A stretch of 64,000 nucleotides of DNA from Winogradskyella flava. GTDB lineage: Bacteria > Bacteroidota > Bacteroidia > Flavobacteriales > Flavobacteriaceae. Below the pieces are notes generated by a model, which ran no database searches, had not been told where the DNA came from, and saw only the letters and a program-made list of their open reading frames with translations. Within the stretch, counting starts at the first letter, position 1. Every line of letters begins with the position of its first letter. Positions 1-64,000 of the stretch are shown piece after piece. The stretch is taken from NCBI RefSeq assembly GCF_014243395.1, contig NZ_JACLCP010000001.1:744001-808000 (forward strand), read 5' to 3'. The position numbers and the translations under genes are program-made.

Positions 1-338
1 TTAGATACGTGTGTCTTTATAGTACTTTCAGAAACAAAAAGTTTCTCTGCAATTTCTTGATTAGATAAGCCTAATGCGACTTCTTTTAAAACTTCATACT
101 CGCGTTTACTTAAACCGAGTTCCCCAATTTTAGCAAAATCAACTTCATCTTTTGGACTTTCTAAAGATTTTTGAGTTTTTTTATTGATAAAAAGTCCAAT
201 ACCAATTGAAATTATAGCAACAAAAGCCATGATATATTCCACTTGTAAGTCACTACTGACCACAGCATATTTACTAAACTGAAAAAGTAATAGTAATGCT
301 ACAATGAGTAAGCTAAAAACAAGAATGGTTTTCTTCAT
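1..338 (-). CDS. Membrane-anchored LuxR-type HTH regulator (3' end cut by window)
   Basis: The minus-strand reading frame starts with ATG at 338 and runs off the window after about 112 codons. Residues 1-55 hold two hydrophobic stretches separated by a short loop, followed by a charged linker. From about residue 75 a LuxR/GerE helix-turn-helix begins (LSKREYEVLKEVALGLSNQ, then EIAEKLFVSESTIKTHVS), with the recognition helix intact. There is no receiver domain, so this is a short two-helix membrane protein with a DNA-binding tail, a type seen in Flavobacteria. Its target is unknown. It lies 9 bp downstream of the dehydrogenase gene on the same strand and may be co-transcribed with it. The last few residues are outside the window. 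Confidence 0.75.
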   Translation of the reverse strand, partial: MKKTILVFSLLIVALLLLFQFSKYAVVSSDLQVEYIMAFVAIISIGIGLFINKKTQKSLESPKDEVDFAKIGELGLSKREYEVLKEVALGLSNQEIAEKLFVSESTIKTHVS

Positions 339-347
339 TCTATAAAA

Positions 348-1325
348 TTAGCAAAATTTTGCTTTGATTTTATTCACTATAGTTTGCGCTAGTTTTATAT
401 TGCTTTCGACGGTCCAACCAGCCACATGAGGTGTAAGAATAACGTTATCTGCATTAACTAAATACTGAAACGCTTCTGGGAGATTAGATTTTTTACCTTT
501 TCGCATCCATCTGAATTTTGGTTCGTCAATTTTAAACAGATTCTCAAAAGACGTTTTTTCATATTCTAAAACATCAAGACCAGCACCTAGGATTTTTCCC
601 GAGTCTAAAGCTGATACTAAATCTTCGGTCACGACGCTTTTACCACGTGCTGTATTGATTAACCAAAATGGTTTTTTAAAGTTGTTAATGAACTCTGCAT
701 TCACCATTTCTAAGGTTAATGGTGTTTGAGGTGTATGCAAACTTAATATATCTGCTTTTTCTTGAAGTTTTTTTAGCGAAACTTGTCTACAATTGTCGTC
801 ACCAACATTAGCTTTAATATCATAGCAAAGGACTTCAACGTCGAAACCTCGAAGTTTTTTAGCAAAGGCTTTTCCCATATTACCATAACCAATGAGACCA
901 ATAATTTTCCCATCGAGTTCTAAACCACGATTAGCTTCACGTAACCATTTACCCTGTCTAACTTCCTTATCTGCTTTATTAAGTTTATTGAATAGGGATA
1001 GCAGCATACCTAAGGCATGTTCACCAACTGCATTACGGTTACCTTCAGGTGCATTAAAAAGTGTTACACCCTTTTTTTCCGCATATTCGCAATCTATGTT
1101 TTCTAACCCAGCACCAACACGACCTATGAATTTTAAGTTTATGGCTTTATCTAGAAATTGTTCATCTATGGTAAATCGACTTCTTATGATGATGCCCTTA
1201 TACTCTGCGATTTTGGCTTCAACATCTTGTTTTGAAGATTTATAATCTTCATGATTGGTAAAGCCTAAATCGTTAAGTTGATTTATGAGTAGCTCGTGAT
1301 TGGTATCTAGGTGTAGTATTTTCAT
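348..1325 (-). CDS. D-2-hydroxyacid dehydrogenase (phosphoglycerate dehydrogenase-like)
   Basis: This 325-residue NAD-dependent oxidoreductase belongs to the D-isomer-specific 2-hydroxyacid dehydrogenase family. The Rossmann nucleotide-binding motif is IGLIGYGNMGKAF near residues 141-153. The substrate-binding segment VGAGLENID lies near residue 71, and the catalytic His is in LTPHVAGWT near residue 298. The catalytic Arg is in NTARG. The protein lacks the C-terminal ACT domain of long SerA enzymes. It could be a short 3-phosphoglycerate dehydrogenase of serine synthesis or a general hydroxyacid reductase, and the sequence does not decide which. It is the second-last gene of a long minus-strand run. 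Confidence 0.85.
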   Translation of the reverse strand: MKILHLDTNHELLINQLNDLGFTNHEDYKSSKQDVEAKIAEYKGIIIRSRFTIDEQFLDKAINLKFIGRVGAGLENIDCEYAEKKGVTLFNAPEGNRNAVGEHALGMLLSLFNKLNKADKEVRQGKWLREANRGLELDGKIIGLIGYGNMGKAFAKKLRGFDVEVLCYDIKANVGDDNCRQVSLKKLQEKADILSLHTPQTPLTLEMVNAEFINNFKKPFWLINTARGKSVVTEDLVSALDSGKILGAGLDVLEYEKTSFENLFKIDEPKFRWMRKGKKSNLPEAFQYLVNADNVILTPHVAGWTVESNIKLAQTIVNKIKAKFC

Positions 1326-1360
1326 GATAACTTCCCACGTACATGGGAATCTCTTTTTTC

Positions 1361-1426
1361 TGTCATTCTGAACTAGTTTCAGAATCTTTTTGGTAAAGTT
1401 AAGAGATACTGAAATAAATTCAGCAT
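1361..1426. repeat. Inverted pair of a 27-nt intergenic repeat
   Basis: A 27-nt unit at 1361-1387 (begins TGTCATTCTGAAC and ends TTTCAGAATCT) is followed by a partial copy in reverse orientation at 1404-1426. The two CTGAA...TTTCAG cores match at 12 of 15 positions and could fold into a hairpin. Similar units lie at 2530-2556 and 3981-4007, each in the 3' gap of a minus-strand gene. This looks like a short interspersed palindromic repeat, and here it may also serve as an RNA hairpin after DUF6090. Confidence 0.5.
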
Positions 1427-2142
1427 TACTTTTTTAACTCTTCATCGATCTTCTCAATAACTTTACAGGTGGTTTCAGATACCTTAACACATTGACTAAA
1501 ATATAGTTGTGCTAAATAATTACTTTCATAAAGTATATTCAGAAATTCTGCATTTTGTAAAATGTTATCATAGTCATTTGGTTTATATCTTGTACCATTC
1601 ATTAATTTAAAGTGCTTACGCGTAAATGGCAGTGTTGCGTTGGTAAATGCATTTGCCACTTTTGTTTCTTGATCTTTTAAAAGCCAATAGTCTTCTTCAT
1701 ATAGCTTAACTAAATTAAGACGTAAACTCTTATTACTGATGATATCTAATCCTTGACTTTTTAGATTTTCGAAAGTAGCATAAGATATACCAAAAGCGTA
1801 ATTACCAGTTGGCACATAAAAATAAGAGTCTAAAGAATCATGATAGGTGCGTTTGGCTTCTAGATGCTCTATGAGTTTTTTACTTTTTGTTTTAAAATCT
1901 GCGAATTGTAGTTTTCGTTTTTCTAAAATGGCTTTATTGGATTCCAGTCCTTGTTTTAGTTCTTCTAATACATCGCGTTCTCTTGTGCGTTCTTTTCGAT
2001 TTTCATTCCAGTTATTAATCTGTAATGCGATTAAAATTCCAATAACGACCAATACAATTTCTCCAATAGCGTATTTAAAGTACTTGCCCATTTTGTTTTG
2101 GTTAATTAGTGAACGGCGTATATGGCGAAAGAATTTGATCAA
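1426..2142 (-). CDS. DUF6090 family membrane protein
   Basis: This 238-residue protein has the hallmark start of the flavobacterial DUF6090 family. A basic N-terminus (MIKFFRHIRRSLINQNKMGK) is followed by one transmembrane helix near residues 24-43, then QINNWNENRKE. The rest is a predicted mostly helical extracytoplasmic domain rich in Lys and Glu. No catalytic motif is visible and the function is unknown. Its start ATG lies directly after the cupin stop codon (2142/2143), so the two are probably translated as one operon. Confidence 0.8.
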   Translation of the reverse strand: MIKFFRHIRRSLINQNKMGKYFKYAIGEIVLVVIGILIALQINNWNENRKERTRERDVLEELKQGLESNKAILEKRKLQFADFKTKSKKLIEHLEAKRTYHDSLDSYFYVPTGNYAFGISYATFENLKSQGLDIISNKSLRLNLVKLYEEDYWLLKDQETKVANAFTNATLPFTRKHFKLMNGTRYKPNDYDNILQNAEFLNILYESNYLAQLYFSQCVKVSETTCKVIEKIDEELKK

Positions 2143-2508
2143 TTAAATCCAAGGATATTCAGTTTGCGTCATTTCATGTTCAACATCTCCTGTATGCGCG
2201 GTATTCAATTTTTCAAACAGTAAAAGATGTACTTCTTCACCGTCCATGGTAGATGGATTATGTTCTACACCTTTAGGTACAACTATCATTTCGCCTTCCT
2301 TAACAACTTCAGTTCGGTCTCTAAATTGCATATAGAGCGTCCCTTTAATGACCTGAAATAACTCATCTTCATTATCGTGACTATGCCATACAAATTCACC
2401 TTTAATTTTTGCAAGTATCACTTGCATATCATCTACAGTTGCGATGCGATGTGGATGCCATTGCTTTGAAAACAAAGCATGTTTGTCTTTAATGTTTATT
2501 GCTTTCAT
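2143..2508 (-). CDS. Small cupin-domain protein
   Basis: This 121-residue single-domain cupin has a first motif, WHSHDNEDELFQVIKGTLYMQF (residues about 41-62), with two His and a Glu as likely metal ligands. The second motif, VVPKGVEHNPSTMDGEEVHLLLFE, carries a further His. No signal peptide is visible, so it should be cytoplasmic. It abuts the DUF6090 gene. The substrate cannot be told from sequence: small cupins of this length include isomerases, dioxygenases and sugar-binding proteins. Confidence 0.8.
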   Translation of the reverse strand: MKAINIKDKHALFSKQWHPHRIATVDDMQVILAKIKGEFVWHSHDNEDELFQVIKGTLYMQFRDRTEVVKEGEMIVVPKGVEHNPSTMDGEEVHLLLFEKLNTAHTGDVEHEMTQTEYPWI

Positions 2509-2529
2509 ATGTTAAAAGTATAAATAATG

Positions 2530-2556
2530 AGATACTGAAACAAGTTCGACATGACA
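2530..2556 (-). repeat. Copy of the 27-nt intergenic repeat
   Basis: Read on the minus strand, this unit matches the copy at 1361-1387 at about 22 of 27 positions (TGTCAT...GAACT.GTTTCAG.ATCT). It lies between the cupin gene and mgtE. Confidence 0.5.
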
Positions 2557-2573
2557 AACTTATTTACGAAGAC

Positions 2574-3977
2574 TTATATACCCAAAATCAGTTTAGCAAT
2601 CCAGAAATACAATAATATTCCTAGTATATCATTACTGGTTGTAATAAAAGGGCCTGTGGCAATTGCTGGATCGATTCCTCTTTTGTCTAGAAATAGAGGA
2701 ACAAAGGTTCCTATTAATCCTGCAATAATGATAACGGCAACAAGGGATACGGAAATGGCTATGGCTTTGTCCAATTCACCAATATAAATCCATATAAATA
2801 ATAGTAGAAAAACTGCTAGGATAACGCCGTTTAAGGCAGCCAAGAGCATTTCCTTAATCAATCGGTTATTAACACTGCCCTTTACGTCATCATTGGCGAG
2901 ACCTTGCACAATAATTGCGCTAGATTGTACACCAACATTTCCTGCCATTGCGGCAATTAGGGGTGTAAAGAAGAATAAAACAGCATATTGACTAAACGCC
3001 TCTTGGAAACCTTCCATAATAATAAAGGCTCCAACACCACCAATAAGTCCAAGAAACAGCCAAGGTAGTCGTGCCCTAGTTAGTTCTATAATACTATCAT
3101 CTGCTTCTACGTCTCCAGTAAGACCTGCAGCTAATTGGTAATCTTTTTCAGCTTCTTCTTTTAAGACATCTACAATATCATCAATGGTAATTCTACCAAG
3201 TAGTGTTTGATTATCATCTACAACAGGAATAGCTTCCAAATCGTATTTTGCCATAACTTTGGCAACGTCCTCATCATCATCATTTACATGTACAAAATCT
3301 ACATTGTCTTTAGCAATATCCGCTATTTTCTGATCACTCTTAGCAACGATTAAATCCTTTAATGATAATCTGCCAATAAGTTTTTCTTCTTTATCTACAA
3401 CATAAATAGAATGTACACGTGTCACTTCTTTAGCTTGTCCTCTAATACGACGTAAGCAGCCAGCAACAGTCCAAGTTTCATAAACTTTAACCAATTCTTT
3501 TGCCATAAGACTACCTGCTGTATTGTCGTCATAAGCAAGAAGTTCCTGAATTTCGGCTTTGTGTTCCTCATCCTCGATTTGTGAAATAACTGCCTCTTGT
3601 CGTTCTTCGGGAAGTTCTGCGATGATATCTGCAGCATCATCTGTGTCTAGTTCCTCAACCTCTTCTGCAATTTCTTTTGCAGATAGGTTTTTAAGAATTT
3701 TCTCTCGATTATCCTCATCGAGCTCCATTAAGATATCTGAGGTAAGGCCAGAATCTAAAAGCTTTATAACATAGACTGCATCGTCATGGTCTAGTTCATC
3801 AAGAACCTCGGCAATATCTGCATAGTGATACTCGTGTAATAGTAGCTTTAACTCCTTGTCGTTTTGGTCTTCGACAAGAACCTCTACCTTTTCGATAAGC
3901 TCATCTGTTAACTGAAATTGTATGTTATCTTGAAGTTCTTCCACGTCATTACTTGATGTTTCTCGATACAATTTCAA
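2574..3977 (-). CDS. mgtE: Magnesium transporter MgtE
   Basis: This 467-residue protein has the full MgtE layout. An acidic helical N-domain (about 15-135) has repeated L..LD.DDA motifs. A pair of CBS domains follows (about 140-265). The membrane domain (about 300-467) has five predicted helices and the pore signature FFTPLIAAMAGNVGVQSSAI. It carries Mg2+ (and possibly Co2+) across the inner membrane, gated by cytoplasmic Mg2+ binding to the N and CBS domains. It lies 36 bp downstream of rsmA on the same strand. That gap contains a degenerate repeat copy but no convincing terminator, so read-through from rsmA is plausible. Confidence 0.95.
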   Translation of the reverse strand: MKLYRETSSNDVEELQDNIQFQLTDELIEKVEVLVEDQNDKELKLLLHEYHYADIAEVLDELDHDDAVYVIKLLDSGLTSDILMELDEDNREKILKNLSAKEIAEEVEELDTDDAADIIAELPEERQEAVISQIEDEEHKAEIQELLAYDDNTAGSLMAKELVKVYETWTVAGCLRRIRGQAKEVTRVHSIYVVDKEEKLIGRLSLKDLIVAKSDQKIADIAKDNVDFVHVNDDDEDVAKVMAKYDLEAIPVVDDNQTLLGRITIDDIVDVLKEEAEKDYQLAAGLTGDVEADDSIIELTRARLPWLFLGLIGGVGAFIIMEGFQEAFSQYAVLFFFTPLIAAMAGNVGVQSSAIIVQGLANDDVKGSVNNRLIKEMLLAALNGVILAVFLLLFIWIYIGELDKAIAISVSLVAVIIIAGLIGTFVPLFLDKRGIDPAIATGPFITTSNDILGILLYFWIAKLILGI

Positions 3978-3980
3978 AAT

Positions 3981-4007
3981 AGAATTTTGAAATCACTCGA
4001 AATGACA
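3981..4007 (-). repeat. Degenerate copy of the 27-nt intergenic repeat
   Basis: On the minus strand this reads TGTCATTTCGAG...TTTCAAAATTCT. It has the same length and the same conserved ends as the copies at 1361 and 2530 but is more diverged. It fills most of the rsmA-mgtE gap. Confidence 0.35.
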
Positions 4008-4013
4008 AAACAA

Positions 4014-4802
4014 TTAATTGATGTCGTTTTCAATTAGCGACGTTAGCTCAATTAAACGCGAAACACTTAATTGCTCTGGTCGCTGCCCAAAGATAGTATT
4101 TGCTTTTAAATTATCGGAAAGATTGAAAATTTTTAAACTATTGCGCAAAGTTTTTCTGCGTTGCTGAAAACCTGTCTTAATAACTTTGAAGAATAGTTTT
4201 TCATTACAAGGTAGTTTGTAGTGCTCTTTTCTTTTGAGTAATAGTACACCAGAATCTACTTTTGGTGGTGGATTAAATACAGAAGGTGGCACCGTAAATA
4301 AGTACTCAGCCTCATAAAAAGCTTGAGTTAAAACAGATAATATACCATAAACTTTTGAGCCCTCTTTTGAGCAAATACGTTGTGCCACTTCTTTTTGAAA
4401 CATACCAGAAAATTCAGGAATTTGATGACGCATTTCGAGTGTTTTAAACACTATTTGCGAGGATATATTGTACGGAAAATTCCCAATAATGGCAAAAGGC
4501 CGATCTTTAAAAATTTGAGTTAAATCGTACTTTAAGAAGTCTTTTTCATGAATTCTGTCGGCTAGGTTGAGGTAATTGTTTTTTAAATATTCAACAGATT
4601 CTGTGTCTATTTCGATAACATGAGTAGTAATATCTTTTTTAAGCAAAAACTTTGTTAAAACACCCATTCCTGGACCAATTTCCAAAACATCTTTATAACC
4701 ATTTAATGATAAGGTATCTGCTATTTTTTGGGCAATATTTTCATCCCTAAGGAAGTGTTGTCCTAGATGTTTTTTTGCTTTGACTTGATTTTGGTTTGCC
4801 AC
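4014..4802 (-). CDS. rsmA: 16S rRNA adenine dimethyltransferase RsmA (KsgA)
   Basis: RsmA dimethylates two adjacent adenines in the 3'-terminal hairpin of 16S rRNA (A1518/A1519 in E. coli numbering). The 262-residue protein starts with [18 protein letters not shown], typical of the family. The SAM-binding motif is [12 protein letters not shown] (about 40-51). The catalytic motif IV is GNFPYNISS (about 107-115). The length matches the family. It is followed 36 bp later by mgtE, a common flavobacterial arrangement, and preceded by the DUF4286 gene. Confidence 0.96.
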
Positions 4803-4856
4803 AGGTAGAAATTATTAATGTATCGATATGCTTTGCTTAAGCTCTGAACGACAAAC

Positions 4857-5177
4857 TTACTTGAAATTCACTGAATACTCATCAATAACTTCTAACTCTG
4901 TTCTAAATGCCAATGATTTATCTGCGAATCGTTGCAGGCCATCAGCTCTTAAGCGTTCAGCGTCTTCTGTATAATAAGCTTCTAGCGCTTCTCTAGAATG
5001 TGCTCTATACTGAATGGAGTACGTGTCTGCTTCGTCATCATCCACTAACACTTTGGTTAATTTGGCTTCTTTAAATTTACCAGTAGCTAAGACTTGTGGA
5101 ATGTGCTCTTTTATCCAATCTAGCCACTCTTTGTTTATGCTTTTATCGACGTTGACTGTAACGTTATATATGATCAT
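4857..5177 (-). CDS. DUF4286 family protein
   Basis: This 106-residue protein starts MIIYNVTVNVD and contains the conserved WLDWIKEHIPQVLATGKF segment (about 19-36). It matches the flavobacterial DUF4286 family, which has a ferredoxin-like fold resembling small dimeric monooxygenase-like proteins. No signal peptide or catalytic residue is evident. The family commonly sits beside ksgA/rsmA in Flavobacteria, as here, but its role is unknown. Confidence 0.85.
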   Translation of the reverse strand: MIIYNVTVNVDKSINKEWLDWIKEHIPQVLATGKFKEAKLTKVLVDDDEADTYSIQYRAHSREALEAYYTEDAERLRADGLQRFADKSLAFRTELEVIDEYSVNFK

Positions 5178-5251
5178 TGTTTTAGGTAATTAGGATTAGG
5201 TTTTGGAATTCTTTACAAAAGTAATTATAAGAAACCAATTAGGTCATGTCG

Positions 5252-5791
5252 TTACTTTTCTGTCCAAATGGTTTCAAACCTTTCGCAAACTACTAGCATA
5301 TCTTCAGATGGTTTTTGTCCATTTTCTTCTAGGGTACTGGTAAAAAACTCCCAATGTGCTTTTTTCCATTTTTTAAGCGGTTCAATATTGGTTCCCATAT
5401 CCATTTCAGCATATTCCTCGGATATTTGATTAAATGGAATGGTATCTACGGTTTTGATCTCGATTATAGCTTGGGCTCTACCATTAAAATCAGTTATAAT
5501 ATGTTTAGTCCCGATTTTTGGTAAATCAGCATTAGCATGTTCATACCAAGCATATAATCCAGAACCTGCTTTCTTTTTTCCATTGACGACCAATGCTGCT
5601 AATCGATTAGCGTCCTCCATATTATTATGAAAATACCAAGCCTCTGGCATTTCGGTATTTTGATATTTAGGGTTGACCTCGATGAAGTTATTCCACATTT
5701 CGTAAACTGATTTATCAATGCCGTTTTCCGTTTTTATTTCACTTTTACAGCCTACCAATAGTAAAAACGTAATCATTGAAAAGTATCTCAT
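5252..5791 (-). CDS. ASCH-domain protein with lipoprotein signal
   Basis: Residues 1-15 (MRYFSMITFLLLVGC) look like a short lipoprotein signal with lipobox LVGC. The rest (about 28-176) is an ASCH domain in order: YEMWNNFIEVNP, EAWYFHNN, the Lys-rich turn VVNGKKKAGSGLYAW, IITDFNGRAQAIIEI, and the closing HWEFFTS and EDMLVVCERF. ASCH domains are RNA-binding-like PUA-superfamily folds and are normally cytoplasmic, so the lipoprotein signal is unusual. An internal Met at residue 32 could start a conventional cytoplasmic version. It lies between the TPR gene and DUF4286 on the same strand. Confidence 0.8.
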   Translation of the reverse strand: MRYFSMITFLLLVGCKSEIKTENGIDKSVYEMWNNFIEVNPKYQNTEMPEAWYFHNNMEDANRLAALVVNGKKKAGSGLYAWYEHANADLPKIGTKHIITDFNGRAQAIIEIKTVDTIPFNQISEEYAEMDMGTNIEPLKKWKKAHWEFFTSTLEENGQKPSEDMLVVCERFETIWTEK

Positions 5792-5806
5792 TTAGAAGAA
5801 CAAATA

Positions 5807-7591
5807 TTAATTAATGCTATCACCTCTTAGCATCCTAAACTTTTTACGAGCTTCTATAAAATAAATACTGTCTTCAAACTCAAAAATGATTTTTTCGTAG
5901 AGTTGCTTGGCGTCTTCAGGTTTTGCTAAATGTGTGTTGTAGAGTTCTGCTAAATAGAAATGTGCATCATCGGCTAGGATATCTTCTTTCCAATCTTTTA
6001 TGATGAGCAGATAATTGCTTTCTGCTTTGTCGTATTGTTTTTTCTTTTCAAAAAGTTTCGCTTGCTGAAACAAGGCTTGGTCAATAATACTTTCACCTTG
6101 ATGTTCTTCCAAAATTTTATCTAGAAGTGAAATGGCTTCATCTGTTCTATTCTGAAACGAGAACAAATCTGCCTTTGCATAATGCTTAAGCGCAGTTTGC
6201 GTACTGTCTTCATATTTATTATCAGAAATTAAAAGTTTTAAATCTAAGGCATCATTGGCGATGAGCTGGGATGTCGATGACTTTAAAATTTTTAACTGAG
6301 ATTCTGCCCAATCAAAATCGCCCTTGTAATAACTGGTCTTTGCCACTTTAAATCTAGCTTCTTGCGAAATGGTACTGTTTTTTAAGCCCAATTGAATTTG
6401 GGAATAGAATATCAAAGCTTCATTAAATTTTTCTTGCAACACCAAAATATCCGCTAACAACAATTTCACTTTGGCTTCTTGAAACTCAGAAATATTCAAC
6501 CTCATACTTTCTTTCAAGAACTGGGTGGCACTTTCGGTATCTTTTTTATGAAAGGCTAAAAACTCGCCATAAGCCAATTGCAGTGGAATCGTCAATTCCG
6601 ATTTGCCATATTGCTGAAACAAATCATTATAGGCGTCATCAATACGCTTTAGTTCTTTTTCCGATGCATTTTTAGTATCGATTTCTAAAATATACTGATG
6701 TGCCGTCAATGCCGTATTAGCGTCTTGTGTAGTTTCTAAAATATAGTTGAAAATATCTTTTGACGTTTCAATAGCATTATCGTCGAGGGCAGTAACTGCC
6801 AATTCTATAATGCGATCAAGACTTTCAGGATTACGCTTATATAATGCTTTTTCCTGTATGAAAGATTTGTTATAGGCCTTCTCTTGTACATATAACCAGC
6901 TCAACAATTCATACCAATACGGACTTGGTTCTTGCTGTATTTTCTTTAATAGTGAGCGTCGTAAATAGATATTGTTTTCGTTGGACTTATTTTCGGATAT
7001 AAACTCGCTAATAGCACGTTTAATATTATTGAGATAATTGGGCCTATACGCTATATACTCAATATAGTTCTCGAACATCTTTTCTATATTGCCTTGATCG
7101 CCATAAATACGCGCTAGCTGAAGGCTATAGTCTTTATCTGGTGTTAGTAGTTTTCCTTTATCATAAACCCTAATAGCTTGATCTAATAATGAATGATCTT
7201 CAAACTTCTTGGCAATACTGTAGATATAATTGGGCTTTTCATCAATAAAAGCTACAGCTTCATCATAAAGTTGTTCTGCTCTGTCCAAGCTGTCCTTAAG
7301 TTGAAAGTTATAACCTAATTCTACAATCAAGGTTGGGTTGTATCGTTTTGCTAAACGTTGCACTAGTATATTTTCTGCTTCGTCATATTCCTCAAGTTGC
7401 TGATGGGTTTCTATAAGCTTATAAACGTACTTGTAACTATAAGGTTTCTCTTTGTTAAGGTTCTCATAGATAATCAAGGCTTTTTTAAACTCCCCTTTTT
7501 TGAAGTAGCTTTCCGCAAGGACTTCACTATTTTGACTAAAGCCAAAACGTAGTCCAAGTATTAATAAAAAGATGAAACAGTTCTTATGCAT
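5807..7591 (-). CDS. Exported tetratricopeptide-repeat protein
   Basis: About 594 residues if translation starts at the ATG at 7591. That start gives a clean signal peptide (MHKNCFIFLLILGLRFGFSQ). A longer frame to 7624 adds 11 residues before it and is less likely. The body is almost entirely helical TPR-like repeats (KKGEFKKALIIYENLNKEKP, YDEAENILVQRLAKRY, FNEALIFYSQIQ, YDKAESNYLLIIKDW and others). The C-terminal repeats resemble the YfgC/BamD-like tol-pal type found in flavobacterial envelope proteins. It is probably periplasmic or outer-membrane associated and acts as a scaffold. No catalytic motif is seen. Confidence 0.85.
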   Translation of the reverse strand: MHKNCFIFLLILGLRFGFSQNSEVLAESYFKKGEFKKALIIYENLNKEKPYSYKYVYKLIETHQQLEEYDEAENILVQRLAKRYNPTLIVELGYNFQLKDSLDRAEQLYDEAVAFIDEKPNYIYSIAKKFEDHSLLDQAIRVYDKGKLLTPDKDYSLQLARIYGDQGNIEKMFENYIEYIAYRPNYLNNIKRAISEFISENKSNENNIYLRRSLLKKIQQEPSPYWYELLSWLYVQEKAYNKSFIQEKALYKRNPESLDRIIELAVTALDDNAIETSKDIFNYILETTQDANTALTAHQYILEIDTKNASEKELKRIDDAYNDLFQQYGKSELTIPLQLAYGEFLAFHKKDTESATQFLKESMRLNISEFQEAKVKLLLADILVLQEKFNEALIFYSQIQLGLKNSTISQEARFKVAKTSYYKGDFDWAESQLKILKSSTSQLIANDALDLKLLISDNKYEDSTQTALKHYAKADLFSFQNRTDEAISLLDKILEEHQGESIIDQALFQQAKLFEKKKQYDKAESNYLLIIKDWKEDILADDAHFYLAELYNTHLAKPEDAKQLYEKIIFEFEDSIYFIEARKKFRMLRGDSIN

Positions 7592-7659
7592 ACCAACGAT
7601 GAGTGTATTGCGTAAATATAACAAATGCGTAAAGCAGATATTGTAAATGTTTTTATAAA

Positions 7660-7690
7660 AAAATGCCTAAACTTTAAGTTTAGGCATTTT
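7660..7690. terminator. Perfect hairpin terminator, usable on both strands
   Basis: A 13-bp perfect stem (7660-7672 pairs with 7678-7690, core ATGCCTAAAC) encloses a 5-nt loop. It is flanked by runs of A on one side and T on the other, so it can act in either direction. It sits in the gene-poor stretch 7592-7996 between serS and the TPR gene, where the only other items are a possible small ORF (7788-7856) and a weaker hairpin (7965-7982). Confidence 0.8.
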
Positions 7691-7787
7691 GACCAGCAAA
7701 ATAAATGTGCTATTAATCATTATTCTTATAAATATGATTCAATTACTTTGTCTAGGTGTTTTACTATTTTATTATTACTAATTATAG

Positions 7788-7856
7788 TTAAAACAATATT
7801 TTACTTACCATAACAACTAATGCAACTAGTAATAAGATGCGTTTAATATTTTTCAT
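7788..7856 (-). CDS. Possible 22-residue hydrophobic peptide
   Basis: A minus-strand ATG at 7856 opens a 22-codon frame ending in TAA at 7788-7790. It encodes MKNIKRILLLVALVVMVSKILF, a basic start followed by a continuous hydrophobic helix. It lies between serS and the TPR gene and is followed by the strong hairpin at 7660-7690, as a small independent transcription unit would be. It is too short for statistics to support. It may be a small membrane protein or a chance frame. Confidence 0.35.
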   Translation of the reverse strand: MKNIKRILLLVALVVMVSKILF

Positions 7857-7964
7857 AATTAGGTTATTCTTAGGTTGGGACTGCTAACTTGATAAAAATA
7901 ATTAAAAATAGCGAAGAAATACACGAATAATCGATAAAAAACACAATTTTTTAACAAATAAAGT

Positions 7965-7982
7965 AGAACTCGATTGAGTTCT
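7965..7982 (-). terminator. Probable serS terminator
   Basis: A 7-bp perfect stem (AGAACTC / GAGTTCT, loop GATT) lies just after the serS stop codon. On the minus strand it is followed by a T-rich stretch. The stem is short, so efficiency is uncertain. Confidence 0.5.
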
Positions 7983-7996
7983 AATGAGTTAAACAA

Positions 7997-9268
7997 TTAG
8001 GAAATGATATCGAAACCTGTATAAGGAATTAAAACTTCTGGAATTTTAATACCGTTTTCGGTTTGATAATTTTCTAAGATTCCAGCTAAGACTCTTGGCA
8101 AGGCTAATGAACTTCCATTAAGCGTATGACATAATTCATTCTTACCATCGCTATTTTTAAAACGTAGTTTTAACCGATTGGCTTGAAAGGTCTCAAAATT
8201 TGAAACCGAAGAAATTTCTAACCAACGATCTTGTGCTGTAGAGAATACTTCAAAGTCGTAAGTGAGCGCAGAAGCAAAGGTGACGTCACCACCGCACAGT
8301 CTTAAAATTCTATATGGTAACTTCAATTCTTTTAAAATATCTTTTACGTGTTCTATCATTCCGTCAAAAGCCTTATAAGAATTATCTGGATGTTCCACAC
8401 GGATAATTTCAACTTTATCAAATTGATGTAAACGGTTTAAGCCTCTTACATGCGCTCCATAACTTCCAGCTTCTCTTCTGAAACAAGGTGTATAACCAGT
8501 AACTCCAATAGGTAAATCACTTTCGTTTAAAAGCGTATCTCTAAACAAATTAGTGCCTGGTACTTCTGCTGTGGGAATCAAATACAAGTTATCTTCAGTA
8601 ACATGATACATTTGTCCTTCTTTATCAGGTAACTGTCCAGTTCCAAACCCTGAAGCTTCGTTAACTAAAAGAGGTAATTGATATTCCGTATAACCAGCAG
8701 CGGTATTTTTATCCAAAAAATAAGCAATTAAAGCACGTTGTAGTTTAGCGCCTTTGCCTTTGTAAACAGGAAAGCCAGCACCTGTAATTTTATTACCTAG
8801 TTCAAAATCAATAATGTCATACTTTTTTGCTAATTCCCAATGTGGTAATGCGCCATCCAATAATTTTGGGATATCTCCCTCTTTGTAAATTTCTTCGTTA
8901 TCCTCATCTGATGTGCCATTAGGAACTGATGGATGAGGGACGTTAGGTATTTTATAGAGTAGTTGCGTTAGAGCTTCGGCGGTTTCATTTAACTCTTGCT
9001 CTAAGCTCTTAACTGTTTCTTTTAACTGGGTTGTTTTTTCTTTTAAAAGATTGGCTTTTTGGGCTTCACCAGATTTAAATAAGTTGCCTATTTCCTTAGA
9101 TAGGGTATTAGACTCTGCTTTAGTACTATCTAATTTAGTTTGAAGGGCTCTACGTTCTTCATCCAAATTAATAGCTTCATAAACCATTTGGCTAGCATCG
9201 ATATTTCGTTTTGCTAAACCTTCTATAACATCGTCTTTATGTTCTCTTATATAAGCAACTTGTAGCAT
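7997..9268 (-). CDS. serS: Seryl-tRNA synthetase
   Basis: This 423-residue class II synthetase charges tRNA-Ser. The N-terminal arm (about 27-105) is a long antiparallel coiled coil (RRALQTKLDSTKAESNTLSK...), which contacts the tRNA. The catalytic core has motif 2 (TPCFRREAGSYG, near residue 260) and motif 3 (NGSSLALPRVLAGILENYQ, near 382). The serine-binding TAEVP segment is also present. Length and start (MLQVAYIREHKDDVIEGLAKR) are standard. It is probably followed by the hairpin at 7965-7982. Confidence 0.98.
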   Translation of the reverse strand: MLQVAYIREHKDDVIEGLAKRNIDASQMVYEAINLDEERRALQTKLDSTKAESNTLSKEIGNLFKSGEAQKANLLKEKTTQLKETVKSLEQELNETAEALTQLLYKIPNVPHPSVPNGTSDEDNEEIYKEGDIPKLLDGALPHWELAKKYDIIDFELGNKITGAGFPVYKGKGAKLQRALIAYFLDKNTAAGYTEYQLPLLVNEASGFGTGQLPDKEGQMYHVTEDNLYLIPTAEVPGTNLFRDTLLNESDLPIGVTGYTPCFRREAGSYGAHVRGLNRLHQFDKVEIIRVEHPDNSYKAFDGMIEHVKDILKELKLPYRILRLCGGDVTFASALTYDFEVFSTAQDRWLEISSVSNFETFQANRLKLRFKNSDGKNELCHTLNGSSLALPRVLAGILENYQTENGIKIPEVLIPYTGFDIIS

Positions 9269-9357
9269 ATCTATAATTTTGAATTTACACTAATCAATGT
9301 AGAAAAATCAAGCCACAAAAGTAATAAGAATTTAAGCGGATTAAAACAAAAAGCATT

Positions 9358-10665
9358 CTATTTCGATGGAAGTATCCAATCGTGATGTTTAAAGTGATGC
9401 CATTCCTCCTTAGCAAGATCCACTTCTGGGTCTATGAGCTGCTTTGACCGCTTACCATTAACGTTTACATAAGAGCGTACATACACTTTCACGGATTTGC
9501 CTTTTTTGGCGAAATCTTCTTTCAATCGTTGTGCAAATTGCCAAATAATATCGGGTTTTGTACTTGCACCGCGTTGTTGTTTTTTAGTAAGATAATCATC
9601 TAATTGTATTGGTATTTGCTGATTGGTTGCTTCGTCAATTACTCGATATGTTGTGCGACCACTTTTGGCCCTGAGCATCATTCGCCAAGATAAACGATGA
9701 CCTTCTTCGGTCCATAATACATCATCTTTAAAGAAGTGATGACGCAATGGGAGGGTGATATGAATGATAAAATAAACACAAAGTAAAGTAACTAAGACAT
9801 TGCTATACTTTGGAATAACAATTTCATGCGACACATAAAAGGGTTTCTTTTTCAGGAACAGATCCCTTATGGTTTTAGGTTTAAAAAAGAACAAGCTGAA
9901 TGCCAGAGAAAGGTACGGAAAAATTCCAATTTGAAACACTATGGAATTAAACAGATGAAAAAATATCGAGGCGAAGAAAGCATACTTTCTTGTAGGTTTA
10001 AATAATAGTAATGGAATGATAAGCCCATCAAACAAAATACCTCCATAAGCTATAAAATAGTGAACCGATTTTTGCTGTAGCGTTTCACCAATTACTGGAT
10101 AGTTGGCTTTGTTTCTCATTAGCAATTCGATAACTGAAGTGTCTAACCAGTCTGGATATAACTTTGCAATCGATGCATATGTGTATAGGATGAATAGTTG
10201 AATAACAAATACCCATTTGCACCAACTAGCCATTGAAATACGTTTTAGAGATGGATTTAATTTTACATCTATAGAAGCATATCTATTTGCTGGTAAAAAC
10301 ACCATCAAATAACTAAGTATAAAAAGTAGGTAATAGTGGTTATTATATGATGATTTTTGCATTAAGTAAGTGGCTGTCCACATCGAAGCGAACATAAACA
10401 TGCTGAGCCTATATTTATAGCCTACCATGATCAATAGTCCAAAAAAGCCCATGATTGCGTAATAGGCATACATCCAATTACCAGGTAAAGGTTGTAACCA
10501 CTCAAAGCCGATAAAGGAGAATGTAAATTCTGGTTCAATAAGTACACGTCGTACCCAACCTGTAAAAATTGCTCCAACTGATTCTAAAGCACAAAGTAGC
10601 CCAAAGACGATTCTAAAAACAATCAATCCAGAATTATCAATATGCTTAAATAGAAATTTATTCAT
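9358..10665 (-). CDS. HTTM domain membrane protein (gamma-carboxylase-like)
   Basis: This 435-residue integral membrane protein has about eight to ten hydrophobic helices in residues 1-300 and a soluble C-terminal part. The first helix region (SGLIVFRIVFGLLCALE), YNNHYYLLFILSYLMVFLP, and HLFNSIVFQIGIFPYLSLAF are typical of the HTTM family, related to vitamin K-dependent gamma-glutamyl carboxylase. Whether bacterial members carboxylate glutamate is generally unproven. Its start overlaps the end of ribF by 8 nt, implying translational coupling, and it lies just upstream of serS, a common flavobacterial order. Confidence 0.85.
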   Translation of the reverse strand: MNKFLFKHIDNSGLIVFRIVFGLLCALESVGAIFTGWVRRVLIEPEFTFSFIGFEWLQPLPGNWMYAYYAIMGFFGLLIMVGYKYRLSMFMFASMWTATYLMQKSSYNNHYYLLFILSYLMVFLPANRYASIDVKLNPSLKRISMASWCKWVFVIQLFILYTYASIAKLYPDWLDTSVIELLMRNKANYPVIGETLQQKSVHYFIAYGGILFDGLIIPLLLFKPTRKYAFFASIFFHLFNSIVFQIGIFPYLSLAFSLFFFKPKTIRDLFLKKKPFYVSHEIVIPKYSNVLVTLLCVYFIIHITLPLRHHFFKDDVLWTEEGHRLSWRMMLRAKSGRTTYRVIDEATNQQIPIQLDDYLTKKQQRGASTKPDIIWQFAQRLKEDFAKKGKSVKVYVRSYVNVNGKRSKQLIDPEVDLAKEEWHHFKHHDWILPSK

Positions 10666-11611
10666 TTTGAGACTCTATATAGGCTAATGCGTTAATCCTA
10701 TCTTTTTTTAATTGCGCTTTTAGGGCTGCAATATTCATGAATTTCTGTTCGCTTCTGAGGCGTTTAAGAAACTCAATTTTCAATACTTTATTATAGATGT
10801 TTTGGTTAAAATCTAAAAAGTAAACCTCTATCGAACGTTCTTTTCCATCAACAGTTGGATTTGTGCCTATATTCATCATGCCATAGACTATGGAACCCTC
10901 AATATTGGATTTTACAACATAAACACCATCATTTGGAATTAACTTGTAGCTTTCTTTTATGTGAATATTTGCAGTAGGGAACTCTATTGTTCTTCCCAAG
11001 CCTTTTCCCTTAATGACTTCTCCAGTAATAAAATAATTATAACCTAAATATGAGTTTGCTAAATCGACCTCGCCATTATCCAGTGCTTTTCTGATCTTTG
11101 TAGAACTTACAGTAACATTTTCAATGTCTTGGGCTGAGATTTCTTCGACTTCGAAATCATAACGCTTAGCAAATTGTTTTAAATCGCTAATATTGGCTTC
11201 TCTGTTTTTACCAAAGTGATGATCATAACCAATAACAATCTGTTTGGTTTTTAATTCATCAACTAAAATATGTTTCACATAATCTTTAGCGGATAGATCA
11301 GCAAATTCCTTAGTAAATTCTTTGACGATTACATTCTCAATACCATAACTTTTTAAGAGTTCAATACGTTCGTCAATGGTGTTCAAAAGTTTTATGGAGT
11401 GCTCATTCTGCAAAACCATTCTGGGATGCGGAAATAGCGTTAAAACTGCTGAAGTGTATCCATGAATTTGAGCTAGATTGACAACGCGATTTAATATTTT
11501 CTGATGTCCAATATGCACGCCATCAAAGGTGCCAATGGTAATTATTTTTGAAGTATTTGTAATCAATAGTTGAATTTTATAAGGTTTTGCTGGTTTTTCG
11601 ACAAAAGACAT
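10658..11611 (-). CDS. ribF: Bifunctional riboflavin kinase / FMN adenylyltransferase
   Basis: RibF converts riboflavin to FMN and then FAD. The 317-residue protein has the N-terminal adenylyltransferase domain with TIGTFDGVHIGHQKIL (about 26-41, HIGH-type nucleotide-binding motif) and YDHHFGKNREA near residue 127. The C-terminal kinase domain carries GLGRTIEFPTANI (about 206-218) and the NIGTNPTV segment. Length is typical. The first 18 residues ahead of NTSKIITIG are slightly longer than in many homologues, so the true start could be a little downstream. It overlaps the HTTM gene by 8 nt. Confidence 0.96.
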   Translation of the reverse strand: MSFVEKPAKPYKIQLLITNTSKIITIGTFDGVHIGHQKILNRVVNLAQIHGYTSAVLTLFPHPRMVLQNEHSIKLLNTIDERIELLKSYGIENVIVKEFTKEFADLSAKDYVKHILVDELKTKQIVIGYDHHFGKNREANISDLKQFAKRYDFEVEEISAQDIENVTVSSTKIRKALDNGEVDLANSYLGYNYFITGEVIKGKGLGRTIEFPTANIHIKESYKLIPNDGVYVVKSNIEGSIVYGMMNIGTNPTVDGKERSIEVYFLDFNQNIYNKVLKIEFLKRLRSEQKFMNIAALKAQLKKDRINALAYIESQNE

Positions 11612-11669
11612 AACGTTCGTTCAAAAAAACCTTAAATTCGTGGAATTTCAAATTTTCACACTAAAACTT

Positions 11670-14600
11670 ATGAAAACAAAGCTACATTTTGTTTTGTCAT
11701 TATCCATGATTTTATCTGTGTTTTCTGTTGTAGCACAACAGCATTATTGGCAAAAAACTAATAAGGCAGATATCAACAGCTCAAATGGTAAAACCGATTT
11801 AAATCAAAAATTTTATCAAACATACCAACTGAATTTAGAGGCTTTTAAGGCTCAACTTTCTGGAGCTCCATTGCGTTCAACTAATACAAGAAACTCTAAT
11901 GTTAGCATATATCTTCCCAATGGCAAAGGACAGTTAGAGCAGTTTATGGTGGTTGAGGCTCCTGTCCTGTCAGAAGAGCTCTCTAGGTTATATCCAAATA
12001 TTAAAACTTATGTTGGTTATAGTCCTGAGCAACCTGGAACTCGAGCTCGTTTTAGTGTCACGCCTCAAGGATTGCAATCATTGATTTCATATCCTGATGC
12101 ACCTATGCATTTTACGGTGCCTTTGAGTAAAAGGGATAATACAGCATATATTTCATATAGTAGAGACGCTAGAACTAATGGAACGAAAGAATTTGAATGT
12201 TTTACAGAAGATGAATTCTTGCCAATTCGAACGAATGAGATGGCTAGGAGAGATGCGAATGACCAAATCTTAAGAACCTTTAGAATCGCTATTTCGGCCC
12301 ATGCAGAATACACTAATTTTTGGGACGATGGTAATGCAGCAAATGGCAATGCTCAAGAAGATGCACTAGCCCAAGTTGTGTCTACTTTAAATAGGTCTAA
12401 TGAGGTCTTTGAGGTTGATATGGCTGTGAATTTTATGTTAGTAACAGGTACTGAGATTATATATACAGATCCAAATACAGATCCGTACACCGGAAATTTT
12501 AATTCTGAGTTACAAGCAACGCTAACTGCAAATGTTGGAGAAGCTAATTATGATATAGGCCATCTTTTTGCTTTTGGAGGAGGTGGAAATGCAGGTTGTA
12601 TTGGTTGTGTTTGTGTCGATGGACAAAAAGGAAGTGGGTATTCTGCCCATCCGTTTACAGATAACGATGGTGGGCCATATATGTCAGATTTTTTTGATAT
12701 TGATTATGTACCACACGAAATTGGTCACCAAATGGGAGCCAATCATACCTACTCTCATTTTTCTGAAGGGACTGGTGTGAATGCCGAACCTGGAAGTGGT
12801 ACTACAATAATGGGTTATGCCGGTATTACTGGAGCTAATGATGTACAGGATCATTCAGATCCATATTTCCATTATTACAGTATTACACAAATTTTAGATA
12901 ATCTTAATACTAGAACGTGCTGGACAAGTACTGCTATTTCTAATAGTCCACCTACAGCAAACGCTGGAACTGATTATACCATCCCAATAGGTACAGCTTT
13001 TGTATTAAAAGGTGCCGCGACAGATCCTGATGCCGGAGACGTATTAACATATACATGGGAGCAGATAGATGATGGTGTTACAACTTCAGGTAATTTTGGA
13101 CCTAATAAAACTGCCGGAGCTGTTTGGAGGTCTAGACCTCCAAGCACATCGCCTGATCGCTATATGCCAATTATTGAGCGTGTTATTGCTGGCGAGCTGA
13201 CCGAAACAAGTCCACTCGAAACTATAGATAATTCATCTTGGGAAACTGTCTCTAACGTGGGTCGAAATTTAAATTTTGCATTAATTGTAAGAGATCGAAG
13301 TGAAGTTAATGGTGTTGGTCAAACACCACAAAGCGATTTTGACACTATGATGGTCACTGTTGATGACGCTTCAGGCCCTTTCTTAGTATCATCGCAAACA
13401 ACTAACGAGATTTGGGATGCAGGTTCTAATCAAATCATAACTTGGGACGTTTCAGGCACAAATGCAGGTGCTGTAAATACACCCACAGTTAATATATTAT
13501 TATCAACAGATGGTGGGTTTACATTTCCATTTGTCATGGCAGCTGATGTGCCAAATGATGGCTCTCATAATGTTACAGTACCTATAACAGGTGGCGATTC
13601 ATCAACTGTAAGAGTAAAAGTAGAAGGCAATAATAATATTTTTTACGCTATCAATTCAACAAACTTCTCAATACAAGAATCTGAGTTTGTGTTAAATGTT
13701 AGTGATAATTCTGTTGATATTTGTTCGCCTGACAATGCCGAGTTTACCTTTACGTACAATACGTTTTTAGGGTTTTCTGGTACAACAACATTTAGTGCAA
13801 CAGATCTACCAATAGGGGCATCTGCATCATTTTCTCCAACTACGGCTGTAGCTGACGGTACAGTTGTTACTGCTACTGTTTCTGGTATAGGGACTTTAGC
13901 TATAGGGAATTATCCATTTTCGATCGTTGGAACCTCTGGTGGGATTACAAAAACGAGCGATGTTGAGTTTAATGTATTTGACACTAATATTGGCGCTGTG
14001 AATTTACTTGCTCCAGTAAATGGGGCAATAGACATAGAAGCAGATAATGCTGTTTTCACCTGGGATTCAGATTTAAACGCAACTACTTATGAAATAGATA
14101 TTGCAACAGATGCTGCATTTACAGACATTATTGCTGATTCGGTTGTTAATGACCCAACATTTACTTTAACCACTTTAAATGCTGAAACGGAATACTTTTG
14201 GAGAGTTAGAGGAGTTAACGATTGTGGGTCAGGTAATTATTCTCAAGCCAGTTTTACAACTGCAAATATCATTTGTTTTAATTTTGACGCCTCAGACACA
14301 CCTATAGCCATTCCAGATAATGATATCGCCGGAGTAAATTCTATTATTAATGTAATGACGGCATCACTAATTACTGATGTTAATGTGACGGTAAATGTAT
14401 CCCACAATTGGACCGAGGACGTTACATTAAAACTTATTGCTCCAGATGGTACTGAAATTTTACTTTCGGCAGGAAATGGAGGTAGTGGTGATGACTATTC
14501 CAATACTATTTTTGACAGTGATGCTTCTACATCAATTACAACTGGAACAGCACCATTTACGGGAACTTTTCAACCAGAAGGTGATTTGTCATTATTGAAT

Positions 14601-15638
14601 GGAAATTTATCTAGTGGTGACTGGACCTTAAATGTTTCGGACACTATAGGATTTATTTCAGGAACCTTGGACAGCTGGTCCCTAGAAATTTGTGGTATTC
14701 CTCAAGACGATGATGACATGGATGGTATTCCTAATGATTCAGACAACTGTCCTACAACTGCAAATTCTGACCAGTCGGATATTGATGGTGACGGAGTTGG
14801 TAATGTTTGTGATGATGACATGGATAATGATACCATACTAAACGATAACGATAATTGTCCAATGACGCCAAATACGGATCAAACAGATTTAAATAATAAT
14901 GGTATTGGTGATGTTTGTGAAGAATCATGTACGATGCTAACTGCAAGCGATACACCCATCGCTATTACTGAAGGCACAGAGATCAATACATATACATCTA
15001 TAATTACTGTTGGCTTTGATCAGGAAATCGCAGATGTGAATGTGAACATTAATATACCCCATACTTGGGTAAGTGATTTGGATATTACATTGACGAGTCC
15101 AGCTGGTACTATAGTCGAATTAACATCGGACAATGGTGGAAGTGCTGAAAATTATATAGATACCATATTTGATAGTGAAGCAACAACATCAATAACAGCT
15201 GGTGCAGCTCCTTTCACAGGGACATTTTCTCCGGAAGGAGATATATCAGTATTAAATGGAGAGTTTACTGCTGGCGATTGGATCTTAACAGTAGTGGATG
15301 ATTTTCCTGATGATGATGGTGGCAGTATTAATGAATTTACTTTGGAACTATGTGTTTTAGGAATACTTTCCACTCCAGAATTAGATGTAGATAACACATT
15401 TAGTATTTTTCCTAACCCTAACAATGGAGAATTTACTGTTATCTTGAATAATTCTATTTCAGAAAAAGTTCAGATAGAATTATATGATATTAATGGTAGG
15501 AGAATTTATGATAAAACATATAGCTCAATAGCTAATTTCAGAACATCTATTAGATTAGAAAATGTTCAATCTGGCATATATTTAATTAAGGTAAAAGATG
15601 GGACACGCCTAATGACCAGAAAGTTAGTCATTAATTAA
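11670..15638 (+). CDS. Secreted reprolysin-type metalloprotease with P domains and T9SS signal
   Basis: The start at 11670 gives a clear signal peptide (MKTKLHFVLSLSMILSVFSVVAQ); an in-frame start 30 nt upstream is less likely. The zinc site HEIGHQMGANHTYSH (about residues 350-364) is a metzincin HExxHxxGxxH of the reprolysin-like group. After it come Ig/Fn3-like domains, a first proprotein-convertase P domain (about 870-1010), calcium-binding thrombospondin type 3 repeats (DMDGIPNDSDNCP and similar, about 1015-1080) and a second P domain (about 1085-1235). A type IX sorting domain (FSIFPNPNNGEF to the C-terminal Lys/Arg-rich end) closes the protein. It is likely cell-surface bound or secreted through T9SS. 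It is divergent from ribF. Confidence 0.92.
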   Translation: MKTKLHFVLSLSMILSVFSVVAQQHYWQKTNKADINSSNGKTDLNQKFYQTYQLNLEAFKAQLSGAPLRSTNTRNSNVSIYLPNGKGQLEQFMVVEAPVLSEELSRLYPNIKTYVGYSPEQPGTRARFSVTPQGLQSLISYPDAPMHFTVPLSKRDNTAYISYSRDARTNGTKEFECFTEDEFLPIRTNEMARRDANDQILRTFRIAISAHAEYTNFWDDGNAANGNAQEDALAQVVSTLNRSNEVFEVDMAVNFMLVTGTEIIYTDPNTDPYTGNFNSELQATLTANVGEANYDIGHLFAFGGGGNAGCIGCVCVDGQKGSGYSAHPFTDNDGGPYMSDFFDIDYVPHEIGHQMGANHTYSHFSEGTGVNAEPGSGTTIMGYAGITGANDVQDHSDPYFHYYSITQILDNLNTRTCWTSTAISNSPPTANAGTDYTIPIGTAFVLKGAATDPDAGDVLTYTWEQIDDGVTTSGNFGPNKTAGAVWRSRPPSTSPDRYMPIIERVIAGELTETSPLETIDNSSWETVSNVGRNLNFALIVRDRSEVNGVGQTPQSDFDTMMVTVDDASGPFLVSSQTTNEIWDAGSNQIITWDVSGTNAGAVNTPTVNILLSTDGGFTFPFVMAADVPNDGSHNVTVPITGGDSSTVRVKVEGNNNIFYAINSTNFSIQESEFVLNVSDNSVDICSPDNAEFTFTYNTFLGFSGTTTFSATDLPIGASASFSPTTAVADGTVVTATVSGIGTLAIGNYPFSIVGTSGGITKTSDVEFNVFDTNIGAVNLLAPVNGAIDIEADNAVFTWDSDLNATTYEIDIATDAAFTDIIADSVVNDPTFTLTTLNAETEYFWRVRGVNDCGSGNYSQASFTTANIICFNFDASDTPIAIPDNDIAGVNSIINVMTASLITDVNVTVNVSHNWTEDVTLKLIAPDGTEILLSAGNGGSGDDYSNTIFDSDASTSITTGTAPFTGTFQPEGDLSLLNGNLSSGDWTLNVSDTIGFISGTLDSWSLEICGIPQDDDDMDGIPNDSDNCPTTANSDQSDIDGDGVGNVCDDDMDNDTILNDNDNCPMTPNTDQTDLNNNGIGDVCEESCTMLTASDTPIAITEGTEINTYTSIITVGFDQEIADVNVNINIPHTWVSDLDITLTSPAGTIVELTSDNGGSAENYIDTIFDSEATTSITAGAAPFTGTFSPEGDISVLNGEFTAGDWILTVVDDFPDDDGGSINEFTLELCVLGILSTPELDVDNTFSIFPNPNNGEFTVILNNSISEKVQIELYDINGRRIYDKTYSSIANFRTSIRLENVQSGIYLIKVKDGTRLMTRKLVIN

Positions 15639-15655
15639 GTAAAAGTTTGAGAAAT

Positions 15656-15683
15656 AAAAAAGACCGTTTTGACGGTCTTTTTT
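15656..15683. terminator. Shared bidirectional terminator between protease and pth
   Basis: The stem GACCGT/ACGGTC (15662-15667 with 15672-15677) is extended by A-tract/T-tract pairing on either side, and the loop is TTTG. It serves the plus-strand protease gene and the convergent minus-strand pth gene. Its right end overlaps the pth stop codon at 15682-15684. Confidence 0.85.
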
Positions 15684-16314
15684 ATTTTCCATTAAATTGG
15701 TTCATGGTATTATTTACTCCTGCCAAGACAAATGATTTTATTAATTCAGTAGAGGTCTTAAGGCGCTCATCAAGTTTCGAATTTTCTTCCTCAGTCCATT
15801 CACTAAGGACATAATCTACTTGTCTTCCCTTACCAAAACTATCACTTATACCAAACCTAAAACGATTATATTTCGTGGTCTGTAATTTGTCTTGAACATC
15901 CTTTAGTCCATTGTGACCACCATCACTGCCTTTAGTCTTTAATCGTATAGTTCCGAAAGGCAGATTAAGGTCGTCGGTTATTACAAGTAAATTCTCTAAT
16001 GGAATTTTTTCTTTTTCTAACCAATATTTTACTGCCTTGCCACTTAAATTCATGTAAGTACTAGGTTTGAGGAGTATCAATGTTCGACCCTTTATTTTTG
16101 CATTGGCAACATCACCAAGTTTTAAACTTTCAAAAGCTACAGATTCAGTATTAGCAAGGCTATCCAAAACTTTAAAGCCGATATTATGTCTTGTGTTAGC
16201 GTATTTTTCACCAATATTTCCTAAACCAACAATTAAGAATTTTTTCATTTTATCTTCTTCATTTTGCTCAATTCTATTGCCAAAACCAAGCCACTTTTTA
16301 AGAAAATTACACAT
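15682..16314 (-). CDS. pth: Peptidyl-tRNA hydrolase
   Basis: Pth releases tRNA from peptidyl-tRNAs that drop off the ribosome. Conserved parts are FLIVGLGNIGEKYANTRHNIGF with the catalytic His, KPSTYMNLSGKAV, and TDDLNLPFGTIRLKTKGSDGGHNGL. The ATG at 16314 (MCNFLKKWLGFGNRIEQNEE...) was chosen because it gives the short basic N-terminal extension usual in Flavobacteria. A frame from 16347 adds 11 residues that overlap the upstream rplY terminator. An alternative start at the internal MKKFLIVG would give the classical length. The stop codon lies inside the shared terminator with the protease gene. Confidence 0.95.
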   Translation of the reverse strand: MCNFLKKWLGFGNRIEQNEEDKMKKFLIVGLGNIGEKYANTRHNIGFKVLDSLANTESVAFESLKLGDVANAKIKGRTLILLKPSTYMNLSGKAVKYWLEKEKIPLENLLVITDDLNLPFGTIRLKTKGSDGGHNGLKDVQDKLQTTKYNRFRFGISDSFGKGRQVDYVLSEWTEEENSKLDERLKTSTELIKSFVLAGVNNTMNQFNGK

Positions 16315-16338
16315 TGTATATCTTTTGTGTAAAAATAA

Positions 16339-16367
16339 AAAAAGCATCCTGATACAGAATGCTTTTT
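16339..16367 (-). terminator. rplY terminator
   Basis: The stem AAAAAGCAT (16339-16347) pairs with ATGCTTTTT (16359-16367) across an 11-nt loop. Read on the minus strand it lies just after the rplY stop and before the pth start, ending in a U-rich run. Confidence 0.65.
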
Positions 16368-16389
16368 AAATATTTGAAAAGATATTTAC

Positions 16390-17064
16390 TTATTCTTGTG
16401 CTGCTTCCGCTGCAGGAGTATCTGCTCCACCTTCTGGCGTTGCAGTTCCTTCTGCTGCAGTTCCTTCTACTCCTTCTGCTCCTTCTTCTTCCTCGTCGTC
16501 CTCAGCATCAACAATAGCTAATCTACTACGTCTTACTTGACACACAACAATATTATCAGGGTGCATAAATTTATAATCGTCGTTTGCTATTTCATTAATG
16601 TAAAGCTTCGTTCCAATTTTAAGTGGCGTTATGTCTACTTCAATAAAATCTGGTAATTTAGAAGGTATGGCTTTAACTCTAAGCTTACGGTAAGGCATTC
16701 TTAAGTTACCACCATTTAAAACTCCTTTAGAAACTCCCACAGTTTTCACAGGAATTTCCATTGTAATTTCTTTGTTCTCATGGATTTGATAAAAATCGAT
16801 GTGTAGAATTCTGTCCGTTACAGGGTGAAATTGAATGTCTTGCATTACTGCATCGTACTTTTCACCATTATCTAGGGCAATCACAACTGTATGCGCATTA
16901 GCGGTATATACAAGTTTAGAGAATGCCAACTCTGTTGCAGAGAAATGTAATGGCTTGTCTCCTCCGTATAATACGCAAGGAACCTGACCAGCATTACGTA
17001 AGGCTTTTGTTGACGTTTTGCCCACGCTTTCTCTTTGAGATCCATTGATTGTAATTGATTTCAT
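16390..17064 (-). CDS. rplY: 50S ribosomal protein L25 (CTC long form)
   Basis: This 224-residue protein binds 5S rRNA in the large subunit. It starts [35 protein letters not shown], the L25/CTC signature. Residues to about 90 form the L25 core, including the [21 protein letters not shown] segment, and 95-185 form the TL5/CTC beta domain. The tail (about 186-224) is a low-complexity stretch rich in Glu, Ala, Gly and Thr, common in flavobacterial L25. It lies downstream of prs on the same strand, a widely conserved pair. Confidence 0.96.
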
Positions 17065-17228
17065 TTTTGAAATTTTAGTTTAAAATATTAATTACCTCAT
17101 TTTGAGGGCTGCAAATTTAAACATATAATAGAAAAATACTAGTATTTAGAAGCTATTTTTTCTTCCACAGCAGATAAATACCAAAAAACACTTTGAAAAT
17201 TAAAGAATTTAGTAGTCTCTGGCCATGT

Positions 17229-18170
17229 TTACATTACAAACTTACTACTAATAGATTTGTTGTGATGTACATTATACATGACTTCCGCAAATAAATTGGC
17301 ACAACTTAATACTCTTAATTTTTTACTTTTCTTTTTAATTGGGATAGAATCGGTAACTATTAACTCTTCAAGCTTAGAATTCTCTAATTTTTTATAGGCA
17401 TCTCCCGAGAGAATTGGATGCGTGCAGATAGCTCTTACACTTTTAGCGCCGCGTTCCATCATTAAGTCTGCAGCTTTTGTTAGTGTACCAGCAGTATCTA
17501 CCATATCATCCACCAATACTACGTTTTTGCCTGTGACATCCCCAATAAGTTCCATATGTGATATAACATTGGCTTTAGCACGTTGCTTATAGCATATAAC
17601 AACATCGCTACTTAGGGCTTTTGAATAGGCATAAGCACGTTTGGATCCACCCATGTCTGGAGATGCTATGGTAAGGTTGTCTAAATTAAGACTTTTTAAA
17701 TAAGGTAAAAATATTGTTGAGGCAAACAAATGATCTACTGGTTTCTCAAAGAAACCTTGTATTTGATCTGCATGTAAGTCCATTGTTATAATACGCGTAG
17801 CTCCTGCTGCTTCCAACATTTTGGCCACTAACTTTGCAGCAATTGGAACTCTCGGCTTATCCTTTCTATCTTGTCTTGCCCAACCAAAATAGGGCATCAC
17901 CGCAGTAATATGCCTTGCAGAGGCACGTTTGGCTGCATCTATCATTAGCAACATCTCCATTAAATTCTGTGGTCCAGGATTTGTGGAACCAATAATAAAA
18001 ATACGAGTACCTCTTATGGACTCTTCGTAAGATGGTTGAAATTCACCATCACTGTAAGTAGATGTTATCACATTACCTAACTTAACGCCGTATGCAGCAG
18101 CAATTTGTTCTGCTAATTCCTTGCTTTGTGTACATGTAAAAACTTTTGCTTCTGTAGTATTATTAGGCAT
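17229..18170 (-). CDS. prs: Ribose-phosphate pyrophosphokinase (PRPP synthase)
   Basis: Prs makes phosphoribosyl pyrophosphate from ribose-5-phosphate and ATP for nucleotide, His and Trp synthesis. The 313-residue protein has FGWARQDRKDKPRVPIAAK (about 97-115), the PRPP-synthase signature DLHADQIQGFFEKPVDHLFA (about 132-151) and the pyrophosphate/ribose-binding loop VVLVDDMVDTAGTLTKAA (about 216-233). Length is standard for class I enzymes. It is followed by rplY at a 164-bp distance. Confidence 0.97.
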   Translation of the reverse strand: MPNNTTEAKVFTCTQSKELAEQIAAAYGVKLGNVITSTYSDGEFQPSYEESIRGTRIFIIGSTNPGPQNLMEMLLMIDAAKRASARHITAVMPYFGWARQDRKDKPRVPIAAKLVAKMLEAAGATRIITMDLHADQIQGFFEKPVDHLFASTIFLPYLKSLNLDNLTIASPDMGGSKRAYAYSKALSSDVVICYKQRAKANVISHMELIGDVTGKNVVLVDDMVDTAGTLTKAADLMMERGAKSVRAICTHPILSGDAYKKLENSKLEELIVTDSIPIKKKSKKLRVLSCANLFAEVMYNVHHNKSISSKFVM

Positions 18171-18313
18171 TTGAGTAAGTAATTAAAAAGGGTTGTTAGT
18201 TGCGTTTTTAGATAGGCTCAAATTTAGAAAATTATTTTATGGCATAAAGGATAAAACCTACTAATTTTGATTGTTTGGCGGAAAATATTTTATATTTTTG
18301 CTGTCCAAAATTT

Positions 18314-18395
18314 GCTCAAGTGGCGGAATTGGTAGACGCGCTGGATTCAAAATCCAGTTTCTTCGGAAGTGTGGGTTCGATTCCCACCTTGAGTA
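18314..18395 (+). tRNA. tRNA-Leu (anticodon CAA)
   Basis: The cloverleaf is complete. The acceptor stem GCTCAAG (18314-18320) pairs with CTTGAGT (18388-18394), with discriminator A at 18395. The anticodon stem CTGGA/TCCAG encloses loop TTCAAAA, giving anticodon CAA for UUG codons. A long variable arm typical of a class II tRNA is present. The T arm GTGGG-TTCGATT-CCCAC lies at 18371-18387. The 3' CCA is not encoded. Confidence 0.97.
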
Positions 18396-18405
18396 CAGAT
18401 AAATT

Positions 18406-18437
18406 AAAAGGCTTAATCGAAAGATTAGGCCTTTTTT
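18406..18437 (+). terminator. tRNA-Leu terminator
   Basis: A 13-bp stem (AAAAGGCTTAATC with GATTAGGCCTTTT, one G-T wobble) and a GAAA tetraloop are followed by a T run. It lies 10 bp after the tRNA. Confidence 0.9.
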
Positions 18438-18511
18438 ATTCATTATTTTTACTTTAGACCATTTAGAACTGATTTAGTGGCGCATATATTTTATATATTG
18501 AAAATAAATTC

Positions 18512-18543
18512 TATTTTTGGTTAACCAATCTGGTAAACCAATT
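18512..18543 (+). promoter_or_regulatory. Site 1 of the four-copy FadR-type operator, overlapping a -7 box (PL6 operon)
   Basis: Two palindromes, TGGTTAACCA (18518-18527) and TGGTAAACCA (18531-18540), have centres 13 bp apart inside a 27-bp conserved block (18517-18543). The block starts inside a Bacteroidetes -7 element TATTTTTG (18512-18519), so a bound repressor would cover the promoter. TGGTNNACCA fits the tnGTnnnACna consensus known for FadR-subfamily GntR proteins. The centre reads CCAATCTGG, the same orientation as site 3 (49846). It lies about 70 bp before the PL6 start codon. Confidence 0.8.
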
Positions 18544-18614
18544 TTAATTATGACGTATTCTAGAATCACTATTTGAATTTACAGGTTGTTCATTAACTTT
18601 TTTAAAAACATTCC

Positions 18615-20939
18615 ATGAGAAATTCCATTATAGCTTTTTTACTGTTAGTAACACTAATTTCGTGTAAAGAAGTATCGCAATCAGAACTATATATTTCCAA
18701 CATTAAAGATTTAGAGCAAGTGATTTCTAATGCGAAACCTGGGGATGAAATCATACTAAAAAATGGCGTCTATCGTGATGTTCAAATAAAATTTAGGGGC
18801 AAGGGAACAAAAGACAATCCTATTGTTTTAAAAGCCGAAACGCCAGGTGAAGTTTTGATAGAAGGAGAATCGTATCTAAAATTTGGAGGCGAATATTTGG
18901 TTGTTGAAGGTTTACATTTTAAAAATGGCTTTTCACCATCTAATGCAGTAGTGGATTTTAAGATTAGTCACAAAGATGCACCAGACGAAATTGCTAATAA
19001 CTGCAAATTCACCAACTGTGTTATTGAAGATTTTAATAAGCCGAAACGAGACAATAGCGATTTATGGGTACAATTTTGGGGACGACATAATGAGCTAAGC
19101 AACTGCTACATCGCCGGTAAAACCAATAGAGGTCCAACAGTGAGGGTGAGTATTGCAGGTATAGAGAGCATTAATAATTATCATCAAATTGTAAATAACC
19201 ATTTCGGGCCAAGGCCAGTAAAAGGAGGTCCAAGTGGAGAAACTATTCAGTTAGGGGATAGCTATACATCGATGTCGCCAAGTCATACTTACGTTGCTAA
19301 TAACTTATTTGAAGAATGTAATGGTGAGGTAGAAGTGATTTCAAGCAAAACAAATTTTAACGTCTTTAAGAATAATGTCTTTTACAGGAGCGAGGGTTCT
19401 TTGGTAACACGTCATGGTAATTATGTCACAGTTGATGGTAATTATTTTATAGGTGATGGCGTAAATGAAAATTATGGAGGCATTAGAATTATTAATACAG
19501 GACATTGGGTCGTCAATAACTATTTTTATGGTTTAAAAGGAAAGAGTTTCAGAAGCCCTTTAGCGGTTATGAATGGTATTCCTAAGTCACCTTTAAATCG
19601 TTACAACCAAGTCACAGATGTTGTCGTTGCATATAACACTTATGTTAACTGTTCTTCGCCTTGGCAATTTGGTGTTGGACAAAATTTAGCGCAAGCAGAT
19701 GTATTGCCAAAATCCGAAATTCGCTCGGCACGAGCAATTAGAACAACTGTTGCAAATAATATTATATATAATGAAAAGGGCTTGGAAAAGGTAGTGGTCG
19801 AAAACGATAAAGCAGATGGTGTGACATTCAAAAATAACATCATAAATAATCAAGGTTTAGAGTTTAAAGATTTTGATGGAGGTATTGTTGAAGCAACATT
19901 AGAGCTAAGGGAATTATCGGATAATATTTATATTCCTGTAGGTATACCAGACGACTTCGAAGCCTATGATGGTTTCGATTTTAATACGATTGATACTGAT
20001 TTATTAGGTGTGTCTAGACAAGATGACAAGAGTATTGGTGCCATAACTGGTAAAAACGTATCTAATCCGAATGTTTTAGACAAGTCGAAATATGGAACAA
20101 CTTGGTTTTCAAATGAAATAGAAGCTAAGGATCCTGTTACTCATAACGTTTCTAATGTGGAAGAACTTATAGCTAGAATAAATGAAGCAAGTAATGGTGA
20201 TATTATTGCTTTGGCTAATGGCTTTTATAACCTAGATTCATCGTTAGAAATTCAGAAAACGCTTTTAATTCAGTCCCAAGGAAATGAAAGGGCACAATTG
20301 GTATATTCAGGAGAAGCGAATACGCCTCTATTTTCACTACAACCTTATGGAAAACTAACTCTTGATAATGTTGTATTAAAAGGAAACAGTGAGAACTATG
20401 CGTTTTCAAGCCTCAAACAAAACATGTATAATCACTTCGGGCTAACAGTTCAGAATTCAGAAATAAGTGATTTTAGTTATGTGCTAAAAGTTTATAAAGA
20501 GAGCTTTGCAGAACGTATCACTTTTAAGAATACATCAATTTCGAATTGTGAAAACGGTATAGAATTATCAGAAGAAACGAATGATAAGGGTGATTATAAT
20601 ACAGAATATTTAACTATTAATAACTGCAATTTCAATAACATAAAAGCAAATGTGATTGACTATTACAGAGGCGGTTATGATGAATCTACAATCGGAGGAA
20701 ACCTGTTAGTTAGCAACAGTACATTTACTAATTGTGGAGTAAATGAGAAAAACAAAACGCTCTTAAATCATAGAGGTATTATTAATGTTAACATTACTGA
20801 AAACACATTCAAAAATAATCCTGTACAGTTTGTTTCAATTTTATGGGGAGCTAAAAACAATGTAGAATCAGAGAATACTTTAGTTAATTCCGGACAAATA
20901 AAAACTGAGCAGAATTTAAAACTAACCCTGATGTACTAA
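18615..20939 (+). CDS. PL6 alginate lyase, two-domain lipoprotein
   Basis: This 774-residue member of polysaccharide lyase family 6 (chondroitinase-B-like) cuts alginate by beta-elimination. A lipoprotein signal ends at TLISC (Cys about 17). The first right-handed beta-helix (about 30-440) carries the catalytic pair Lys245 (in VISSKTNFNVF) and Arg266 (in LVTRHGNYV). Their spacing of 21 residues equals that of the characterised enzyme AlyGC (K220/R241). A second helical domain follows (about 500-774), as in long PL6 enzymes. It is the first gene of an operon with a kinase, PL7, PL17 and KdgF, under operator site 1. Confidence 0.93.
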   Translation: MRNSIIAFLLLVTLISCKEVSQSELYISNIKDLEQVISNAKPGDEIILKNGVYRDVQIKFRGKGTKDNPIVLKAETPGEVLIEGESYLKFGGEYLVVEGLHFKNGFSPSNAVVDFKISHKDAPDEIANNCKFTNCVIEDFNKPKRDNSDLWVQFWGRHNELSNCYIAGKTNRGPTVRVSIAGIESINNYHQIVNNHFGPRPVKGGPSGETIQLGDSYTSMSPSHTYVANNLFEECNGEVEVISSKTNFNVFKNNVFYRSEGSLVTRHGNYVTVDGNYFIGDGVNENYGGIRIINTGHWVVNNYFYGLKGKSFRSPLAVMNGIPKSPLNRYNQVTDVVVAYNTYVNCSSPWQFGVGQNLAQADVLPKSEIRSARAIRTTVANNIIYNEKGLEKVVVENDKADGVTFKNNIINNQGLEFKDFDGGIVEATLELRELSDNIYIPVGIPDDFEAYDGFDFNTIDTDLLGVSRQDDKSIGAITGKNVSNPNVLDKSKYGTTWFSNEIEAKDPVTHNVSNVEELIARINEASNGDIIALANGFYNLDSSLEIQKTLLIQSQGNERAQLVYSGEANTPLFSLQPYGKLTLDNVVLKGNSENYAFSSLKQNMYNHFGLTVQNSEISDFSYVLKVYKESFAERITFKNTSISNCENGIELSEETNDKGDYNTEYLTINNCNFNNIKANVIDYYRGGYDESTIGGNLLVSNSTFTNCGVNEKNKTLLNHRGIINVNITENTFKNNPVQFVSILWGAKNNVESENTLVNSGQIKTEQNLKLTLMY

Positions 20940-20944
20940 AAATT

Positions 20945-21946
20945 ATGTCAAAAAAAGTGGTCACATTTGGTGAAGTGATGATGCGATTATCGCCACCAGG
21001 CTATGAAAAATTTTCGCAAGCATCTTCATTTGAGCTTGTTTATGGTGGAGGTGAGGCAAACGTTGCCATCTCGTGTGCTTACTTAGGTATGAAGGCTGCC
21101 CACGTCACTCGTTTTCCCAATAATGCGCTCGGAAAAGCCGCTACACAATTTTTGCGTAAACATTGGCTAAGTACTGAGCATGTGATTTACGGGGATGATA
21201 TGATGGGCAAGTATTTTCTTGAAAAAGGCGCTGTTCATAGATCTAGTGAGGTTATTTATGAAAGAGAAGGATCTGCTTTCTCATTGATTGAACCGTCAAT
21301 GATAAATTGGGAAAGCGTACTCAAAGATGCTGATTGGTTTCATTGGACAGGTATTACGCCTGCCATTTCGGATGGTGCTGCTAAGTGTTGCCTAGAGGCC
21401 ATTAAAACAGCCAATAAAATGGGAATAACCGTTTCTGGAGATATTAACTCGCGAAGCAACATGTGGAAATATGGCAAAACCATGCAAGATGTTATACCTG
21501 AATTGGTAGAACATTGTGACGTTGTCATAACTAGTAGTCGTGGCATTCGAGAAATGTTTGGATTGGGTCAATCAGAGGATAGTTTTAATACTTTAGCGAA
21601 AGAATTGATAACGCTTTTTCCTAGTGTGAAAAAAGTAGTTAAAAAAACAAGACGAATGTTGAGTGCTTCGCATAATCAGATACAGGGTAAAATGTGGAAT
21701 GGGAAAGCGTATATTAAAACAGATATGCTCAACATCACTCATATTATAGATCGTGTTGGTACTGGAGATGCTTTTGCGGCAGGTTTAATATATGGCTTAT
21801 TGCATTATGAAGATCAGCAAGCTTTGGATTTTGCCTCAGCTGCTTGTGCACTCAAGCATACTGTTCCTGGAGATGTAAATATAGTGTCTCTCGAAAATGT
21901 ACGAGATTTAATGGAAGGAAACACCACTGGAGCTATAAGACGATAA
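20945..21946 (+). CDS. Diverged PfkB-family kinase, KdgK paralogue
   Basis: This 333-residue PfkB-family protein is clearly related to the KdgK at 38728: shared VVTFGE.M.RL.PPG, VYGGGEANVA, WFHWTGITPAIS, and the catalytic loop DRVGTGDAF (about 263-271). Several conserved sites differ. NEED of the ribokinase NxxE motif (198-201 in the other copy) is SSRG here (197-200). TTLRGS near the nucleotide site is KKTRRM (233-238). DLNYRAKLW is DINSRSNMW. The catalytic Asp remains, so it may act on another 2-keto-deoxy sugar or serve a sensory role. It starts 5 bp after the PL6 stop, inside the alginate operon. Confidence 0.85.
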   Translation: MSKKVVTFGEVMMRLSPPGYEKFSQASSFELVYGGGEANVAISCAYLGMKAAHVTRFPNNALGKAATQFLRKHWLSTEHVIYGDDMMGKYFLEKGAVHRSSEVIYEREGSAFSLIEPSMINWESVLKDADWFHWTGITPAISDGAAKCCLEAIKTANKMGITVSGDINSRSNMWKYGKTMQDVIPELVEHCDVVITSSRGIREMFGLGQSEDSFNTLAKELITLFPSVKKVVKKTRRMLSASHNQIQGKMWNGKAYIKTDMLNITHIIDRVGTGDAFAAGLIYGLLHYEDQQALDFASAACALKHTVPGDVNIVSLENVRDLMEGNTTGAIRR

Positions 21947-22012
21947 ATTAAATAAACTACTGGTTTTGTACCCAAAAAGCCATCATTGTAAGACAAATAA
22001 TTAACCCATAAT

Positions 22013-23053
22013 ATGAACATCAAAACCATTAAATCAATAGTCCAATTTTTATTTTGGCTTGGTGTGGTGTTCAACATAATGAGTTGCCTTGGTGATGATA
22101 GGACATCCAAAAAAGCTGACTCTAAAACAGTAACGACATATCCGAGTGATGTAATTCCATTTATGGATAAATGGAAGATTCTTTTGGGCAATGGTACACG
22201 CTCTGAGGACTTAGTAAATTTTGACAATAAAGATTTTTTCTATGTCGAAAATGATGGTAAAGCAGATTGGGTAATCTATAAAACACCAAATGCCGGTGTT
22301 ACTTCTAAAAATTCAAATAATACGAGAACAGAATTACACCAAAAAGAATATTGGACACCAGAACAAGGAGGGAAATTAACAGGAACTCTAAAGGTGAAAC
22401 ATGTTTCGACGACAGGTGATGCAACAATTGCTTCCTCTTATTGTGTAGTAATTGGGCAAATTCATAGTGATGAAGGTCATGAGAATGAACCGCTTAAAAT
22501 CTATTATAAGAAATTCCCAAGACATACAAAAGGTTCTGTGTTTTGGAATTATGAAATCAACACAAAAGGAAATAATATTGGAAGGTTCGATTATTCAACA
22601 GCAGTTTGGGGTTATGATTTTTCAGTAGTAGGTTCAAACCCTACAGATTATCCAAAAGAGCCAGAAAATGGTATTGAGCTGGGCGAAGAATTTAGTTACG
22701 AAGTTAATGTATACAAAGGTATCATGTATCTCACTTTTACTAGTAAAAACCATAAAACGATAAAATTCACAAAGAGTTTAATACAATCAGAGTTTGCAAC
22801 AAAGGCAGATATTCCTGAACAAGTATTGAAAGTATATGCAAATAGAGAAAAAGGAGGAGGAGTCGAAAGGGAAATGGCATATGCTGGCGAATTAAACTAT
22901 TTTAAACAAGGTGCTTATAATCAAGCTAACGCAAAATCTACTAAATCCGAAGTTTATGGTGGTGACATAAAAAAACAATATGCTTACGGAAGTTATGCCG
23001 AAGTTTGGTTTAAAGAAGGGAATTTAGGTCCCGGAACTCCTCCGTCAAATTAA
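22013..23053 (+). CDS. PL7 alginate lyase, lipoprotein
   Basis: This 346-residue protein has a lipoprotein-type N-terminus (Cys in IMSC, about residue 25) and a single PL7 beta-jelly-roll. All three family motifs are present: R105 in NTRTELHQ, Q149 and H151 in GQIH, and Y302 in YFKQGAYNQ. These are the usual catalytic Arg, Gln, His and Tyr. The QIH form is generally linked to activity on G-containing blocks. It is likely outer-membrane anchored. It is the third gene of the PL6 operon, 6 bp before PL17. Confidence 0.92.
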   Translation: MNIKTIKSIVQFLFWLGVVFNIMSCLGDDRTSKKADSKTVTTYPSDVIPFMDKWKILLGNGTRSEDLVNFDNKDFFYVENDGKADWVIYKTPNAGVTSKNSNNTRTELHQKEYWTPEQGGKLTGTLKVKHVSTTGDATIASSYCVVIGQIHSDEGHENEPLKIYYKKFPRHTKGSVFWNYEINTKGNNIGRFDYSTAVWGYDFSVVGSNPTDYPKEPENGIELGEEFSYEVNVYKGIMYLTFTSKNHKTIKFTKSLIQSEFATKADIPEQVLKVYANREKGGGVEREMAYAGELNYFKQGAYNQANAKSTKSEVYGGDIKKQYAYGSYAEVWFKEGNLGPGTPPSN

Positions 23054-23059
23054 AACGAT

Positions 23060-25336
23060 ATGAAGAAATTAAATAAAATAACGGCACTTGCCTTTCTTGT
23101 AATTACTTTTCTTTCTTGTTTCGAGGAAAAAGAAAGTGCTTCCGCTGTAGCTAGCAATTCTGAATCGGAGACAACCCAAGAGCACCCAAAACTTATTTTA
23201 ACGGCTCAAGGTGTGAAAAACATTCGAGCACAATTGGGTAGTATCCCAATTTTCGATAAAACTTTAGAAAAGGTCAAGGCAGAAGTTGATGCCGAAATTG
23301 TTGCAGGAATCGAAGTGCCTATTCCAAAGGACTATTCAGGTGGCTATACCCATTCAAGACATAAACAGAATTGGTTTATCTTGCAAAAAGCAGGTGTTTT
23401 ATATCAGATTCTAGACGACGAAAAATATGCGAAGTATGTTAAGGATATGTTGATGCAATATGAAGCCTTGTATAAAACATTGCCACTACACCCAAAAACA
23501 AGATCATATGCTAGGGGTAAATTATTCTGGCAATGTTTAAATGATTCTAATTGGTTGGTCTATGTGAGTCAAGCCTATGATTGTATATATAACTATTTAT
23601 CTGAAGAAGAACGTAACACGCTAGAAACAAATTTATTTAGACCATTTGCAGATCATATTTCAATTGGCAGTCCGCAGTTTTATCAACGGGTTCATAATCA
23701 TAGTACCTGGGGAAATGCAGCTGTTGGTATGATTGGTTTGGTGATGAATGATGAAGAGTTAATTGATCGTGCTTTGTACGGAATTAAAGACTTAAAATTA
23801 GATGCAAATAAAAAAGATGACGATGGCGGATTTTTAAATAAAGACGGCAAGGCAGGCTTCTTAGCCAATATCGAAGAGCCTTTTTCACCAGATGGCTATT
23901 ATAATGAAGGGCCTTATTATCAGCGCTATGCAATGTATCCGTTTTTAGTCTTTGCGGAAGGCTTGCATAATGTAAAGCCTGAGCTCAAGATTTTTGAATA
24001 TAAAGATGGTGTACTTCTCAAATCTATTAATGCCTTGTTGAATTTGTCCGATGCAGATGGAGATTTTTTTCCGCTTAACGATGGTCAGAAGGGCATGTCT
24101 TATTATAACGGGTCTCTAGTAACTGCTGTTGATATTTCTTATCATTACGGCAATCAAGATCCTGGTCTACTAAGTATAGCTAAAGAGCAAAATCAGGTCT
24201 TGTTGGACGATTCTGGTTTAGCCGTGGCACTTGGTATTAAAAATGGCAAGGAAAAACCTTTCAATAAAAAATCAATTAATCTGTCAGATGGGCCGAAAGG
24301 AGCGCAAGGTGGCGTTGGTATTTTAAGGAACAAAGATATTGAGCTTGTTTTTAAGTATGCGTCACAAGGCTCTAGTCATGGACATTACGATAAGCTATCT
24401 TATTCATTGTATGAAAACGGAGAAGAAGTCATTCAAGATTATGGTTTAGCACGTTTTGTAAATATCGAACAAAAAGGTGGTGGAAATTATCTCAAAGAAA
24501 ATAAAACTTGGGCCAAACAAACTATTGCGCACAATACCGTAACGCAAAATGAAGTCTCACATTACGGTGGTAAATACGATATAGGAAGTCAGCATCATCC
24601 AGAGTTGCAATATTATAATTTCGATAATGAAGATATTCAAGTTGTTAGTGCCAAGGAGAACAATGCATATCCTGGAACTGAAATGCTTAGAACTATGGCT
24701 TTATTAAGCGATAATGATTTTGAAAAGCCATTTATGCTCGATATTATGAAAGTGACTTCCAAGAAAGCAAATCAATACGATTTTCCTTATTATTATTTTG
24801 GCCAAGTGATACAAACCAATTTTGAATATAAAACACCCGAAACCTTAAAGCCTTTAGGGCCAAGAAATGGGTATCAGCATTTATTTGTAGAAAGCATGGC
24901 AAATGCCAAAAATGAAAACTCTAAGTTCACTTGGATGAATAATCAAAAGTTTTATACATTAACAACGTTGACAAATAATAAGGACGAATTACTATTTACT
25001 AGAATTGGAGCTAATGATCCTGAATTTAATTTACGAAGAGATCCAGGTTTGTTGCTAAGGAGAAAAAACACCAAGAACACGATTTTTGTGTCGGTCATAG
25101 AGACTCATGGGAGTTATAGTCCAATAACTGAATCTGCGGTTAATTCAAAAAGTAATATGTCAGAATTAAAAGTAGTTTATAATAGTGAAGATTACACGGC
25201 TATTAAACTCACTCATGTCAATGGTAAGGTTCAATTATTTATAACAGTAAATAGAGAGACCTCGAAAGAAAAAAAGCATAACTTAAAAATTGACAATAAG
25301 AATTATGAGTGGTCTGGTTCTTATTATTTTGAATAA
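23060..25336 (+). CDS. PL17 oligoalginate lyase (heparinase II/III-like)
   Basis: This 758-residue lipoprotein (Cys in TFLSC, about residue 21) has an N-terminal alpha/alpha toroid (about 45-380) and a C-terminal beta-sheet heparinase II/III domain (about 400-758). Signature residues are N213 and H214 in VHNHSTWGN, the Tyr-rich NEGPYYQRY (about 282-290), and H440 in SSHGHYDKLSY, matching the active site of exolytic PL17 enzymes. It releases unsaturated monouronate from alginate oligomers, probably in the periplasm. It lies between PL7 and kdgF, whose substrate it makes. Confidence 0.93.
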   Translation: MKKLNKITALAFLVITFLSCFEEKESASAVASNSESETTQEHPKLILTAQGVKNIRAQLGSIPIFDKTLEKVKAEVDAEIVAGIEVPIPKDYSGGYTHSRHKQNWFILQKAGVLYQILDDEKYAKYVKDMLMQYEALYKTLPLHPKTRSYARGKLFWQCLNDSNWLVYVSQAYDCIYNYLSEEERNTLETNLFRPFADHISIGSPQFYQRVHNHSTWGNAAVGMIGLVMNDEELIDRALYGIKDLKLDANKKDDDGGFLNKDGKAGFLANIEEPFSPDGYYNEGPYYQRYAMYPFLVFAEGLHNVKPELKIFEYKDGVLLKSINALLNLSDADGDFFPLNDGQKGMSYYNGSLVTAVDISYHYGNQDPGLLSIAKEQNQVLLDDSGLAVALGIKNGKEKPFNKKSINLSDGPKGAQGGVGILRNKDIELVFKYASQGSSHGHYDKLSYSLYENGEEVIQDYGLARFVNIEQKGGGNYLKENKTWAKQTIAHNTVTQNEVSHYGGKYDIGSQHHPELQYYNFDNEDIQVVSAKENNAYPGTEMLRTMALLSDNDFEKPFMLDIMKVTSKKANQYDFPYYYFGQVIQTNFEYKTPETLKPLGPRNGYQHLFVESMANAKNENSKFTWMNNQKFYTLTTLTNNKDELLFTRIGANDPEFNLRRDPGLLLRRKNTKNTIFVSVIETHGSYSPITESAVNSKSNMSELKVVYNSEDYTAIKLTHVNGKVQLFITVNRETSKEKKHNLKIDNKNYEWSGSYYFE

Positions 25337-25357
25337 AAAACAATAAAAACAAAACAT

Positions 25358-25735
25358 ATGAAAAGATTTAGTGAAAAGTATATCATTGCAAAAGAAAAGA
25401 AATGGGAGGTACTTGGGGGAGGAGTATCAAGAAAATTTTTAGGTTACGATAATCAAATCATGATGGTGAGAGTGAAATTTGAAAAAGGCGCATTAGGTGC
25501 TCCGCATCAACATTTTCATACACAAGCTACTTTTTGTGTTTCTGGTAAATTTGAATTTGAAATTGACGGAGAAAAGAAAATTGTAGAAGCAGGAGATGGT
25601 GTTTATATCGAGCCTAATTTGTTACATAGCGCAGTTTGCCTGGAAGAAGGCGAGCTAATTGACACCTTCAGTCCCGTAAGAGAAGATTTCTTAAGTGGCG
25701 GTGAAGTGTCTTATTTTGGAGATAAACAGTCTTGA
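25358..25735 (+). CDS. kdgF: KdgF, unsaturated uronate-linearising cupin
   Basis: This 125-residue cupin matches KdgF, which opens the 4,5-unsaturated monouronate ring to the linear keto-aldehyde DEH. The metal site lies in GAPHQHFHTQATFCVSGKFEFE (about residues 46-67) and the second motif GVYIEPNLLHSAVCLEEGELIDTFSP, with the conserved His and the aromatic/Asp end segment. No signal peptide is present, so it is cytoplasmic. It is the last gene of the PL6 operon. The next 263 bp hold the operator and promoter of the SusC operon. Confidence 0.92.
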   Translation: MKRFSEKYIIAKEKKWEVLGGGVSRKFLGYDNQIMMVRVKFEKGALGAPHQHFHTQATFCVSGKFEFEIDGEKKIVEAGDGVYIEPNLLHSAVCLEEGELIDTFSPVREDFLSGGEVSYFGDKQS

Positions 25736-25835
25736 TAAAACCCCCTGTTAGTCTAATGGGCTAAGGCTTTATGAAATAAGAAAAAATAAGATTTATTTTT
25801 TCTTTGATAAGACTTGCTATTAACAAAATTTTATA

Positions 25836-25867
25836 TATATTTGGTTGACCAGATTGGTTAACCAATT
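25836..25867 (+). promoter_or_regulatory. Site 2 of the four-copy operator, overlapping a -7 box (alginate SusC operon)
   Basis: Palindromes TGGTTGACCA (25842-25851) and TGGTTAACCA (25855-25864) have centres 13 bp apart. The -7 element TATATTTG (25836-25843) runs into the operator. A TTG at 25814-25816 lies 19 bp upstream and fits the -33 element. The centre reads CCAGATTGG, the reverse orientation of sites 1 and 3. It lies about 130 bp before the susC start. Confidence 0.82.
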
Positions 25868-25998
25868 TTTTTTAGCTCTATTTTGGATATATAATAGTCC
25901 ATAATTCAAAAGGCAATTTTGCTACTTATAATTATTGTCTCACCTTGCTTCTAAAGATTTTACCAATCTCAAAAATTAAATTAAACTAACTAAAGACT

Positions 25999-28900
25999 AT
26001 GAATTTTAAAATAGTATTTACTTCGCTCGTTTTGCTTTTACTCAATATAGGAGTATCTGCACAAGATAGGTATACACTCAAAGGTGGCGTTGTTGCCGCT
26101 GCGGACAAAATGCCTATTCCAGGTGTCAACATTCTTGTTTTGAATACCACAAGGGGAACTTCTACAGATTTTGATGGTAATTTTACGATAGAAGTGAGTA
26201 ATGATGAGATATTACAATTTTCTTATCTTGGATACAAAACACAAACAGTTATTGTGACCGGACAAGAATCAATATCAGTTGCTTTGGTAGAAGATAGCAA
26301 TACACTTGATGAGGTAGTGTTAATTGGTTATGGTGACCAAAAAGAGAAAAATGTAACGAGTTCTCTAACAACGGTTTCTAGTGAGGATATCAAAGATCTT
26401 TCAGTGCCGCGTGTTGAAGATGCCCTTCGCGGAAAAGTTGCAGGACTAAGAATTCAGACGGTGGCTTCAGAAGCTGGTGGAGATCCTAAAATCACATTAA
26501 GAGGTCCAGGTTCTATTTCAGGATCCTCAGCACCTTTAATAGTTATAGATGGGATTGTTATAGGTACAGAGCCAGATATTTTAGGGTCTATTGATAACAA
26601 TAATGTAGAGTCTATAAGTGTATTAAAAGATGCTTCATCCGTGGCTATTTATGGTTCACGTGGTGCCAACGGTGTGATTTTAATCACACTTAAGGAGGGA
26701 ACGGTCGGTAAAACACAATTCTCTTACAATACCTTTACAGGGTTTAGGTACACTAAGAACAATGATAATTTTAATACGTCTATTGCTGATGAAAGATCAA
26801 GATTAGATGGATTGCAAGGTGTTGTTGATCAAATTTCACTGGATAGTCCAAATTATGATCGCGTCATAAATGATTATAATACGACCTACGCAGAGCTTGA
26901 GGCTATGGAGTTTATTGCCTCTCTAGGTGATGGTGAAACGAATTGGCAAGATGAGATTTTTATAGGTGGTGTGATACAAAGTCATTCTTTATCTGTAAGA
27001 GGAGGTACTGAATTAACGAGTTATACGGCGTCTTTGGGTTACCTTGAGGATGAGGGTGTTGCGTTAAAAGATAAATTTACAAAGTATAATGCGAGAATTA
27101 AAGTAGATAGTAGATCAAAAAACAAGAAAATCAAATATGGTGGAAATCTAAGAGTCAATTATAACGATCAAGTTAGACTACCATCTAGATTCACGGATCC
27201 ATTGAGACAGTATGGGCATTTACCGCTTTATTTAAATGAAAATCACCTTAATTATATTACTCAAGGAGATCCTGGAGATGCAGGTGCTCAATTTGAAAAT
27301 ATTGGTGTAGGCAGTTATGGGTTTTCTAGAGCTTTTGACCACGTATTCACTGTAGATCCTAACAACCCAAGATCTATTTTAAGAGATCCAAATACAGGTC
27401 TACCGGTAGCGAGTCCATTGACTTCTGGTGGTTTGACCTTATCAACGACGAGAAATGTACATCCTTTAGTGCATTTTTTAGAAAGGTCTAGAACAAAAAA
27501 GCAGTTTACTCTGAACGCTGCTTCCTATCTTGATATTAAATTAGCAAAAGGTTTAACCTTTAGACAAACAGTGTCGGCAATTTTTAGACATACAAAAAAT
27601 AATTCGGCAGATTTCTTTTTTGGGCAAGAAAACAGAGAGCAGGAAGCTTTTAGAAATGAAAATAGAGATGAGATAAATCAATATGCTTTTGAATCCCTCT
27701 TGCGATATAAGAAAAATTTTGGTAAACATAATTTTAATACATTATTAGGATTTGAATTTACACAACGTGAGTTTTCTACTCAGGAGTCTGAAGCAGTTGG
27801 TTTCACCGATGATTTTAATAATAACATAGCCCTTGCTGACAATGGAACTACATTTACGGATAATGCAAGAGAAAAATTAGTGTCTTACTTAGGTAGAATA
27901 GATTACGACTACGACGGAAAATATTTATTACAGTTATCTGCTCGTACGGATGGAAGTACTCGATTTGGTCCTAATAATAGATTTGGTTTTTTCCCAGCGG
28001 CCTCTGCAGGTTGGATATTATCTAGTGAAGAATTTTTATCGTCGAGCGATTTTATAACATTCTTAAAGATAAGAGCTAGTTATGGCGTATCTGGTTCAAA
28101 TGAAATATCCAGAAATATATATGAGTCGCTTTACAGATTTGAGGAAACATATAGTACCGTAGGTTATAACGGAAGTCAAGGGGTTAAAGGAGTAACTTTG
28201 GCAAATGCAAATTTAGGATGGGAGCGATTAATAGAATTTAACCCAGGTATAGATGTCACATTTGGTAATGGACTTATTAACTTATCTTTAGATTATTATA
28301 AAAGGACAAGTGAAGATTTAATACTATTTGCGCCTGTAGCTGCGGTATATGGAGCTGATAATTGGTTGCAGAATATAGGAGAAGTAAAAAATGAAGGTTT
28401 TGAAATTGAATTAAATTCTAGACTTTACTCAAGTGAAAAAGTACGGTGGTCTGCTTCTGGTCAGTTTTCTTTAAATAGAAATGAGGTCGTTAGTTTAGGT
28501 GGTAATGAGCAAATTATTTCAAGAATTGATCAAGATACTAGGCCAACAGAATTCATTGCAAGGGTTGGTCAGCCTATAACATCTTTTTATGGTTGGGTTT
28601 ATGACCGAGAAGTACCTTTAGAGTGGATCGATAATCCATTTAATAGATTTAATAATGATTTTGCTAGGGTCTATGTAAAAGATTTAAATGGCGATGGCAT
28701 TATTGATGATGAAGATAGAACAGAATTAGGTAGTCCATATCCAGATTTTACTTGGGGATTCACTTCAGATTTGACATTTCATAACTTTGATTTTTCTGTC
28801 CAGTTAGAGGGTTCGCATGGTGCGGAAGTGCGAGTAGCGGATCTAGATCAATTATACTTTGCTAGTGAATCTGCCGCGAATCCAGTTTCTAGTTTTCCGG

Positions 28901-29214
28901 ATTTTGATTTGACAGTACATCGTAGATTTACTGATGACCATATTCAAGATGCCTCTTTTGTTGCTATTAGAAATGTTGTTTTAGGATATACATTTCCAGA
29001 ATCAGTGACGTCAGAACTAAACATTAGTAAACTAAGGCTTTATATGACTGGGGAAAATTTATTTTATTTTACTGCGGCAGGATACGAAGGATTTAATCCT
29101 GAAGCTGCAGGTCAAACATCGCAAAATGCAAATACACCATTAACGGCTGGATACCAAAGAGGTGATGGCCCAATAGTGCGAACAGTTTCATTAGGACTTA
29201 ACTTACAATTTTAA
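25999..29214 (+). CDS. SusC-like TonB-dependent outer-membrane transporter (alginate)
   Basis: This 1071-residue SusC/RagA protein has a signal peptide (to GVSAQ) and a carboxypeptidase-like regulatory domain (about 25-105, with PIPGVNILVLNTTRGTSTDFDGNF). A plug follows (about 115-235, with LRGPGSISGSSAPLIVIDG and SSVAIYGSRGANGVILITLK), then a 22-strand barrel ending in a terminal Phe. It imports oligosaccharides across the outer membrane using TonB energy. It is partnered with the SusD 6 bp downstream. Operon context (PL7, PKD lipoproteins, operator site 2) makes alginate oligomers the likely cargo. Confidence 0.94.
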   Translation: MNFKIVFTSLVLLLLNIGVSAQDRYTLKGGVVAAADKMPIPGVNILVLNTTRGTSTDFDGNFTIEVSNDEILQFSYLGYKTQTVIVTGQESISVALVEDSNTLDEVVLIGYGDQKEKNVTSSLTTVSSEDIKDLSVPRVEDALRGKVAGLRIQTVASEAGGDPKITLRGPGSISGSSAPLIVIDGIVIGTEPDILGSIDNNNVESISVLKDASSVAIYGSRGANGVILITLKEGTVGKTQFSYNTFTGFRYTKNNDNFNTSIADERSRLDGLQGVVDQISLDSPNYDRVINDYNTTYAELEAMEFIASLGDGETNWQDEIFIGGVIQSHSLSVRGGTELTSYTASLGYLEDEGVALKDKFTKYNARIKVDSRSKNKKIKYGGNLRVNYNDQVRLPSRFTDPLRQYGHLPLYLNENHLNYITQGDPGDAGAQFENIGVGSYGFSRAFDHVFTVDPNNPRSILRDPNTGLPVASPLTSGGLTLSTTRNVHPLVHFLERSRTKKQFTLNAASYLDIKLAKGLTFRQTVSAIFRHTKNNSADFFFGQENREQEAFRNENRDEINQYAFESLLRYKKNFGKHNFNTLLGFEFTQREFSTQESEAVGFTDDFNNNIALADNGTTFTDNAREKLVSYLGRIDYDYDGKYLLQLSARTDGSTRFGPNNRFGFFPAASAGWILSSEEFLSSSDFITFLKIRASYGVSGSNEISRNIYESLYRFEETYSTVGYNGSQGVKGVTLANANLGWERLIEFNPGIDVTFGNGLINLSLDYYKRTSEDLILFAPVAAVYGADNWLQNIGEVKNEGFEIELNSRLYSSEKVRWSASGQFSLNRNEVVSLGGNEQIISRIDQDTRPTEFIARVGQPITSFYGWVYDREVPLEWIDNPFNRFNNDFARVYVKDLNGDGIIDDEDRTELGSPYPDFTWGFTSDLTFHNFDFSVQLEGSHGAEVRVADLDQLYFASESAANPVSSFPDFDLTVHRRFTDDHIQDASFVAIRNVVLGYTFPESVTSELNISKLRLYMTGENLFYFTAAGYEGFNPEAAGQTSQNANTPLTAGYQRGDGPIVRTVSLGLNLQF

Positions 29215-29220
29215 TTAATT

Positions 29221-30825
29221 ATGAAAAAGATATTTATAAAATCAGCAGTACTTTGTTTTTCTATTTCAGCTTTATTTGTGAGTTGTGAAGAAGAATTAGA
29301 CCTTTCTAACCCAACGGCACTTTCTTTAGAAGAATTATTGCAGACGGATAACGGGTTTCAGTTGTTGGCCAATGGCGTTCTAGACGCTTATCAAAAAGTT
29401 CCAGCAAATGAATTTTTGTTAATAGAGTTAAGATCTGATAATGTTAGAGCTAATTCAGAAAACGGAAACTTCCCTGAAATAAACAGATATAACGTAGATC
29501 CAAATAATGGAGACGTAGCAACATATTATTCAAATAATATGGCTGCGATTAAACATGCCAATACAATTATTGATAATCGTTTTTTAGCGCCAGAGGATCA
29601 ACAATTCACTGTTGGTGAGGCTTATTTTATGAGAGCCTTATGCCATTTTAATTTGGTTCGTGCATATCAAAACGTACCGTATATAGATAAGGTTTTAGAC
29701 CCAAATATTGATGAAGCACGAGATTATCCTCAATTACCAGAATCGGAAGTATATGAAAAAATCATTGATGATTTTAAAACTTCAATAGCTTTTTTAAATG
29801 GAGCAGAGCAAAATAGATATAGACCGACTGAAGGTGCTGCAATATGTTTAGCTGCAAAAGCTTATTTAAGCCAGCCGAATCCAGATTATGCTGAGGCAGA
29901 GTTGTTGTTGGCGTCAGTTGTAGAGAATAATTCGTCTTTTGGTTATGATTTACTTTTTACAGATAGAGATGATGCCGAACAATTTGAATTTAATGCAGAT
30001 CCAATAGATCCAACGATAGATGTTTTAACAGACCAAGAATATTATGCCAACCTTGCTATTGATTTTGGCAATGTGTTTGGTAATGAAATCTCTGGTGGAT
30101 TTAGCGATGGTACTCTTGAAGGGTCTTGGTCTAACAATCCGGCATTGGAAATCAATGATGAAGTCATATTTTCAATTGCCTATGATCTGGTAAGTAGTGA
30201 TAATTATGTTACGAGCGATAGTGGCTTAGATGACCAAGTCGAGACCGATTCAGAGTCTCATAGTTTTGCAATGACACTACAAGGACCATCGAACGGTGTT
30301 AATATAGCTAGTATTGATTTTTTAGAGGTCATGAATCCAGAATTAGAGCCTGTGAGATTTTATGCTTCGGTAAACCCTAATGATTATAGTGCTTTTCTTT
30401 CTAATAATACTATTGATGTTTTTAATACAAAATTCCCAACAGATGGTGAAATTGGTGATAACGACTGGGTAATTTTGAGATATGCAGATGTATTATTGTT
30501 ATATGCAGAAGCTATATTAGCAGGAGGAAATAGTACTACAGATCCAAGAGCTATCGACGCTTTCAATCAAGTTAGAGCAAGAGCTGGACTGGAGGAAGTT
30601 GCTAATCTAACAAGACAAGATCTTTTAGAAGAACGAAGAGTTGAATTTGTATACGAAAACCAGCGCTTGTATGACTTAATTAGATTTGGTGAAGCAGATA
30701 ATGTATTACAGCTCTTTTCTGTACAAAATAGTCTAGCTTATACGCCAGACAAAAAGTATCTTCCTTTTCCACAAAGGGAAATAGATAACTTACCTAATTT
30801 TTACACACAGAATAATGGCTACTAA
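29221..30825 (+). CDS. SusD-like glycan-binding lipoprotein (alginate)
   Basis: This 534-residue SusD/RagB protein has a lipoprotein signal ending at LFVSC (Cys about 21). It has the helical TPR-like scaffold in the first third (GEAYFMRALCHFNLVRAYQNVPYI) and the conserved C-terminal segment with AFNQVRARAGL, LLEERRVEF and ENQRLYDLIRFG. It forms the lid of the upstream SusC and captures oligosaccharides. Its stop lies within the upstream frame of the next gene, suggesting coupled translation. Confidence 0.94.
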   Translation: MKKIFIKSAVLCFSISALFVSCEEELDLSNPTALSLEELLQTDNGFQLLANGVLDAYQKVPANEFLLIELRSDNVRANSENGNFPEINRYNVDPNNGDVATYYSNNMAAIKHANTIIDNRFLAPEDQQFTVGEAYFMRALCHFNLVRAYQNVPYIDKVLDPNIDEARDYPQLPESEVYEKIIDDFKTSIAFLNGAEQNRYRPTEGAAICLAAKAYLSQPNPDYAEAELLLASVVENNSSFGYDLLFTDRDDAEQFEFNADPIDPTIDVLTDQEYYANLAIDFGNVFGNEISGGFSDGTLEGSWSNNPALEINDEVIFSIAYDLVSSDNYVTSDSGLDDQVETDSESHSFAMTLQGPSNGVNIASIDFLEVMNPELEPVRFYASVNPNDYSAFLSNNTIDVFNTKFPTDGEIGDNDWVILRYADVLLLYAEAILAGGNSTTDPRAIDAFNQVRARAGLEEVANLTRQDLLEERRVEFVYENQRLYDLIRFGEADNVLQLFSVQNSLAYTPDKKYLPFPQREIDNLPNFYTQNNGY

Positions 30826-30838
30826 AAATAAAAGAATT

Positions 30839-32053
30839 ATGAAAACGAATATGTCAAGATTAAGACTTTTCTCACTAGCAGTTTTGTTAACGCTATGCGC
30901 TTGCGTTAGTGATGATCTAGCTGATGTTGGTGATCTAGAAGATATAACAGGTCCAACACCATTTTATAATTTTAGTGAGATTACCTCTGCTGAGTTTGAT
31001 TGTGAAGACAATGAATTATCTGCTAACTATCAGTTCAACTTTCAAGCTGGATCTAATTTGGCGGTTAATGGAACAAAGTATCTGTGGAGCGTAACCGATT
31101 CTAACGGTAGTAGTCTTAATGTACCTTTAATTAATAAAGATTTACCTATCCTGAAATTACTCATAGATGCAGAGTTGACAGATGTAAGAGCTATAGAAGA
31201 GGATATTGCCGATTTGGAGTTTAAAATACCATGTGAAGATGATCCAGCTAGAGTGGTAGTAATGGAAGCGGAACTAGCAACATTAGAACAGGCACTTATA
31301 GATGCTCAAAATGCGCTTTCGGATGAGGTTTTGCAAAATGTTGCAGACTTAGAAGCACAAATTTTAGCATTGGTTCCAGCAACTTTGGAAGATCAAGAAT
31401 TAATAATCGAATTCCCAGGTCCGGGAACTTATAATGTTGGTCTTACAGTAACGGATAATCTTGGGAAATCAGATGTCACTGAACGAACAATTACGGTGAA
31501 TCAAGCTGTTCCAACAATTCCAGTGCCAGAGATAGCAGAGGCTAGTTTTGAAGATAATAGCTTGTTTGATGGAACAGGTGATGGAAGAGACTCTTGGAGA
31601 GTCCCTAGTAATAGTGCTTGGAGTCCTCTTGGAGGCGGTACTACCGTAATTCAAATAAATACAGACACTAGCCCTGGAGTTGGAGCCGATTTACCAGATG
31701 GGGTTCAAGCGGCTAAATTTCCACCAGATGGAGCACGGGTAGCGTACCAAGAAATTGAAGTTACTCCTGGAGCAGAATACGTACTAACCTATTTTAGTGC
31801 GTTTGAAGAAGATGCGCCTGGTCAGATGAAAGTATCCATTCTAAGCCCAAATACTTCAAATTTTGCGGAAGCTCAATTGGAAGAAAATATCATTGCATTC
31901 AGGGTGGATACAAATGCTGGAAGGGTAGACAATGTATTTCAACAACATTCTATAACATTTGAAGCAGGAGAAAACGAATCTGTTATAATTTTTGCAAACA
32001 ACTCTGGTGTTGAAGCGAGGTTAGATGCCTTTAATATAATAGTTAGACAATAA
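30839..32053 (+). CDS. Surface lipoprotein with PKD-like domain carrying a helical insert, plus CBM-like domain
   Basis: From the ATG at 30839 it has a lipoprotein signal (LLTLCAC). A frame from 30815 overlaps susD and adds 8 residues. Residues about 35-90 start a PKD-like fold (YLWSVTDSNGSS). A Leu/Glu/Ala-rich helical stretch follows (about 100-185, with ADLEFKI, VVMEAELATLEQALIDAQNAL and NVADLEAQILAL). The closing PKD strands come next (GPGTYNVGLTVTDNLGKSD). The C-terminal half (about 225-404) resembles a carbohydrate-binding beta-sandwich (SFEDNSLFDG...DSWRV, YQEIEVTPGAEYVLTYFSA). By position it is a SusE/F-type alginate-binding surface protein. No catalytic residue is recognised. Confidence 0.75.
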   Translation: MKTNMSRLRLFSLAVLLTLCACVSDDLADVGDLEDITGPTPFYNFSEITSAEFDCEDNELSANYQFNFQAGSNLAVNGTKYLWSVTDSNGSSLNVPLINKDLPILKLLIDAELTDVRAIEEDIADLEFKIPCEDDPARVVVMEAELATLEQALIDAQNALSDEVLQNVADLEAQILALVPATLEDQELIIEFPGPGTYNVGLTVTDNLGKSDVTERTITVNQAVPTIPVPEIAEASFEDNSLFDGTGDGRDSWRVPSNSAWSPLGGGTTVIQINTDTSPGVGADLPDGVQAAKFPPDGARVAYQEIEVTPGAEYVLTYFSAFEEDAPGQMKVSILSPNTSNFAEAQLEENIIAFRVDTNAGRVDNVFQQHSITFEAGENESVIIFANNSGVEARLDAFNIIVRQ

Positions 32054-32064
32054 AACATAATATT

Positions 32065-33600
32065 ATGACTCATACATTAATAAAAAAATATGCGCTAGGT
32101 CTTTTTGTCTTAGTTTTAATGTTCTCATTAGCTTCCTGTTACGATGATGGGTACGAGGAGTTTGTCCCACCAAGTGGAAATGTAAATAACATACAGCCTA
32201 ACACCTTGTTTACGACGAGTTTAGATTCCGATAATACCTTAACGGTTGTGTTCAGAAGTTATTCCACAGATGCTGTGTCCTACCAATGGGACTTTGGAGA
32301 TGGTAATTCTTCAACTGAGGCAGATCCAGATTATACATATGCTACAGGTGGATTATATACCGTAACACTAACGACTATAAGTTCAGATGGTTTAGAGGCC
32401 ACTGCGACAGCGGATGTATCACCTATTTTTGTGGATTTCGACTTTACAACTTTAGATTCACAAGTCACGTTTAACAATTTAACTTCTGGAGCAAGTAGTT
32501 TGGAATGGGATTTTGGCGATGGAACCATAGTTGAATGGGAACTTGAAGACACAGAACAAGATCCGGATTTTAATCCAGTACATGGGTATTTGACCGAAGA
32601 TACATTTCAAGCGACGCTAACAGCGACTGATTTCTTGGGTAGAGCATTTTCTGTTACCAAAAGTATAGAAGGTCTAGTTTTATCTACTGTACCTAATTTT
32701 ACATTTTCAGTTTCATCATTAACAGTACAATTTACTGATGATTCTCTTTTAGCCGTAACACACAGTTGGGATTTTGGTGATGGCAATACGTCTAATGAAG
32801 TTAATCCTACTCACACCTATGCAGCTCCAGGAGCTTATGACGTTACCTTAACAACTACAAATGAGGCCGGTGTAGCTAGAAATATAACAATATCTGTTCC
32901 AGTTGGTGGCGTTACACCTACTTTTCCTGCTGTTATTCAAAATGGAGATATGGAAACTTATCCAACTTCAGAGAACAATAATAATGATCTCGTTGATGCT
33001 TGGACTGTAGATCCTGATAACTCTTTTAATAATGGATCTCCAACACCTTTTAACTTTTGGAGAAACGATGATTTAGAAGGTTGGGTTTCAACTCCTGCAA
33101 ATAATGGCGGTACTGGTACTACAGATAAAGGTAGTTCTTCCGGAACTGATGCACAATCTGCCGGTGGAACATCTGGACGATCTCTTAAGTTCGATAGTTC
33201 AGGAGAAAGAGCATATCAACCATTTGAAGTAGAATTAGGAGTAGAAGGTTATACGATTTCAGCTTTTGTGAAAACTGAAACAACACCTATTGGCGATGTT
33301 GAAGGTACTTTTTATATTTTATCAGGCGAGCCAGCTGGCGATAATGAGTTACCAGGTTTAACACTAGCTAGCCAGCAAGTAATCTCAAATGATATTAATA
33401 CGTGGCAACAAATTACTTTTAGCTTTAACGCTGATGCAACTTTTAGTTTTCCGCAAAGCCGAGTAGACGAAAATACAGATGATATATTGGTGTCAACAGA
33501 TCAAAAATTTGTGATTTTCTACTTTGTACCAACTAATACGGTTACAGGTACTAATGAAGTATTTCTTACAGATGTAGTCATTAATACTCCTGGGTTTTAA
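32065..33600 (+). CDS. PKD-repeat surface glycan-binding lipoprotein
   Basis: This 511-residue lipoprotein has its Cys in SLASC (about residue 25). Three PKD domains follow, marked by YQWDFGDGNSS (about 72-82), LEWDFGDGTI (about 148-157) and HSWDFGDGNTSNEVNPTHTY (about 234-253). The C-terminal domain (about 290-511) begins IQNGDMETYPT and continues SLKFDSSGERAYQPFEVE, the pattern of jelly-roll carbohydrate-binding modules. It is predicted to hold alginate at the cell surface beside SusC/SusD, with the PKD modules as spacers. It is conserved in type with other flavobacterial alginate loci. Confidence 0.82.
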   Translation: MTHTLIKKYALGLFVLVLMFSLASCYDDGYEEFVPPSGNVNNIQPNTLFTTSLDSDNTLTVVFRSYSTDAVSYQWDFGDGNSSTEADPDYTYATGGLYTVTLTTISSDGLEATATADVSPIFVDFDFTTLDSQVTFNNLTSGASSLEWDFGDGTIVEWELEDTEQDPDFNPVHGYLTEDTFQATLTATDFLGRAFSVTKSIEGLVLSTVPNFTFSVSSLTVQFTDDSLLAVTHSWDFGDGNTSNEVNPTHTYAAPGAYDVTLTTTNEAGVARNITISVPVGGVTPTFPAVIQNGDMETYPTSENNNNDLVDAWTVDPDNSFNNGSPTPFNFWRNDDLEGWVSTPANNGGTGTTDKGSSSGTDAQSAGGTSGRSLKFDSSGERAYQPFEVELGVEGYTISAFVKTETTPIGDVEGTFYILSGEPAGDNELPGLTLASQQVISNDINTWQQITFSFNADATFSFPQSRVDENTDDILVSTDQKFVIFYFVPTNTVTGTNEVFLTDVVINTPGF

Positions 33601-33618
33601 TTTGTAAAATAGATTTTC

Positions 33619-34557
33619 GTGAAATTTAACTCAAGAACAACATATAATTTTAAAATAGTACTCGTTTGTTTTACACTGTTATGTTTTAATATGACTTCTC
33701 TGATTGGTCAAACACAGCAGGCTGAAAAGGATCGGTCAGAGGTAAAAAAAGAAACTAAAAAGAAGAAAAAGCGTAAGAAGAAAGTCAAATTGCCTAACAT
33801 CGATTTAAGTCATTGGAAAGTGACACTTCCAGTGACTAATAATAAAGGAAAACCCTATGAAATAGGACCACCTGAAATTTCTGATTTCGCATCAAACGAA
33901 ATTGCAAAACCTTATATGTATATAGATTCTACTAAAGGAGCAATTGTCTTTCATGCGATGCCAACAGCTTCTAAAACTAAAAATACCAAGTATACAAGAT
34001 CTGAGTTGAGAGAGCAAATGGTGCCTGGTGATAATAATGTTAATTGGACATTTAAGGATGGTGCTTACATGAAAGGTAAAATCCAAATGGATGAGGTAAC
34101 GCGAGATGACGATGGCAAGTATCATAGGGTCATTATTATGCAAATTCATGGCAGATTAACTAATGAACAAAGAGATTTAATTGGTGAAGACGATAACAAT
34201 GCACCACCTATTTTAAAAATATATTGGGACAAGGGTAAAGTTAGAGTAAAGACTAAAGTATTGAAAAACATAAATGCTTCAGATACTCAAATATTATTAG
34301 AAGATGCCTGGGATGATGATGAAGGATTTAATTTTGAACAAGAAGTAGGATTCAGAAAATTTACTTTAGAAGTCAAGGTCTCGGATGGAAAAATGGTAAT
34401 TGTTCTTAATGGTAATGAGCATAAAGTTTATGAAAGTATACACATGAAAAAATGGGGTATCTTTGAAAATTATTTTAAAGCTGGAAATTATTTCCAATCT
34501 AGGGATAAAGGTGCTTATGCAAAAGTGAGATTTTATGAATTAGAAGTTAGTCATTAA
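33619..34557 (+). CDS. PL7 alginate lyase with Lys-rich N-terminal linker
   Basis: This 312-residue protein starts with GTG, because no ATG gives the signal peptide (KIVLVCFTLLCFNMTSLIGQ). Motifs are R127 in YTRSELRE, Q175 and H177 in MQIHG, and Y291 in YFKAGNYFQS, a complete PL7 active site of the QIH type. Between the signal and the catalytic domain (about 36-58) is a run dominated by Lys and Arg (VKKETKKKKKRKKKVK), unlike the PL7 at 22013. No lipobox is visible, so it is periplasmic or released. It closes the SusC operon and works with the lipoprotein lyases. Confidence 0.92.
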   Translation: MKFNSRTTYNFKIVLVCFTLLCFNMTSLIGQTQQAEKDRSEVKKETKKKKKRKKKVKLPNIDLSHWKVTLPVTNNKGKPYEIGPPEISDFASNEIAKPYMYIDSTKGAIVFHAMPTASKTKNTKYTRSELREQMVPGDNNVNWTFKDGAYMKGKIQMDEVTRDDDGKYHRVIIMQIHGRLTNEQRDLIGEDDNNAPPILKIYWDKGKVRVKTKVLKNINASDTQILLEDAWDDDEGFNFEQEVGFRKFTLEVKVSDGKMVIVLNGNEHKVYESIHMKKWGIFENYFKAGNYFQSRDKGAYAKVRFYELEVSH

Positions 34558-34685
34558 ATATAGATAAGCTAATTCTTTTGAAACGACTTTAATACTGCAA
34601 AGCTTAAACATTTTTTCGTTACATAATATTAGTTTATGTTATTTTGTGAAAAAATCTTTTGGACCATTAAAAGAAGTTATAGAAT

Positions 34686-35387
34686 ATGAAATTAGACACA
34701 ACGATAAAATCAGATAATTCGGAAATACAAAACAGGGTAATCTCGGAAATCAGGGATCTAATCAATTATAAGAATCTTGAGCCAGGAGATAAATTGCCTT
34801 CAGAGCGCATGTTATCCGAAAAATTTGAGGTGTCTAGAGGTGTCATTAGGGAAGCAATACAAAAATTGGAATTCTACGGTCTTCTGAATTCAAGACCACA
34901 AAGTGGGACTTTCGTAGCCAATATTGGCGTCATTGCAATGAATGGAATGATAGATGATATTCTAAGACTGGAAGAACAAGATTTCAAATCTCTAGTGGAG
35001 ACCAGAATACTATTAGAACTTAAAACAGCTCGACTAGCGGCCAAACGAAGAACAATTGAAGATCTAAATGACATGAAATCAGCACTGACAGCTTACAGGG
35101 AGAAAGTGCTAAATGGAGAAGACGCCGTGCAGGAAGATTTATTATTTCATTTGGCTATTGCAAAGGCAAGTGGTAATAGTACCATGAATACGTTCATGTT
35201 AATGATTACCCCAAAGATTATTACAAATTTTGAAAAATACCATGTATGTGATAAAGGTTTAGCCGAACAAGGAATTATAGAGCATCAAGCAATTTATGAT
35301 GCTATTGAGCAGCAAAACCCGCAATTGGCAAAGCAAAAGATGAAAGAACACTTTAGTGTGCTGTATCAATATTGTTATAATATATAA
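34686..35387 (+). CDS. GntR-family (FadR/FCD) regulator, candidate alginate regulon repressor
   Basis: This 233-residue protein has an N-terminal winged HTH (LPSERMLSEKFEVSRGVIREAIQKLE, about 39-64) and a C-terminal FCD ligand-binding domain (about 95-225). The FCD metal/ligand residues are present (DLLFHLAIAKASGN, EHQAIYDAI, MKEHF). FadR-subfamily proteins bind TGGTNNACCA-like palindromes as dimers, which is exactly the sequence found at the four operator sites in this window. A related GntR repressor is known to control alginate genes in Zobellia. The inducer is probably a late intermediate such as KDG or DEH. It forms an operon with the MFS and SDR genes. Confidence 0.9.
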   Translation: MKLDTTIKSDNSEIQNRVISEIRDLINYKNLEPGDKLPSERMLSEKFEVSRGVIREAIQKLEFYGLLNSRPQSGTFVANIGVIAMNGMIDDILRLEEQDFKSLVETRILLELKTARLAAKRRTIEDLNDMKSALTAYREKVLNGEDAVQEDLLFHLAIAKASGNSTMNTFMLMITPKIITNFEKYHVCDKGLAEQGIIEHQAIYDAIEQQNPQLAKQKMKEHFSVLYQYCYNI

Positions 35388-35411
35388 TTAGCCAACTTAA
35401 AAAAGACTAAG

Positions 35412-36695
35412 ATGAAAATAAAAGGATTAAGATGGTGGATTATAGGTTTAATCTTCGTCGCAACAGTTATAAACTATATAGATAGGACAGCGTTTGCTTT
35501 ACTATGGCCTGAGATGGGTGAAGATTTGGGCATGGATAATTCTGATTATGCCTTAATGTTAAATATTTTCATGTTTACCTATGCGGCTAGTAAATTTTTA
35601 TCAGGTAGATTATATGATAAAATAGGAACCCGAATAGGGTTTGTTGCTTCAATTGTAGTCTGGTCAGCAGCAGCAGCTTTTCATGCTTTGGCAAGAGGAG
35701 TAGTTTCGTTATCAATAGTTCGAGGGCTACTAGGTTTAGGGGAAGCAGGATTGTGGCCAGGAGCTGTGAAGAGTAATGGCGAATGGTTTCCGGTAAAACA
35801 GAGGGCGTTAGCGCAGGGTATTTTTAATGCAGGAGCGTCGATAGGCAATGTAGTTGCTCCGGTAATTATAGTTTATTTATATGCCCAGTTTGGATGGCAA
35901 GCTACGTATGTGATACTCGGTGGTTTGGGATTGCTTTGGGTAATTCCTTGGCTAGTTGTAAATAAATCAAAACCAGAAACTCATCCCTGGATATCTGAAG
36001 ACGAAAGAAATCTAATCCTTAATGATCGAATAGCTAATAATGATGTGGCGGTTGAAGGGGCCAAAAGTTTAAGTGTACCCAAAATACTGAGTTTTAAGCA
36101 ACCATGGGGAATTCTACTATGTAGATTTTTCATTGAACCAATTTGGTGGTTCTTTGCAGGTTGGATGCCAATTTATTTAAATTCCAAATTCGGACTTAGT
36201 ATAGAAGAAATTGGAAATACCATGTGGATTTCCTATTTAATGGCAGCTGCAGGTGGAATTCTTGGAGGTATGTTTACGGAAGAGGTAATAAAGCGCACTT
36301 CGACTGACTTTGGAAGAAAAGCAAGTATAGTGTTAGGTAGCGCTCTAATTATAATAGGCTTTGTGTCCATTATGGTGTTTGTTAGCGATTCTAATTACAT
36401 GACCTTTATATATTTGGCGGGTGTTGCACTATTCGGTTTCCAATTCGCAATAGGTAATATACAAACTTTGTCTAGTGATTTATTTAAAGGGCCTTCAGTG
36501 GGAACGTTGGCCGGATTAGCTGGCACTGTTGCAGCATTTTCACCAATGATAATGAATTGGTTTATTGGTAGAATTACAGAAGGAGGGTCATACACACCAG
36601 CATTTGTAGCAATTACAATTTCAGTGGTATTAGCCGTATTGGTAATCTTTATTTTCATCAGAAAGGTAGGATTGGTAGATCAATCCAATGAATAA
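35412..36695 (+). CDS. MFS transporter of the hexuronate type
   Basis: This 427-residue inner-membrane protein has 12 predicted helices. The start MKIKGLRWWIIGLIFVATVINYIDRTAFALLWPEM is typical of the ExuT/anion:cation symporter group of the major facilitator family. The loop GRLYDKIGTRIGF corresponds to the conserved loop 2-3 motif. It lies between the GntR regulator and the SDR reductase, so unsaturated monouronate or DEH from the periplasm is the likely substrate. Specificity cannot be read from sequence. Confidence 0.87.
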   Translation: MKIKGLRWWIIGLIFVATVINYIDRTAFALLWPEMGEDLGMDNSDYALMLNIFMFTYAASKFLSGRLYDKIGTRIGFVASIVVWSAAAAFHALARGVVSLSIVRGLLGLGEAGLWPGAVKSNGEWFPVKQRALAQGIFNAGASIGNVVAPVIIVYLYAQFGWQATYVILGGLGLLWVIPWLVVNKSKPETHPWISEDERNLILNDRIANNDVAVEGAKSLSVPKILSFKQPWGILLCRFFIEPIWWFFAGWMPIYLNSKFGLSIEEIGNTMWISYLMAAAGGILGGMFTEEVIKRTSTDFGRKASIVLGSALIIIGFVSIMVFVSDSNYMTFIYLAGVALFGFQFAIGNIQTLSSDLFKGPSVGTLAGLAGTVAAFSPMIMNWFIGRITEGGSYTPAFVAITISVVLAVLVIFIFIRKVGLVDQSNE

Positions 36696-36727
36696 AAATT
36701 AATATAACAGAATTAAACATAATTTAA

Positions 36728-37480
36728 ATGAGCAAAATTGCAATAGTAACAGGAGCAACTGGAGGTATTGGTTTCCAAGTAGCTAAAAGATTAGGTAAAG
36801 ATGGTTATACCGTCATTATGAATGGAATAGATGATGAAGCTGGAGCGAAAAGACTAAAAGAACTTTCGGACGAAGGAATCAACGCAGAATATTATGGTTT
36901 TGATGTTACAAATGAAGATCAAGTAAATTCTAATATTAAAGCTATTGGAGATAAATATGGTCGAATCGATGTACTAGTCAATAATGCTGGTGGATTAGGA
37001 GGTAGATCTAGATTTGAGGGTATGACTACCGAATTTTATAGATCAGTAATGGCATTGAATTTAGATTCTACTTTTTTTGCTTCTAGAGCTGCTATACCAT
37101 ATCTAAAAAATGGAGAAAATGCCTCAATTATAAACTATACATCAATCGCTGGCTGGAATGCTGGTGGACCAGGAGCAGGAATCTATGGCACATCTAAGGC
37201 CGCAGTTCATGCTATTACTAGAGCCTTAGCTAAGGATTTAGCTGAGTATGGTATTAGAGTTAATGCAGTGTCGCCTGGAACGATAGACACTGACTTTCAC
37301 AAGCAGATAAAATCGACGAAACCAGAAGTTTTTGCATCATGGAAGAACAATATCTTACTTGGTAAACTGGGCCAACCCGAAGAAGTAGCAGCAGTTGTAT
37401 CATTTCTAGCTGGTGAAGATGCAAGATTTATAACTGCAGAAACTATACAAGTCGGCGGTGGACAAGGTTTAGGAATATAA
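36728..37480 (+). CDS. SDR oxidoreductase, probable DEH reductase
   Basis: This 250-residue classical short-chain dehydrogenase has a cofactor motif TGATGGIGFQVA (about 9-20), NNAGG near residue 86, a catalytic Ser near 140 (NYTSIAGW), and Tyr153 and Lys157 in YGTSK. In alginate loci such SDRs reduce the linear keto-aldehyde DEH to 2-keto-3-deoxygluconate with NAD(P)H. KduD of pectin catabolism is a close alternative. The position after the uronate transporter and near kdgK/eda supports the DEH role. It is followed by a strong hairpin. Confidence 0.87.
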   Translation: MSKIAIVTGATGGIGFQVAKRLGKDGYTVIMNGIDDEAGAKRLKELSDEGINAEYYGFDVTNEDQVNSNIKAIGDKYGRIDVLVNNAGGLGGRSRFEGMTTEFYRSVMALNLDSTFFASRAAIPYLKNGENASIINYTSIAGWNAGGPGAGIYGTSKAAVHAITRALAKDLAEYGIRVNAVSPGTIDTDFHKQIKSTKPEVFASWKNNILLGKLGQPEEVAAVVSFLAGEDARFITAETIQVGGGQGLGI

Positions 37481-37527
37481 TAGCAATTAAAATTTGAGTA
37501 GCTAATTAGCTTTATCTCATCAACTTG

Positions 37528-37560
37528 ATTAAGCGCTATGTCAAAAGCATAGCGCTTAAT
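37528..37560. terminator. Perfect hairpin between convergent SDR and lacI genes
   Basis: A 13-bp perfect stem (37528-37540 with 37548-37560, core AAGCGCTATG) has a 7-nt loop and a T-rich tail on the plus strand. It terminates the gntR-MFS-SDR operon. It also contains the lacI stop codon (37556-37558) of the opposing gene. Confidence 0.82.
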
Positions 37561-38581
37561 TTGTTTTGGAAGAATCTCTAATAATGAGTTCTGCGTCCAA
37601 AATTATTTTATTCAGCGTCTGTTTTAATTCCGCTTGCGCAACACGCTCTAAGAATGTTTCTGCAGCCAGCCTACCAATATCTTTACTGTGCTGTTCTATA
37701 CTGGTAATCGTTGGAGTTACTAATGATGTAAAAGGCTCATTTCCAAATCCGACTAAGCGTATGTCATTGGGTACATTAATCATATTTTCATTTAAGACTT
37801 GTAGAGCGCCAAGTGCTGCGTAGTCCCCTGCAACGTACACAGCATCTGGTCTTTTTTCTAGATTTAGTAAGTCCATCATTTTTTTACGACCATCTAAAAG
37901 TGTTAAGGAACTTTCAGTGATTAAGCTGTCCTCAAAAGGCAAGTTGTATTTTTTTATCGCATCAATATAGCCTCTAATTCTATTGTTGAAAATTCTAGTA
38001 CGTCTATAACCCCCAATATGGGCAATACGCTTACAACCTTGTTCAACCAAATGCTTTACAATCATTAGACTACTTTTATAGTCATTGATCCCTACATAAT
38101 CTACATTTAAATCATTCTCTCCACGATCAAAGAGTATTAAGGGAATTCCTTTCGATTTTATTTTTTCATAATATGATAGGTCAACAGTTTCATTGGCCAT
38201 GGAAGCAATAATACCATCGACTTGCGTGTATAGTAATGTATCAATATTCTGACATTCCTTTTCGAATGATTCATTAGATTGGGTAATGATAATATTATAA
38301 CCAGCCTTATTTAGAATTTCTTCCATGCTCTCTAAAACAGAAGAGAAGAAGTTACTGTTAGTCCTTGGTACTATAACCCCTACTAAGTTGCTTTTTCCTT
38401 TGCGTAGGGCCGTGGCGAGATGATTAGGTTGATAGTTTAGTTCTTTAGCAATACGTCTTACGGCTTCTTTGGTGTTTTTACTAATCCTAGGGTCATCATG
38501 TAGTGCTTTAGAAACAGCCGCAGCAGAAATATCAAGTGCATTAGCTATATCCTTGATTGTTGTTCTTTTTTTATTCGCCAA
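37556..38581 (-). CDS. LacI-family transcriptional regulator
   Basis: This 341-residue protein has a LacI HTH (TTIKDIANALDISAAAVSKAL, about 7-27), the hinge helix (NHLATALRKGKSN) and a full two-lobe periplasmic-binding-like sensor domain (about 65-335), including VGVIVPRTNSNFF, YVGINDYKSS and VGFGNEPFTSLVTPTITS. It is divergent from kdgK, and the 146-bp gap holds two copies of a perfect LacI-type palindrome. It probably represses kdgK-eda and itself and senses a sugar acid. The ligand is not evident. Its stop codon lies within the hairpin shared with the SDR gene. Confidence 0.92.
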   Translation of the reverse strand: MANKKRTTIKDIANALDISAAAVSKALHDDPRISKNTKEAVRRIAKELNYQPNHLATALRKGKSNLVGVIVPRTNSNFFSSVLESMEEILNKAGYNIIITQSNESFEKECQNIDTLLYTQVDGIIASMANETVDLSYYEKIKSKGIPLILFDRGENDLNVDYVGINDYKSSLMIVKHLVEQGCKRIAHIGGYRRTRIFNNRIRGYIDAIKKYNLPFEDSLITESSLTLLDGRKKMMDLLNLEKRPDAVYVAGDYAALGALQVLNENMINVPNDIRLVGFGNEPFTSLVTPTITSIEQHSKDIGRLAAETFLERVAQAELKQTLNKIILDAELIIRDSSKTN

Positions 38582-38588
38582 GTTTTTA

Positions 38589-38614
38589 TATATTTGCTTA
38601 AACGTTTAAGCAAA
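38589..38614 (+). promoter_or_regulatory. LacI operator O1 overlapping a -7 box
   Basis: A 22-bp perfect palindrome (38593-38614) has the core TGCTTAAACGTTTAAGCA, with the central CG step typical of LacI-family operators. A plus-strand -7 element TATATTTG (38589-38596) runs into its left end, so binding should block kdgK transcription. It lies 12 bp upstream of the lacI start codon on the other strand. Confidence 0.85.
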
Positions 38615-38674
38615 AGTAATGCTTTAAGTTTTAACAATCAAAATCAGGAGGTTTTGATTTATTTTTCTCAAAAC

Positions 38675-38692
38675 TGCTTAAACGTTTAAGCA
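38675..38692 (+). promoter_or_regulatory. LacI operator O2
   Basis: An 18-bp perfect palindrome is identical to the core of O1. The two centres are 80 bp apart. O2 is 36 bp before the kdgK ATG and lies downstream of the O1-linked promoter, so it may act as a roadblock or support a DNA loop. Confidence 0.85.
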
Positions 38693-38727
38693 AACTATTG
38701 AATAAACTAATTAAACAACTTAAAAAA

Positions 38728-39774
38728 ATGAAAAAAGTAGTCACTTTTGGAGAGATAATGCTAAGATTGGCACCTCCAGGTTTTCTAAGATTTTCTCAAT
38801 CCACAAGTTTCGATGTTATATATGGTGGTGGAGAATCTAATGTAGCGGTATCACTTGCTAACTATGGTGTTCCAGTAGATTTTGTGACACGCTTACCTAA
38901 AAATGATATTGGTCAATGTGCCATGATGGAAATGCGAAAAAGAGGTGTAGGTGTCGATAAAATCATATATGGTGGGGAACGCTTGGGGATTTATTTTCTC
39001 GAGACAGGCGCAGTAAGCAGAGGTAGTAAGGTTGTTTATGACAGGGCGCATTCAGCTATTTCCCAAATAGAACCAGGAATGGTTGACTGGAAATCGGTTT
39101 TTAAAGATGTTGCTTGGTTCCATTGGACTGGTATTACACCAGCGATTTCCCAAGGTGCTGCGGATGCTTGTTTAGAAGCTGTTAAAGTAGCTAGCGATAT
39201 GGGGGTTACTATTTCTACGGATTTAAACTATAGAGCTAAATTATGGACTTATTGTGACGATGCTCATAGAGAAAAAATAATGACGGAGTTAACATCATAC
39301 TGCGATATTGTTTTGGGTAATGAGGAAGATGCTGAAAAGCATTTCGGTATTCATCCCGAAGGTTTGGATGTACACAAGCACGGTCACGATGTAAAAGCAG
39401 AAGCATTTTTGTCAGTTTGTAAACAGATGATGGAGAAATTTCCAAGAGCTCAGAAAGTAATAACAACATTACGTGGTTCAATTTCAGCATCCCACAACAC
39501 ATGGGCTGGCGTATTATATGATGGTAAAAAAATGTATGAAACCCGTCAGTATCAAATTACGGATATCGTTGATCGTGTTGGTGGAGGTGATTCTTTTATG
39601 GGAGGTTTAATATATGGATTACTTAAGTATCCTGAGGATGATCAAAACGCATTGGACTTTGCTGTAGCAGCTTCATGTTTAAAGCATACGATTAAAGGTG
39701 ATGCCAATCTGGTAACCGTTGCAGAAGTAGAAAAATTAATGGGAGGTGATGCCTCTGGACGAGTAGCACGATAA
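38728..39774 (+). CDS. kdgK: 2-keto-3-deoxygluconate kinase
   Basis: KdgK phosphorylates KDG to KDPG. The ATG at 38728 (MKKVVTFGEIMLRLAPPG) is preferred over a TTG at 38698 because it aligns with the paralogue at 20945. The PfkB-family protein of about 348 residues has the substrate motif DLNYRAKLW, the NxxE-type segment NEED (198-201), the nucleotide-site segment TTLRGS and the catalytic loop DRVGGGDSF. All key positions are intact, unlike the paralogue in the PL6 operon. It forms an operon with eda, 4 bp downstream, behind two LacI operators. Confidence 0.92.
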   Translation: MKKVVTFGEIMLRLAPPGFLRFSQSTSFDVIYGGGESNVAVSLANYGVPVDFVTRLPKNDIGQCAMMEMRKRGVGVDKIIYGGERLGIYFLETGAVSRGSKVVYDRAHSAISQIEPGMVDWKSVFKDVAWFHWTGITPAISQGAADACLEAVKVASDMGVTISTDLNYRAKLWTYCDDAHREKIMTELTSYCDIVLGNEEDAEKHFGIHPEGLDVHKHGHDVKAEAFLSVCKQMMEKFPRAQKVITTLRGSISASHNTWAGVLYDGKKMYETRQYQITDIVDRVGGGDSFMGGLIYGLLKYPEDDQNALDFAVAASCLKHTIKGDANLVTVAEVEKLMGGDASGRVAR

Positions 39775-39778
39775 GATT

Positions 39779-40444
39779 ATGGCGAATTTTTCAAGATTAG
39801 AAGTAGCGAATGTTATGAAACAGACAGGTCTAGTACCGTTGTTTTATAATGGAGATTTAGAAATTAGTAAGAAAGTAGTTAAAGCGGTTTATGATGGAGG
39901 TGCTAGGTTACTTGAGTTTACAGCAAGAGGAGATTTTGCTCATGAAGTATTTGGAGAGCTTAACAAGTACGCTCTTAAAGAACTTCCAGGGATGATAATG
40001 GGAGTTGGTTCTGTAACTGATGCGGCAAGTGCCTCGCGTTTTATGGCTCTTGGTGCAAACTTTATTGTAACTCCTGTTTTAAGAGAGGACATCGCTCTAG
40101 TCTGTAACAGACGCAAAGTAATGTGGTCTCCAGGATGTGGATCCTTAACAGAAATATGTAGAGCAGAAGAATTAGGTTGCGAAGTTGTAAAACTATTTCC
40201 AGGTGGAATTTATGGACCTGGGTTTGTAAAAGCAATCAAAGGACCGCAACCATGGACTAGCATTATGCCTACTGGAGGTGTTTCGCCTACAAGAGATAAT
40301 TTGGAAGGCTGGTTTAACGCTGGCGTAACGTGCGTTGGAATGGGCTCTAAACTCATTGCGAAAAATGCGGAAGGTAATTATGATTTATCAAAAATTGAAT
40401 CAGATACGCGAAATGCATTAGCAATTATTAATGAACTAAAATAG
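39779..40444 (+). CDS. eda: KDPG/KHG aldolase
   Basis: This 221-residue class I aldolase splits 2-keto-3-deoxy-6-phosphogluconate into pyruvate and glyceraldehyde-3-phosphate, the last step of alginate catabolism. The Schiff-base Lys is in CEVVKLFPGGIYGPGFVKAIKGPQPW (about 138-162). The LLEFTARGDF and MGVGSVTDAASASRF segments and the closing PTGGVSPT phosphate-binding loop are present. It directly follows kdgK and precedes the short LacI-like gene by 5 bp. Confidence 0.94.
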   Translation: MANFSRLEVANVMKQTGLVPLFYNGDLEISKKVVKAVYDGGARLLEFTARGDFAHEVFGELNKYALKELPGMIMGVGSVTDAASASRFMALGANFIVTPVLREDIALVCNRRKVMWSPGCGSLTEICRAEELGCEVVKLFPGGIYGPGFVKAIKGPQPWTSIMPTGGVSPTRDNLEGWFNAGVTCVGMGSKLIAKNAEGNYDLSKIESDTRNALAIINELK

Positions 40445-40449
40445 AAATT

Positions 40450-40962
40450 GTGAAGTCGGCGGCAGTAACAATAAAAGAGCTTTCTTGTTTGTCTGGTTAC
40501 TCTATATCTACAGTATCCAAGGCAATGAACAATAAGAAAGACATTAGCTTAGAAACCCGTAAGGCCATTAGAAATATTGCAAAACAGCATAATTATATAC
40601 CCAATAATTATGCTGTTTCACTTAGAAGTAAAACTTCAAAGTCTATTGCTATTATTGTTCCTAAAGTGACTGAGCGCTGTTTTAACCAAGCACTGGATAG
40701 TCTTCAAAAAAAAGCGGAAATCGAGAATTATAGAATTTTGTTTTATCAATCTTTTGGCAACAAGTCAAGGGAAAAAAATTACATTAATAGTTTAAATGAT
40801 GGGTCCGTTCATGGCATCATAGTTATCTCTAAAGAGCCTAGGACTAAAAATTATTCTAACTATTCTATGCCTGTTCAAGCTTTAAATATTGAAGAGTATC
40901 ATTCGATTGAGGAGATTAGCAAACGTGCTGAGCAAAGTCTAACAAGATTACTAGCTTTATAG
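40450..40962 (+). CDS. Half-length LacI-like protein (HTH plus one sensor subdomain)
   Basis: This 170-residue protein starts with GTG, 5 bp after eda. The LacI HTH is complete (VTIKELSCLSGYSISTVSKAMN, about 6-27), as are the hinge (NNYAVSLRSKTSK) and the first part of the sensor fold (SIAIIVPKVTERCFNQALDSLQKKAE to DGSVHGIIVISKE, about 65-127). The remaining 40 residues do not form the second lobe, so it is half the normal 330-340 residues. The 255 bp that follow do not encode the missing part in any frame that I can recognise. It may be a truncated repressor or a heterodimer partner of the LacI at 37556. Confidence 0.75.
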   Translation: MKSAAVTIKELSCLSGYSISTVSKAMNNKKDISLETRKAIRNIAKQHNYIPNNYAVSLRSKTSKSIAIIVPKVTERCFNQALDSLQKKAEIENYRILFYQSFGNKSREKNYINSLNDGSVHGIIVISKEPRTKNYSNYSMPVQALNIEEYHSIEEISKRAEQSLTRLLAL

Positions 40963-41191
40963 AATCAAACTCAAGACTTGGGGTTGCCCTGCGGATTGAA
41001 AAAATGCTATTTCTTGTACTAATACCTTCGCAACTATCTTCAATGAATTGCTGAAATAAAAGAGCCAACTTTCATTTTTCATGTATTAAGGAGAGGTATA
41101 TTTCATCATTATAGTAAATACGATTTTAAATAGTTGTACGATAATAGACCCGTATTGCACTATAGCTCATTAACCAAATAATTTTACTGCG

Positions 41192-41200
41192 TATATTTAC
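41192..41200 (+). promoter_or_regulatory. Candidate -7 element for uxaC
   Basis: TATATTTAC lies 17 bp before the uxaC ATG and differs from the TAnnTTTG consensus only at the last base. The identical 9-mer occurs before the beta-helix gene at 43786. No clear -33 TTG was found. Confidence 0.3.
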
Positions 41201-41217
41201 ACTGCAAACTAGTATAT

Positions 41218-42621
41218 ATGACTTCTTTTATTACTGATGACTTTTTATTGCAAACAGACTTTGCGAAAACACTCTATCATGATTATGTAAAATCACTTCC
41301 AATAATTGATTATCACAATCATTTGTCTCCACAATCTATTGCAGAAGATTATAAATTCGAAAACATAACACAAGTTTGGTTAGCTGGTGACCATTATAAA
41401 TGGCGTGCCATGAGAGCTTATGGTATCGATGAGAAATATATCACGGGAAACGCAACTGACAAGGACAAGTTTTTAAAGTGGGCTGAGGTGGTACCTTATA
41501 CCGTCAGAAATCCATTATACCACTGGACGCATTTAGAGTTGAAGCGTTATTTTGATATAGACGAAATGTTGTCACCAGAAACTGCAGAGTCTGTATGGAA
41601 TAAAACATCTGAGTGTTTAATGAGGAAATCACATTCGGCCAATGGTTTATTAAAAATGATGAATGTAGAATCATTATGCACAACAGATGACCCTACAGAT
41701 ACCTTAGAGCATCACATGGCAATTCATAGGGAGGATAAAAAAGTAAAAACCTTTCCAACTTTCAGACCAGATAAGGCATTCGCTGTTGAAAACATGGGTG
41801 CTTACAATGTATATTTAGAAAAATTAGAAGCTGTAACTTCAGTTTCAATCGAGAATTATGAAGATCTCATACACGCGCTTCAAAAGCGTGTTGATTATTT
41901 CCATGAAGTTGGAGGGCGATTAGCGGATCATGGATTAGAACAACTGTATTATTTTGAAAATGATACTTTCGATATTAAGGACTTATTCAAAAAGATAAAG
42001 GCTAAAAAAATATTGTCTTCAGAAGAAATCAGGTTTTTTAAATCTCATACTATGATTCATTTAGGTAAAATGTATCATGCTAAGGGTTGGACACAGCAAT
42101 TGCATTTAGGTGCTATAAGAAATAATAATAAGCGTTTACTGGATTCTTTGGGACCAGATACTGGTTTCGATTCCATAGGTGACTTCTCACAAGCAAGAGC
42201 TCTGAGTGAATTCTTAAATACATTAGATAGTAGCAATCAACTGGCAAAGACTATTGTATATAATCTTAATCCATCAGACAATGAAGTATTTGCAACTATG
42301 ATTGGAAATTTCAATGACGGCACCATAAAAGGTAAGATGCAATTTGGTTCGGCTTGGTGGTTCTTAGATCAAAAAGATGGTATGGAAAAACAACTGAATA
42401 CGCTTTCCAATCAAGGTCTCTTAAGCTGTTTTGTTGGCATGCTTACCGACTCACGAAGTTTCTTATCGTTTCCGCGGCACGAGTATTTTAGACGAATTCT
42501 TTGTAATCTCATTGGCAATGATGTTGCGAATGGAGAATTACCGAATGACGAAAAACACTTAGGCAAAATAGTTAGCGATATCTGTTACTACAATGCTAAA
42601 AACTATTTTGACTTTAATTAA
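41218..42621 (+). CDS. uxaC: Glucuronate isomerase
   Basis: This 467-residue enzyme is UxaC, converting D-glucuronate to D-fructuronate (or galacturonate to tagaturonate). Family marks are YHNHLSPQSIAEDYKF (about 30-45, His pair), the CTTDDPTDTLEHH segment near residue 160, LHLGAIRNNN near 295, FGSAWWFLDQKDGMEKQL and LTDSRSFLSFPRHEYFRRILCN near the C-terminus. Length matches the family. It is the first gene of the second uronate locus, 8 bp before the Gfo/Idh gene. It implies that saturated hexuronate, not only unsaturated units, is released from the substrate. Confidence 0.95.
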   Translation: MTSFITDDFLLQTDFAKTLYHDYVKSLPIIDYHNHLSPQSIAEDYKFENITQVWLAGDHYKWRAMRAYGIDEKYITGNATDKDKFLKWAEVVPYTVRNPLYHWTHLELKRYFDIDEMLSPETAESVWNKTSECLMRKSHSANGLLKMMNVESLCTTDDPTDTLEHHMAIHREDKKVKTFPTFRPDKAFAVENMGAYNVYLEKLEAVTSVSIENYEDLIHALQKRVDYFHEVGGRLADHGLEQLYYFENDTFDIKDLFKKIKAKKILSSEEIRFFKSHTMIHLGKMYHAKGWTQQLHLGAIRNNNKRLLDSLGPDTGFDSIGDFSQARALSEFLNTLDSSNQLAKTIVYNLNPSDNEVFATMIGNFNDGTIKGKMQFGSAWWFLDQKDGMEKQLNTLSNQGLLSCFVGMLTDSRSFLSFPRHEYFRRILCNLIGNDVANGELPNDEKHLGKIVSDICYYNAKNYFDFN

Positions 42622-42629
42622 AAAATATA

Positions 42630-43601
42630 ATGAAAGAAGTCGTTTGGGGAATTATTGGCTGTGGTGATGTTACTGAGGTGAAAAGTGGTCCTGCCTTTAG
42701 GCAAGTGGAAAATTCAAGACTACTAGCAGTAATGCGAAGAGATGCAGAAAAAGCGGAAGATTATGCTGTAAGACATAAAGTACCCTTATTTTTTAACGAT
42801 GCCAATGCCATAATAAATCATAAAGATATAAATGCTATATACATAGCTACACCACCATCGACGCATCTTGAATATGCACTAAAGGTCTTAAAGACCAATA
42901 AAAACGTGTATATAGAAAAGCCGATGACCCTTAATTTTAATGAGGCAATATTACTGAGAGATGCTCTAAGAAAGAGTACTGCTAAACTCACCATTGCGCA
43001 TTACAGGAGACAATTACCAATGTTTTTAGAAGTGAAACGTGTAATCGATGAAAAGGTGATTGGAGATATAACTTCAGTGAACTTGAAATTGTTCCAATCT
43101 AGGAAAGCAGCTTTAACTACAAAATCAGAAAGCAATTGGCGCATCAATCCTGAAATTTCGGGAGGTGGATACTTTAATGATTTGGCGCCACATCAACTAG
43201 ATTTATTGATCTATTGGTTTGGTGCGGTAGAGCGTTTTTCAGGATCATCTACATTTAAACATTCAACTGAAAATGTTGCATCTCAAACTAAAGGAACCAT
43301 AAACTTTAAAAATGGTATTTCATGCAATGCAAGCTGGGATTTTATAGCTCCGGAGGGCGAAGAACTGGATGAATGTCGTATTTCAGGAACTCATGGTTCT
43401 GTTGCTTTTCCCCTTTTTGGGAAAGACATTATTTTAGAATCAAAAGGAAGAAGTGAGGTCTTAACATTCGACCATCCAAAACATATACAGCAACCATTAA
43501 TACAAGCTACAGTAAATTATTATTTAGGTAAAAGTGTAAATCCTTGTCCTATTGAGGATGGAATAATGGGCATGCAGATTATAGATGAGTTTTCACAATA
43601 A
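42630..43601 (+). CDS. Gfo/Idh/MocA family oxidoreductase
   Basis: This 323-residue cytoplasmic dehydrogenase has the NAD(P) motif GIIGCGDVTEVKSG (about 7-20), the family EKP motif with catalytic Lys (VYIEKPMTL, about 93-101) and the active-site segment GGGYFNDLAPHQLDLLIYW (about 179-197) with Asp and His. The N-terminus resembles 1,5-anhydrofructose reductase-like and glucose-fructose oxidoreductase-like members. Being coupled to uxaC, it may reduce fructuronate or another uronate intermediate in place of UxuB. That is inference. The following 211 bp hold only a candidate promoter. Confidence 0.82.
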   Translation: MKEVVWGIIGCGDVTEVKSGPAFRQVENSRLLAVMRRDAEKAEDYAVRHKVPLFFNDANAIINHKDINAIYIATPPSTHLEYALKVLKTNKNVYIEKPMTLNFNEAILLRDALRKSTAKLTIAHYRRQLPMFLEVKRVIDEKVIGDITSVNLKLFQSRKAALTTKSESNWRINPEISGGGYFNDLAPHQLDLLIYWFGAVERFSGSSTFKHSTENVASQTKGTINFKNGISCNASWDFIAPEGEELDECRISGTHGSVAFPLFGKDIILESKGRSEVLTFDHPKHIQQPLIQATVNYYLGKSVNPCPIEDGIMGMQIIDEFSQ

Positions 43602-43785
43602 TTTATCCAGCGATACACCTCAGAATCTTAATAGTTGATTTAGTCACAAGAAATACGATATAGTAGTTATTGTTCAGAATTTTAAATGTAGCTTCATTAT
43701 CTAGATTTGATCCAATATTTTAATGTTAGTACTACTTAAAACTTTTGTATGACCATTTCTGGACATTAGATAACCTAACATAGGC

Positions 43786-43794
43786 TATATTTAC
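43786..43794 (+). promoter_or_regulatory. Candidate -7 element for the beta-helix gene
   Basis: TATATTTAC lies 18 bp before the start codon and is identical to the element before uxaC. It is a weak match to TAnnTTTG, with no convincing -33 box. Confidence 0.28.
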
Positions 43795-43812
43795 GAGGTA
43801 AAATCATAATCG

Positions 43813-45474
43813 ATGAATAAACATTTTCAAGCCATACTTTGTTCAATTGTAATGGGTTTCATTTGTTGTTCACTGTCTATGGCACAGGAGCTTCCCAGGA
43901 TGCTTGAAGAAAAATCAAATGAAGACGATAAATATCTACCCGATTTTAGTTTTGCTGGTTATCATAATGGGGAGGTAGAAATTCCTATGAATGTGGGCGA
44001 AGTTTTTTATGCTTCTGACTTTGGTGTAGTAGCTAATGATGGTTTAGACGACTCCAAAGCTTTGAAAATTGCCATAAAAGAAGCTTTGAAATTTGATGGT
44101 AAGGTGACTTTGCAATTGCCTCCTGGACGAATTATTTTAAGCGACATACTATATCTAGAGCGAAGTAATTTTGTGCTGAAAGGCGCAGGCACAGGTGTTA
44201 ATGGTACAGAAATTTATTGTCCAAGACCTCTAATGTACATGGAAGATCCAGAGGTGCTTCAAGAACTTAGGGAGTACTTAATTGAATTTGATAAAAGGCA
44301 ACGAGAAGAAGAGAATAACATCGATTTGCCATTTTCCCAATATGCTTGGTCAGGTGGTTTTATTTGGACAAAAGTACCGAATACTCGAGTAAAACCATAT
44401 TTACAGAAGTATGAAAAGCCTTATGATGTTCTAGCCGATATTTCTTCAGGGAAACGAGGAACATTTACGCTTAAGGCATCAAGCATTAAAGATTTAAACG
44501 TTGGTGATGTAGTAGAACTTCAACTTTATAATAAAGATGGCGAGGATGGCGAAATCATTTATGATCTTTATAAAAATCAGGATGTTAAGGTGGGTAGTCA
44601 TCATTGGAATTTCCCTGACTTACCTTTAATAAAGCAGCAAGTAGAAATCACCGCAATTAAAGCTAATAAGATTACAATTAGTAGTCCTTTAACAATTGAT
44701 ATAAGGCCTAATTACAAGGCTCAAATAGTAAAGTGGAACCATCTTAAAGAAGTGGGTATTGAGCATTTTAGAGTAACATTTCCAAAATCACCGAGAGTTG
44801 CACACCATGTGGAAAAAGGTTTCAATGCTATTTATTTAACACGGGTTTACAACAGTTGGGTAAACAATGTTATGATTGATAATGCTGATAGTGGTGTAAT
44901 AACAGAAGAAATTGCCAATGTTACTATAAGTGATGTCGTTACTAAAGGTGAAAATTTTGCACATTATACCGTAATGATGCAAGGGACTTATAATGTGCTG
45001 GCCCGAGGGATTAAAGTTTATAATATGGCAGAACACCCTCTCAGTTTTAATACTTTGGCAACAAAAAGTGTCTATTTGGATTGTGAAGTTTTTGTAGATC
45101 CTATTTTAGATCAACATTCTGGCGCAAATCATCAAAACTTATTTGATAATATCAAAGTGCACTTAACTCCAGAAGAAAATAGAACTTATCCGCTTTTCGC
45201 AGGTGGTGGTGCAGGCTATTGGAAACCATCGCATGGCGCTTACAGCACTTTTTGGAATATAGAGGTCATGTTTTTAGAGGGCATGGATTCTTCTAAATCG
45301 ATACTATTGAATGGCATGGAAGATGGGCCTTTCGCAAGAGTAATTGGCGTCAAGGGTAATCATAAAATTGAAGTAAATTATGGTCCAAACGCCCATCTAG
45401 ACCGCATTAATCAATCTTTAGAAACTATTCCGTCTTTATATAAGTATCAATTAACACAGCGAATTAAGAATTAA
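43813..45474 (+). CDS. Secreted right-handed beta-helix protein, possible novel lyase
   Basis: This 553-residue protein has a signal peptide (to SLSMAQ, about 25). Residues 55-120 match the start of pectate-lyase-superfamily beta-helices (FYASDFGVVANDGLDDSKALKIAIKEAL and LQLPPGRIILSDILYLERSNFVLKGAGTG). After an insert (about 140-250) the helix coils resume (HFRVTF, VNNVMIDNADSGVITEEIANVTISDVV, HYTVMMQGTYNVLARGIKVYN). I recognise no known PL or GH family or catalytic set; it may relate to DUF4955-type proteins. It is periplasmic or secreted and lies between uxaC/Gfo-Idh and the hybrid regulator, so it probably acts on the same polysaccharide. Confidence 0.7.
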   Translation: MNKHFQAILCSIVMGFICCSLSMAQELPRMLEEKSNEDDKYLPDFSFAGYHNGEVEIPMNVGEVFYASDFGVVANDGLDDSKALKIAIKEALKFDGKVTLQLPPGRIILSDILYLERSNFVLKGAGTGVNGTEIYCPRPLMYMEDPEVLQELREYLIEFDKRQREEENNIDLPFSQYAWSGGFIWTKVPNTRVKPYLQKYEKPYDVLADISSGKRGTFTLKASSIKDLNVGDVVELQLYNKDGEDGEIIYDLYKNQDVKVGSHHWNFPDLPLIKQQVEITAIKANKITISSPLTIDIRPNYKAQIVKWNHLKEVGIEHFRVTFPKSPRVAHHVEKGFNAIYLTRVYNSWVNNVMIDNADSGVITEEIANVTISDVVTKGENFAHYTVMMQGTYNVLARGIKVYNMAEHPLSFNTLATKSVYLDCEVFVDPILDQHSGANHQNLFDNIKVHLTPEENRTYPLFAGGGAGYWKPSHGAYSTFWNIEVMFLEGMDSSKSILLNGMEDGPFARVIGVKGNHKIEVNYGPNAHLDRINQSLETIPSLYKYQLTQRIKN

Positions 45475-45520
45475 GACTATCTTTTCTATCTTTAGATTGT
45501 AATCACTGAATCCTATATTA

Positions 45521-48500
45521 ATGCTCAGATATAGTATTATTATTGTTTTTTTGCTCTATTGTTCCTTTGGTGCTGCTCAGGAAGACAAGTACCAATTCAA
45601 ACACATTTCTACATCTGAGGGATTGTCGCAGAGTTCTGTTATCTCGATTCACCAGGATAATCTTGGTCAGATGTGGATTGGCACACGTGATGGATTAAAC
45701 AAATACGATGGCACTAACTTCACTATCTACAGAAATGAAATAGGTAATCCCAACTCCATAAGTAATAATGATATTTTGTCAATCGTTCAAGATACGGATG
45801 GTTTTATATGGATTGGAACGTATAATGGATTAAATAGATACGATCCTAAAAAAGATGCATTTACTAGGTATTTTCATAGTGAAGAGAATTCGTCTTTAAT
45901 AAATAATACCATTTGGACTATAGAGGAATTATCCAATGGGGAATTATGGATAGGTTCTTCTGCAGGTCTATCAGTTTATGATAAGAAAACAAATGCGTTT
46001 CATTCGTTTTTAAAAAGTGAAGATCCTAATAGCATTTCTGGAAATCATATTCTTTCAATCTTGCAAATTAAGGATGGATCAGTTTTTATCGGTACAACTT
46101 CTGGTTTAAGTAAGGTTGTTAGAGATAGTTCAAATACGATTAATTTTGAAACAATTAAAGGAACAGAAAATACTTATATACAAGATTTAGTAGAAAGTCC
46201 AGATGGGACTTTGCTAATTGGAACGCGGAATGAAAGTATATTAGAATATGATTTCGATTCTAAGAAGTTGTCTAACTATTTCTCTCAAGAGCAGCTGGTT
46301 GATAAAAACTTAAATGTACGTCAATTACTTTTTGATAATGATAATAAACTTTGGATTGGCACCTATGATGGCCTACAGATTTCTTACAATAAAGAGAATT
46401 TAATAGTTTTAAAAAGCCGAATAATAGACTCTGGAAGTTTAAGTAAAAATTCAGTAAAATATTTATTCAAGGACAAGAAAGGGTCTATATGGATTGGGAC
46501 CTATTATGGTGGGCTAAACATTTGGGATGAATCTAATGGCAATTTTAAAAGTGTAACCCAGAAATCCGGTCAAAATGGATTAAGCTATAGCGTTATTAGT
46601 TCTATTGGAAGCTATAAAAACCTATTGTTCTTTGGAACTGAAGGTGGTGGTATTAATATTTACAATAGGAAAGATAATCAGTTTTCTTATTTAACTAAAA
46701 ACAGTGTCCCTCAACTTTCCAATAATAATATTAAAAGTTTGTATTTATCAGAAGATAACTCACTTTGGGTTGGGACTTTTGATACAGGGCTTCAGGTTTT
46801 GGATGTTACCAATCTCGATTTCAGTAAATCCATACTATCTCCTGAATTAATTGTGCTCCTAGAAGATGTTGGCGTTTATAGTATTACTCAGGATAATGAT
46901 GATAACATGTGGTTTGGGACTTTCGGGAAAGGTCTTGTGAAATACCATCTTGTTTCAAAAATGATTGAGACCTATCAATATAATCCTAAGTCGGAAAAAA
47001 CGATTTCTAGTGATTTGGTGAGAACGGTTGTGGTCGATTCAAAAGACAATATTTGGGCTGGTACGCAGAGAGGGCTTAATAAAATTAGCCCGAATGGAGA
47101 TATTACCAATTATTTTTATGATAATAAAATACAATCTGGTGATGATATACTTTCTGTTTATGAAGACGAAAATAAAACGATCTGGGTAGGAACTAAAGCC
47201 AGGGGTCTTTTTAAACTAGCTCCAACAGGCTTTGAGCATGTTAATTTAAGGGATAATAATCAGAATGTTTCCACCATTCATAGTATTCTAGAGGATGATG
47301 ATGGAAATTTATGGATAGCCACAAATCAAGGACTTGCTAAGTATAATATCCAAAAGAAAACACAATTTGTTTATAATCAAAAAGAAGGCCTAATCAGTAA
47401 TGAATTTAATGATAATGCCTGTTTAAAAATTGGCAATTCAAGTTTTTATTTTGGAGGTCCTGTTGGTATCACATTTTTCAATTCCAAAGAAATAACAACC
47501 AACGATTACGCTCCACAAGTAATAATAGCCAGTTTTAAAATTAAGAATAAGTCTATTGGTATTAACGACGATAATTCCATCTTACAAAACACTATTCCCT
47601 TTACCAAGGGTCTAAAGCTTAATTACGACCAAGGAAATTTTAGTGTAGATTTTACCATTCCTAATTTTATTAACTCAAGTAAGAATAAATATAAATACCG
47701 CTTAAAAGGTCTCGAAGAAGAGTGGATTGAGACTACGGAGAACAGTGCGTCGTATACTATCCAAAATGCTGGTGACTATATCTTCGAAGTAAAAGGTGCA
47801 AATAGTGATGGAATTTGGAACGAAAATTCCACCCAAATAAGAATAGAAGTTGCTCCGGCACCATGGCGAAGTTGGTGGGCGTTTTTGATTTATGGACTAC
47901 TTATATTGGGAGCATTATACTTTCTAGTGAAGATATTAAAATCTCGGACTAAATTACAAACGGAGCTTGAATTAGAACATAGGGAGGTAGAGCGCACTAA
48001 AGAAATCAATAAGGCAAAATTGGAGTTTTTTACTAATGTCTCTCACGAGTTTAGAACACCATTAACACTTATTTTAGGCCCTCTACATCAGATTTTGGAA
48101 GAATATAAAGGCAGTAGTAAAATGTATAAAAAACTATTGGTCATAGAAAGTAGCGCAAAGCATTTATTACAGCTTATAAACCGCCTAATGGACTTTAGGA
48201 AATTTGAAAACAATCTTTACAAGCTAGAAGCGGCCGAAGGCAATATTGTTAAGTTTTTAAGAGAGATTTACTTGTCCTTTGCAGAATATGCTAAAGATGG
48301 TAATTACGAATACGATTTCCATACCTCGGATGATGAAATCCTTGTGTATTATGATCGCTATAAACTAGAACGGGTATTCTATAATTTAATTTCCAATGCA
48401 TTTAGGTATACGCCTCAAGGCGGTAAAATAGCTCTAAGAATCCGTAAGGAAAACGATGCGATCGATATTAAGGTTGAAGATTCTGGTGTGGGTATTTCAC

Positions 48501-49597
48501 AAGAGAATCGAGATAAAATATTTGAACGGTTTTATGAGATGGCATTGAATAAGAATCCAGATAGTAATTATAATAGGGGTACTGGAATTGGCCTATCCAT
48601 CACAAAAAATATTGTTGGTCTTCATAAAGGAGAAATAAGTGTGAGAGATAATGAAGATGGCGCAGGTTCCGTCTTTTCAGTTAAACTACTTCTTGGACAT
48701 GAGCACTTATCTGATGGAGAAATCATAAAAGATTTTAGGTTTAGTGATGATGTCTCTCAATATGTAAAGCAATTGGACATTAAGCAACCTGAGCCTGAAG
48801 ACCAATGGATTGAAGAACTTCCATCCAAAGATAAAGCAACAATATTATTGGTAGAAGATCACAAACCATTAAGGAAGTTTATGCGAGACATATTAAAGCA
48901 TAAGTATAATATTCTAGAAGCCGAAAATGGAAAAGTTGCATTAAAAATTGCACAGAAAGAGTCTCCAGATTTAATTGTAAGTGATGTTATTATGCCCGTC
49001 ATGGTTGGGACCGAATTGTGTGCAACTATTAAGGAAGATATTCGCACTAGCCATATTCCTGTAATATTATTGACCTCAAGAACTGCACTAATTTATAGAA
49101 TTGAAGGGCTGCGCAGTGGAGCCGATGATTATATAAGTAAACCTTTTGATGTCAATGAATTTAAGATTCGAATTAAAAATTTATTGGAATCAACCTCTCG
49201 ACTTAAGGATAAGTTTGCATCAGAAGATCCCCTTTTACCCAATGAAATTATTGTGTCCTCATTAGATGAAAAACTTTATAAAAAGGCCTTGCAAATTGTG
49301 GAAAACAATATAGGTAATGAGCAGTTTGATATTCCATATTTCTGTTCAGAATTAGGTGTGAGCAGAACTATGTTATTTGTTAAAATCAAAGCATGGACTA
49401 ATTTCACACCTAATGAATTTATTCAACATTTTAGAATGAAGCGTGCCGCCCAACTCCTAGAACAAGGAAAAATTAATATTTCTGAAGTAAGCTATAAAGT
49501 TGGATTCCGCAACCCAAAGTACTTCAGTAAATGTTTTCAAAAAAAGTATGGTGTAACACCTTCAAAGTATTCCAGCCAATTTTCCACGGATTTTTAA
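45521..49597 (+). CDS. Hybrid two-component sensor with AraC output (HTCS)
   Basis: This 1358-residue one-protein signalling system has a signal peptide and then Reg_prop beta-propeller repeats in the periplasm (about 25-680, with many copies of W(I/V)GT..GL). A Y_Y_Y domain follows (about 700-775) and a transmembrane helix (about 788-808). The kinase has phospho-acceptor His842 in NVSHEFRTPLTLILG, an ATPase domain (GVGISQENRDKIFERFYE, GTGIGLSI) and a receiver with Asp1155 in LIVSDVIMPVM. A C-terminal AraC HTH (about 1255-1358) closes the protein. Such proteins bind oligosaccharides directly and activate a neighbouring SusCD locus, here the genes from 49953 on. Confidence 0.95.
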   Translation: MLRYSIIIVFLLYCSFGAAQEDKYQFKHISTSEGLSQSSVISIHQDNLGQMWIGTRDGLNKYDGTNFTIYRNEIGNPNSISNNDILSIVQDTDGFIWIGTYNGLNRYDPKKDAFTRYFHSEENSSLINNTIWTIEELSNGELWIGSSAGLSVYDKKTNAFHSFLKSEDPNSISGNHILSILQIKDGSVFIGTTSGLSKVVRDSSNTINFETIKGTENTYIQDLVESPDGTLLIGTRNESILEYDFDSKKLSNYFSQEQLVDKNLNVRQLLFDNDNKLWIGTYDGLQISYNKENLIVLKSRIIDSGSLSKNSVKYLFKDKKGSIWIGTYYGGLNIWDESNGNFKSVTQKSGQNGLSYSVISSIGSYKNLLFFGTEGGGINIYNRKDNQFSYLTKNSVPQLSNNNIKSLYLSEDNSLWVGTFDTGLQVLDVTNLDFSKSILSPELIVLLEDVGVYSITQDNDDNMWFGTFGKGLVKYHLVSKMIETYQYNPKSEKTISSDLVRTVVVDSKDNIWAGTQRGLNKISPNGDITNYFYDNKIQSGDDILSVYEDENKTIWVGTKARGLFKLAPTGFEHVNLRDNNQNVSTIHSILEDDDGNLWIATNQGLAKYNIQKKTQFVYNQKEGLISNEFNDNACLKIGNSSFYFGGPVGITFFNSKEITTNDYAPQVIIASFKIKNKSIGINDDNSILQNTIPFTKGLKLNYDQGNFSVDFTIPNFINSSKNKYKYRLKGLEEEWIETTENSASYTIQNAGDYIFEVKGANSDGIWNENSTQIRIEVAPAPWRSWWAFLIYGLLILGALYFLVKILKSRTKLQTELELEHREVERTKEINKAKLEFFTNVSHEFRTPLTLILGPLHQILEEYKGSSKMYKKLLVIESSAKHLLQLINRLMDFRKFENNLYKLEAAEGNIVKFLREIYLSFAEYAKDGNYEYDFHTSDDEILVYYDRYKLERVFYNLISNAFRYTPQGGKIALRIRKENDAIDIKVEDSGVGISQENRDKIFERFYEMALNKNPDSNYNRGTGIGLSITKNIVGLHKGEISVRDNEDGAGSVFSVKLLLGHEHLSDGEIIKDFRFSDDVSQYVKQLDIKQPEPEDQWIEELPSKDKATILLVEDHKPLRKFMRDILKHKYNILEAENGKVALKIAQKESPDLIVSDVIMPVMVGTELCATIKEDIRTSHIPVILLTSRTALIYRIEGLRSGADDYISKPFDVNEFKIRIKNLLESTSRLKDKFASEDPLLPNEIIVSSLDEKLYKKALQIVENNIGNEQFDIPYFCSELGVSRTMLFVKIKAWTNFTPNEFIQHFRMKRAAQLLEQGKINISEVSYKVGFRNPKYFSKCFQKKYGVTPSKYSSQFSTDF

Positions 49598-49689
49598 CAT
49601 GCTTATTATTTTGGATTAAGATCAATTATCGGATATTTTGATACCCTTTTTCGGATTTTTAGATGGTTTCTTTAACCTATTTTTAAAAT

Positions 49690-49782
49690 GTGAAAAAAAA
49701 TAAATCCAATAAAATATTTTTAGAGATTTTACTGGCTTCAATTATTGTAACATTGGGTTTAATTGTTATCTATTTTAGTTAA
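49690..49782 (+). CDS. Possible 30-residue membrane peptide
   Basis: A GTG at 49690 opens a 30-codon frame to TAA at 49780. It has a Lys/Asn-rich start (KKNKSNK) and one hydrophobic helix (IFLEILLASIIVTLGLIVIYF). It sits in the 355-bp gap 49598-49952 between the HTCS gene and susC, which otherwise holds only AT-rich sequence and operator site 3. An overlapping ATG at 49688 is followed at once by a stop. Coding status is doubtful. Confidence 0.3.
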   Translation: MKKNKSNKIFLEILLASIIVTLGLIVIYFS

Positions 49783-49840
49783 TCTTAAAGATTTTAACAT
49801 TTTAAAATAGCGAAAACGTAATAGTTAACATAAAATTATA

Positions 49841-49872
49841 TATATTTGGTAAACCAATCTGGTAAACCAATT
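49841..49872 (+). promoter_or_regulatory. Site 3 of the four-copy operator, overlapping a -7 box (second SusC/SusD)
   Basis: Two identical palindromes TGGTAAACCA (49847-49856 and 49860-49869) have centres 13 bp apart. The -7 element TATATTTG (49841-49848) runs into the operator. Orientation is as at site 1. It lies about 80 bp before the second susC, tying this locus to the alginate GntR/FadR regulator as well as to its own HTCS. Confidence 0.82.
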
Positions 49873-49952
49873 TTTAAAGTGTTGATTTACAACTTTTTAA
49901 AAATTAAAACTAATGACTAATTCTAATAAATCAATTAATTAAAAACTTTCTT

Positions 49953-52900
49953 ATGCAAAAACAACTTAAAAATTTAAAGGTGAAGTGGATACCTATATTG
50001 GTATTTACTTTATTTGGCTTTGCTCTTAATGCGCAGCAAACAGTCACTGGTAAAGTAACCAGCGCGTCCGATGGAATGTCGTTGCCAGGAGTGAATATAG
50101 TGGTCAAAGGAACGACGCAAGGTGCTTCTACTGATTTAGATGGCATGTATAGCATTAATGTTCCTAGTCAAGAATCTATATTAGTGTTTAGTTATTTAGG
50201 TTTTACGACGCAAGAGATTGCAGTGGGTTCTAGAACTGAAATAAACGTAGCTCTTGCAGATGACGCAGCACAACTTAATGAAATAGTAGTAGTTGGTTAT
50301 GGTTCTCGTAAGAAAAGTGATCTTACAGGCGCAGTTTCATCCGTAAACTCAAAGGAACTAACTGCTTTTCCATTATTAGATGCATCACAAGCATTACAAG
50401 GTCGTGCAGCAGGTGTTGTCGTTCAATCCAATAATGGTGGTGAGCCAGGTGCTCCTATTAATATACAAATTAGAGGAAATACCTCTATTGGAGCTAGTAG
50501 TAATCCACTGATTGTAGTAGATGGTTTTGTGGGTGCAGTATTCCCACAACCTGCTGACATCGCATCTATGGAAATTCTCAAAGATGCTTCGGCAACAGCT
50601 ATATATGGGTCTAGAGGTGCCAATGGTGTTGTTTTAGTGACTACAAAAAAGGGTAGTAAAGGGAAGCTAACGGTAGAAATAAATTCTAATTATTCAACTC
50701 AAAATACTACAAATGAATTAGATTTATTAAATGCAGATCAATTCGCAGCGTACCAAACAACTCTAAATTCGGGTTATACTCAGGGAGATGCAAATACCGA
50801 TTGGCAGGATTTGCTATATAGAAACGGTAGTACTCAAAATCATCAATTTTCATTTTCAGGAGGAAGTGAAAAAGTGAATTTTTATGCGTCGACCAATTAC
50901 TTCAAGCAAGAAGGGGTTATTGTAAATTCTGAATTTGAGCGTATCTCATTTTTAGCAAATGTTGATGCTGAAGTGACAGATAAATTGAAATTAGGAATGA
51001 ATCTATTTGGTAGTAGAGGAAATCAAGATGGTGTTCCTACACAATCAACAGGCCAAACTGCTAATGGTGGTGGAGATGATGTTGTGTCGCTAACTTTCCG
51101 ATTCGCACCAGATTTAGGAATAAAAGATGAGAACGGAAACAATACGATTAACTCTGTTGGAGATAATGTAGACAATCCATATGCTATTGCAACTGAGGGT
51201 GTAAATAGTACAAAAAATGATAATTTCAGAGCGAATTTGTACGCTGATTACGAAATTTTAGAAGGACTGAGTTTCAAAACAACTTTTGGCTATAGTACAA
51301 GAAACCAAAATTTTGGCCTTTTTAGACCATCAACGTTAATTGTTACTGCTGGAGGTGGTACAGGAGGTAGTGCCACTATACAAAATTTAAAGAATACTAA
51401 TATATTAAGTGAGAATTATTTAACATACAATAGAGAGGTTGGTAAAGGTGACTTAACGTTATTAGCAGGTTATTCTTATCAAAAAAATACTACAGAAACT
51501 TTTTCTGCGGGTGCTCAAGGATTCACTTCAGATTCTTTTTCGTTCTCTAACTTAGGATCAGGTGCTGTACAGTTAATTCCAACATCTTCTTTTTCTGAAA
51601 CAGAAATACAATCACAATTTGGTAGAATAAATTTTGATTGGGATGATAAATATTTGTTTACCGCTACAGTAAGACGAGACGGTTCATCAAATTTTGCGAA
51701 AAATGAAAAATATGCTATTTTTCCTTCAGGTGCAATTGGCTGGAAAATTTCAAACGAAGAGTTTATGCAAGGCATCGAACAAATTTCTAATCTAAAACTT
51801 AGAGCTAGTTATGGTGTTACGGGTAATCAAGGTATTGCACCTTATGGTTCACTAGCAACTTTTGGCTCAGTATTTACACCAATTAATGGACAGACTGTAA
51901 TTAATGTAACTCCAGGTCAAGTAGCTAATCCAGATTTAAAGTGGGAATCTTCTTATCAAACAAACATTGGTTTAGATATAGGTCTATTGGATAATAGAAT
52001 TTCATTATCATTAGATTATTATAATATTGATACTAAAGATTTGATTATAGCAGATACTAGTCAGCCACAATACCTAGGTTTTTTAAACCCTGCTAGTTTA
52101 AGAAATGTTGGAGAAATCAATAATCGAGGTTTTGAGATTAACTTGAATACACGAAATATTAGTAATGAGAATTTCACGTGGACTACAGATTTTAATTGGT
52201 CTACAAACAAAAACGAATTTGTTACTTTATTAAATGGAGAAGATATCTTTCAAGATGCGTCTCCTGGTTATTTTAATATAGACAGAACCCATGTGCTCAG
52301 AGAAGGAGAGTCTGTAGGTGTTTTTTGGGGTTATGAATACCAAGGTGTTTACCAAGGTGGTGATTTACCTGCTGGAACAGGTCTTTTGCCTGGTGCAGAA
52401 GCTGGTGACCAATTGTTTACTGATTTAGATGGTGATGGAGAGATTACACCTGGAGACGATCAAAAAATAATAGGGGATCCTACACCAAATTGGACATTTG
52501 GTATTACTAATAACTTTACGTACAAAAATTTTGATTTAAATATCTTTTTTCAAGGTTCACAAGGCGGTGATATTATGAATTTAACAGCTGTGCAGTTATT
52601 TAATGGAGATTCTAATGCGACTACAGATATACTAAATTCGTGGACGCCAACAAATACCGATACTAATATCCCTCGTGCGAGACTGAGAGGAAAAGAAATC
52701 TCTTCTCGTTTTGTCGAAGATGGTAGTTATATCAGATTAAAGAATATAGCGATAGGTTATAATTTACCTCTTGAGCTTGTTGAGAAGATAGGTTTGGATG
52801 GTGTCAGAGTTTCTATAAGTGCGCAAAACTTACTCACTATTACAGACTATTCTGGCTTAGATCCTGAGGTCAATTTCTTAGGAAGCGGTGGTTCAGGAAA

Positions 52901-52982
52901 TCAAAATACATTTAATGGGTTTGATTTTGGAAATTATCCGACCGTTAAATCGTTCAATTTTGCGGTTAATTTAAGATTTTAG
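49953..52982 (+). CDS. SusC-like TonB-dependent transporter (second uronate locus)
   Basis: This 1009-residue SusC/RagA protein has a signal peptide (to ALNAQ) and a carboxypeptidase-like domain (about 28-105, SLPGVNIVVKGTTQGASTDLDG). The plug carries the family segments IQIRGNTSIGASSNPLIVVDG and DASATAIYGSRGANGVVLVTTKKG. A barrel ending in VNLRF closes the protein. It differs clearly from the SusC at 25999 in length and barrel sequence, so a distinct oligosaccharide is likely. It is paired with the SusD 26 bp downstream and preceded by operator site 3. Confidence 0.94.
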   Translation: MQKQLKNLKVKWIPILVFTLFGFALNAQQTVTGKVTSASDGMSLPGVNIVVKGTTQGASTDLDGMYSINVPSQESILVFSYLGFTTQEIAVGSRTEINVALADDAAQLNEIVVVGYGSRKKSDLTGAVSSVNSKELTAFPLLDASQALQGRAAGVVVQSNNGGEPGAPINIQIRGNTSIGASSNPLIVVDGFVGAVFPQPADIASMEILKDASATAIYGSRGANGVVLVTTKKGSKGKLTVEINSNYSTQNTTNELDLLNADQFAAYQTTLNSGYTQGDANTDWQDLLYRNGSTQNHQFSFSGGSEKVNFYASTNYFKQEGVIVNSEFERISFLANVDAEVTDKLKLGMNLFGSRGNQDGVPTQSTGQTANGGGDDVVSLTFRFAPDLGIKDENGNNTINSVGDNVDNPYAIATEGVNSTKNDNFRANLYADYEILEGLSFKTTFGYSTRNQNFGLFRPSTLIVTAGGGTGGSATIQNLKNTNILSENYLTYNREVGKGDLTLLAGYSYQKNTTETFSAGAQGFTSDSFSFSNLGSGAVQLIPTSSFSETEIQSQFGRINFDWDDKYLFTATVRRDGSSNFAKNEKYAIFPSGAIGWKISNEEFMQGIEQISNLKLRASYGVTGNQGIAPYGSLATFGSVFTPINGQTVINVTPGQVANPDLKWESSYQTNIGLDIGLLDNRISLSLDYYNIDTKDLIIADTSQPQYLGFLNPASLRNVGEINNRGFEINLNTRNISNENFTWTTDFNWSTNKNEFVTLLNGEDIFQDASPGYFNIDRTHVLREGESVGVFWGYEYQGVYQGGDLPAGTGLLPGAEAGDQLFTDLDGDGEITPGDDQKIIGDPTPNWTFGITNNFTYKNFDLNIFFQGSQGGDIMNLTAVQLFNGDSNATTDILNSWTPTNTDTNIPRARLRGKEISSRFVEDGSYIRLKNIAIGYNLPLELVEKIGLDGVRVSISAQNLLTITDYSGLDPEVNFLGSGGSGNQNTFNGFDFGNYPTVKSFNFAVNLRF

Positions 52983-53008
52983 TATTAAATTTATATAAAA
53001 AATATATT

Positions 53009-54535
53009 ATGAAAACGTATAAGTATTTATTCTTATTGATAGGTATATCAATATTTGGATGTTCAGATTTGGAAGAAGAGCCGGTTGGTTTATTGGCTCC
53101 AGATGGGTTTTTTAATACAGTTGATGACATTGAGACTGCAGCAAATGGAGCCTATGGACACATGACTCATGAAGATTTCTGGGGAAGAAAAATGTCTTTA
53201 ACATTAATGCTTAGGGGTGACATGGTAGACATAGGGGACCCAACAACATCAACAAGACGAATTGAACATAATGAGTTCAACGTGCCTACGGATAATGGTA
53301 TGATTAGTGGTTACTGGTTAAGGGTTTATCAAATGATAGCGGCTGCTAACCAAGCTATTGCGGGAGCAGATGATGTTAATGTAGCAGACGAAATTAAGAA
53401 CCCAATGACTGCAAGAGCATATTTTGCAAGAGCTTTTGCTTATTTTCATCTGGTAAGACAATTTGGTGATATTCCTTACATAGATGCACCAATAACTGAT
53501 TTAGAAGCTTCAAGTTCAATAAGTAAGACATCAGCAGCAGATGTTTACGCAAATATTATTGCAGATTTACAATTTGCTAAAACATGGTTGCCAGATACTC
53601 AGATAGCAAGATCTATTCCTGCGAAATCCGCGGCACATTCATATTTGGCATTGGTATATTTAACAATAGGCGATTATCAAAATGCTTACACAGAAGCAAA
53701 AGGAGTTATTGATAATGAAAGTGTATACAACTTAGGGTTGGAAGCTGATTTTCAATCTTTATTTGATGCGTCACAAATAGATAATTCTGTAGAACCAATA
53801 TTTACTTTAGATTTTATTGGTGCCAGTAATGGTGATGATGGTAGAGACTATCAAGCAGCGCTAACAGGTCTTAGAGATGATGAACAGTATGGCCTTGGAG
53901 GTGGCTGGTCAGTTGGAGTACCTTCTTTGGAGGTTTATAATACATGGGATGGTAGAGATTACAGAAAAGCTGTTAGTTTAGATACAACGGGAGTTTTTGA
54001 TGGCGTTCTTCAGCCTTATCAAGTTTTTAGAGAAAGTGGTGCAGGTAGGGGTGTCAACAGGCCTCATATCGCAAAATACACAAGAGCAATTGGTGAGACG
54101 GCAACAGGGAATGGTAGAGGTTCAAATGCTAACTATATGATGATACGCTATGCTGAAGTACTATTAATAGCTGCAGAAGCTCATAATGAAATAAGTGGTG
54201 GTAGTGCAGAGGCAATGGGTTATGTTAACAGGGTAAGGGCACGTGCTAGGAATAGTAACGGAGTTACTTCTGGATTATTCCCAGAGGATATTGCTGGATT
54301 GTCTCAAGATGCATTAAGAGATGTAATATTGGAAGAGCGTAAATGGGAATTGGCCTTTGAGTTCAAAAGATGGTATGATATTGCTAGAAGACAATTGGGT
54401 TCTGATGTGTTTAGTGCTTCGGGGTTAGAGGGTGACAAACCTAATTTTGATCCAAGCCAAGATTACTTGTTCCCACTACCGGCTCAAGAATTAGCAAGAA
54501 ACCCTAATTTACTACCACAGAATCCAGGATACTAG
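53009..54535 (+). CDS. SusD-like glycan-binding lipoprotein (second uronate locus)
   Basis: This 508-residue SusD/RagB protein has a lipoprotein signal ending at IFGC (Cys about 18). The family start VGLLAPDGFFNTVDDIETAANGAYGHM and the TARAYFARAFAYFHLVRQFGDIPYI segment (about 134-153) are typical. So is the end with YVNRVRARAR, VILEERKWELAFEFKRWYDIARR and the closing LFPLPAQELARNPNLLPQNPGY. It forms the outer-membrane complex with the upstream SusC. A strong terminator lies 115 bp downstream, so GH88 and later genes need another promoter or read-through. Confidence 0.94.
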   Translation: MKTYKYLFLLIGISIFGCSDLEEEPVGLLAPDGFFNTVDDIETAANGAYGHMTHEDFWGRKMSLTLMLRGDMVDIGDPTTSTRRIEHNEFNVPTDNGMISGYWLRVYQMIAAANQAIAGADDVNVADEIKNPMTARAYFARAFAYFHLVRQFGDIPYIDAPITDLEASSSISKTSAADVYANIIADLQFAKTWLPDTQIARSIPAKSAAHSYLALVYLTIGDYQNAYTEAKGVIDNESVYNLGLEADFQSLFDASQIDNSVEPIFTLDFIGASNGDDGRDYQAALTGLRDDEQYGLGGGWSVGVPSLEVYNTWDGRDYRKAVSLDTTGVFDGVLQPYQVFRESGAGRGVNRPHIAKYTRAIGETATGNGRGSNANYMMIRYAEVLLIAAEAHNEISGGSAEAMGYVNRVRARARNSNGVTSGLFPEDIAGLSQDALRDVILEERKWELAFEFKRWYDIARRQLGSDVFSASGLEGDKPNFDPSQDYLFPLPAQELARNPNLLPQNPGY

Positions 54536-54650
54536 GATATTAGTGTTTCAAATAAGAGAGAGTTAGTCTTGTGTCTTTTAATCCTTTGGATTTGTGGACT
54601 TCATGAATACAAATTCAAAGGGGTGGGACATAAATAACGACTTATAAATA

Positions 54651-54687
54651 AAAAAATCGGCTCTAATGTAAGAGCCGATTTTTTTTT
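54651..54687 (+). terminator. Strong terminator after second susCD
   Basis: A 14-bp perfect stem (AAAAAATCGGCTCT with AGAGCCGATTTTTT), a 6-nt loop AATGTA and an unbroken T run to 54687. It separates susC/susD from the GH88-GH2-lyase genes. Confidence 0.92.
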
Positions 54688-54924
54688 ATGTATAAACCAT
54701 GTGATCAGGTTTTATGAATATGGTCAATGGGTTAGGCTATAGAATAAGTATAACTTGTTTTCATTCTATCAATACTGTGCATTGTATGTTTATATACCTA
54801 AATTGTACTTATGAATCTATATATTTTACTGGATTTAATATCTTAGAATAAATTAATTACATACTAAAGAAAACTATTTTAAGTTTCTGGATATGTCTAA
54901 AATAACTGACTTTAACTCATCAAT
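54688..54924 (+). other. Gene-free leader before GH88
   Basis: This is the remainder of the 389-bp gap after susD. It is AT-rich with no frame of note, no copy of either operator and no clear TAnnTTTG box. A promoter for the GH88 operon must lie here if the terminator at 54651 is efficient; it may be HTCS-activated and so weak by consensus. Confidence 0.4.
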
Positions 54925-56109
54925 ATGACAAGATCAATTTATTCATTCTTTATATGCATCATTTTTTTGACGGCCTATAGCTGCAAAGACAACCCAAAAC
55001 ATACAGATGACATTGCTGAATCGCCAGAGCAACAATTAAAACAGCGGTATTCAAAACTAGTTACTTATCCGTTGGATTCAACAGCGTTTCCAAGAAGTGT
55101 AAATTTAAAAACCAATAACCTTAAAAAAGTACCCTCCAAGGACTGGACCAGTGGTTTTTTTGCGGGTAATCTTTGGCAAATCTATGAGCTAACTGGAGAT
55201 ACCGCATACAAGAATAAGGCTAAAAAATGGACGGCATTTATTGAAAAAGAAAAATTCAACGATCGTACTCACGATATGGGCTTTAAAGTTTTTAATAGTT
55301 TTGGCAAAGGTCTTAAAATTGAGGATGATCAAGAATATAAAGACAATATATTAATGAGCGCTAAAACATTAATTACAAGATATAACGATACTGTTGGTAG
55401 CATAAGGTCATGGGACTTTAATAAGAAAAGATGGAAATTTCCTGTAATTATTGATAACATGATGAATTTAGAACTTCTGTTTGAAGCCACAAAGATTTCA
55501 GGAGATAGTATATTTCATAATATAGCAGTGAAACATGCAAATACTACATTAAAAAATCATTTTAGACCAAACAATAGTACTTGGCATGTGTTGGATTATG
55601 ACCCTGAAAATGGAGACATTAGAATGCGTGTAACGCATCAAGGTATCAATGATGATTCGTCATGGGCCAGAGGACAAGCTTGGGGAATATACGGCTTCAC
55701 CATGGCGTATAGATATACAAAGGATCAAAGGTACTTAGATCAGGCTAAAGCAACTGCCGCTTTTTTTCTTGATCATCCCCATCTTCCGGAAGATGGGATT
55801 CCATATTGGGATTTTGACGCACCAAATATACCAGATGAACCTAGGGATGTTTCCGCTGGCGCTATAGTTGCTTCTGCATTAACTGAACTCTATGCCTACA
55901 CTGATAATGAATATTATTTAAACTACAGTAAAAAAGTAATACATACGATAAAATCCTCAGACTATATTTTAGATAAAGACATTGAATATCCATTTATATT
56001 AGATCATAGTTCAGGCGATTGGTCTAAGAGATCAGAAATGGATGAGCCCATAGTATATGGAGATTATTATTTTTTAGAAACCTTATTGAGATTAAAAGAT
56101 TTAAAATAA
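54925..56109 (+). CDS. GH88-type unsaturated uronyl hydrolase, lipoprotein
   Basis: This 394-residue lipoprotein (Cys in TAYSC, about 20) is an alpha6/alpha6-barrel enzyme of family GH88, which removes the 4,5-unsaturated uronate that polysaccharide lyases leave at the non-reducing end. Family marks are DWTSGFFAGNLWQIYE (about 73-88), Asp117 in THDMGFKVF, Asp177 in DNMMNLELLFEA and HQGINDDSSWARGQAWGIYGF (about 233-253). The two catalytic Asp are 60 apart, like D88/D149 of the Bacillus enzyme. A GH105 assignment is less likely. It implies a lyase upstream in the pathway and sits 1 bp before the GH2 gene. Confidence 0.93.
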   Translation: MTRSIYSFFICIIFLTAYSCKDNPKHTDDIAESPEQQLKQRYSKLVTYPLDSTAFPRSVNLKTNNLKKVPSKDWTSGFFAGNLWQIYELTGDTAYKNKAKKWTAFIEKEKFNDRTHDMGFKVFNSFGKGLKIEDDQEYKDNILMSAKTLITRYNDTVGSIRSWDFNKKRWKFPVIIDNMMNLELLFEATKISGDSIFHNIAVKHANTTLKNHFRPNNSTWHVLDYDPENGDIRMRVTHQGINDDSSWARGQAWGIYGFTMAYRYTKDQRYLDQAKATAAFFLDHPHLPEDGIPYWDFDAPNIPDEPRDVSAGAIVASALTELYAYTDNEYYLNYSKKVIHTIKSSDYILDKDIEYPFILDHSSGDWSKRSEMDEPIVYGDYYFLETLLRLKDLK

Positions 56110-56110
56110 T

Positions 56111-58537
56111 ATGAAATTAAAAATGATAGGTTTAAGATATATAGTTATAAGTTTTTTCTTCTTAGTAATTGTCTCGTGTGGAAATACTACTGCAGATAAT
56201 GACAATATAATTCGAAGCAAAGTAAACATTAATGACAACTGGGCTTACTTAGAAAATAATACAGAAGATATTGGTGTTGTGTTAGACCAAAGCAATTGGG
56301 AAAATATAAATTTACCTCATACTTGGAACGCGCTTGATGCGACTGATTTAGAGCCGGGCTATAGAAGAACGGCAAGCTGGTATAGGAAAGAATTAGATGT
56401 ACCATCCATTGCCGCTAGTCAAATCTATCAAATTTATTTTGAAGGTGTGAATATTGTTAGTGAGGTCTATATCAATGGCAAAAAAGTTGGAGGACATACT
56501 GGCGGTTATATTGGTTTTACGATAGATATAACAGAAAGCATTACTTCAGGAAAAAACGAACTCTTAGTTAGAGTAGACAACGGATATAATCCAGAGGTGA
56601 TTCCATCTCAAAAGAGTGATTTCTTCATTTTTGGTGGCATCACCAGAGATGTGTGGTTAGAAACACTTCCTAAACAGCACTTAACCAATTTAAAAATAAC
56701 AACACCGAATGTTTCAAATGAAAAAGCAGACTTAAGAGCTACGGTTAAGGTTAGTGTTCTAAATTCAGATACAAAAATCAAGGCGATATTGACTGATGCT
56801 AATGGTGCTGAAGTCAAATCTTCTCTTTTTGATGTGGTGAATGGAAATTCAACTATAAGTTTTGAGAACTTAAAGGATATTAAACTTTGGGATACGGATA
56901 ATCCTAATCTCTATACTTTAAATGTCCAGCTCCTGGAAAATGATAATGTAAAAGATGAAATATCTGATAGGGTTGGTTTTAGATGGTTCGAATTTAAAGA
57001 TCATGGTGCTTTTTACCTTAATGGTAAACGCTTATTGTTAAGAGGCACGCACCGCCATGAAGAACATGCAGGTGTAGGTGCAGCGATGACCAACGACCAG
57101 CATAGAGCGGACATGGAACTCATAAAAGATATGGGAACCAATTTTGTACGGTTGGCCCACTACCCTCAAGACCCAGAGGTCTACAAGGCTTGTGATGAAT
57201 TGGGTCTATTGGTTTGGGACGAATTACCTTGGTGCAGAGGAGGTCTAGGTAATGATAATTGGAAGAAAAACACAAAGCATATGCTTAAGGAAATTATAAA
57301 TCAAAATTATAATCATCCTAGTATTATATTTTGGTCCTTAGGCAATGAGATTTATTGGTTACCAGATTTTGAAGATGGAGATAATAGAGAACATATCAAT
57401 ATCTATTTAAAAGAACTAAATGATTACGCTCATGAATTAGATCCGACTCGAAAAACAGCTATTAGAAAATATTATGAAGGCGCTGATATTGTCGATGTGT
57501 TTTCGCCATCAATTTGGTCAGGATGGTATTCTGGTAGTTATAAGAGTTATCGAAAAGCAGTTGACCAGTATAAAGCAGAATACAAACATTTTATACACAC
57601 AGAATATGGTGGCTCAAGTCATTTGGGACGACATACTGAAAATCCAATTACTGGAGAAGGTAAAATTCAAGCAGACGGTTGGGAAGAAGCTATCGTGCAA
57701 ACGGATGTCGCCAATATTGCACAAATAGGTGATTGGAGTGAAAATTATATTGTGGATTTGTTTGATTGGCATTTGCGTATTTCTGAAAATGATTCAACGT
57801 TTATAGGTAATGCGCAGTGGGCTTTTAAAGATTTTGGAACACCCTTACGACCAGAAAATGCCATTCCATATATGAATCAAAAAGGATTGGTAGATAGGAA
57901 CAATAACCCTAAAGATGCCTTTTATGTCTTTAAAAGTTATTGGAACAAAACAGATCCTTTTACCTATATAGAGTCACATACATGGACAGAGCGTCAAGGA
58001 CCTAAAGGATTGGCAAGGGACGTTAGTGTTTATAGTAATTGTCCAGAAGTAGAATTGTTTCTCAATGGTGAAAGCTTGGGTACTAAAAAGCGTGATATAA
58101 AATCATTCCCAGCGGCTGGATTAAATTGGAGTTTAAATTTTAAAGAAGGAAAAAATAAATTAGTTTCTGTTGGTAAAACCGTGGATGGTAAAGAGGTTAA
58201 TGACGAATTGGATATTGACTATCGATTTACTAAGAACGGTAAAGCCAAAGGACTTAAGTTAGACTATGAGCTATTGGATAATGGTAATTATTTAGTAACT
58301 GCGATTGCACATGATAGCAATGGTTTGCGTTGTTTGGATTATGAGGATAGAGTCTATTTTCAATGCTTAGCTGGTGGAGAAACAAAGAAGAATTTAGGAA
58401 CACCAACAGGAAGTGAATCTATTGAAATGGCTAACGGAAAGGCGTCAATAGAGGTAAAACCTTTTTCAAAAGACGAGCCACTTAAAATGATGGTTCTAAA
58501 TCAAAGTTTTAAAGGCACCTATTTAACAATAGAATAA
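56111..58537 (+). CDS. GH2 glycosidase (beta-galactosidase or beta-glucuronidase type), lipoprotein
   Basis: This 808-residue lipoprotein (Cys in VIVSC, about 21) has the GH2 order. A sugar-binding jelly roll comes first (about 35-195, with NLPHTWNALDATD and GGITRDVWLE), followed by an Ig-like sandwich (about 196-300). The TIM barrel (about 300-590) has acid/base Glu413 in SLGNEIYW and nucleophile Glu498 in IHTEYGGSS. C-terminal Ig-like domains of the DUF4982 type close the protein (about 610-808, VELFLNGESLGTKK). Sequence alone does not set the sugar; with uxaC in the locus a beta-glucuronidase is attractive. It is exported, so it acts on oligomers in the periplasm. Confidence 0.9.
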   Translation: MKLKMIGLRYIVISFFFLVIVSCGNTTADNDNIIRSKVNINDNWAYLENNTEDIGVVLDQSNWENINLPHTWNALDATDLEPGYRRTASWYRKELDVPSIAASQIYQIYFEGVNIVSEVYINGKKVGGHTGGYIGFTIDITESITSGKNELLVRVDNGYNPEVIPSQKSDFFIFGGITRDVWLETLPKQHLTNLKITTPNVSNEKADLRATVKVSVLNSDTKIKAILTDANGAEVKSSLFDVVNGNSTISFENLKDIKLWDTDNPNLYTLNVQLLENDNVKDEISDRVGFRWFEFKDHGAFYLNGKRLLLRGTHRHEEHAGVGAAMTNDQHRADMELIKDMGTNFVRLAHYPQDPEVYKACDELGLLVWDELPWCRGGLGNDNWKKNTKHMLKEIINQNYNHPSIIFWSLGNEIYWLPDFEDGDNREHINIYLKELNDYAHELDPTRKTAIRKYYEGADIVDVFSPSIWSGWYSGSYKSYRKAVDQYKAEYKHFIHTEYGGSSHLGRHTENPITGEGKIQADGWEEAIVQTDVANIAQIGDWSENYIVDLFDWHLRISENDSTFIGNAQWAFKDFGTPLRPENAIPYMNQKGLVDRNNNPKDAFYVFKSYWNKTDPFTYIESHTWTERQGPKGLARDVSVYSNCPEVELFLNGESLGTKKRDIKSFPAAGLNWSLNFKEGKNKLVSVGKTVDGKEVNDELDIDYRFTKNGKAKGLKLDYELLDNGNYLVTAIAHDSNGLRCLDYEDRVYFQCLAGGETKKNLGTPTGSESIEMANGKASIEVKPFSKDEPLKMMVLNQSFKGTYLTIE

Positions 58538-58553
58538 TTCGTAGTCATCCATT

Positions 58554-59747
58554 ATGGAGCACTTGCTTTTTAAATCGCGTTTTTCGGTTGAAATATGTTT
58601 GGGTGTCATATGTATTTTCTTTTTGACATGTTCTACACCTAAATCAGATTTCGATATAGTTTCAGATTTAGAGAAGACACGCATTACTGAGGAAGCGCAT
58701 AGCTACTTGGGAGCTCAACCTATTACCATAACATCATATATAGCAGAAAGAAGTGCAGGTAGCATTCATGATTTTTATTCTGAAGGCGACTATTGGTGGC
58801 CCAATCCTAAATATCCAGACAGTGCATACATTAGAAAGGATGGGTTAAGTAATCCTGATAATTTCGTCGCACACAGAAAAGTAATGATTAGGTTGAGTTT
58901 AATTTCAGGGGCACTAGCTTCAGCATATTTGGTTACCGAAGATGAAAAATATATCGAGGCTCTATTACCTCATTTAAAAGCTTGGTTTGTAAATCCCAAT
59001 ACCAAGATGAATCCTAATTTATTATATGCACAAGCCATTAAAGGTAGGGTTACAGGAAGAGGGATAGGTATTATTGATACCATTCATTTAATCGAAGTTG
59101 CTAAGGCAACTCGAGTTGTAGGGCAATCAAAATTAATATCGGAGGCTGATTTTGAGAAAATAAAACAATGGTTTTCAGACTATACCAACTGGCTTACAAC
59201 GCACAGTTTTGGTAAAAAAGAACGAGACAATGGAAACAACCATAGCGTTTGCTGGGCAATGCAGGTTGCCGCTTTTGCTGAATTGACTCAAGATGAAAAT
59301 CAATTGAAAAACTGTAGAATGTTCTTTAAAGATGTCTTATTGCCGGAACAAATGGCGGAAGATGGTAGTTTTCCTAAAGAGTTATCCCGAACCAAACCCT
59401 ATGGCTATTCTATTTTTAATTTAGATGCCATGTTTGGTCTTGCCCAAATAGTATGGACTGAAGAGGATAACTTATTCTTTTATAATACAGCGAACGGAAA
59501 AAGTCTGAAATTAGGCCTAGAGTTCTTATATCCTTATCTAGCTGATAAATCCAAATGGCCATATCAAAAAGATGTCATGTATTGGGAAGATTGGCCTACA
59601 AAACAACCTTCTATTTTGTTTGGTGCTTTACAATACGATGAAACTAGATATTTGACATTATGGAAACGTCTTCCTGAGATACCTAACAAGCAAGAAATCC
59701 TCAGAAACATGCCAATTAGGTATCCTTTGTTGTGGATAAAGAAATAA
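58554..59747 (+). CDS. Alginate-lyase-fold (PF05426) enzyme, PL5/PL38-like
   Basis: This 397-residue protein has a lipoprotein-like start (Cys in FLTC, about 26) and an alpha/alpha toroid fold of the Alginate_lyase family. Recognisable parts are GDYWWPNPKYPDS (about 76-88), KERDNGNNHSVCWAMQVAAFAEL (about 220-242; the NNHS pair is the likely catalytic Asn-His), and FPKELSRTKPYGYSIFNLDAM (about 276-296; Arg and Tyr). The WW-N-PKYP and NNHS features are closer to the PL38/glucuronan-lyase-like branch than to classical PL5. It would make the unsaturated ends that the GH88 removes. It ends 10 bp before the promoter of the next gene. Confidence 0.8.
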   Translation: MEHLLFKSRFSVEICLGVICIFFLTCSTPKSDFDIVSDLEKTRITEEAHSYLGAQPITITSYIAERSAGSIHDFYSEGDYWWPNPKYPDSAYIRKDGLSNPDNFVAHRKVMIRLSLISGALASAYLVTEDEKYIEALLPHLKAWFVNPNTKMNPNLLYAQAIKGRVTGRGIGIIDTIHLIEVAKATRVVGQSKLISEADFEKIKQWFSDYTNWLTTHSFGKKERDNGNNHSVCWAMQVAAFAELTQDENQLKNCRMFFKDVLLPEQMAEDGSFPKELSRTKPYGYSIFNLDAMFGLAQIVWTEEDNLFFYNTANGKSLKLGLEFLYPYLADKSKWPYQKDVMYWEDWPTKQPSILFGALQYDETRYLTLWKRLPEIPNKQEILRNMPIRYPLLWIKK

Positions 59748-59751
59748 TCAC

Positions 59752-59783
59752 TATATTTGGTAAACCAGATTGGTAAACCAATT
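59752..59783 (+). promoter_or_regulatory. Site 4 of the four-copy operator, overlapping a -7 box (orphan T9SS protein)
   Basis: Two identical palindromes TGGTAAACCA (59758-59767 and 59771-59780) have centres 13 bp apart. The -7 element TATATTTG (59752-59759) runs into the operator and a TTTGTTG near 59726-59732 fits a -33 element. The centre reads CCAGATTGG, as at site 2. It lies about 90 bp before the start codon of the next gene. Confidence 0.82.
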
Positions 59784-59871
59784 ATTTTTTTCGTACTATA
59801 ACATACTTTATTGGGACATTTACCTTTTGGCTTATATCTAAATTTAAATATTAACTAAAAATCAAATATAT

Positions 59872-61023
59872 ATGAAAACAAAATTACTTTTTGCATTATT
59901 ATTTATATCCGCGTTAGGATATTCTCAAACTTACTCTAGTGGACCTTACTACATTAGCGAATTAATTACTACCGTTTCTGGTACTGATCAAGGAAAGGAA
60001 TACTTAGAGTTTAGAGGGCCAGCCTCTGGTAGTTTCCCAGCGAATATTTATTTCATCGGTATAGAAGGCGATGGAAGTTCAAATCCAGGTGAAGTGAAAG
60101 ATGTTATAGATTTAAGTTCTCAATCTTTTGGAACCAATGGGTTTCTAGGACTAGCTACAGTAGCAAGTGGATATGCTACTGCTACAGGAATAGATCCTGA
60201 TGGCAACATGGTTGATGAAAATGATGTTCCAACCTATGATGGGGATTTTATGGACCAAAGTATTACTTATATGCTAATACTGTCTGCTACAGATCCTGAT
60301 GGTGTAGATATTGATACGGATGATGATGGTGTTATTGATGCTTCTGGGGATCATACATCTTGGACAATTTATGATTCTACCAGTAATTTAGATGATGAAG
60401 ATTCCTCAGGTATATCAATTGGCTATGGGCAAATTAATTTTGCACAAAATGTTGCTACACCTGGTAATGATGGACCGTATACTTATTTGTTTGATCCTAT
60501 TGCTACTCAAACTATTAGTTTGAATGATAGTGGTACGTCTGAAAGTAGAATTTATTATATAGCTAGACAAGGCGTTTCAACCGGTTATGATGGTGCATCT
60601 GATTGGATGGGCGGTCAAACTAATTCGTCTTCAGTTGTTCCAAATTGGGACTTTTCAGGTACTGATTCTAAAAGTTCGCCAGATGAATTAGCAGGTAGTC
60701 AATTACCGAGTTCAAATATTGGTGGTCCAAATGTGGATCCGGTCGATGATTCAAATAATGTTGTGCTTTCAGTAGGAGACGATGTATTAGCTGCAAGTTT
60801 AAGTGTTTATCCAAACCCTGCTAAAACAACAATTACGATTAAATCAGCGGATCATATTCAATTTGACTCTGTAGAATTATATAATATTCTTGGATTAAGA
60901 GTATTAACTACTACAAATTTAGTTAATGATTCTATAGATGTTTCAGAAATGGCATCAGGTGTTTACTTACTTAGAATAAATTCTGGTAATAATTCTGCCA
61001 CTAAACGAGTTGTTATTGAGTAA
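59872..61023 (+). CDS. Secreted T9SS protein of unknown function, lamin-tail-like, under the alginate operator
   Basis: This 383-residue protein has a signal peptide (MKTKLLFALLFISALGYSQ) and a beta-rich domain (about 20-250). That domain starts GPYYISELITTVSGTDQGKEYLEFRGPASGSFPANIYFIGIEGDGSSNPG, similar in outline to lamin-tail domains. It has many Asp-rich turns (DPDGVDIDTDDDGVID) that could bind calcium. A spacer and a type IX sorting domain follow (LSVYPNPAKTTITIKSA, about 308-383, ending in KRVVIE). No known catalytic site is seen. It stands alone between the operator and a terminator. It is probably displayed on the cell surface during growth on alginate. Confidence 0.8.
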   Translation: MKTKLLFALLFISALGYSQTYSSGPYYISELITTVSGTDQGKEYLEFRGPASGSFPANIYFIGIEGDGSSNPGEVKDVIDLSSQSFGTNGFLGLATVASGYATATGIDPDGNMVDENDVPTYDGDFMDQSITYMLILSATDPDGVDIDTDDDGVIDASGDHTSWTIYDSTSNLDDEDSSGISIGYGQINFAQNVATPGNDGPYTYLFDPIATQTISLNDSGTSESRIYYIARQGVSTGYDGASDWMGGQTNSSSVVPNWDFSGTDSKSSPDELAGSQLPSSNIGGPNVDPVDDSNNVVLSVGDDVLAASLSVYPNPAKTTITIKSADHIQFDSVELYNILGLRVLTTTNLVNDSIDVSEMASGVYLLRINSGNNSATKRVVIE

Positions 61024-61051
61024 CTTTTTTCATACATAAATTGATTGTTAG

Positions 61052-61087
61052 GAACAGCTTATGGGATTTCTCATAAGTTGTTCTTTA
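61052..61087 (+). terminator. Terminator after the T9SS protein gene
   Basis: A 12-bp stem (GAACAGCTTATG with CATAAGTTGTTC, one G-T wobble), an 8-nt loop and a T-rich tail. It makes the preceding gene a single-gene transcript. Confidence 0.8.
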
Positions 61088-61242
61088 TTTTAATCTAGAT
61101 CAAAGACTTAAAAGACTGATATCTTTCCATACTTTATAATTGCTCTATTTTTAATCACTTATACTGATTTTATGTTAAATTGCTTTAGCTCATTAATTTT
61201 TAATTTATCCAAATTTTACTTCTGAAGAAAGCTATTCTATAC

Positions 61243-62055
61243 ATGGCGATTAGCGCGCTTGCGTTCACGTTTCTTAATGCATTTGTGAAATCTTTAGGAA
61301 CTTTTAGTGTCTATCAAATTGTGTTTTTCCGCTCCGCAGGTTCATTGGTGTTTACTATACCATTTTTATTGAAAAATAAGATTTCCCTATTGGGAAATAA
61401 AAGAGGCTTGCTCGTCTTAAGAAGTGTTTTTGGATTAACTTCCATGACCCTATTCTTTTTATCCCTAAAATATATCCCTATGGGAACGGCGGTATCTCTT
61501 CGGTATATTGCACCAATTTTTGCTGCATTTTTTGCACTGCTGTTTCTTAAGGAAAATGTTAAGCTGTTACAGTGGCTTTTCTTTGCCATAGCCTTTGCTG
61601 GAGTTTTGGTTTTAAAAGGTCTTGATACTGAATTAAAAATTCAAGGTATACTTTTTGCTCTAGTTTCTGCGGTCTTTGCTGGGCTGGTTTATATTACGAT
61701 TAGGAAAATTGGAGACAAGGATCATCCTGTCGTCGTGGTCAATTATTTTATGGTGATTTCGACAGTGATAGGTGGATTACTCTCCATAAATAATTGGACA
61801 ATGCCTGTGGGTAAGCAATGGTTTATTTTGTTAAGTCTGGGTATATTTGGGTACTTTGCCCAACTTTATATGACAAAAGCAATGCAGGTTGGTGAAACCA
61901 ATCAAGTAGCACCTTTAAAATATTTGGAAGTTATTTTTACCATTGTAATTGGCTTGTTTTGGTTTCAAGAGGTGTATACCTTATGGAGTTTAGCAGGAAT
62001 TCTCCTTATAATTCTTGGACTAACCTTAAATATTAGTATTAAAAAGCCAAAATAA
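61243..62055 (+). CDS. EamA-family (DMT) transporter
   Basis: This membrane protein of 270 residues has about ten hydrophobic helices in two EamA repeats (about 1-120 and 135-265). AVSLRYIAPIFAAFFALLFLKE and APLKYLEVIFTIVIGLFWFQE are the matching repeat ends. The frame continues upstream through CTG AAG AAA GCT ATT CTA TAC (61222-61242), which would add LKKAILY, a natural first-helix start, so a non-ATG start at 61222 is possible. Substrate is unknown; family members export amino acids, nucleobases or other metabolites. Confidence 0.87.
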   Translation: MAISALAFTFLNAFVKSLGTFSVYQIVFFRSAGSLVFTIPFLLKNKISLLGNKRGLLVLRSVFGLTSMTLFFLSLKYIPMGTAVSLRYIAPIFAAFFALLFLKENVKLLQWLFFAIAFAGVLVLKGLDTELKIQGILFALVSAVFAGLVYITIRKIGDKDHPVVVVNYFMVISTVIGGLLSINNWTMPVGKQWFILLSLGIFGYFAQLYMTKAMQVGETNQVAPLKYLEVIFTIVIGLFWFQEVYTLWSLAGILLIILGLTLNISIKKPK

Positions 62056-62109
62056 AATGTACGGTTAAGATATTATACATGTAGTCACTTGGATCTCCTT
62101 GACTTATAG

Positions 62110-62154
62110 ATAAAATCCGTGATTCATTAATTTTAAAATGATTGCGGATTTTAT
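62110..62154. terminator. Probable terminator after EamA transporter
   Basis: The 10-bp outer stem ATAAAATCCG (62110-62119) pairs with CGGATTTTAT (62145-62154), with partial pairing inside and a T-rich stretch after it. Confidence 0.55.
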
Positions 62155-62263
62155 GTTTTTAAGCAAGAATTTAGTGTTGATTAAGATATAGCCTCGCTAT
62201 TAAGGTCTTTGGTATGTTATTTGTAGCTTTTGAGTATACAACTAACCCTAAGCCAGCTATATC

Positions 62264-63655
62264 ATGACAAGAAAATCAACCATCTTTTATGCCATCTTCC
62301 TTATTGGTATAGGAAATACAAATGCCCAAAAAGATCTAGAATGCAAGACCAAACTTTCCATGTTTCATGAACCAGCCAAAGCAAAAAAATATGATGTAGC
62401 GTATGAGCCATGGTTGTATGTGAAGACGAATTGTCCAGACCTTAGTTTAGCCACTTATGCCGATGGTGAAAAAATACTAAAGCATAAAATTGAAAATACT
62501 AAAGGTGAAAAAAAGAAACGTTTTGTTGAAGACTTACTAGAGTTATTGAAAGCGCGTCAAAACTATTTTTCTAGTAACACACCAAAAGGAGAGTTTGGTG
62601 CTAAAGGTTGTCAATTACTATATGATCATAAGGACGAGTTAGGCAAAAGCAAAGCGGAATTATATAGTTGCTTTAACGACGTGTTTAATACGGACAAAGA
62701 AACATTTACACATCCTAAAAGCCTATATACCTACTTTTTTTTAATGGTAGAGCTTTTTGATGACCGTAAAAAAACAGATGCCGAACTATTCAATACCTAT
62801 GACGATATTAATGAAAAGATTCAAGTTGAAATTCAGAATTATTCTGAAAAACTGAATGCACTCATATCTAAAATGGAAAGCGGCAAAACACTAAATCAGA
62901 AAGAGGACAATCAGAAAAAAGTATATGAAAGTTATCTTAAAAATTACACCCTAATTCAAGATAATATCGACGCTATGGTTAGCAGAAGAGCCAATTGCGA
63001 CAATTTAATTCCCTTGTATTCTGGAGATTTTGAAGTTCATAAAAGTGACTCCACTTGGTTAAAGCGAGCCGTAAGTAGAATGTACCATAAGCAATGTACA
63101 GAAGCTTTGCTTTATGAAAATCTTGTAAAGCAATATGATGAGATAGCACCATCGGCAGACACCAAAGTTTATGTGGCTACCGTTTTGCTTAAAAAAGGAA
63201 AGGACAAAGATGCCAATCAATATTTGGAAGAGGGTTATAAATTAGAGACCAGACCATACAAAAAATCCAATTTGGCTATTAAAATTGGTATGATTTATAA
63301 AAACAAAGGGCAATATGGAAAGGCTAGAAGTTACTTGCTAGATGCGATAAAACTAAATCCATCTAACGGAAAGCCACACTTGCTCATTGCAGATATGTAT
63401 GCTGAAAGTGCGAAAAATAAAAACTGTGGTAAGGATAATTTTTACCAAAGAGCCTTGTATTGGTTAGCAGCTAAGGAAGCGCTAAAAGCATCTCGAGTAG
63501 ACCCAACATTGCAAAAACTGGCTAATCAATATGCGGTCAGCCACGAATCGAAAGCACCAACCAAAGAAGAAATATTCTTAAGCGGTTTGGCTGGTAAGAC
63601 CATAACTGTTGGATGCTGGATCAATAGGTCAGTTGTGGTTCCTGAGCTTGATTAA
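62264..63655 (+). CDS. Exported TPR-containing protein
   Basis: This 463-residue protein has a signal peptide (to GNTNAQ, about 21) and a helical body. A Lys/Glu-rich central part (about 165-225) is probably coiled coil. The C-terminal half has TPR repeats (ATVLLKKGKDKDANQYLEEGYKLE, IGMIYKNKGQYGKARSYLLDAIKLNP and PHLLIADMYAESA, about 305-380). It has no enzyme motif and is probably periplasmic. Its stop codon overlaps the convergent metF stop within a single TTAA (63652-63655), with no hairpin between them. Confidence 0.8.
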   Translation: MTRKSTIFYAIFLIGIGNTNAQKDLECKTKLSMFHEPAKAKKYDVAYEPWLYVKTNCPDLSLATYADGEKILKHKIENTKGEKKKRFVEDLLELLKARQNYFSSNTPKGEFGAKGCQLLYDHKDELGKSKAELYSCFNDVFNTDKETFTHPKSLYTYFFLMVELFDDRKKTDAELFNTYDDINEKIQVEIQNYSEKLNALISKMESGKTLNQKEDNQKKVYESYLKNYTLIQDNIDAMVSRRANCDNLIPLYSGDFEVHKSDSTWLKRAVSRMYHKQCTEALLYENLVKQYDEIAPSADTKVYVATVLLKKGKDKDANQYLEEGYKLETRPYKKSNLAIKIGMIYKNKGQYGKARSYLLDAIKLNPSNGKPHLLIADMYAESAKNKNCGKDNFYQRALYWLAAKEALKASRVDPTLQKLANQYAVSHESKAPTKEEIFLSGLAGKTITVGCWINRSVVVPELD

Positions 63656-64000
63656 AACAAAGCACTAGCAATAGCCCTTATATTATCACTTTTACCCATC
63701 GAATAGTAATGTAGTACTGGAATTCCGGCTTTTTGTAGCGCTTTAGATTGTTCTATACACCATTCAATACCAACCTCACGGACTTGCTTATTGTCCTTGC
63801 ATTTTACAATGGCTATGATGAGATCTTCAGGTAAATCTACGTGGAAGCGATGAGGTATAATATTCAGTTGTTTTTTTGTAGCGATTGGTTTTAGGCCTGG
63901 AATAATAGGAACAGTAATACCCTCGCTCCTACATTTTTTTACAAAATCAAAATACTTCTGATTATCAAAAAACATTTGGGTGACTATATAGGTGGCACCA
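63652..64000 (-). CDS. metF: Methylenetetrahydrofolate reductase, C-terminal part
   Basis: The last 116 residues of MetF are present; the start lies beyond the window. The frame reads back from ATYIVTQMFFDNQKYFDFVKKC at the window edge through GITVPIIPGLKPI, FHVDLPEDLI, VGIEWCIEQSKALQKAGIPVLHYYSMGKSDNIRAIASALF. This is the conserved C-terminal half of the flavin-dependent reductase that makes 5-methyl-THF for methionine synthesis. It is convergent with the TPR gene and overlaps it by 4 nt. Confidence 0.95.
   Translation of the reverse strand, partial: GATYIVTQMFFDNQKYFDFVKKCRSEGITVPIIPGLKPIATKKQLNIIPHRFHVDLPEDLIIAIVKCKDNKQVREVGIEWCIEQSKALQKAGIPVLHYYSMGKSDNIRAIASALF

Follow-up and report, generated by a model that had tools for sequence, protein, structure and literature searches.

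Four copies of one short DNA block overlap promoters in the alginate locus of Winogradskyella flava, and they raise the question of which protein reads them and how their arrangement governs the genes that follow. The locus lies in the stretch of 64,000 nucleotides analysed here (the window), and the features given below as coordinate ranges are on the forward (+) strand. Pfam matches place a PL6 operon at 18615..25735, encoding PL6, a PfkB kinase, PL7, a PL17-type lyase and a KdgF-type cupin (PF14592, PF00294, PF08787, PF07940/PF05426 and PF07883, respectively), the fourth gene also matching the oligoalginate lyase family NF042990 with a score below the family cut-off. SusC1, SusD1, two PKD-type proteins and a PL7 lyase follow (Pfam; 25999..34557), then the GntR-type regulator gene ausR (34686..35387), an MFS transporter and an SDR reductase (Pfam; 35412..37480) and, further on, SusC2, SusD2, GH88-like, GH2 and PF05426 lyase genes (Pfam; 49953..59747). 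A further gene, at 59872..61023, encodes a T9SS-secreted orphan protein. The cluster also encodes a LacI-type protein at 37556 and a hybrid two-component protein at 45521. ausR thus sits beside lyase, SusC/D and transporter genes, as expected of an AusR regulon, and has similar neighbours in relatives.

Inspection of the sequence found all four blocks where the first-pass annotation had placed them. Each has the pattern TGGTNNACCA-N3-TGGTNNACCA, fused to a TAnnTTTG -7 box that starts 6 bp ahead of the first palindrome in 4/4 sites, which bears out the overlap that had been claimed. The PL6 operon promoter has its box at 18512..18519 and its double operator at 18518..18540 (site 1; units 18518-18527 and 18531-18540), both exact matches. 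Exact double operators also occur at 25842..25864 (site 2), following the box of the SusC1 promoter at 25836..25843, at 49847..49869 (site 3), following that of SusC2 at 49841..49848, and at 59758..59780 (site 4), following that of the orphan gene at 59752..59759. Two of these four promoters, SusC2 among them, show no TTG at the standard -33 distance; SusC1 has a TTG 19 bp upstream of its box, at 25814, and the orphan gene has one at 19 and one at 22 bp. Site 3 lies behind the hybrid two-component gene, a possible second input. The reported 13-bp distance between palindrome centres is correct and is given by the N3 linker; the N2 search pattern proposed alongside it found a single match with three mismatches, away from the sites. 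The two orientations described earlier (ATC and GAT) are real, but come down to which of the inner flanking bases deviates from a 12-bp form, TTGGTNNACCAA. Even with up to three mismatches, the double pattern is absent from the rest of the window, and 100 dinucleotide shuffles of the window gave a mean of 0.19 matches and at most 1, so that the window sites exceed chance.

The same search across the whole genome returned five exact double sites and one with a single mismatch. The two outside the window, C1:353429 (exact) and C7:105032 (one mismatch), both precede PL6 lyase genes, and a double site accompanies each of the genome's three PL6 genes. Six promoters of brown-algal-sugar genes thus carry paired operator copies over the promoter. 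The earlier proposal of a co-regulated set had missed the two distant PL6 promoters; its four members, the PL6 operon, SusC1, SusC2 and the orphan gene, have counterparts behind arrays elsewhere (see below). At C1:353429, no exact TAnnTTTG stands at the register position and, as read by eye, the distance to the presumed box is 6 bp greater at C7:105032 than at the other sites. The single place with two mismatches, C7:154392, is within a metallopeptidase coding frame and was dropped; 11 places have three. Up to three mismatches, the genome holds 18 places for the pattern and 27 for a reversed control, so that only sites with at most one mismatch stand out. Outside the array sites there are six lone exact 12-bp palindromes TTGGTNNACCAA, four of them within open frames of at least 120 aa, and a partner at 13 bp is missing from all six (at least five mismatches in each). 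PL7 matches outside the window occur at C5:147.8 kb and, weakly, at C1:1409 kb, and no array was found in the stretches surrounding them. A lone exact 10-bp palindrome lies about 1.4 kb away in one such stretch, L107.

The protein at 34686 has the domains of the FadR subfamily, as the first-pass annotation held: a GntR winged helix-turn-helix (residues 15-77; PF00392, 2.3e-19) followed by an FCD domain (103-223; PF07729, 1.5e-25). In Foldseek comparisons, its model aligned over the whole chain with FadR-type GntR structures at a TM of about 0.5, and its C-terminal part with DhdR at 0.76-0.80 by target length. Sites of this subfamily are defined as TKGT/ACMA palindromes with a 2- or 3-nt centre (PMC4494728), and TGGTNNACCA has this form with a 2-nt centre. 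The tnGTnnnACna consensus quoted earlier fits less well, as its centre is 3 nt; the 2-nt centre resembles that of the UxuR-type minority, for which tandem arrays are not described in the available text of the survey (PMC4494728). In the table of that survey, Bacteroidetes regulators number 0, 1 and 0 for three subfamilies, the first column apparently being FadR.

Among 299 family genomes, the double site and the 34686-type regulator occur together in 83, the site alone in 1, the regulator alone in 6 and neither in 209. All six regulator-only genomes have one or more pairs that deviate at a single position, the site in the one site-only genome lies within a SusC-like frame, and the reversed pattern has no exact match in any of the 299. 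The site is present in 4/4 genomes with ausR and without PL7, and in 0/2 with PL7 and without ausR. The double site thus appears to follow ausR rather than PL7, although only six discordant genomes tell the two apart, because ausR and alginate genes co-occur. On this co-occurrence, the operators are very probably those of AusR. A different binder could be the LacI-type or the hybrid two-component protein, both encoded within the cluster, or a second small GntR+FCD protein at C4:525 kb, whose domains are those of AusR, so that the consensus alone would fit it (two larger GntR-domain frames of the genome are 359 and 504 aa long). We consider this very improbable: the consensus is of the FadR-subfamily type, unexpected for a LacI-type or hybrid protein (PMC4494728), a lone site stands ahead of ausR itself in 41/80 related loci, and the double site does not track the second GntR+FCD protein, which is found in 42/299 genomes and accompanied by the site in 17 of these 42 (compared by eye) versus 83/89 for AusR.

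The related loci, 80 around orthologues of the 34686 protein that were kept of 187 relatives, with no Zobellia record among them, show how the units are arranged. Counting pairs of exact sites twice, partners number 260 at 13 bp, 50 at 26 bp, 9 at 39 bp and between 0 and 6 at every other distance up to 60 bp. Arrays have two units in 70 cases, three in 38 and four in 4, and 98 of these 112 have the exact box in the same register; a TTG at the 19-bp gap occurs in 46 of 87. Of the 98 box-bearing arrays, 62 are followed by a gene matching SusC1, and a SusC2 homologue follows an array near ausR in loci L116 (G194) and L118 (G130). Eight of the 80 loci are without an array, four of them ending early at contig ends. 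Lone palindromes number 78; 41 of them immediately precede ausR, and others may be chance. The lone operator ahead of ausR, present in about half of the loci, occupies the slot of unit 2 and is degenerate in W. flava, where a remnant with two mismatches remains at 34657..34666.

These lone operators bear on what the unit of binding is. Each double site contains ACCA-N3-TGGT as an inner everted repeat and is near-palindromic over its full length, so that a single dimer could bind the inner repeat, with the outer half-sites as accessories. We regard this as unlikely, since arrays expand by whole units, to three and four, and since 41/80 loci preserve an exact TGGTNNACCA on its own ahead of ausR. 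The slot upstream of this lone operator keeps the TGGT half in 0/41 cases and the ACCA half in 8/41, so that it is the complete single palindrome that is conserved alone. The near-palindromic block, followed by T-rich DNA, would also suit a leader hairpin acting as an attenuator or terminator. Exact palindromes standing next to each other form 109 pairs across the 80 loci and the window, with the linker ATT in 30, ATC in 29, GAT in 16, AAT in 14, GTT in 10 and others in 10. The two NN of a pair match each other in 54 of these and are complementary in 14, where independence would give 39.7 and 21.2. An excess of identity with a deficit of complementarity is the opposite of what a stem requires, and the -7 box reaches into the first arm, so that the RNA would start inside that arm; an RNA element is thus extremely unlikely.

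We infer instead that each 10-bp palindrome is the site of one AusR dimer, repeated in tandem at a strict 13-bp pitch. With a start 4 nt after the box, unit 1 would extend from about -6 to +4 and unit 2 from about +8 to +17; both the -7 box and the presumed transcription start thus lie under the sites, in the manner of a steric repressor. When alginate is absent, dimers on both units, perhaps bound cooperatively, would prevent RNA polymerase from opening the promoter; alginate-derived sugar intermediates would free AusR, and the PL6, SusC1, SusC2, orphan and two distant PL6 promoters would fire together. The lack of a TTG at the usual distance in two of the four window promoters might rather suggest an activator that recruits polymerase, but the -7 box and the stretch beyond the expected start lie under the units, and the literature calls Zobellia AusR a repressor (PMC8286568, PMC8073546), which leaves activation with hardly any likelihood.

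The GntR repressor of alginate genes in Zobellia invoked by the first-pass annotation is indeed AusR, which is encoded in the alginate locus of Z. galactanivorans, represses most alginate-use genes and is released by alginate intermediates (PMC7874173, PMC8286568, PMC8073546). Its operator is described in single, double or triple copies (PMC7874173, citing Dudek et al. 2020, doi 10.1093/nar/gkaa533), all of which occur in the 80 loci. By this analogy, the regulator, the class of mechanism and the arrangement in operator copies would already be known. The W. flava system shares the GntR gene in an alginate locus and the varying copy number, and differs in organism and in its targets, among which are all three PL6 genes, the second SusC/D operon and the secreted orphan. 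Judged from the DNA, what is added to known AusR appears to be the family-wide pitch and -7 register, the lone unit-2-slot operator before ausR and the orphan as a member of the regulon. We found no description of the 13-bp pitch in the open-licence literature, although it may still be published. Escherichia coli NanR, a GntR repressor with a FadR-type fold, places several dimers on close tandem repeats, (GGTATA)3, at its promoter, about half a turn apart, and its cooperativity needs a 32-residue N-terminal extension (PMC8012715). AusR shares the fold class and has tandem promoter repeats, but its units are full palindromes 13 bp apart, and the extension is missing: its residue 14 aligns with NanR residue 32 and its GntR domain begins at residue 15. 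The fixed pitch would suggest that AusR, like NanR, requires two or more repeats set close together for binding, yet 41/80 loci retain a lone site ahead of ausR. We tentatively suggest, as an idea somewhat more apt to fail than to hold, that the pitch is a structural rule, in which AusR dimers stack in a helical row, about a quarter turn each, through a contact unlike that of NanR. Promoter tightness would then be set by the filled slots of a fixed grid, with alginate genes using slot 1, which lies on the -7 box, together with slot 2 (3, 4), and ausR using slot 2 alone, and the grid would be a readable regulon code exposing new alginate proteins such as the orphan family.

The body of the orphan protein has no Pfam or NCBIfam match, and the structure model of the protein has a mean pLDDT of 44. 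In a body-only search that left out the shared sorting domain, homologues were found in 6/299 genomes (its own included), all with ausR, and 6/6 sit behind an array. At seven arrays, the match to the orphan covered only 60-122 residues, at the shared sorting domain, and these are not counted as preceding it. The array pattern thus suggests that a secreted protein not studied so far belongs to the alginate system. More generally, the array makes a large part of a family member's alginate regulon readable in the DNA itself, with very low background, and flags scattered genes that gene order misses, such as two PL6 lyases and the orphan. The fixed pitch and -7 register would provide a clean test of cooperativity in a FadR-type repressor without the long N-terminal arm of NanR, and would also allow one to test how the number of copies determines how tightly polysaccharide-use genes are controlled in marine Bacteroidota.

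All four 27-bp blocks of the first-pass annotation were recovered exactly (sites 1 to 4, at 18518, 25842, 49847 and 59758). Each is a double site of two palindrome units whose centres lie 13 bp apart, as claimed, with a linker of 3 bp rather than the 2 bp proposed. Their fusion to a -7 element also held, the Bacteroidota box TAnnTTTG starting 6 bp ahead of the first palindrome at all four. Chance level, from 100 dinucleotide shuffles at ≤3 mismatches, was a mean of 0.19 matches and 1 at most. The Winogradskyella flava assembly (3.85 Mb) has 18 places at this tolerance (five exact, one with one mismatch, one with two, within a peptidase frame, and 11 with three) vs 27 for the reversed control pattern, and thus only the six best places stand out. 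The exact reversed pattern occurred in none of 299 family genomes.

Site 1 precedes PL6-PfkB-PL7-PL17-KdgF; site 2, SusC1-SusD1-PKD-PKD-PL7, then ausR, MFS and SDR; site 3, SusC2-SusD2-GH88-like-GH2-PF05426 lyase; and site 4, an orphan gene for a T9SS-secreted protein (labels are based on Pfam matches and similarity to window genes). The fifth and sixth doubles, at C1:353429 and C7:105032 on other stretches of the genome, precede the other two PL6 genes, and therefore all three PL6 genes of this genome have a double site. By eye, the box TATCTTTG at C7:105032 sits 12 bp ahead of the palindrome, vs 6 in the window register, and the exact box is absent in register at C1:353429. Two of the genome's four PL7 matches lie inside the site 1 and site 2 operons; no array of units was found in the stretches fetched around the other two, one of them weak. 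Because SusC2-type genes (65-67% identical) lie behind an array and no more than a few kilobases from ausR in two relatives (G194 and G130), the window's second SusC/D is probably an alginate importer too. Immediately ahead of the AusR-type SusC2 promoter is the gene for a hybrid two-component regulator (45521-49597), and the SusC2 operon may therefore have two inputs. Nearby, 40450-40962 encodes just 170 aa of LacI type (HTH and partial sugar-binding domain), apparently a truncated copy, with a full-length LacI close by at 37556. The 553-aa product of 43813-45474 has no Pfam match; its NCBIfam similarity to a hyaluronic acid lyase family is weak and falls below the cut-off, and it is possibly a distant lyase.

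The same geometry recurs in relatives. Around orthologues 75-83% identical (the best 80 of 187 relatives, one scan), partners of an exact palindrome at ≤2 mismatches, with pairs of exact sites counted twice, numbered 260 at 13 bp, 50 at 26 bp, 9 at 39 bp and between 0 and 6 at each remaining distance up to 60 bp. With the general figure of 10.5 bp for one turn of DNA, a 13-bp pitch would set each unit about a quarter turn from the last. Taking as an array at least one exact unit plus further units with ≤2 mismatches, 72 of these best 80 loci hold at least one, with two units in 70 arrays, three in 38 and four in 4. A variant unit, TGGTTTTCCA / TGGAAAACCA, follows the same 13-bp grid in some relatives (L109-L113). 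The exact box stands in the same register in 98/112 arrays, and the gene taken as next was SusC1 in 62 of these, PL17 in 8, SusC2 in 6, MFS in 4, PL6 and PL7 in 3 each and AusR in 2; seven others match via a sorting domain only and three match nothing. Eight of the 14 arrays without the exact box lie ahead of PL17, and all eight have TATATTGG starting 5 bp before the palindrome, vs the usual 6. Among 87 box-bearing arrays (window included), 46 have a TTG with a gap of exactly 19 and 53 have one within gaps of 17-23, vs 6 and 5 for two control ranges. Published work on F. johnsoniae places the start often 4 or 5 nt past the box (PMC6847099); by this rule, unit 1 would extend from about -6 to +4 and unit 2 from about +8 to +17.

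The protein encoded at 34686 has GntR and FCD domains, in agreement with its earlier assignment as FadR-type, and its model (mean pLDDT 77) matches FadR-type GntR structures. We call it AusR because its domains, location and operator are of the AusR kind, not on the basis of the Zobellia sequence. It is one of four GntR-domain proteins in the genome, of which a 203-aa one at C4:525 kb is likewise GntR+FCD. In one draw of 299 family genomes (completeness floor 90; AusR called at E ≤ 1e-20), the exact double occurred in 84, AusR in 89 and both together in 83. The six genomes with AusR only each have at least one single-mismatch pair, mostly of TGGTTTTCCA-type units, and in the lone site-only genome the double falls within a SusC-like frame. 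The second GntR+FCD protein occurred in 42/299 genomes, 17 of them with the exact double. PL7 lyase was found in 87/299; the double was present in 4/4 genomes with AusR and no PL7, and in 0/2 with PL7 and no AusR. In a phylum sample, 12/392 genomes had the double, all among the 46 own-family rows and none among the 346 outside the family; the reversed control occurred in 3/392. We thus regard the double sites as predicted AusR sites. A Saprospiraceae-labelled metagenome contig (L076:10001-10699) has an ausR 76% identical plus an array, either by transfer or by wrong binning. A single contig of Polaribacter sp. MSW5 carries a pair of ausR-like loci (L033, L034), with an array at one and none at the other.

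Homologues of the orphan at 59872, searched with its body (sorting domain excluded), occurred in 6/299 genomes, its own among them; each of the six also has ausR (p = 0.0006). Four stand immediately downstream of an array with exact box, and two are the second gene after a PL7 lyase with an array in its promoter. No protein family was found for the body, and its predicted model was too poor for use. Since the homologues co-occur with ausR and stand behind arrays, an alginate-binding or alginate-active surface protein is plausible. In several loci among the 80, a second family of T9SS-secreted proteins (~300 aa, common stretch like SDCxCxxWINK; queries 98, 118, 135, 144 and 183) stands behind arrays and is probably another unstudied target.

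This kind of system is already known. In Zobellia, the GntR repressor AusR is reported to control most alginate-use genes through single, double or triple operator copies and to be released by alginate intermediates (PMC7874173, PMC8286568, PMC8073546). An earlier published alginate cluster, that of Flavobacterium UMI-01, contains a pair of GntR-like genes, with -33/-7 promoters predicted (PMC4306948). What the present comparison would add is the family-wide pitch of the units, their register to the box and the use of slots, with no claim of their being unpublished. Slot use differs ahead of ausR itself, where 41 of the best 80 of 187 relatives have an exact lone palindrome within 60 bp upstream, vs 0.025% of shuffled segments. 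In 31/41, 19 or 20 bp separate its first base from that of a TAnnTTT box, and unit 2 of the other promoters stands at 19; such a box is absent in range in 6/41, and the left half of the unit 1 slot is kept in 0/41. This window has only a two-mismatch remnant of the palindrome. From the unit 2 register in 31/41 and the loss of the slot 1 left half, slot 2 appears to be the only one that ausR uses, an arrangement that should lead to weak self-repression of ausR.
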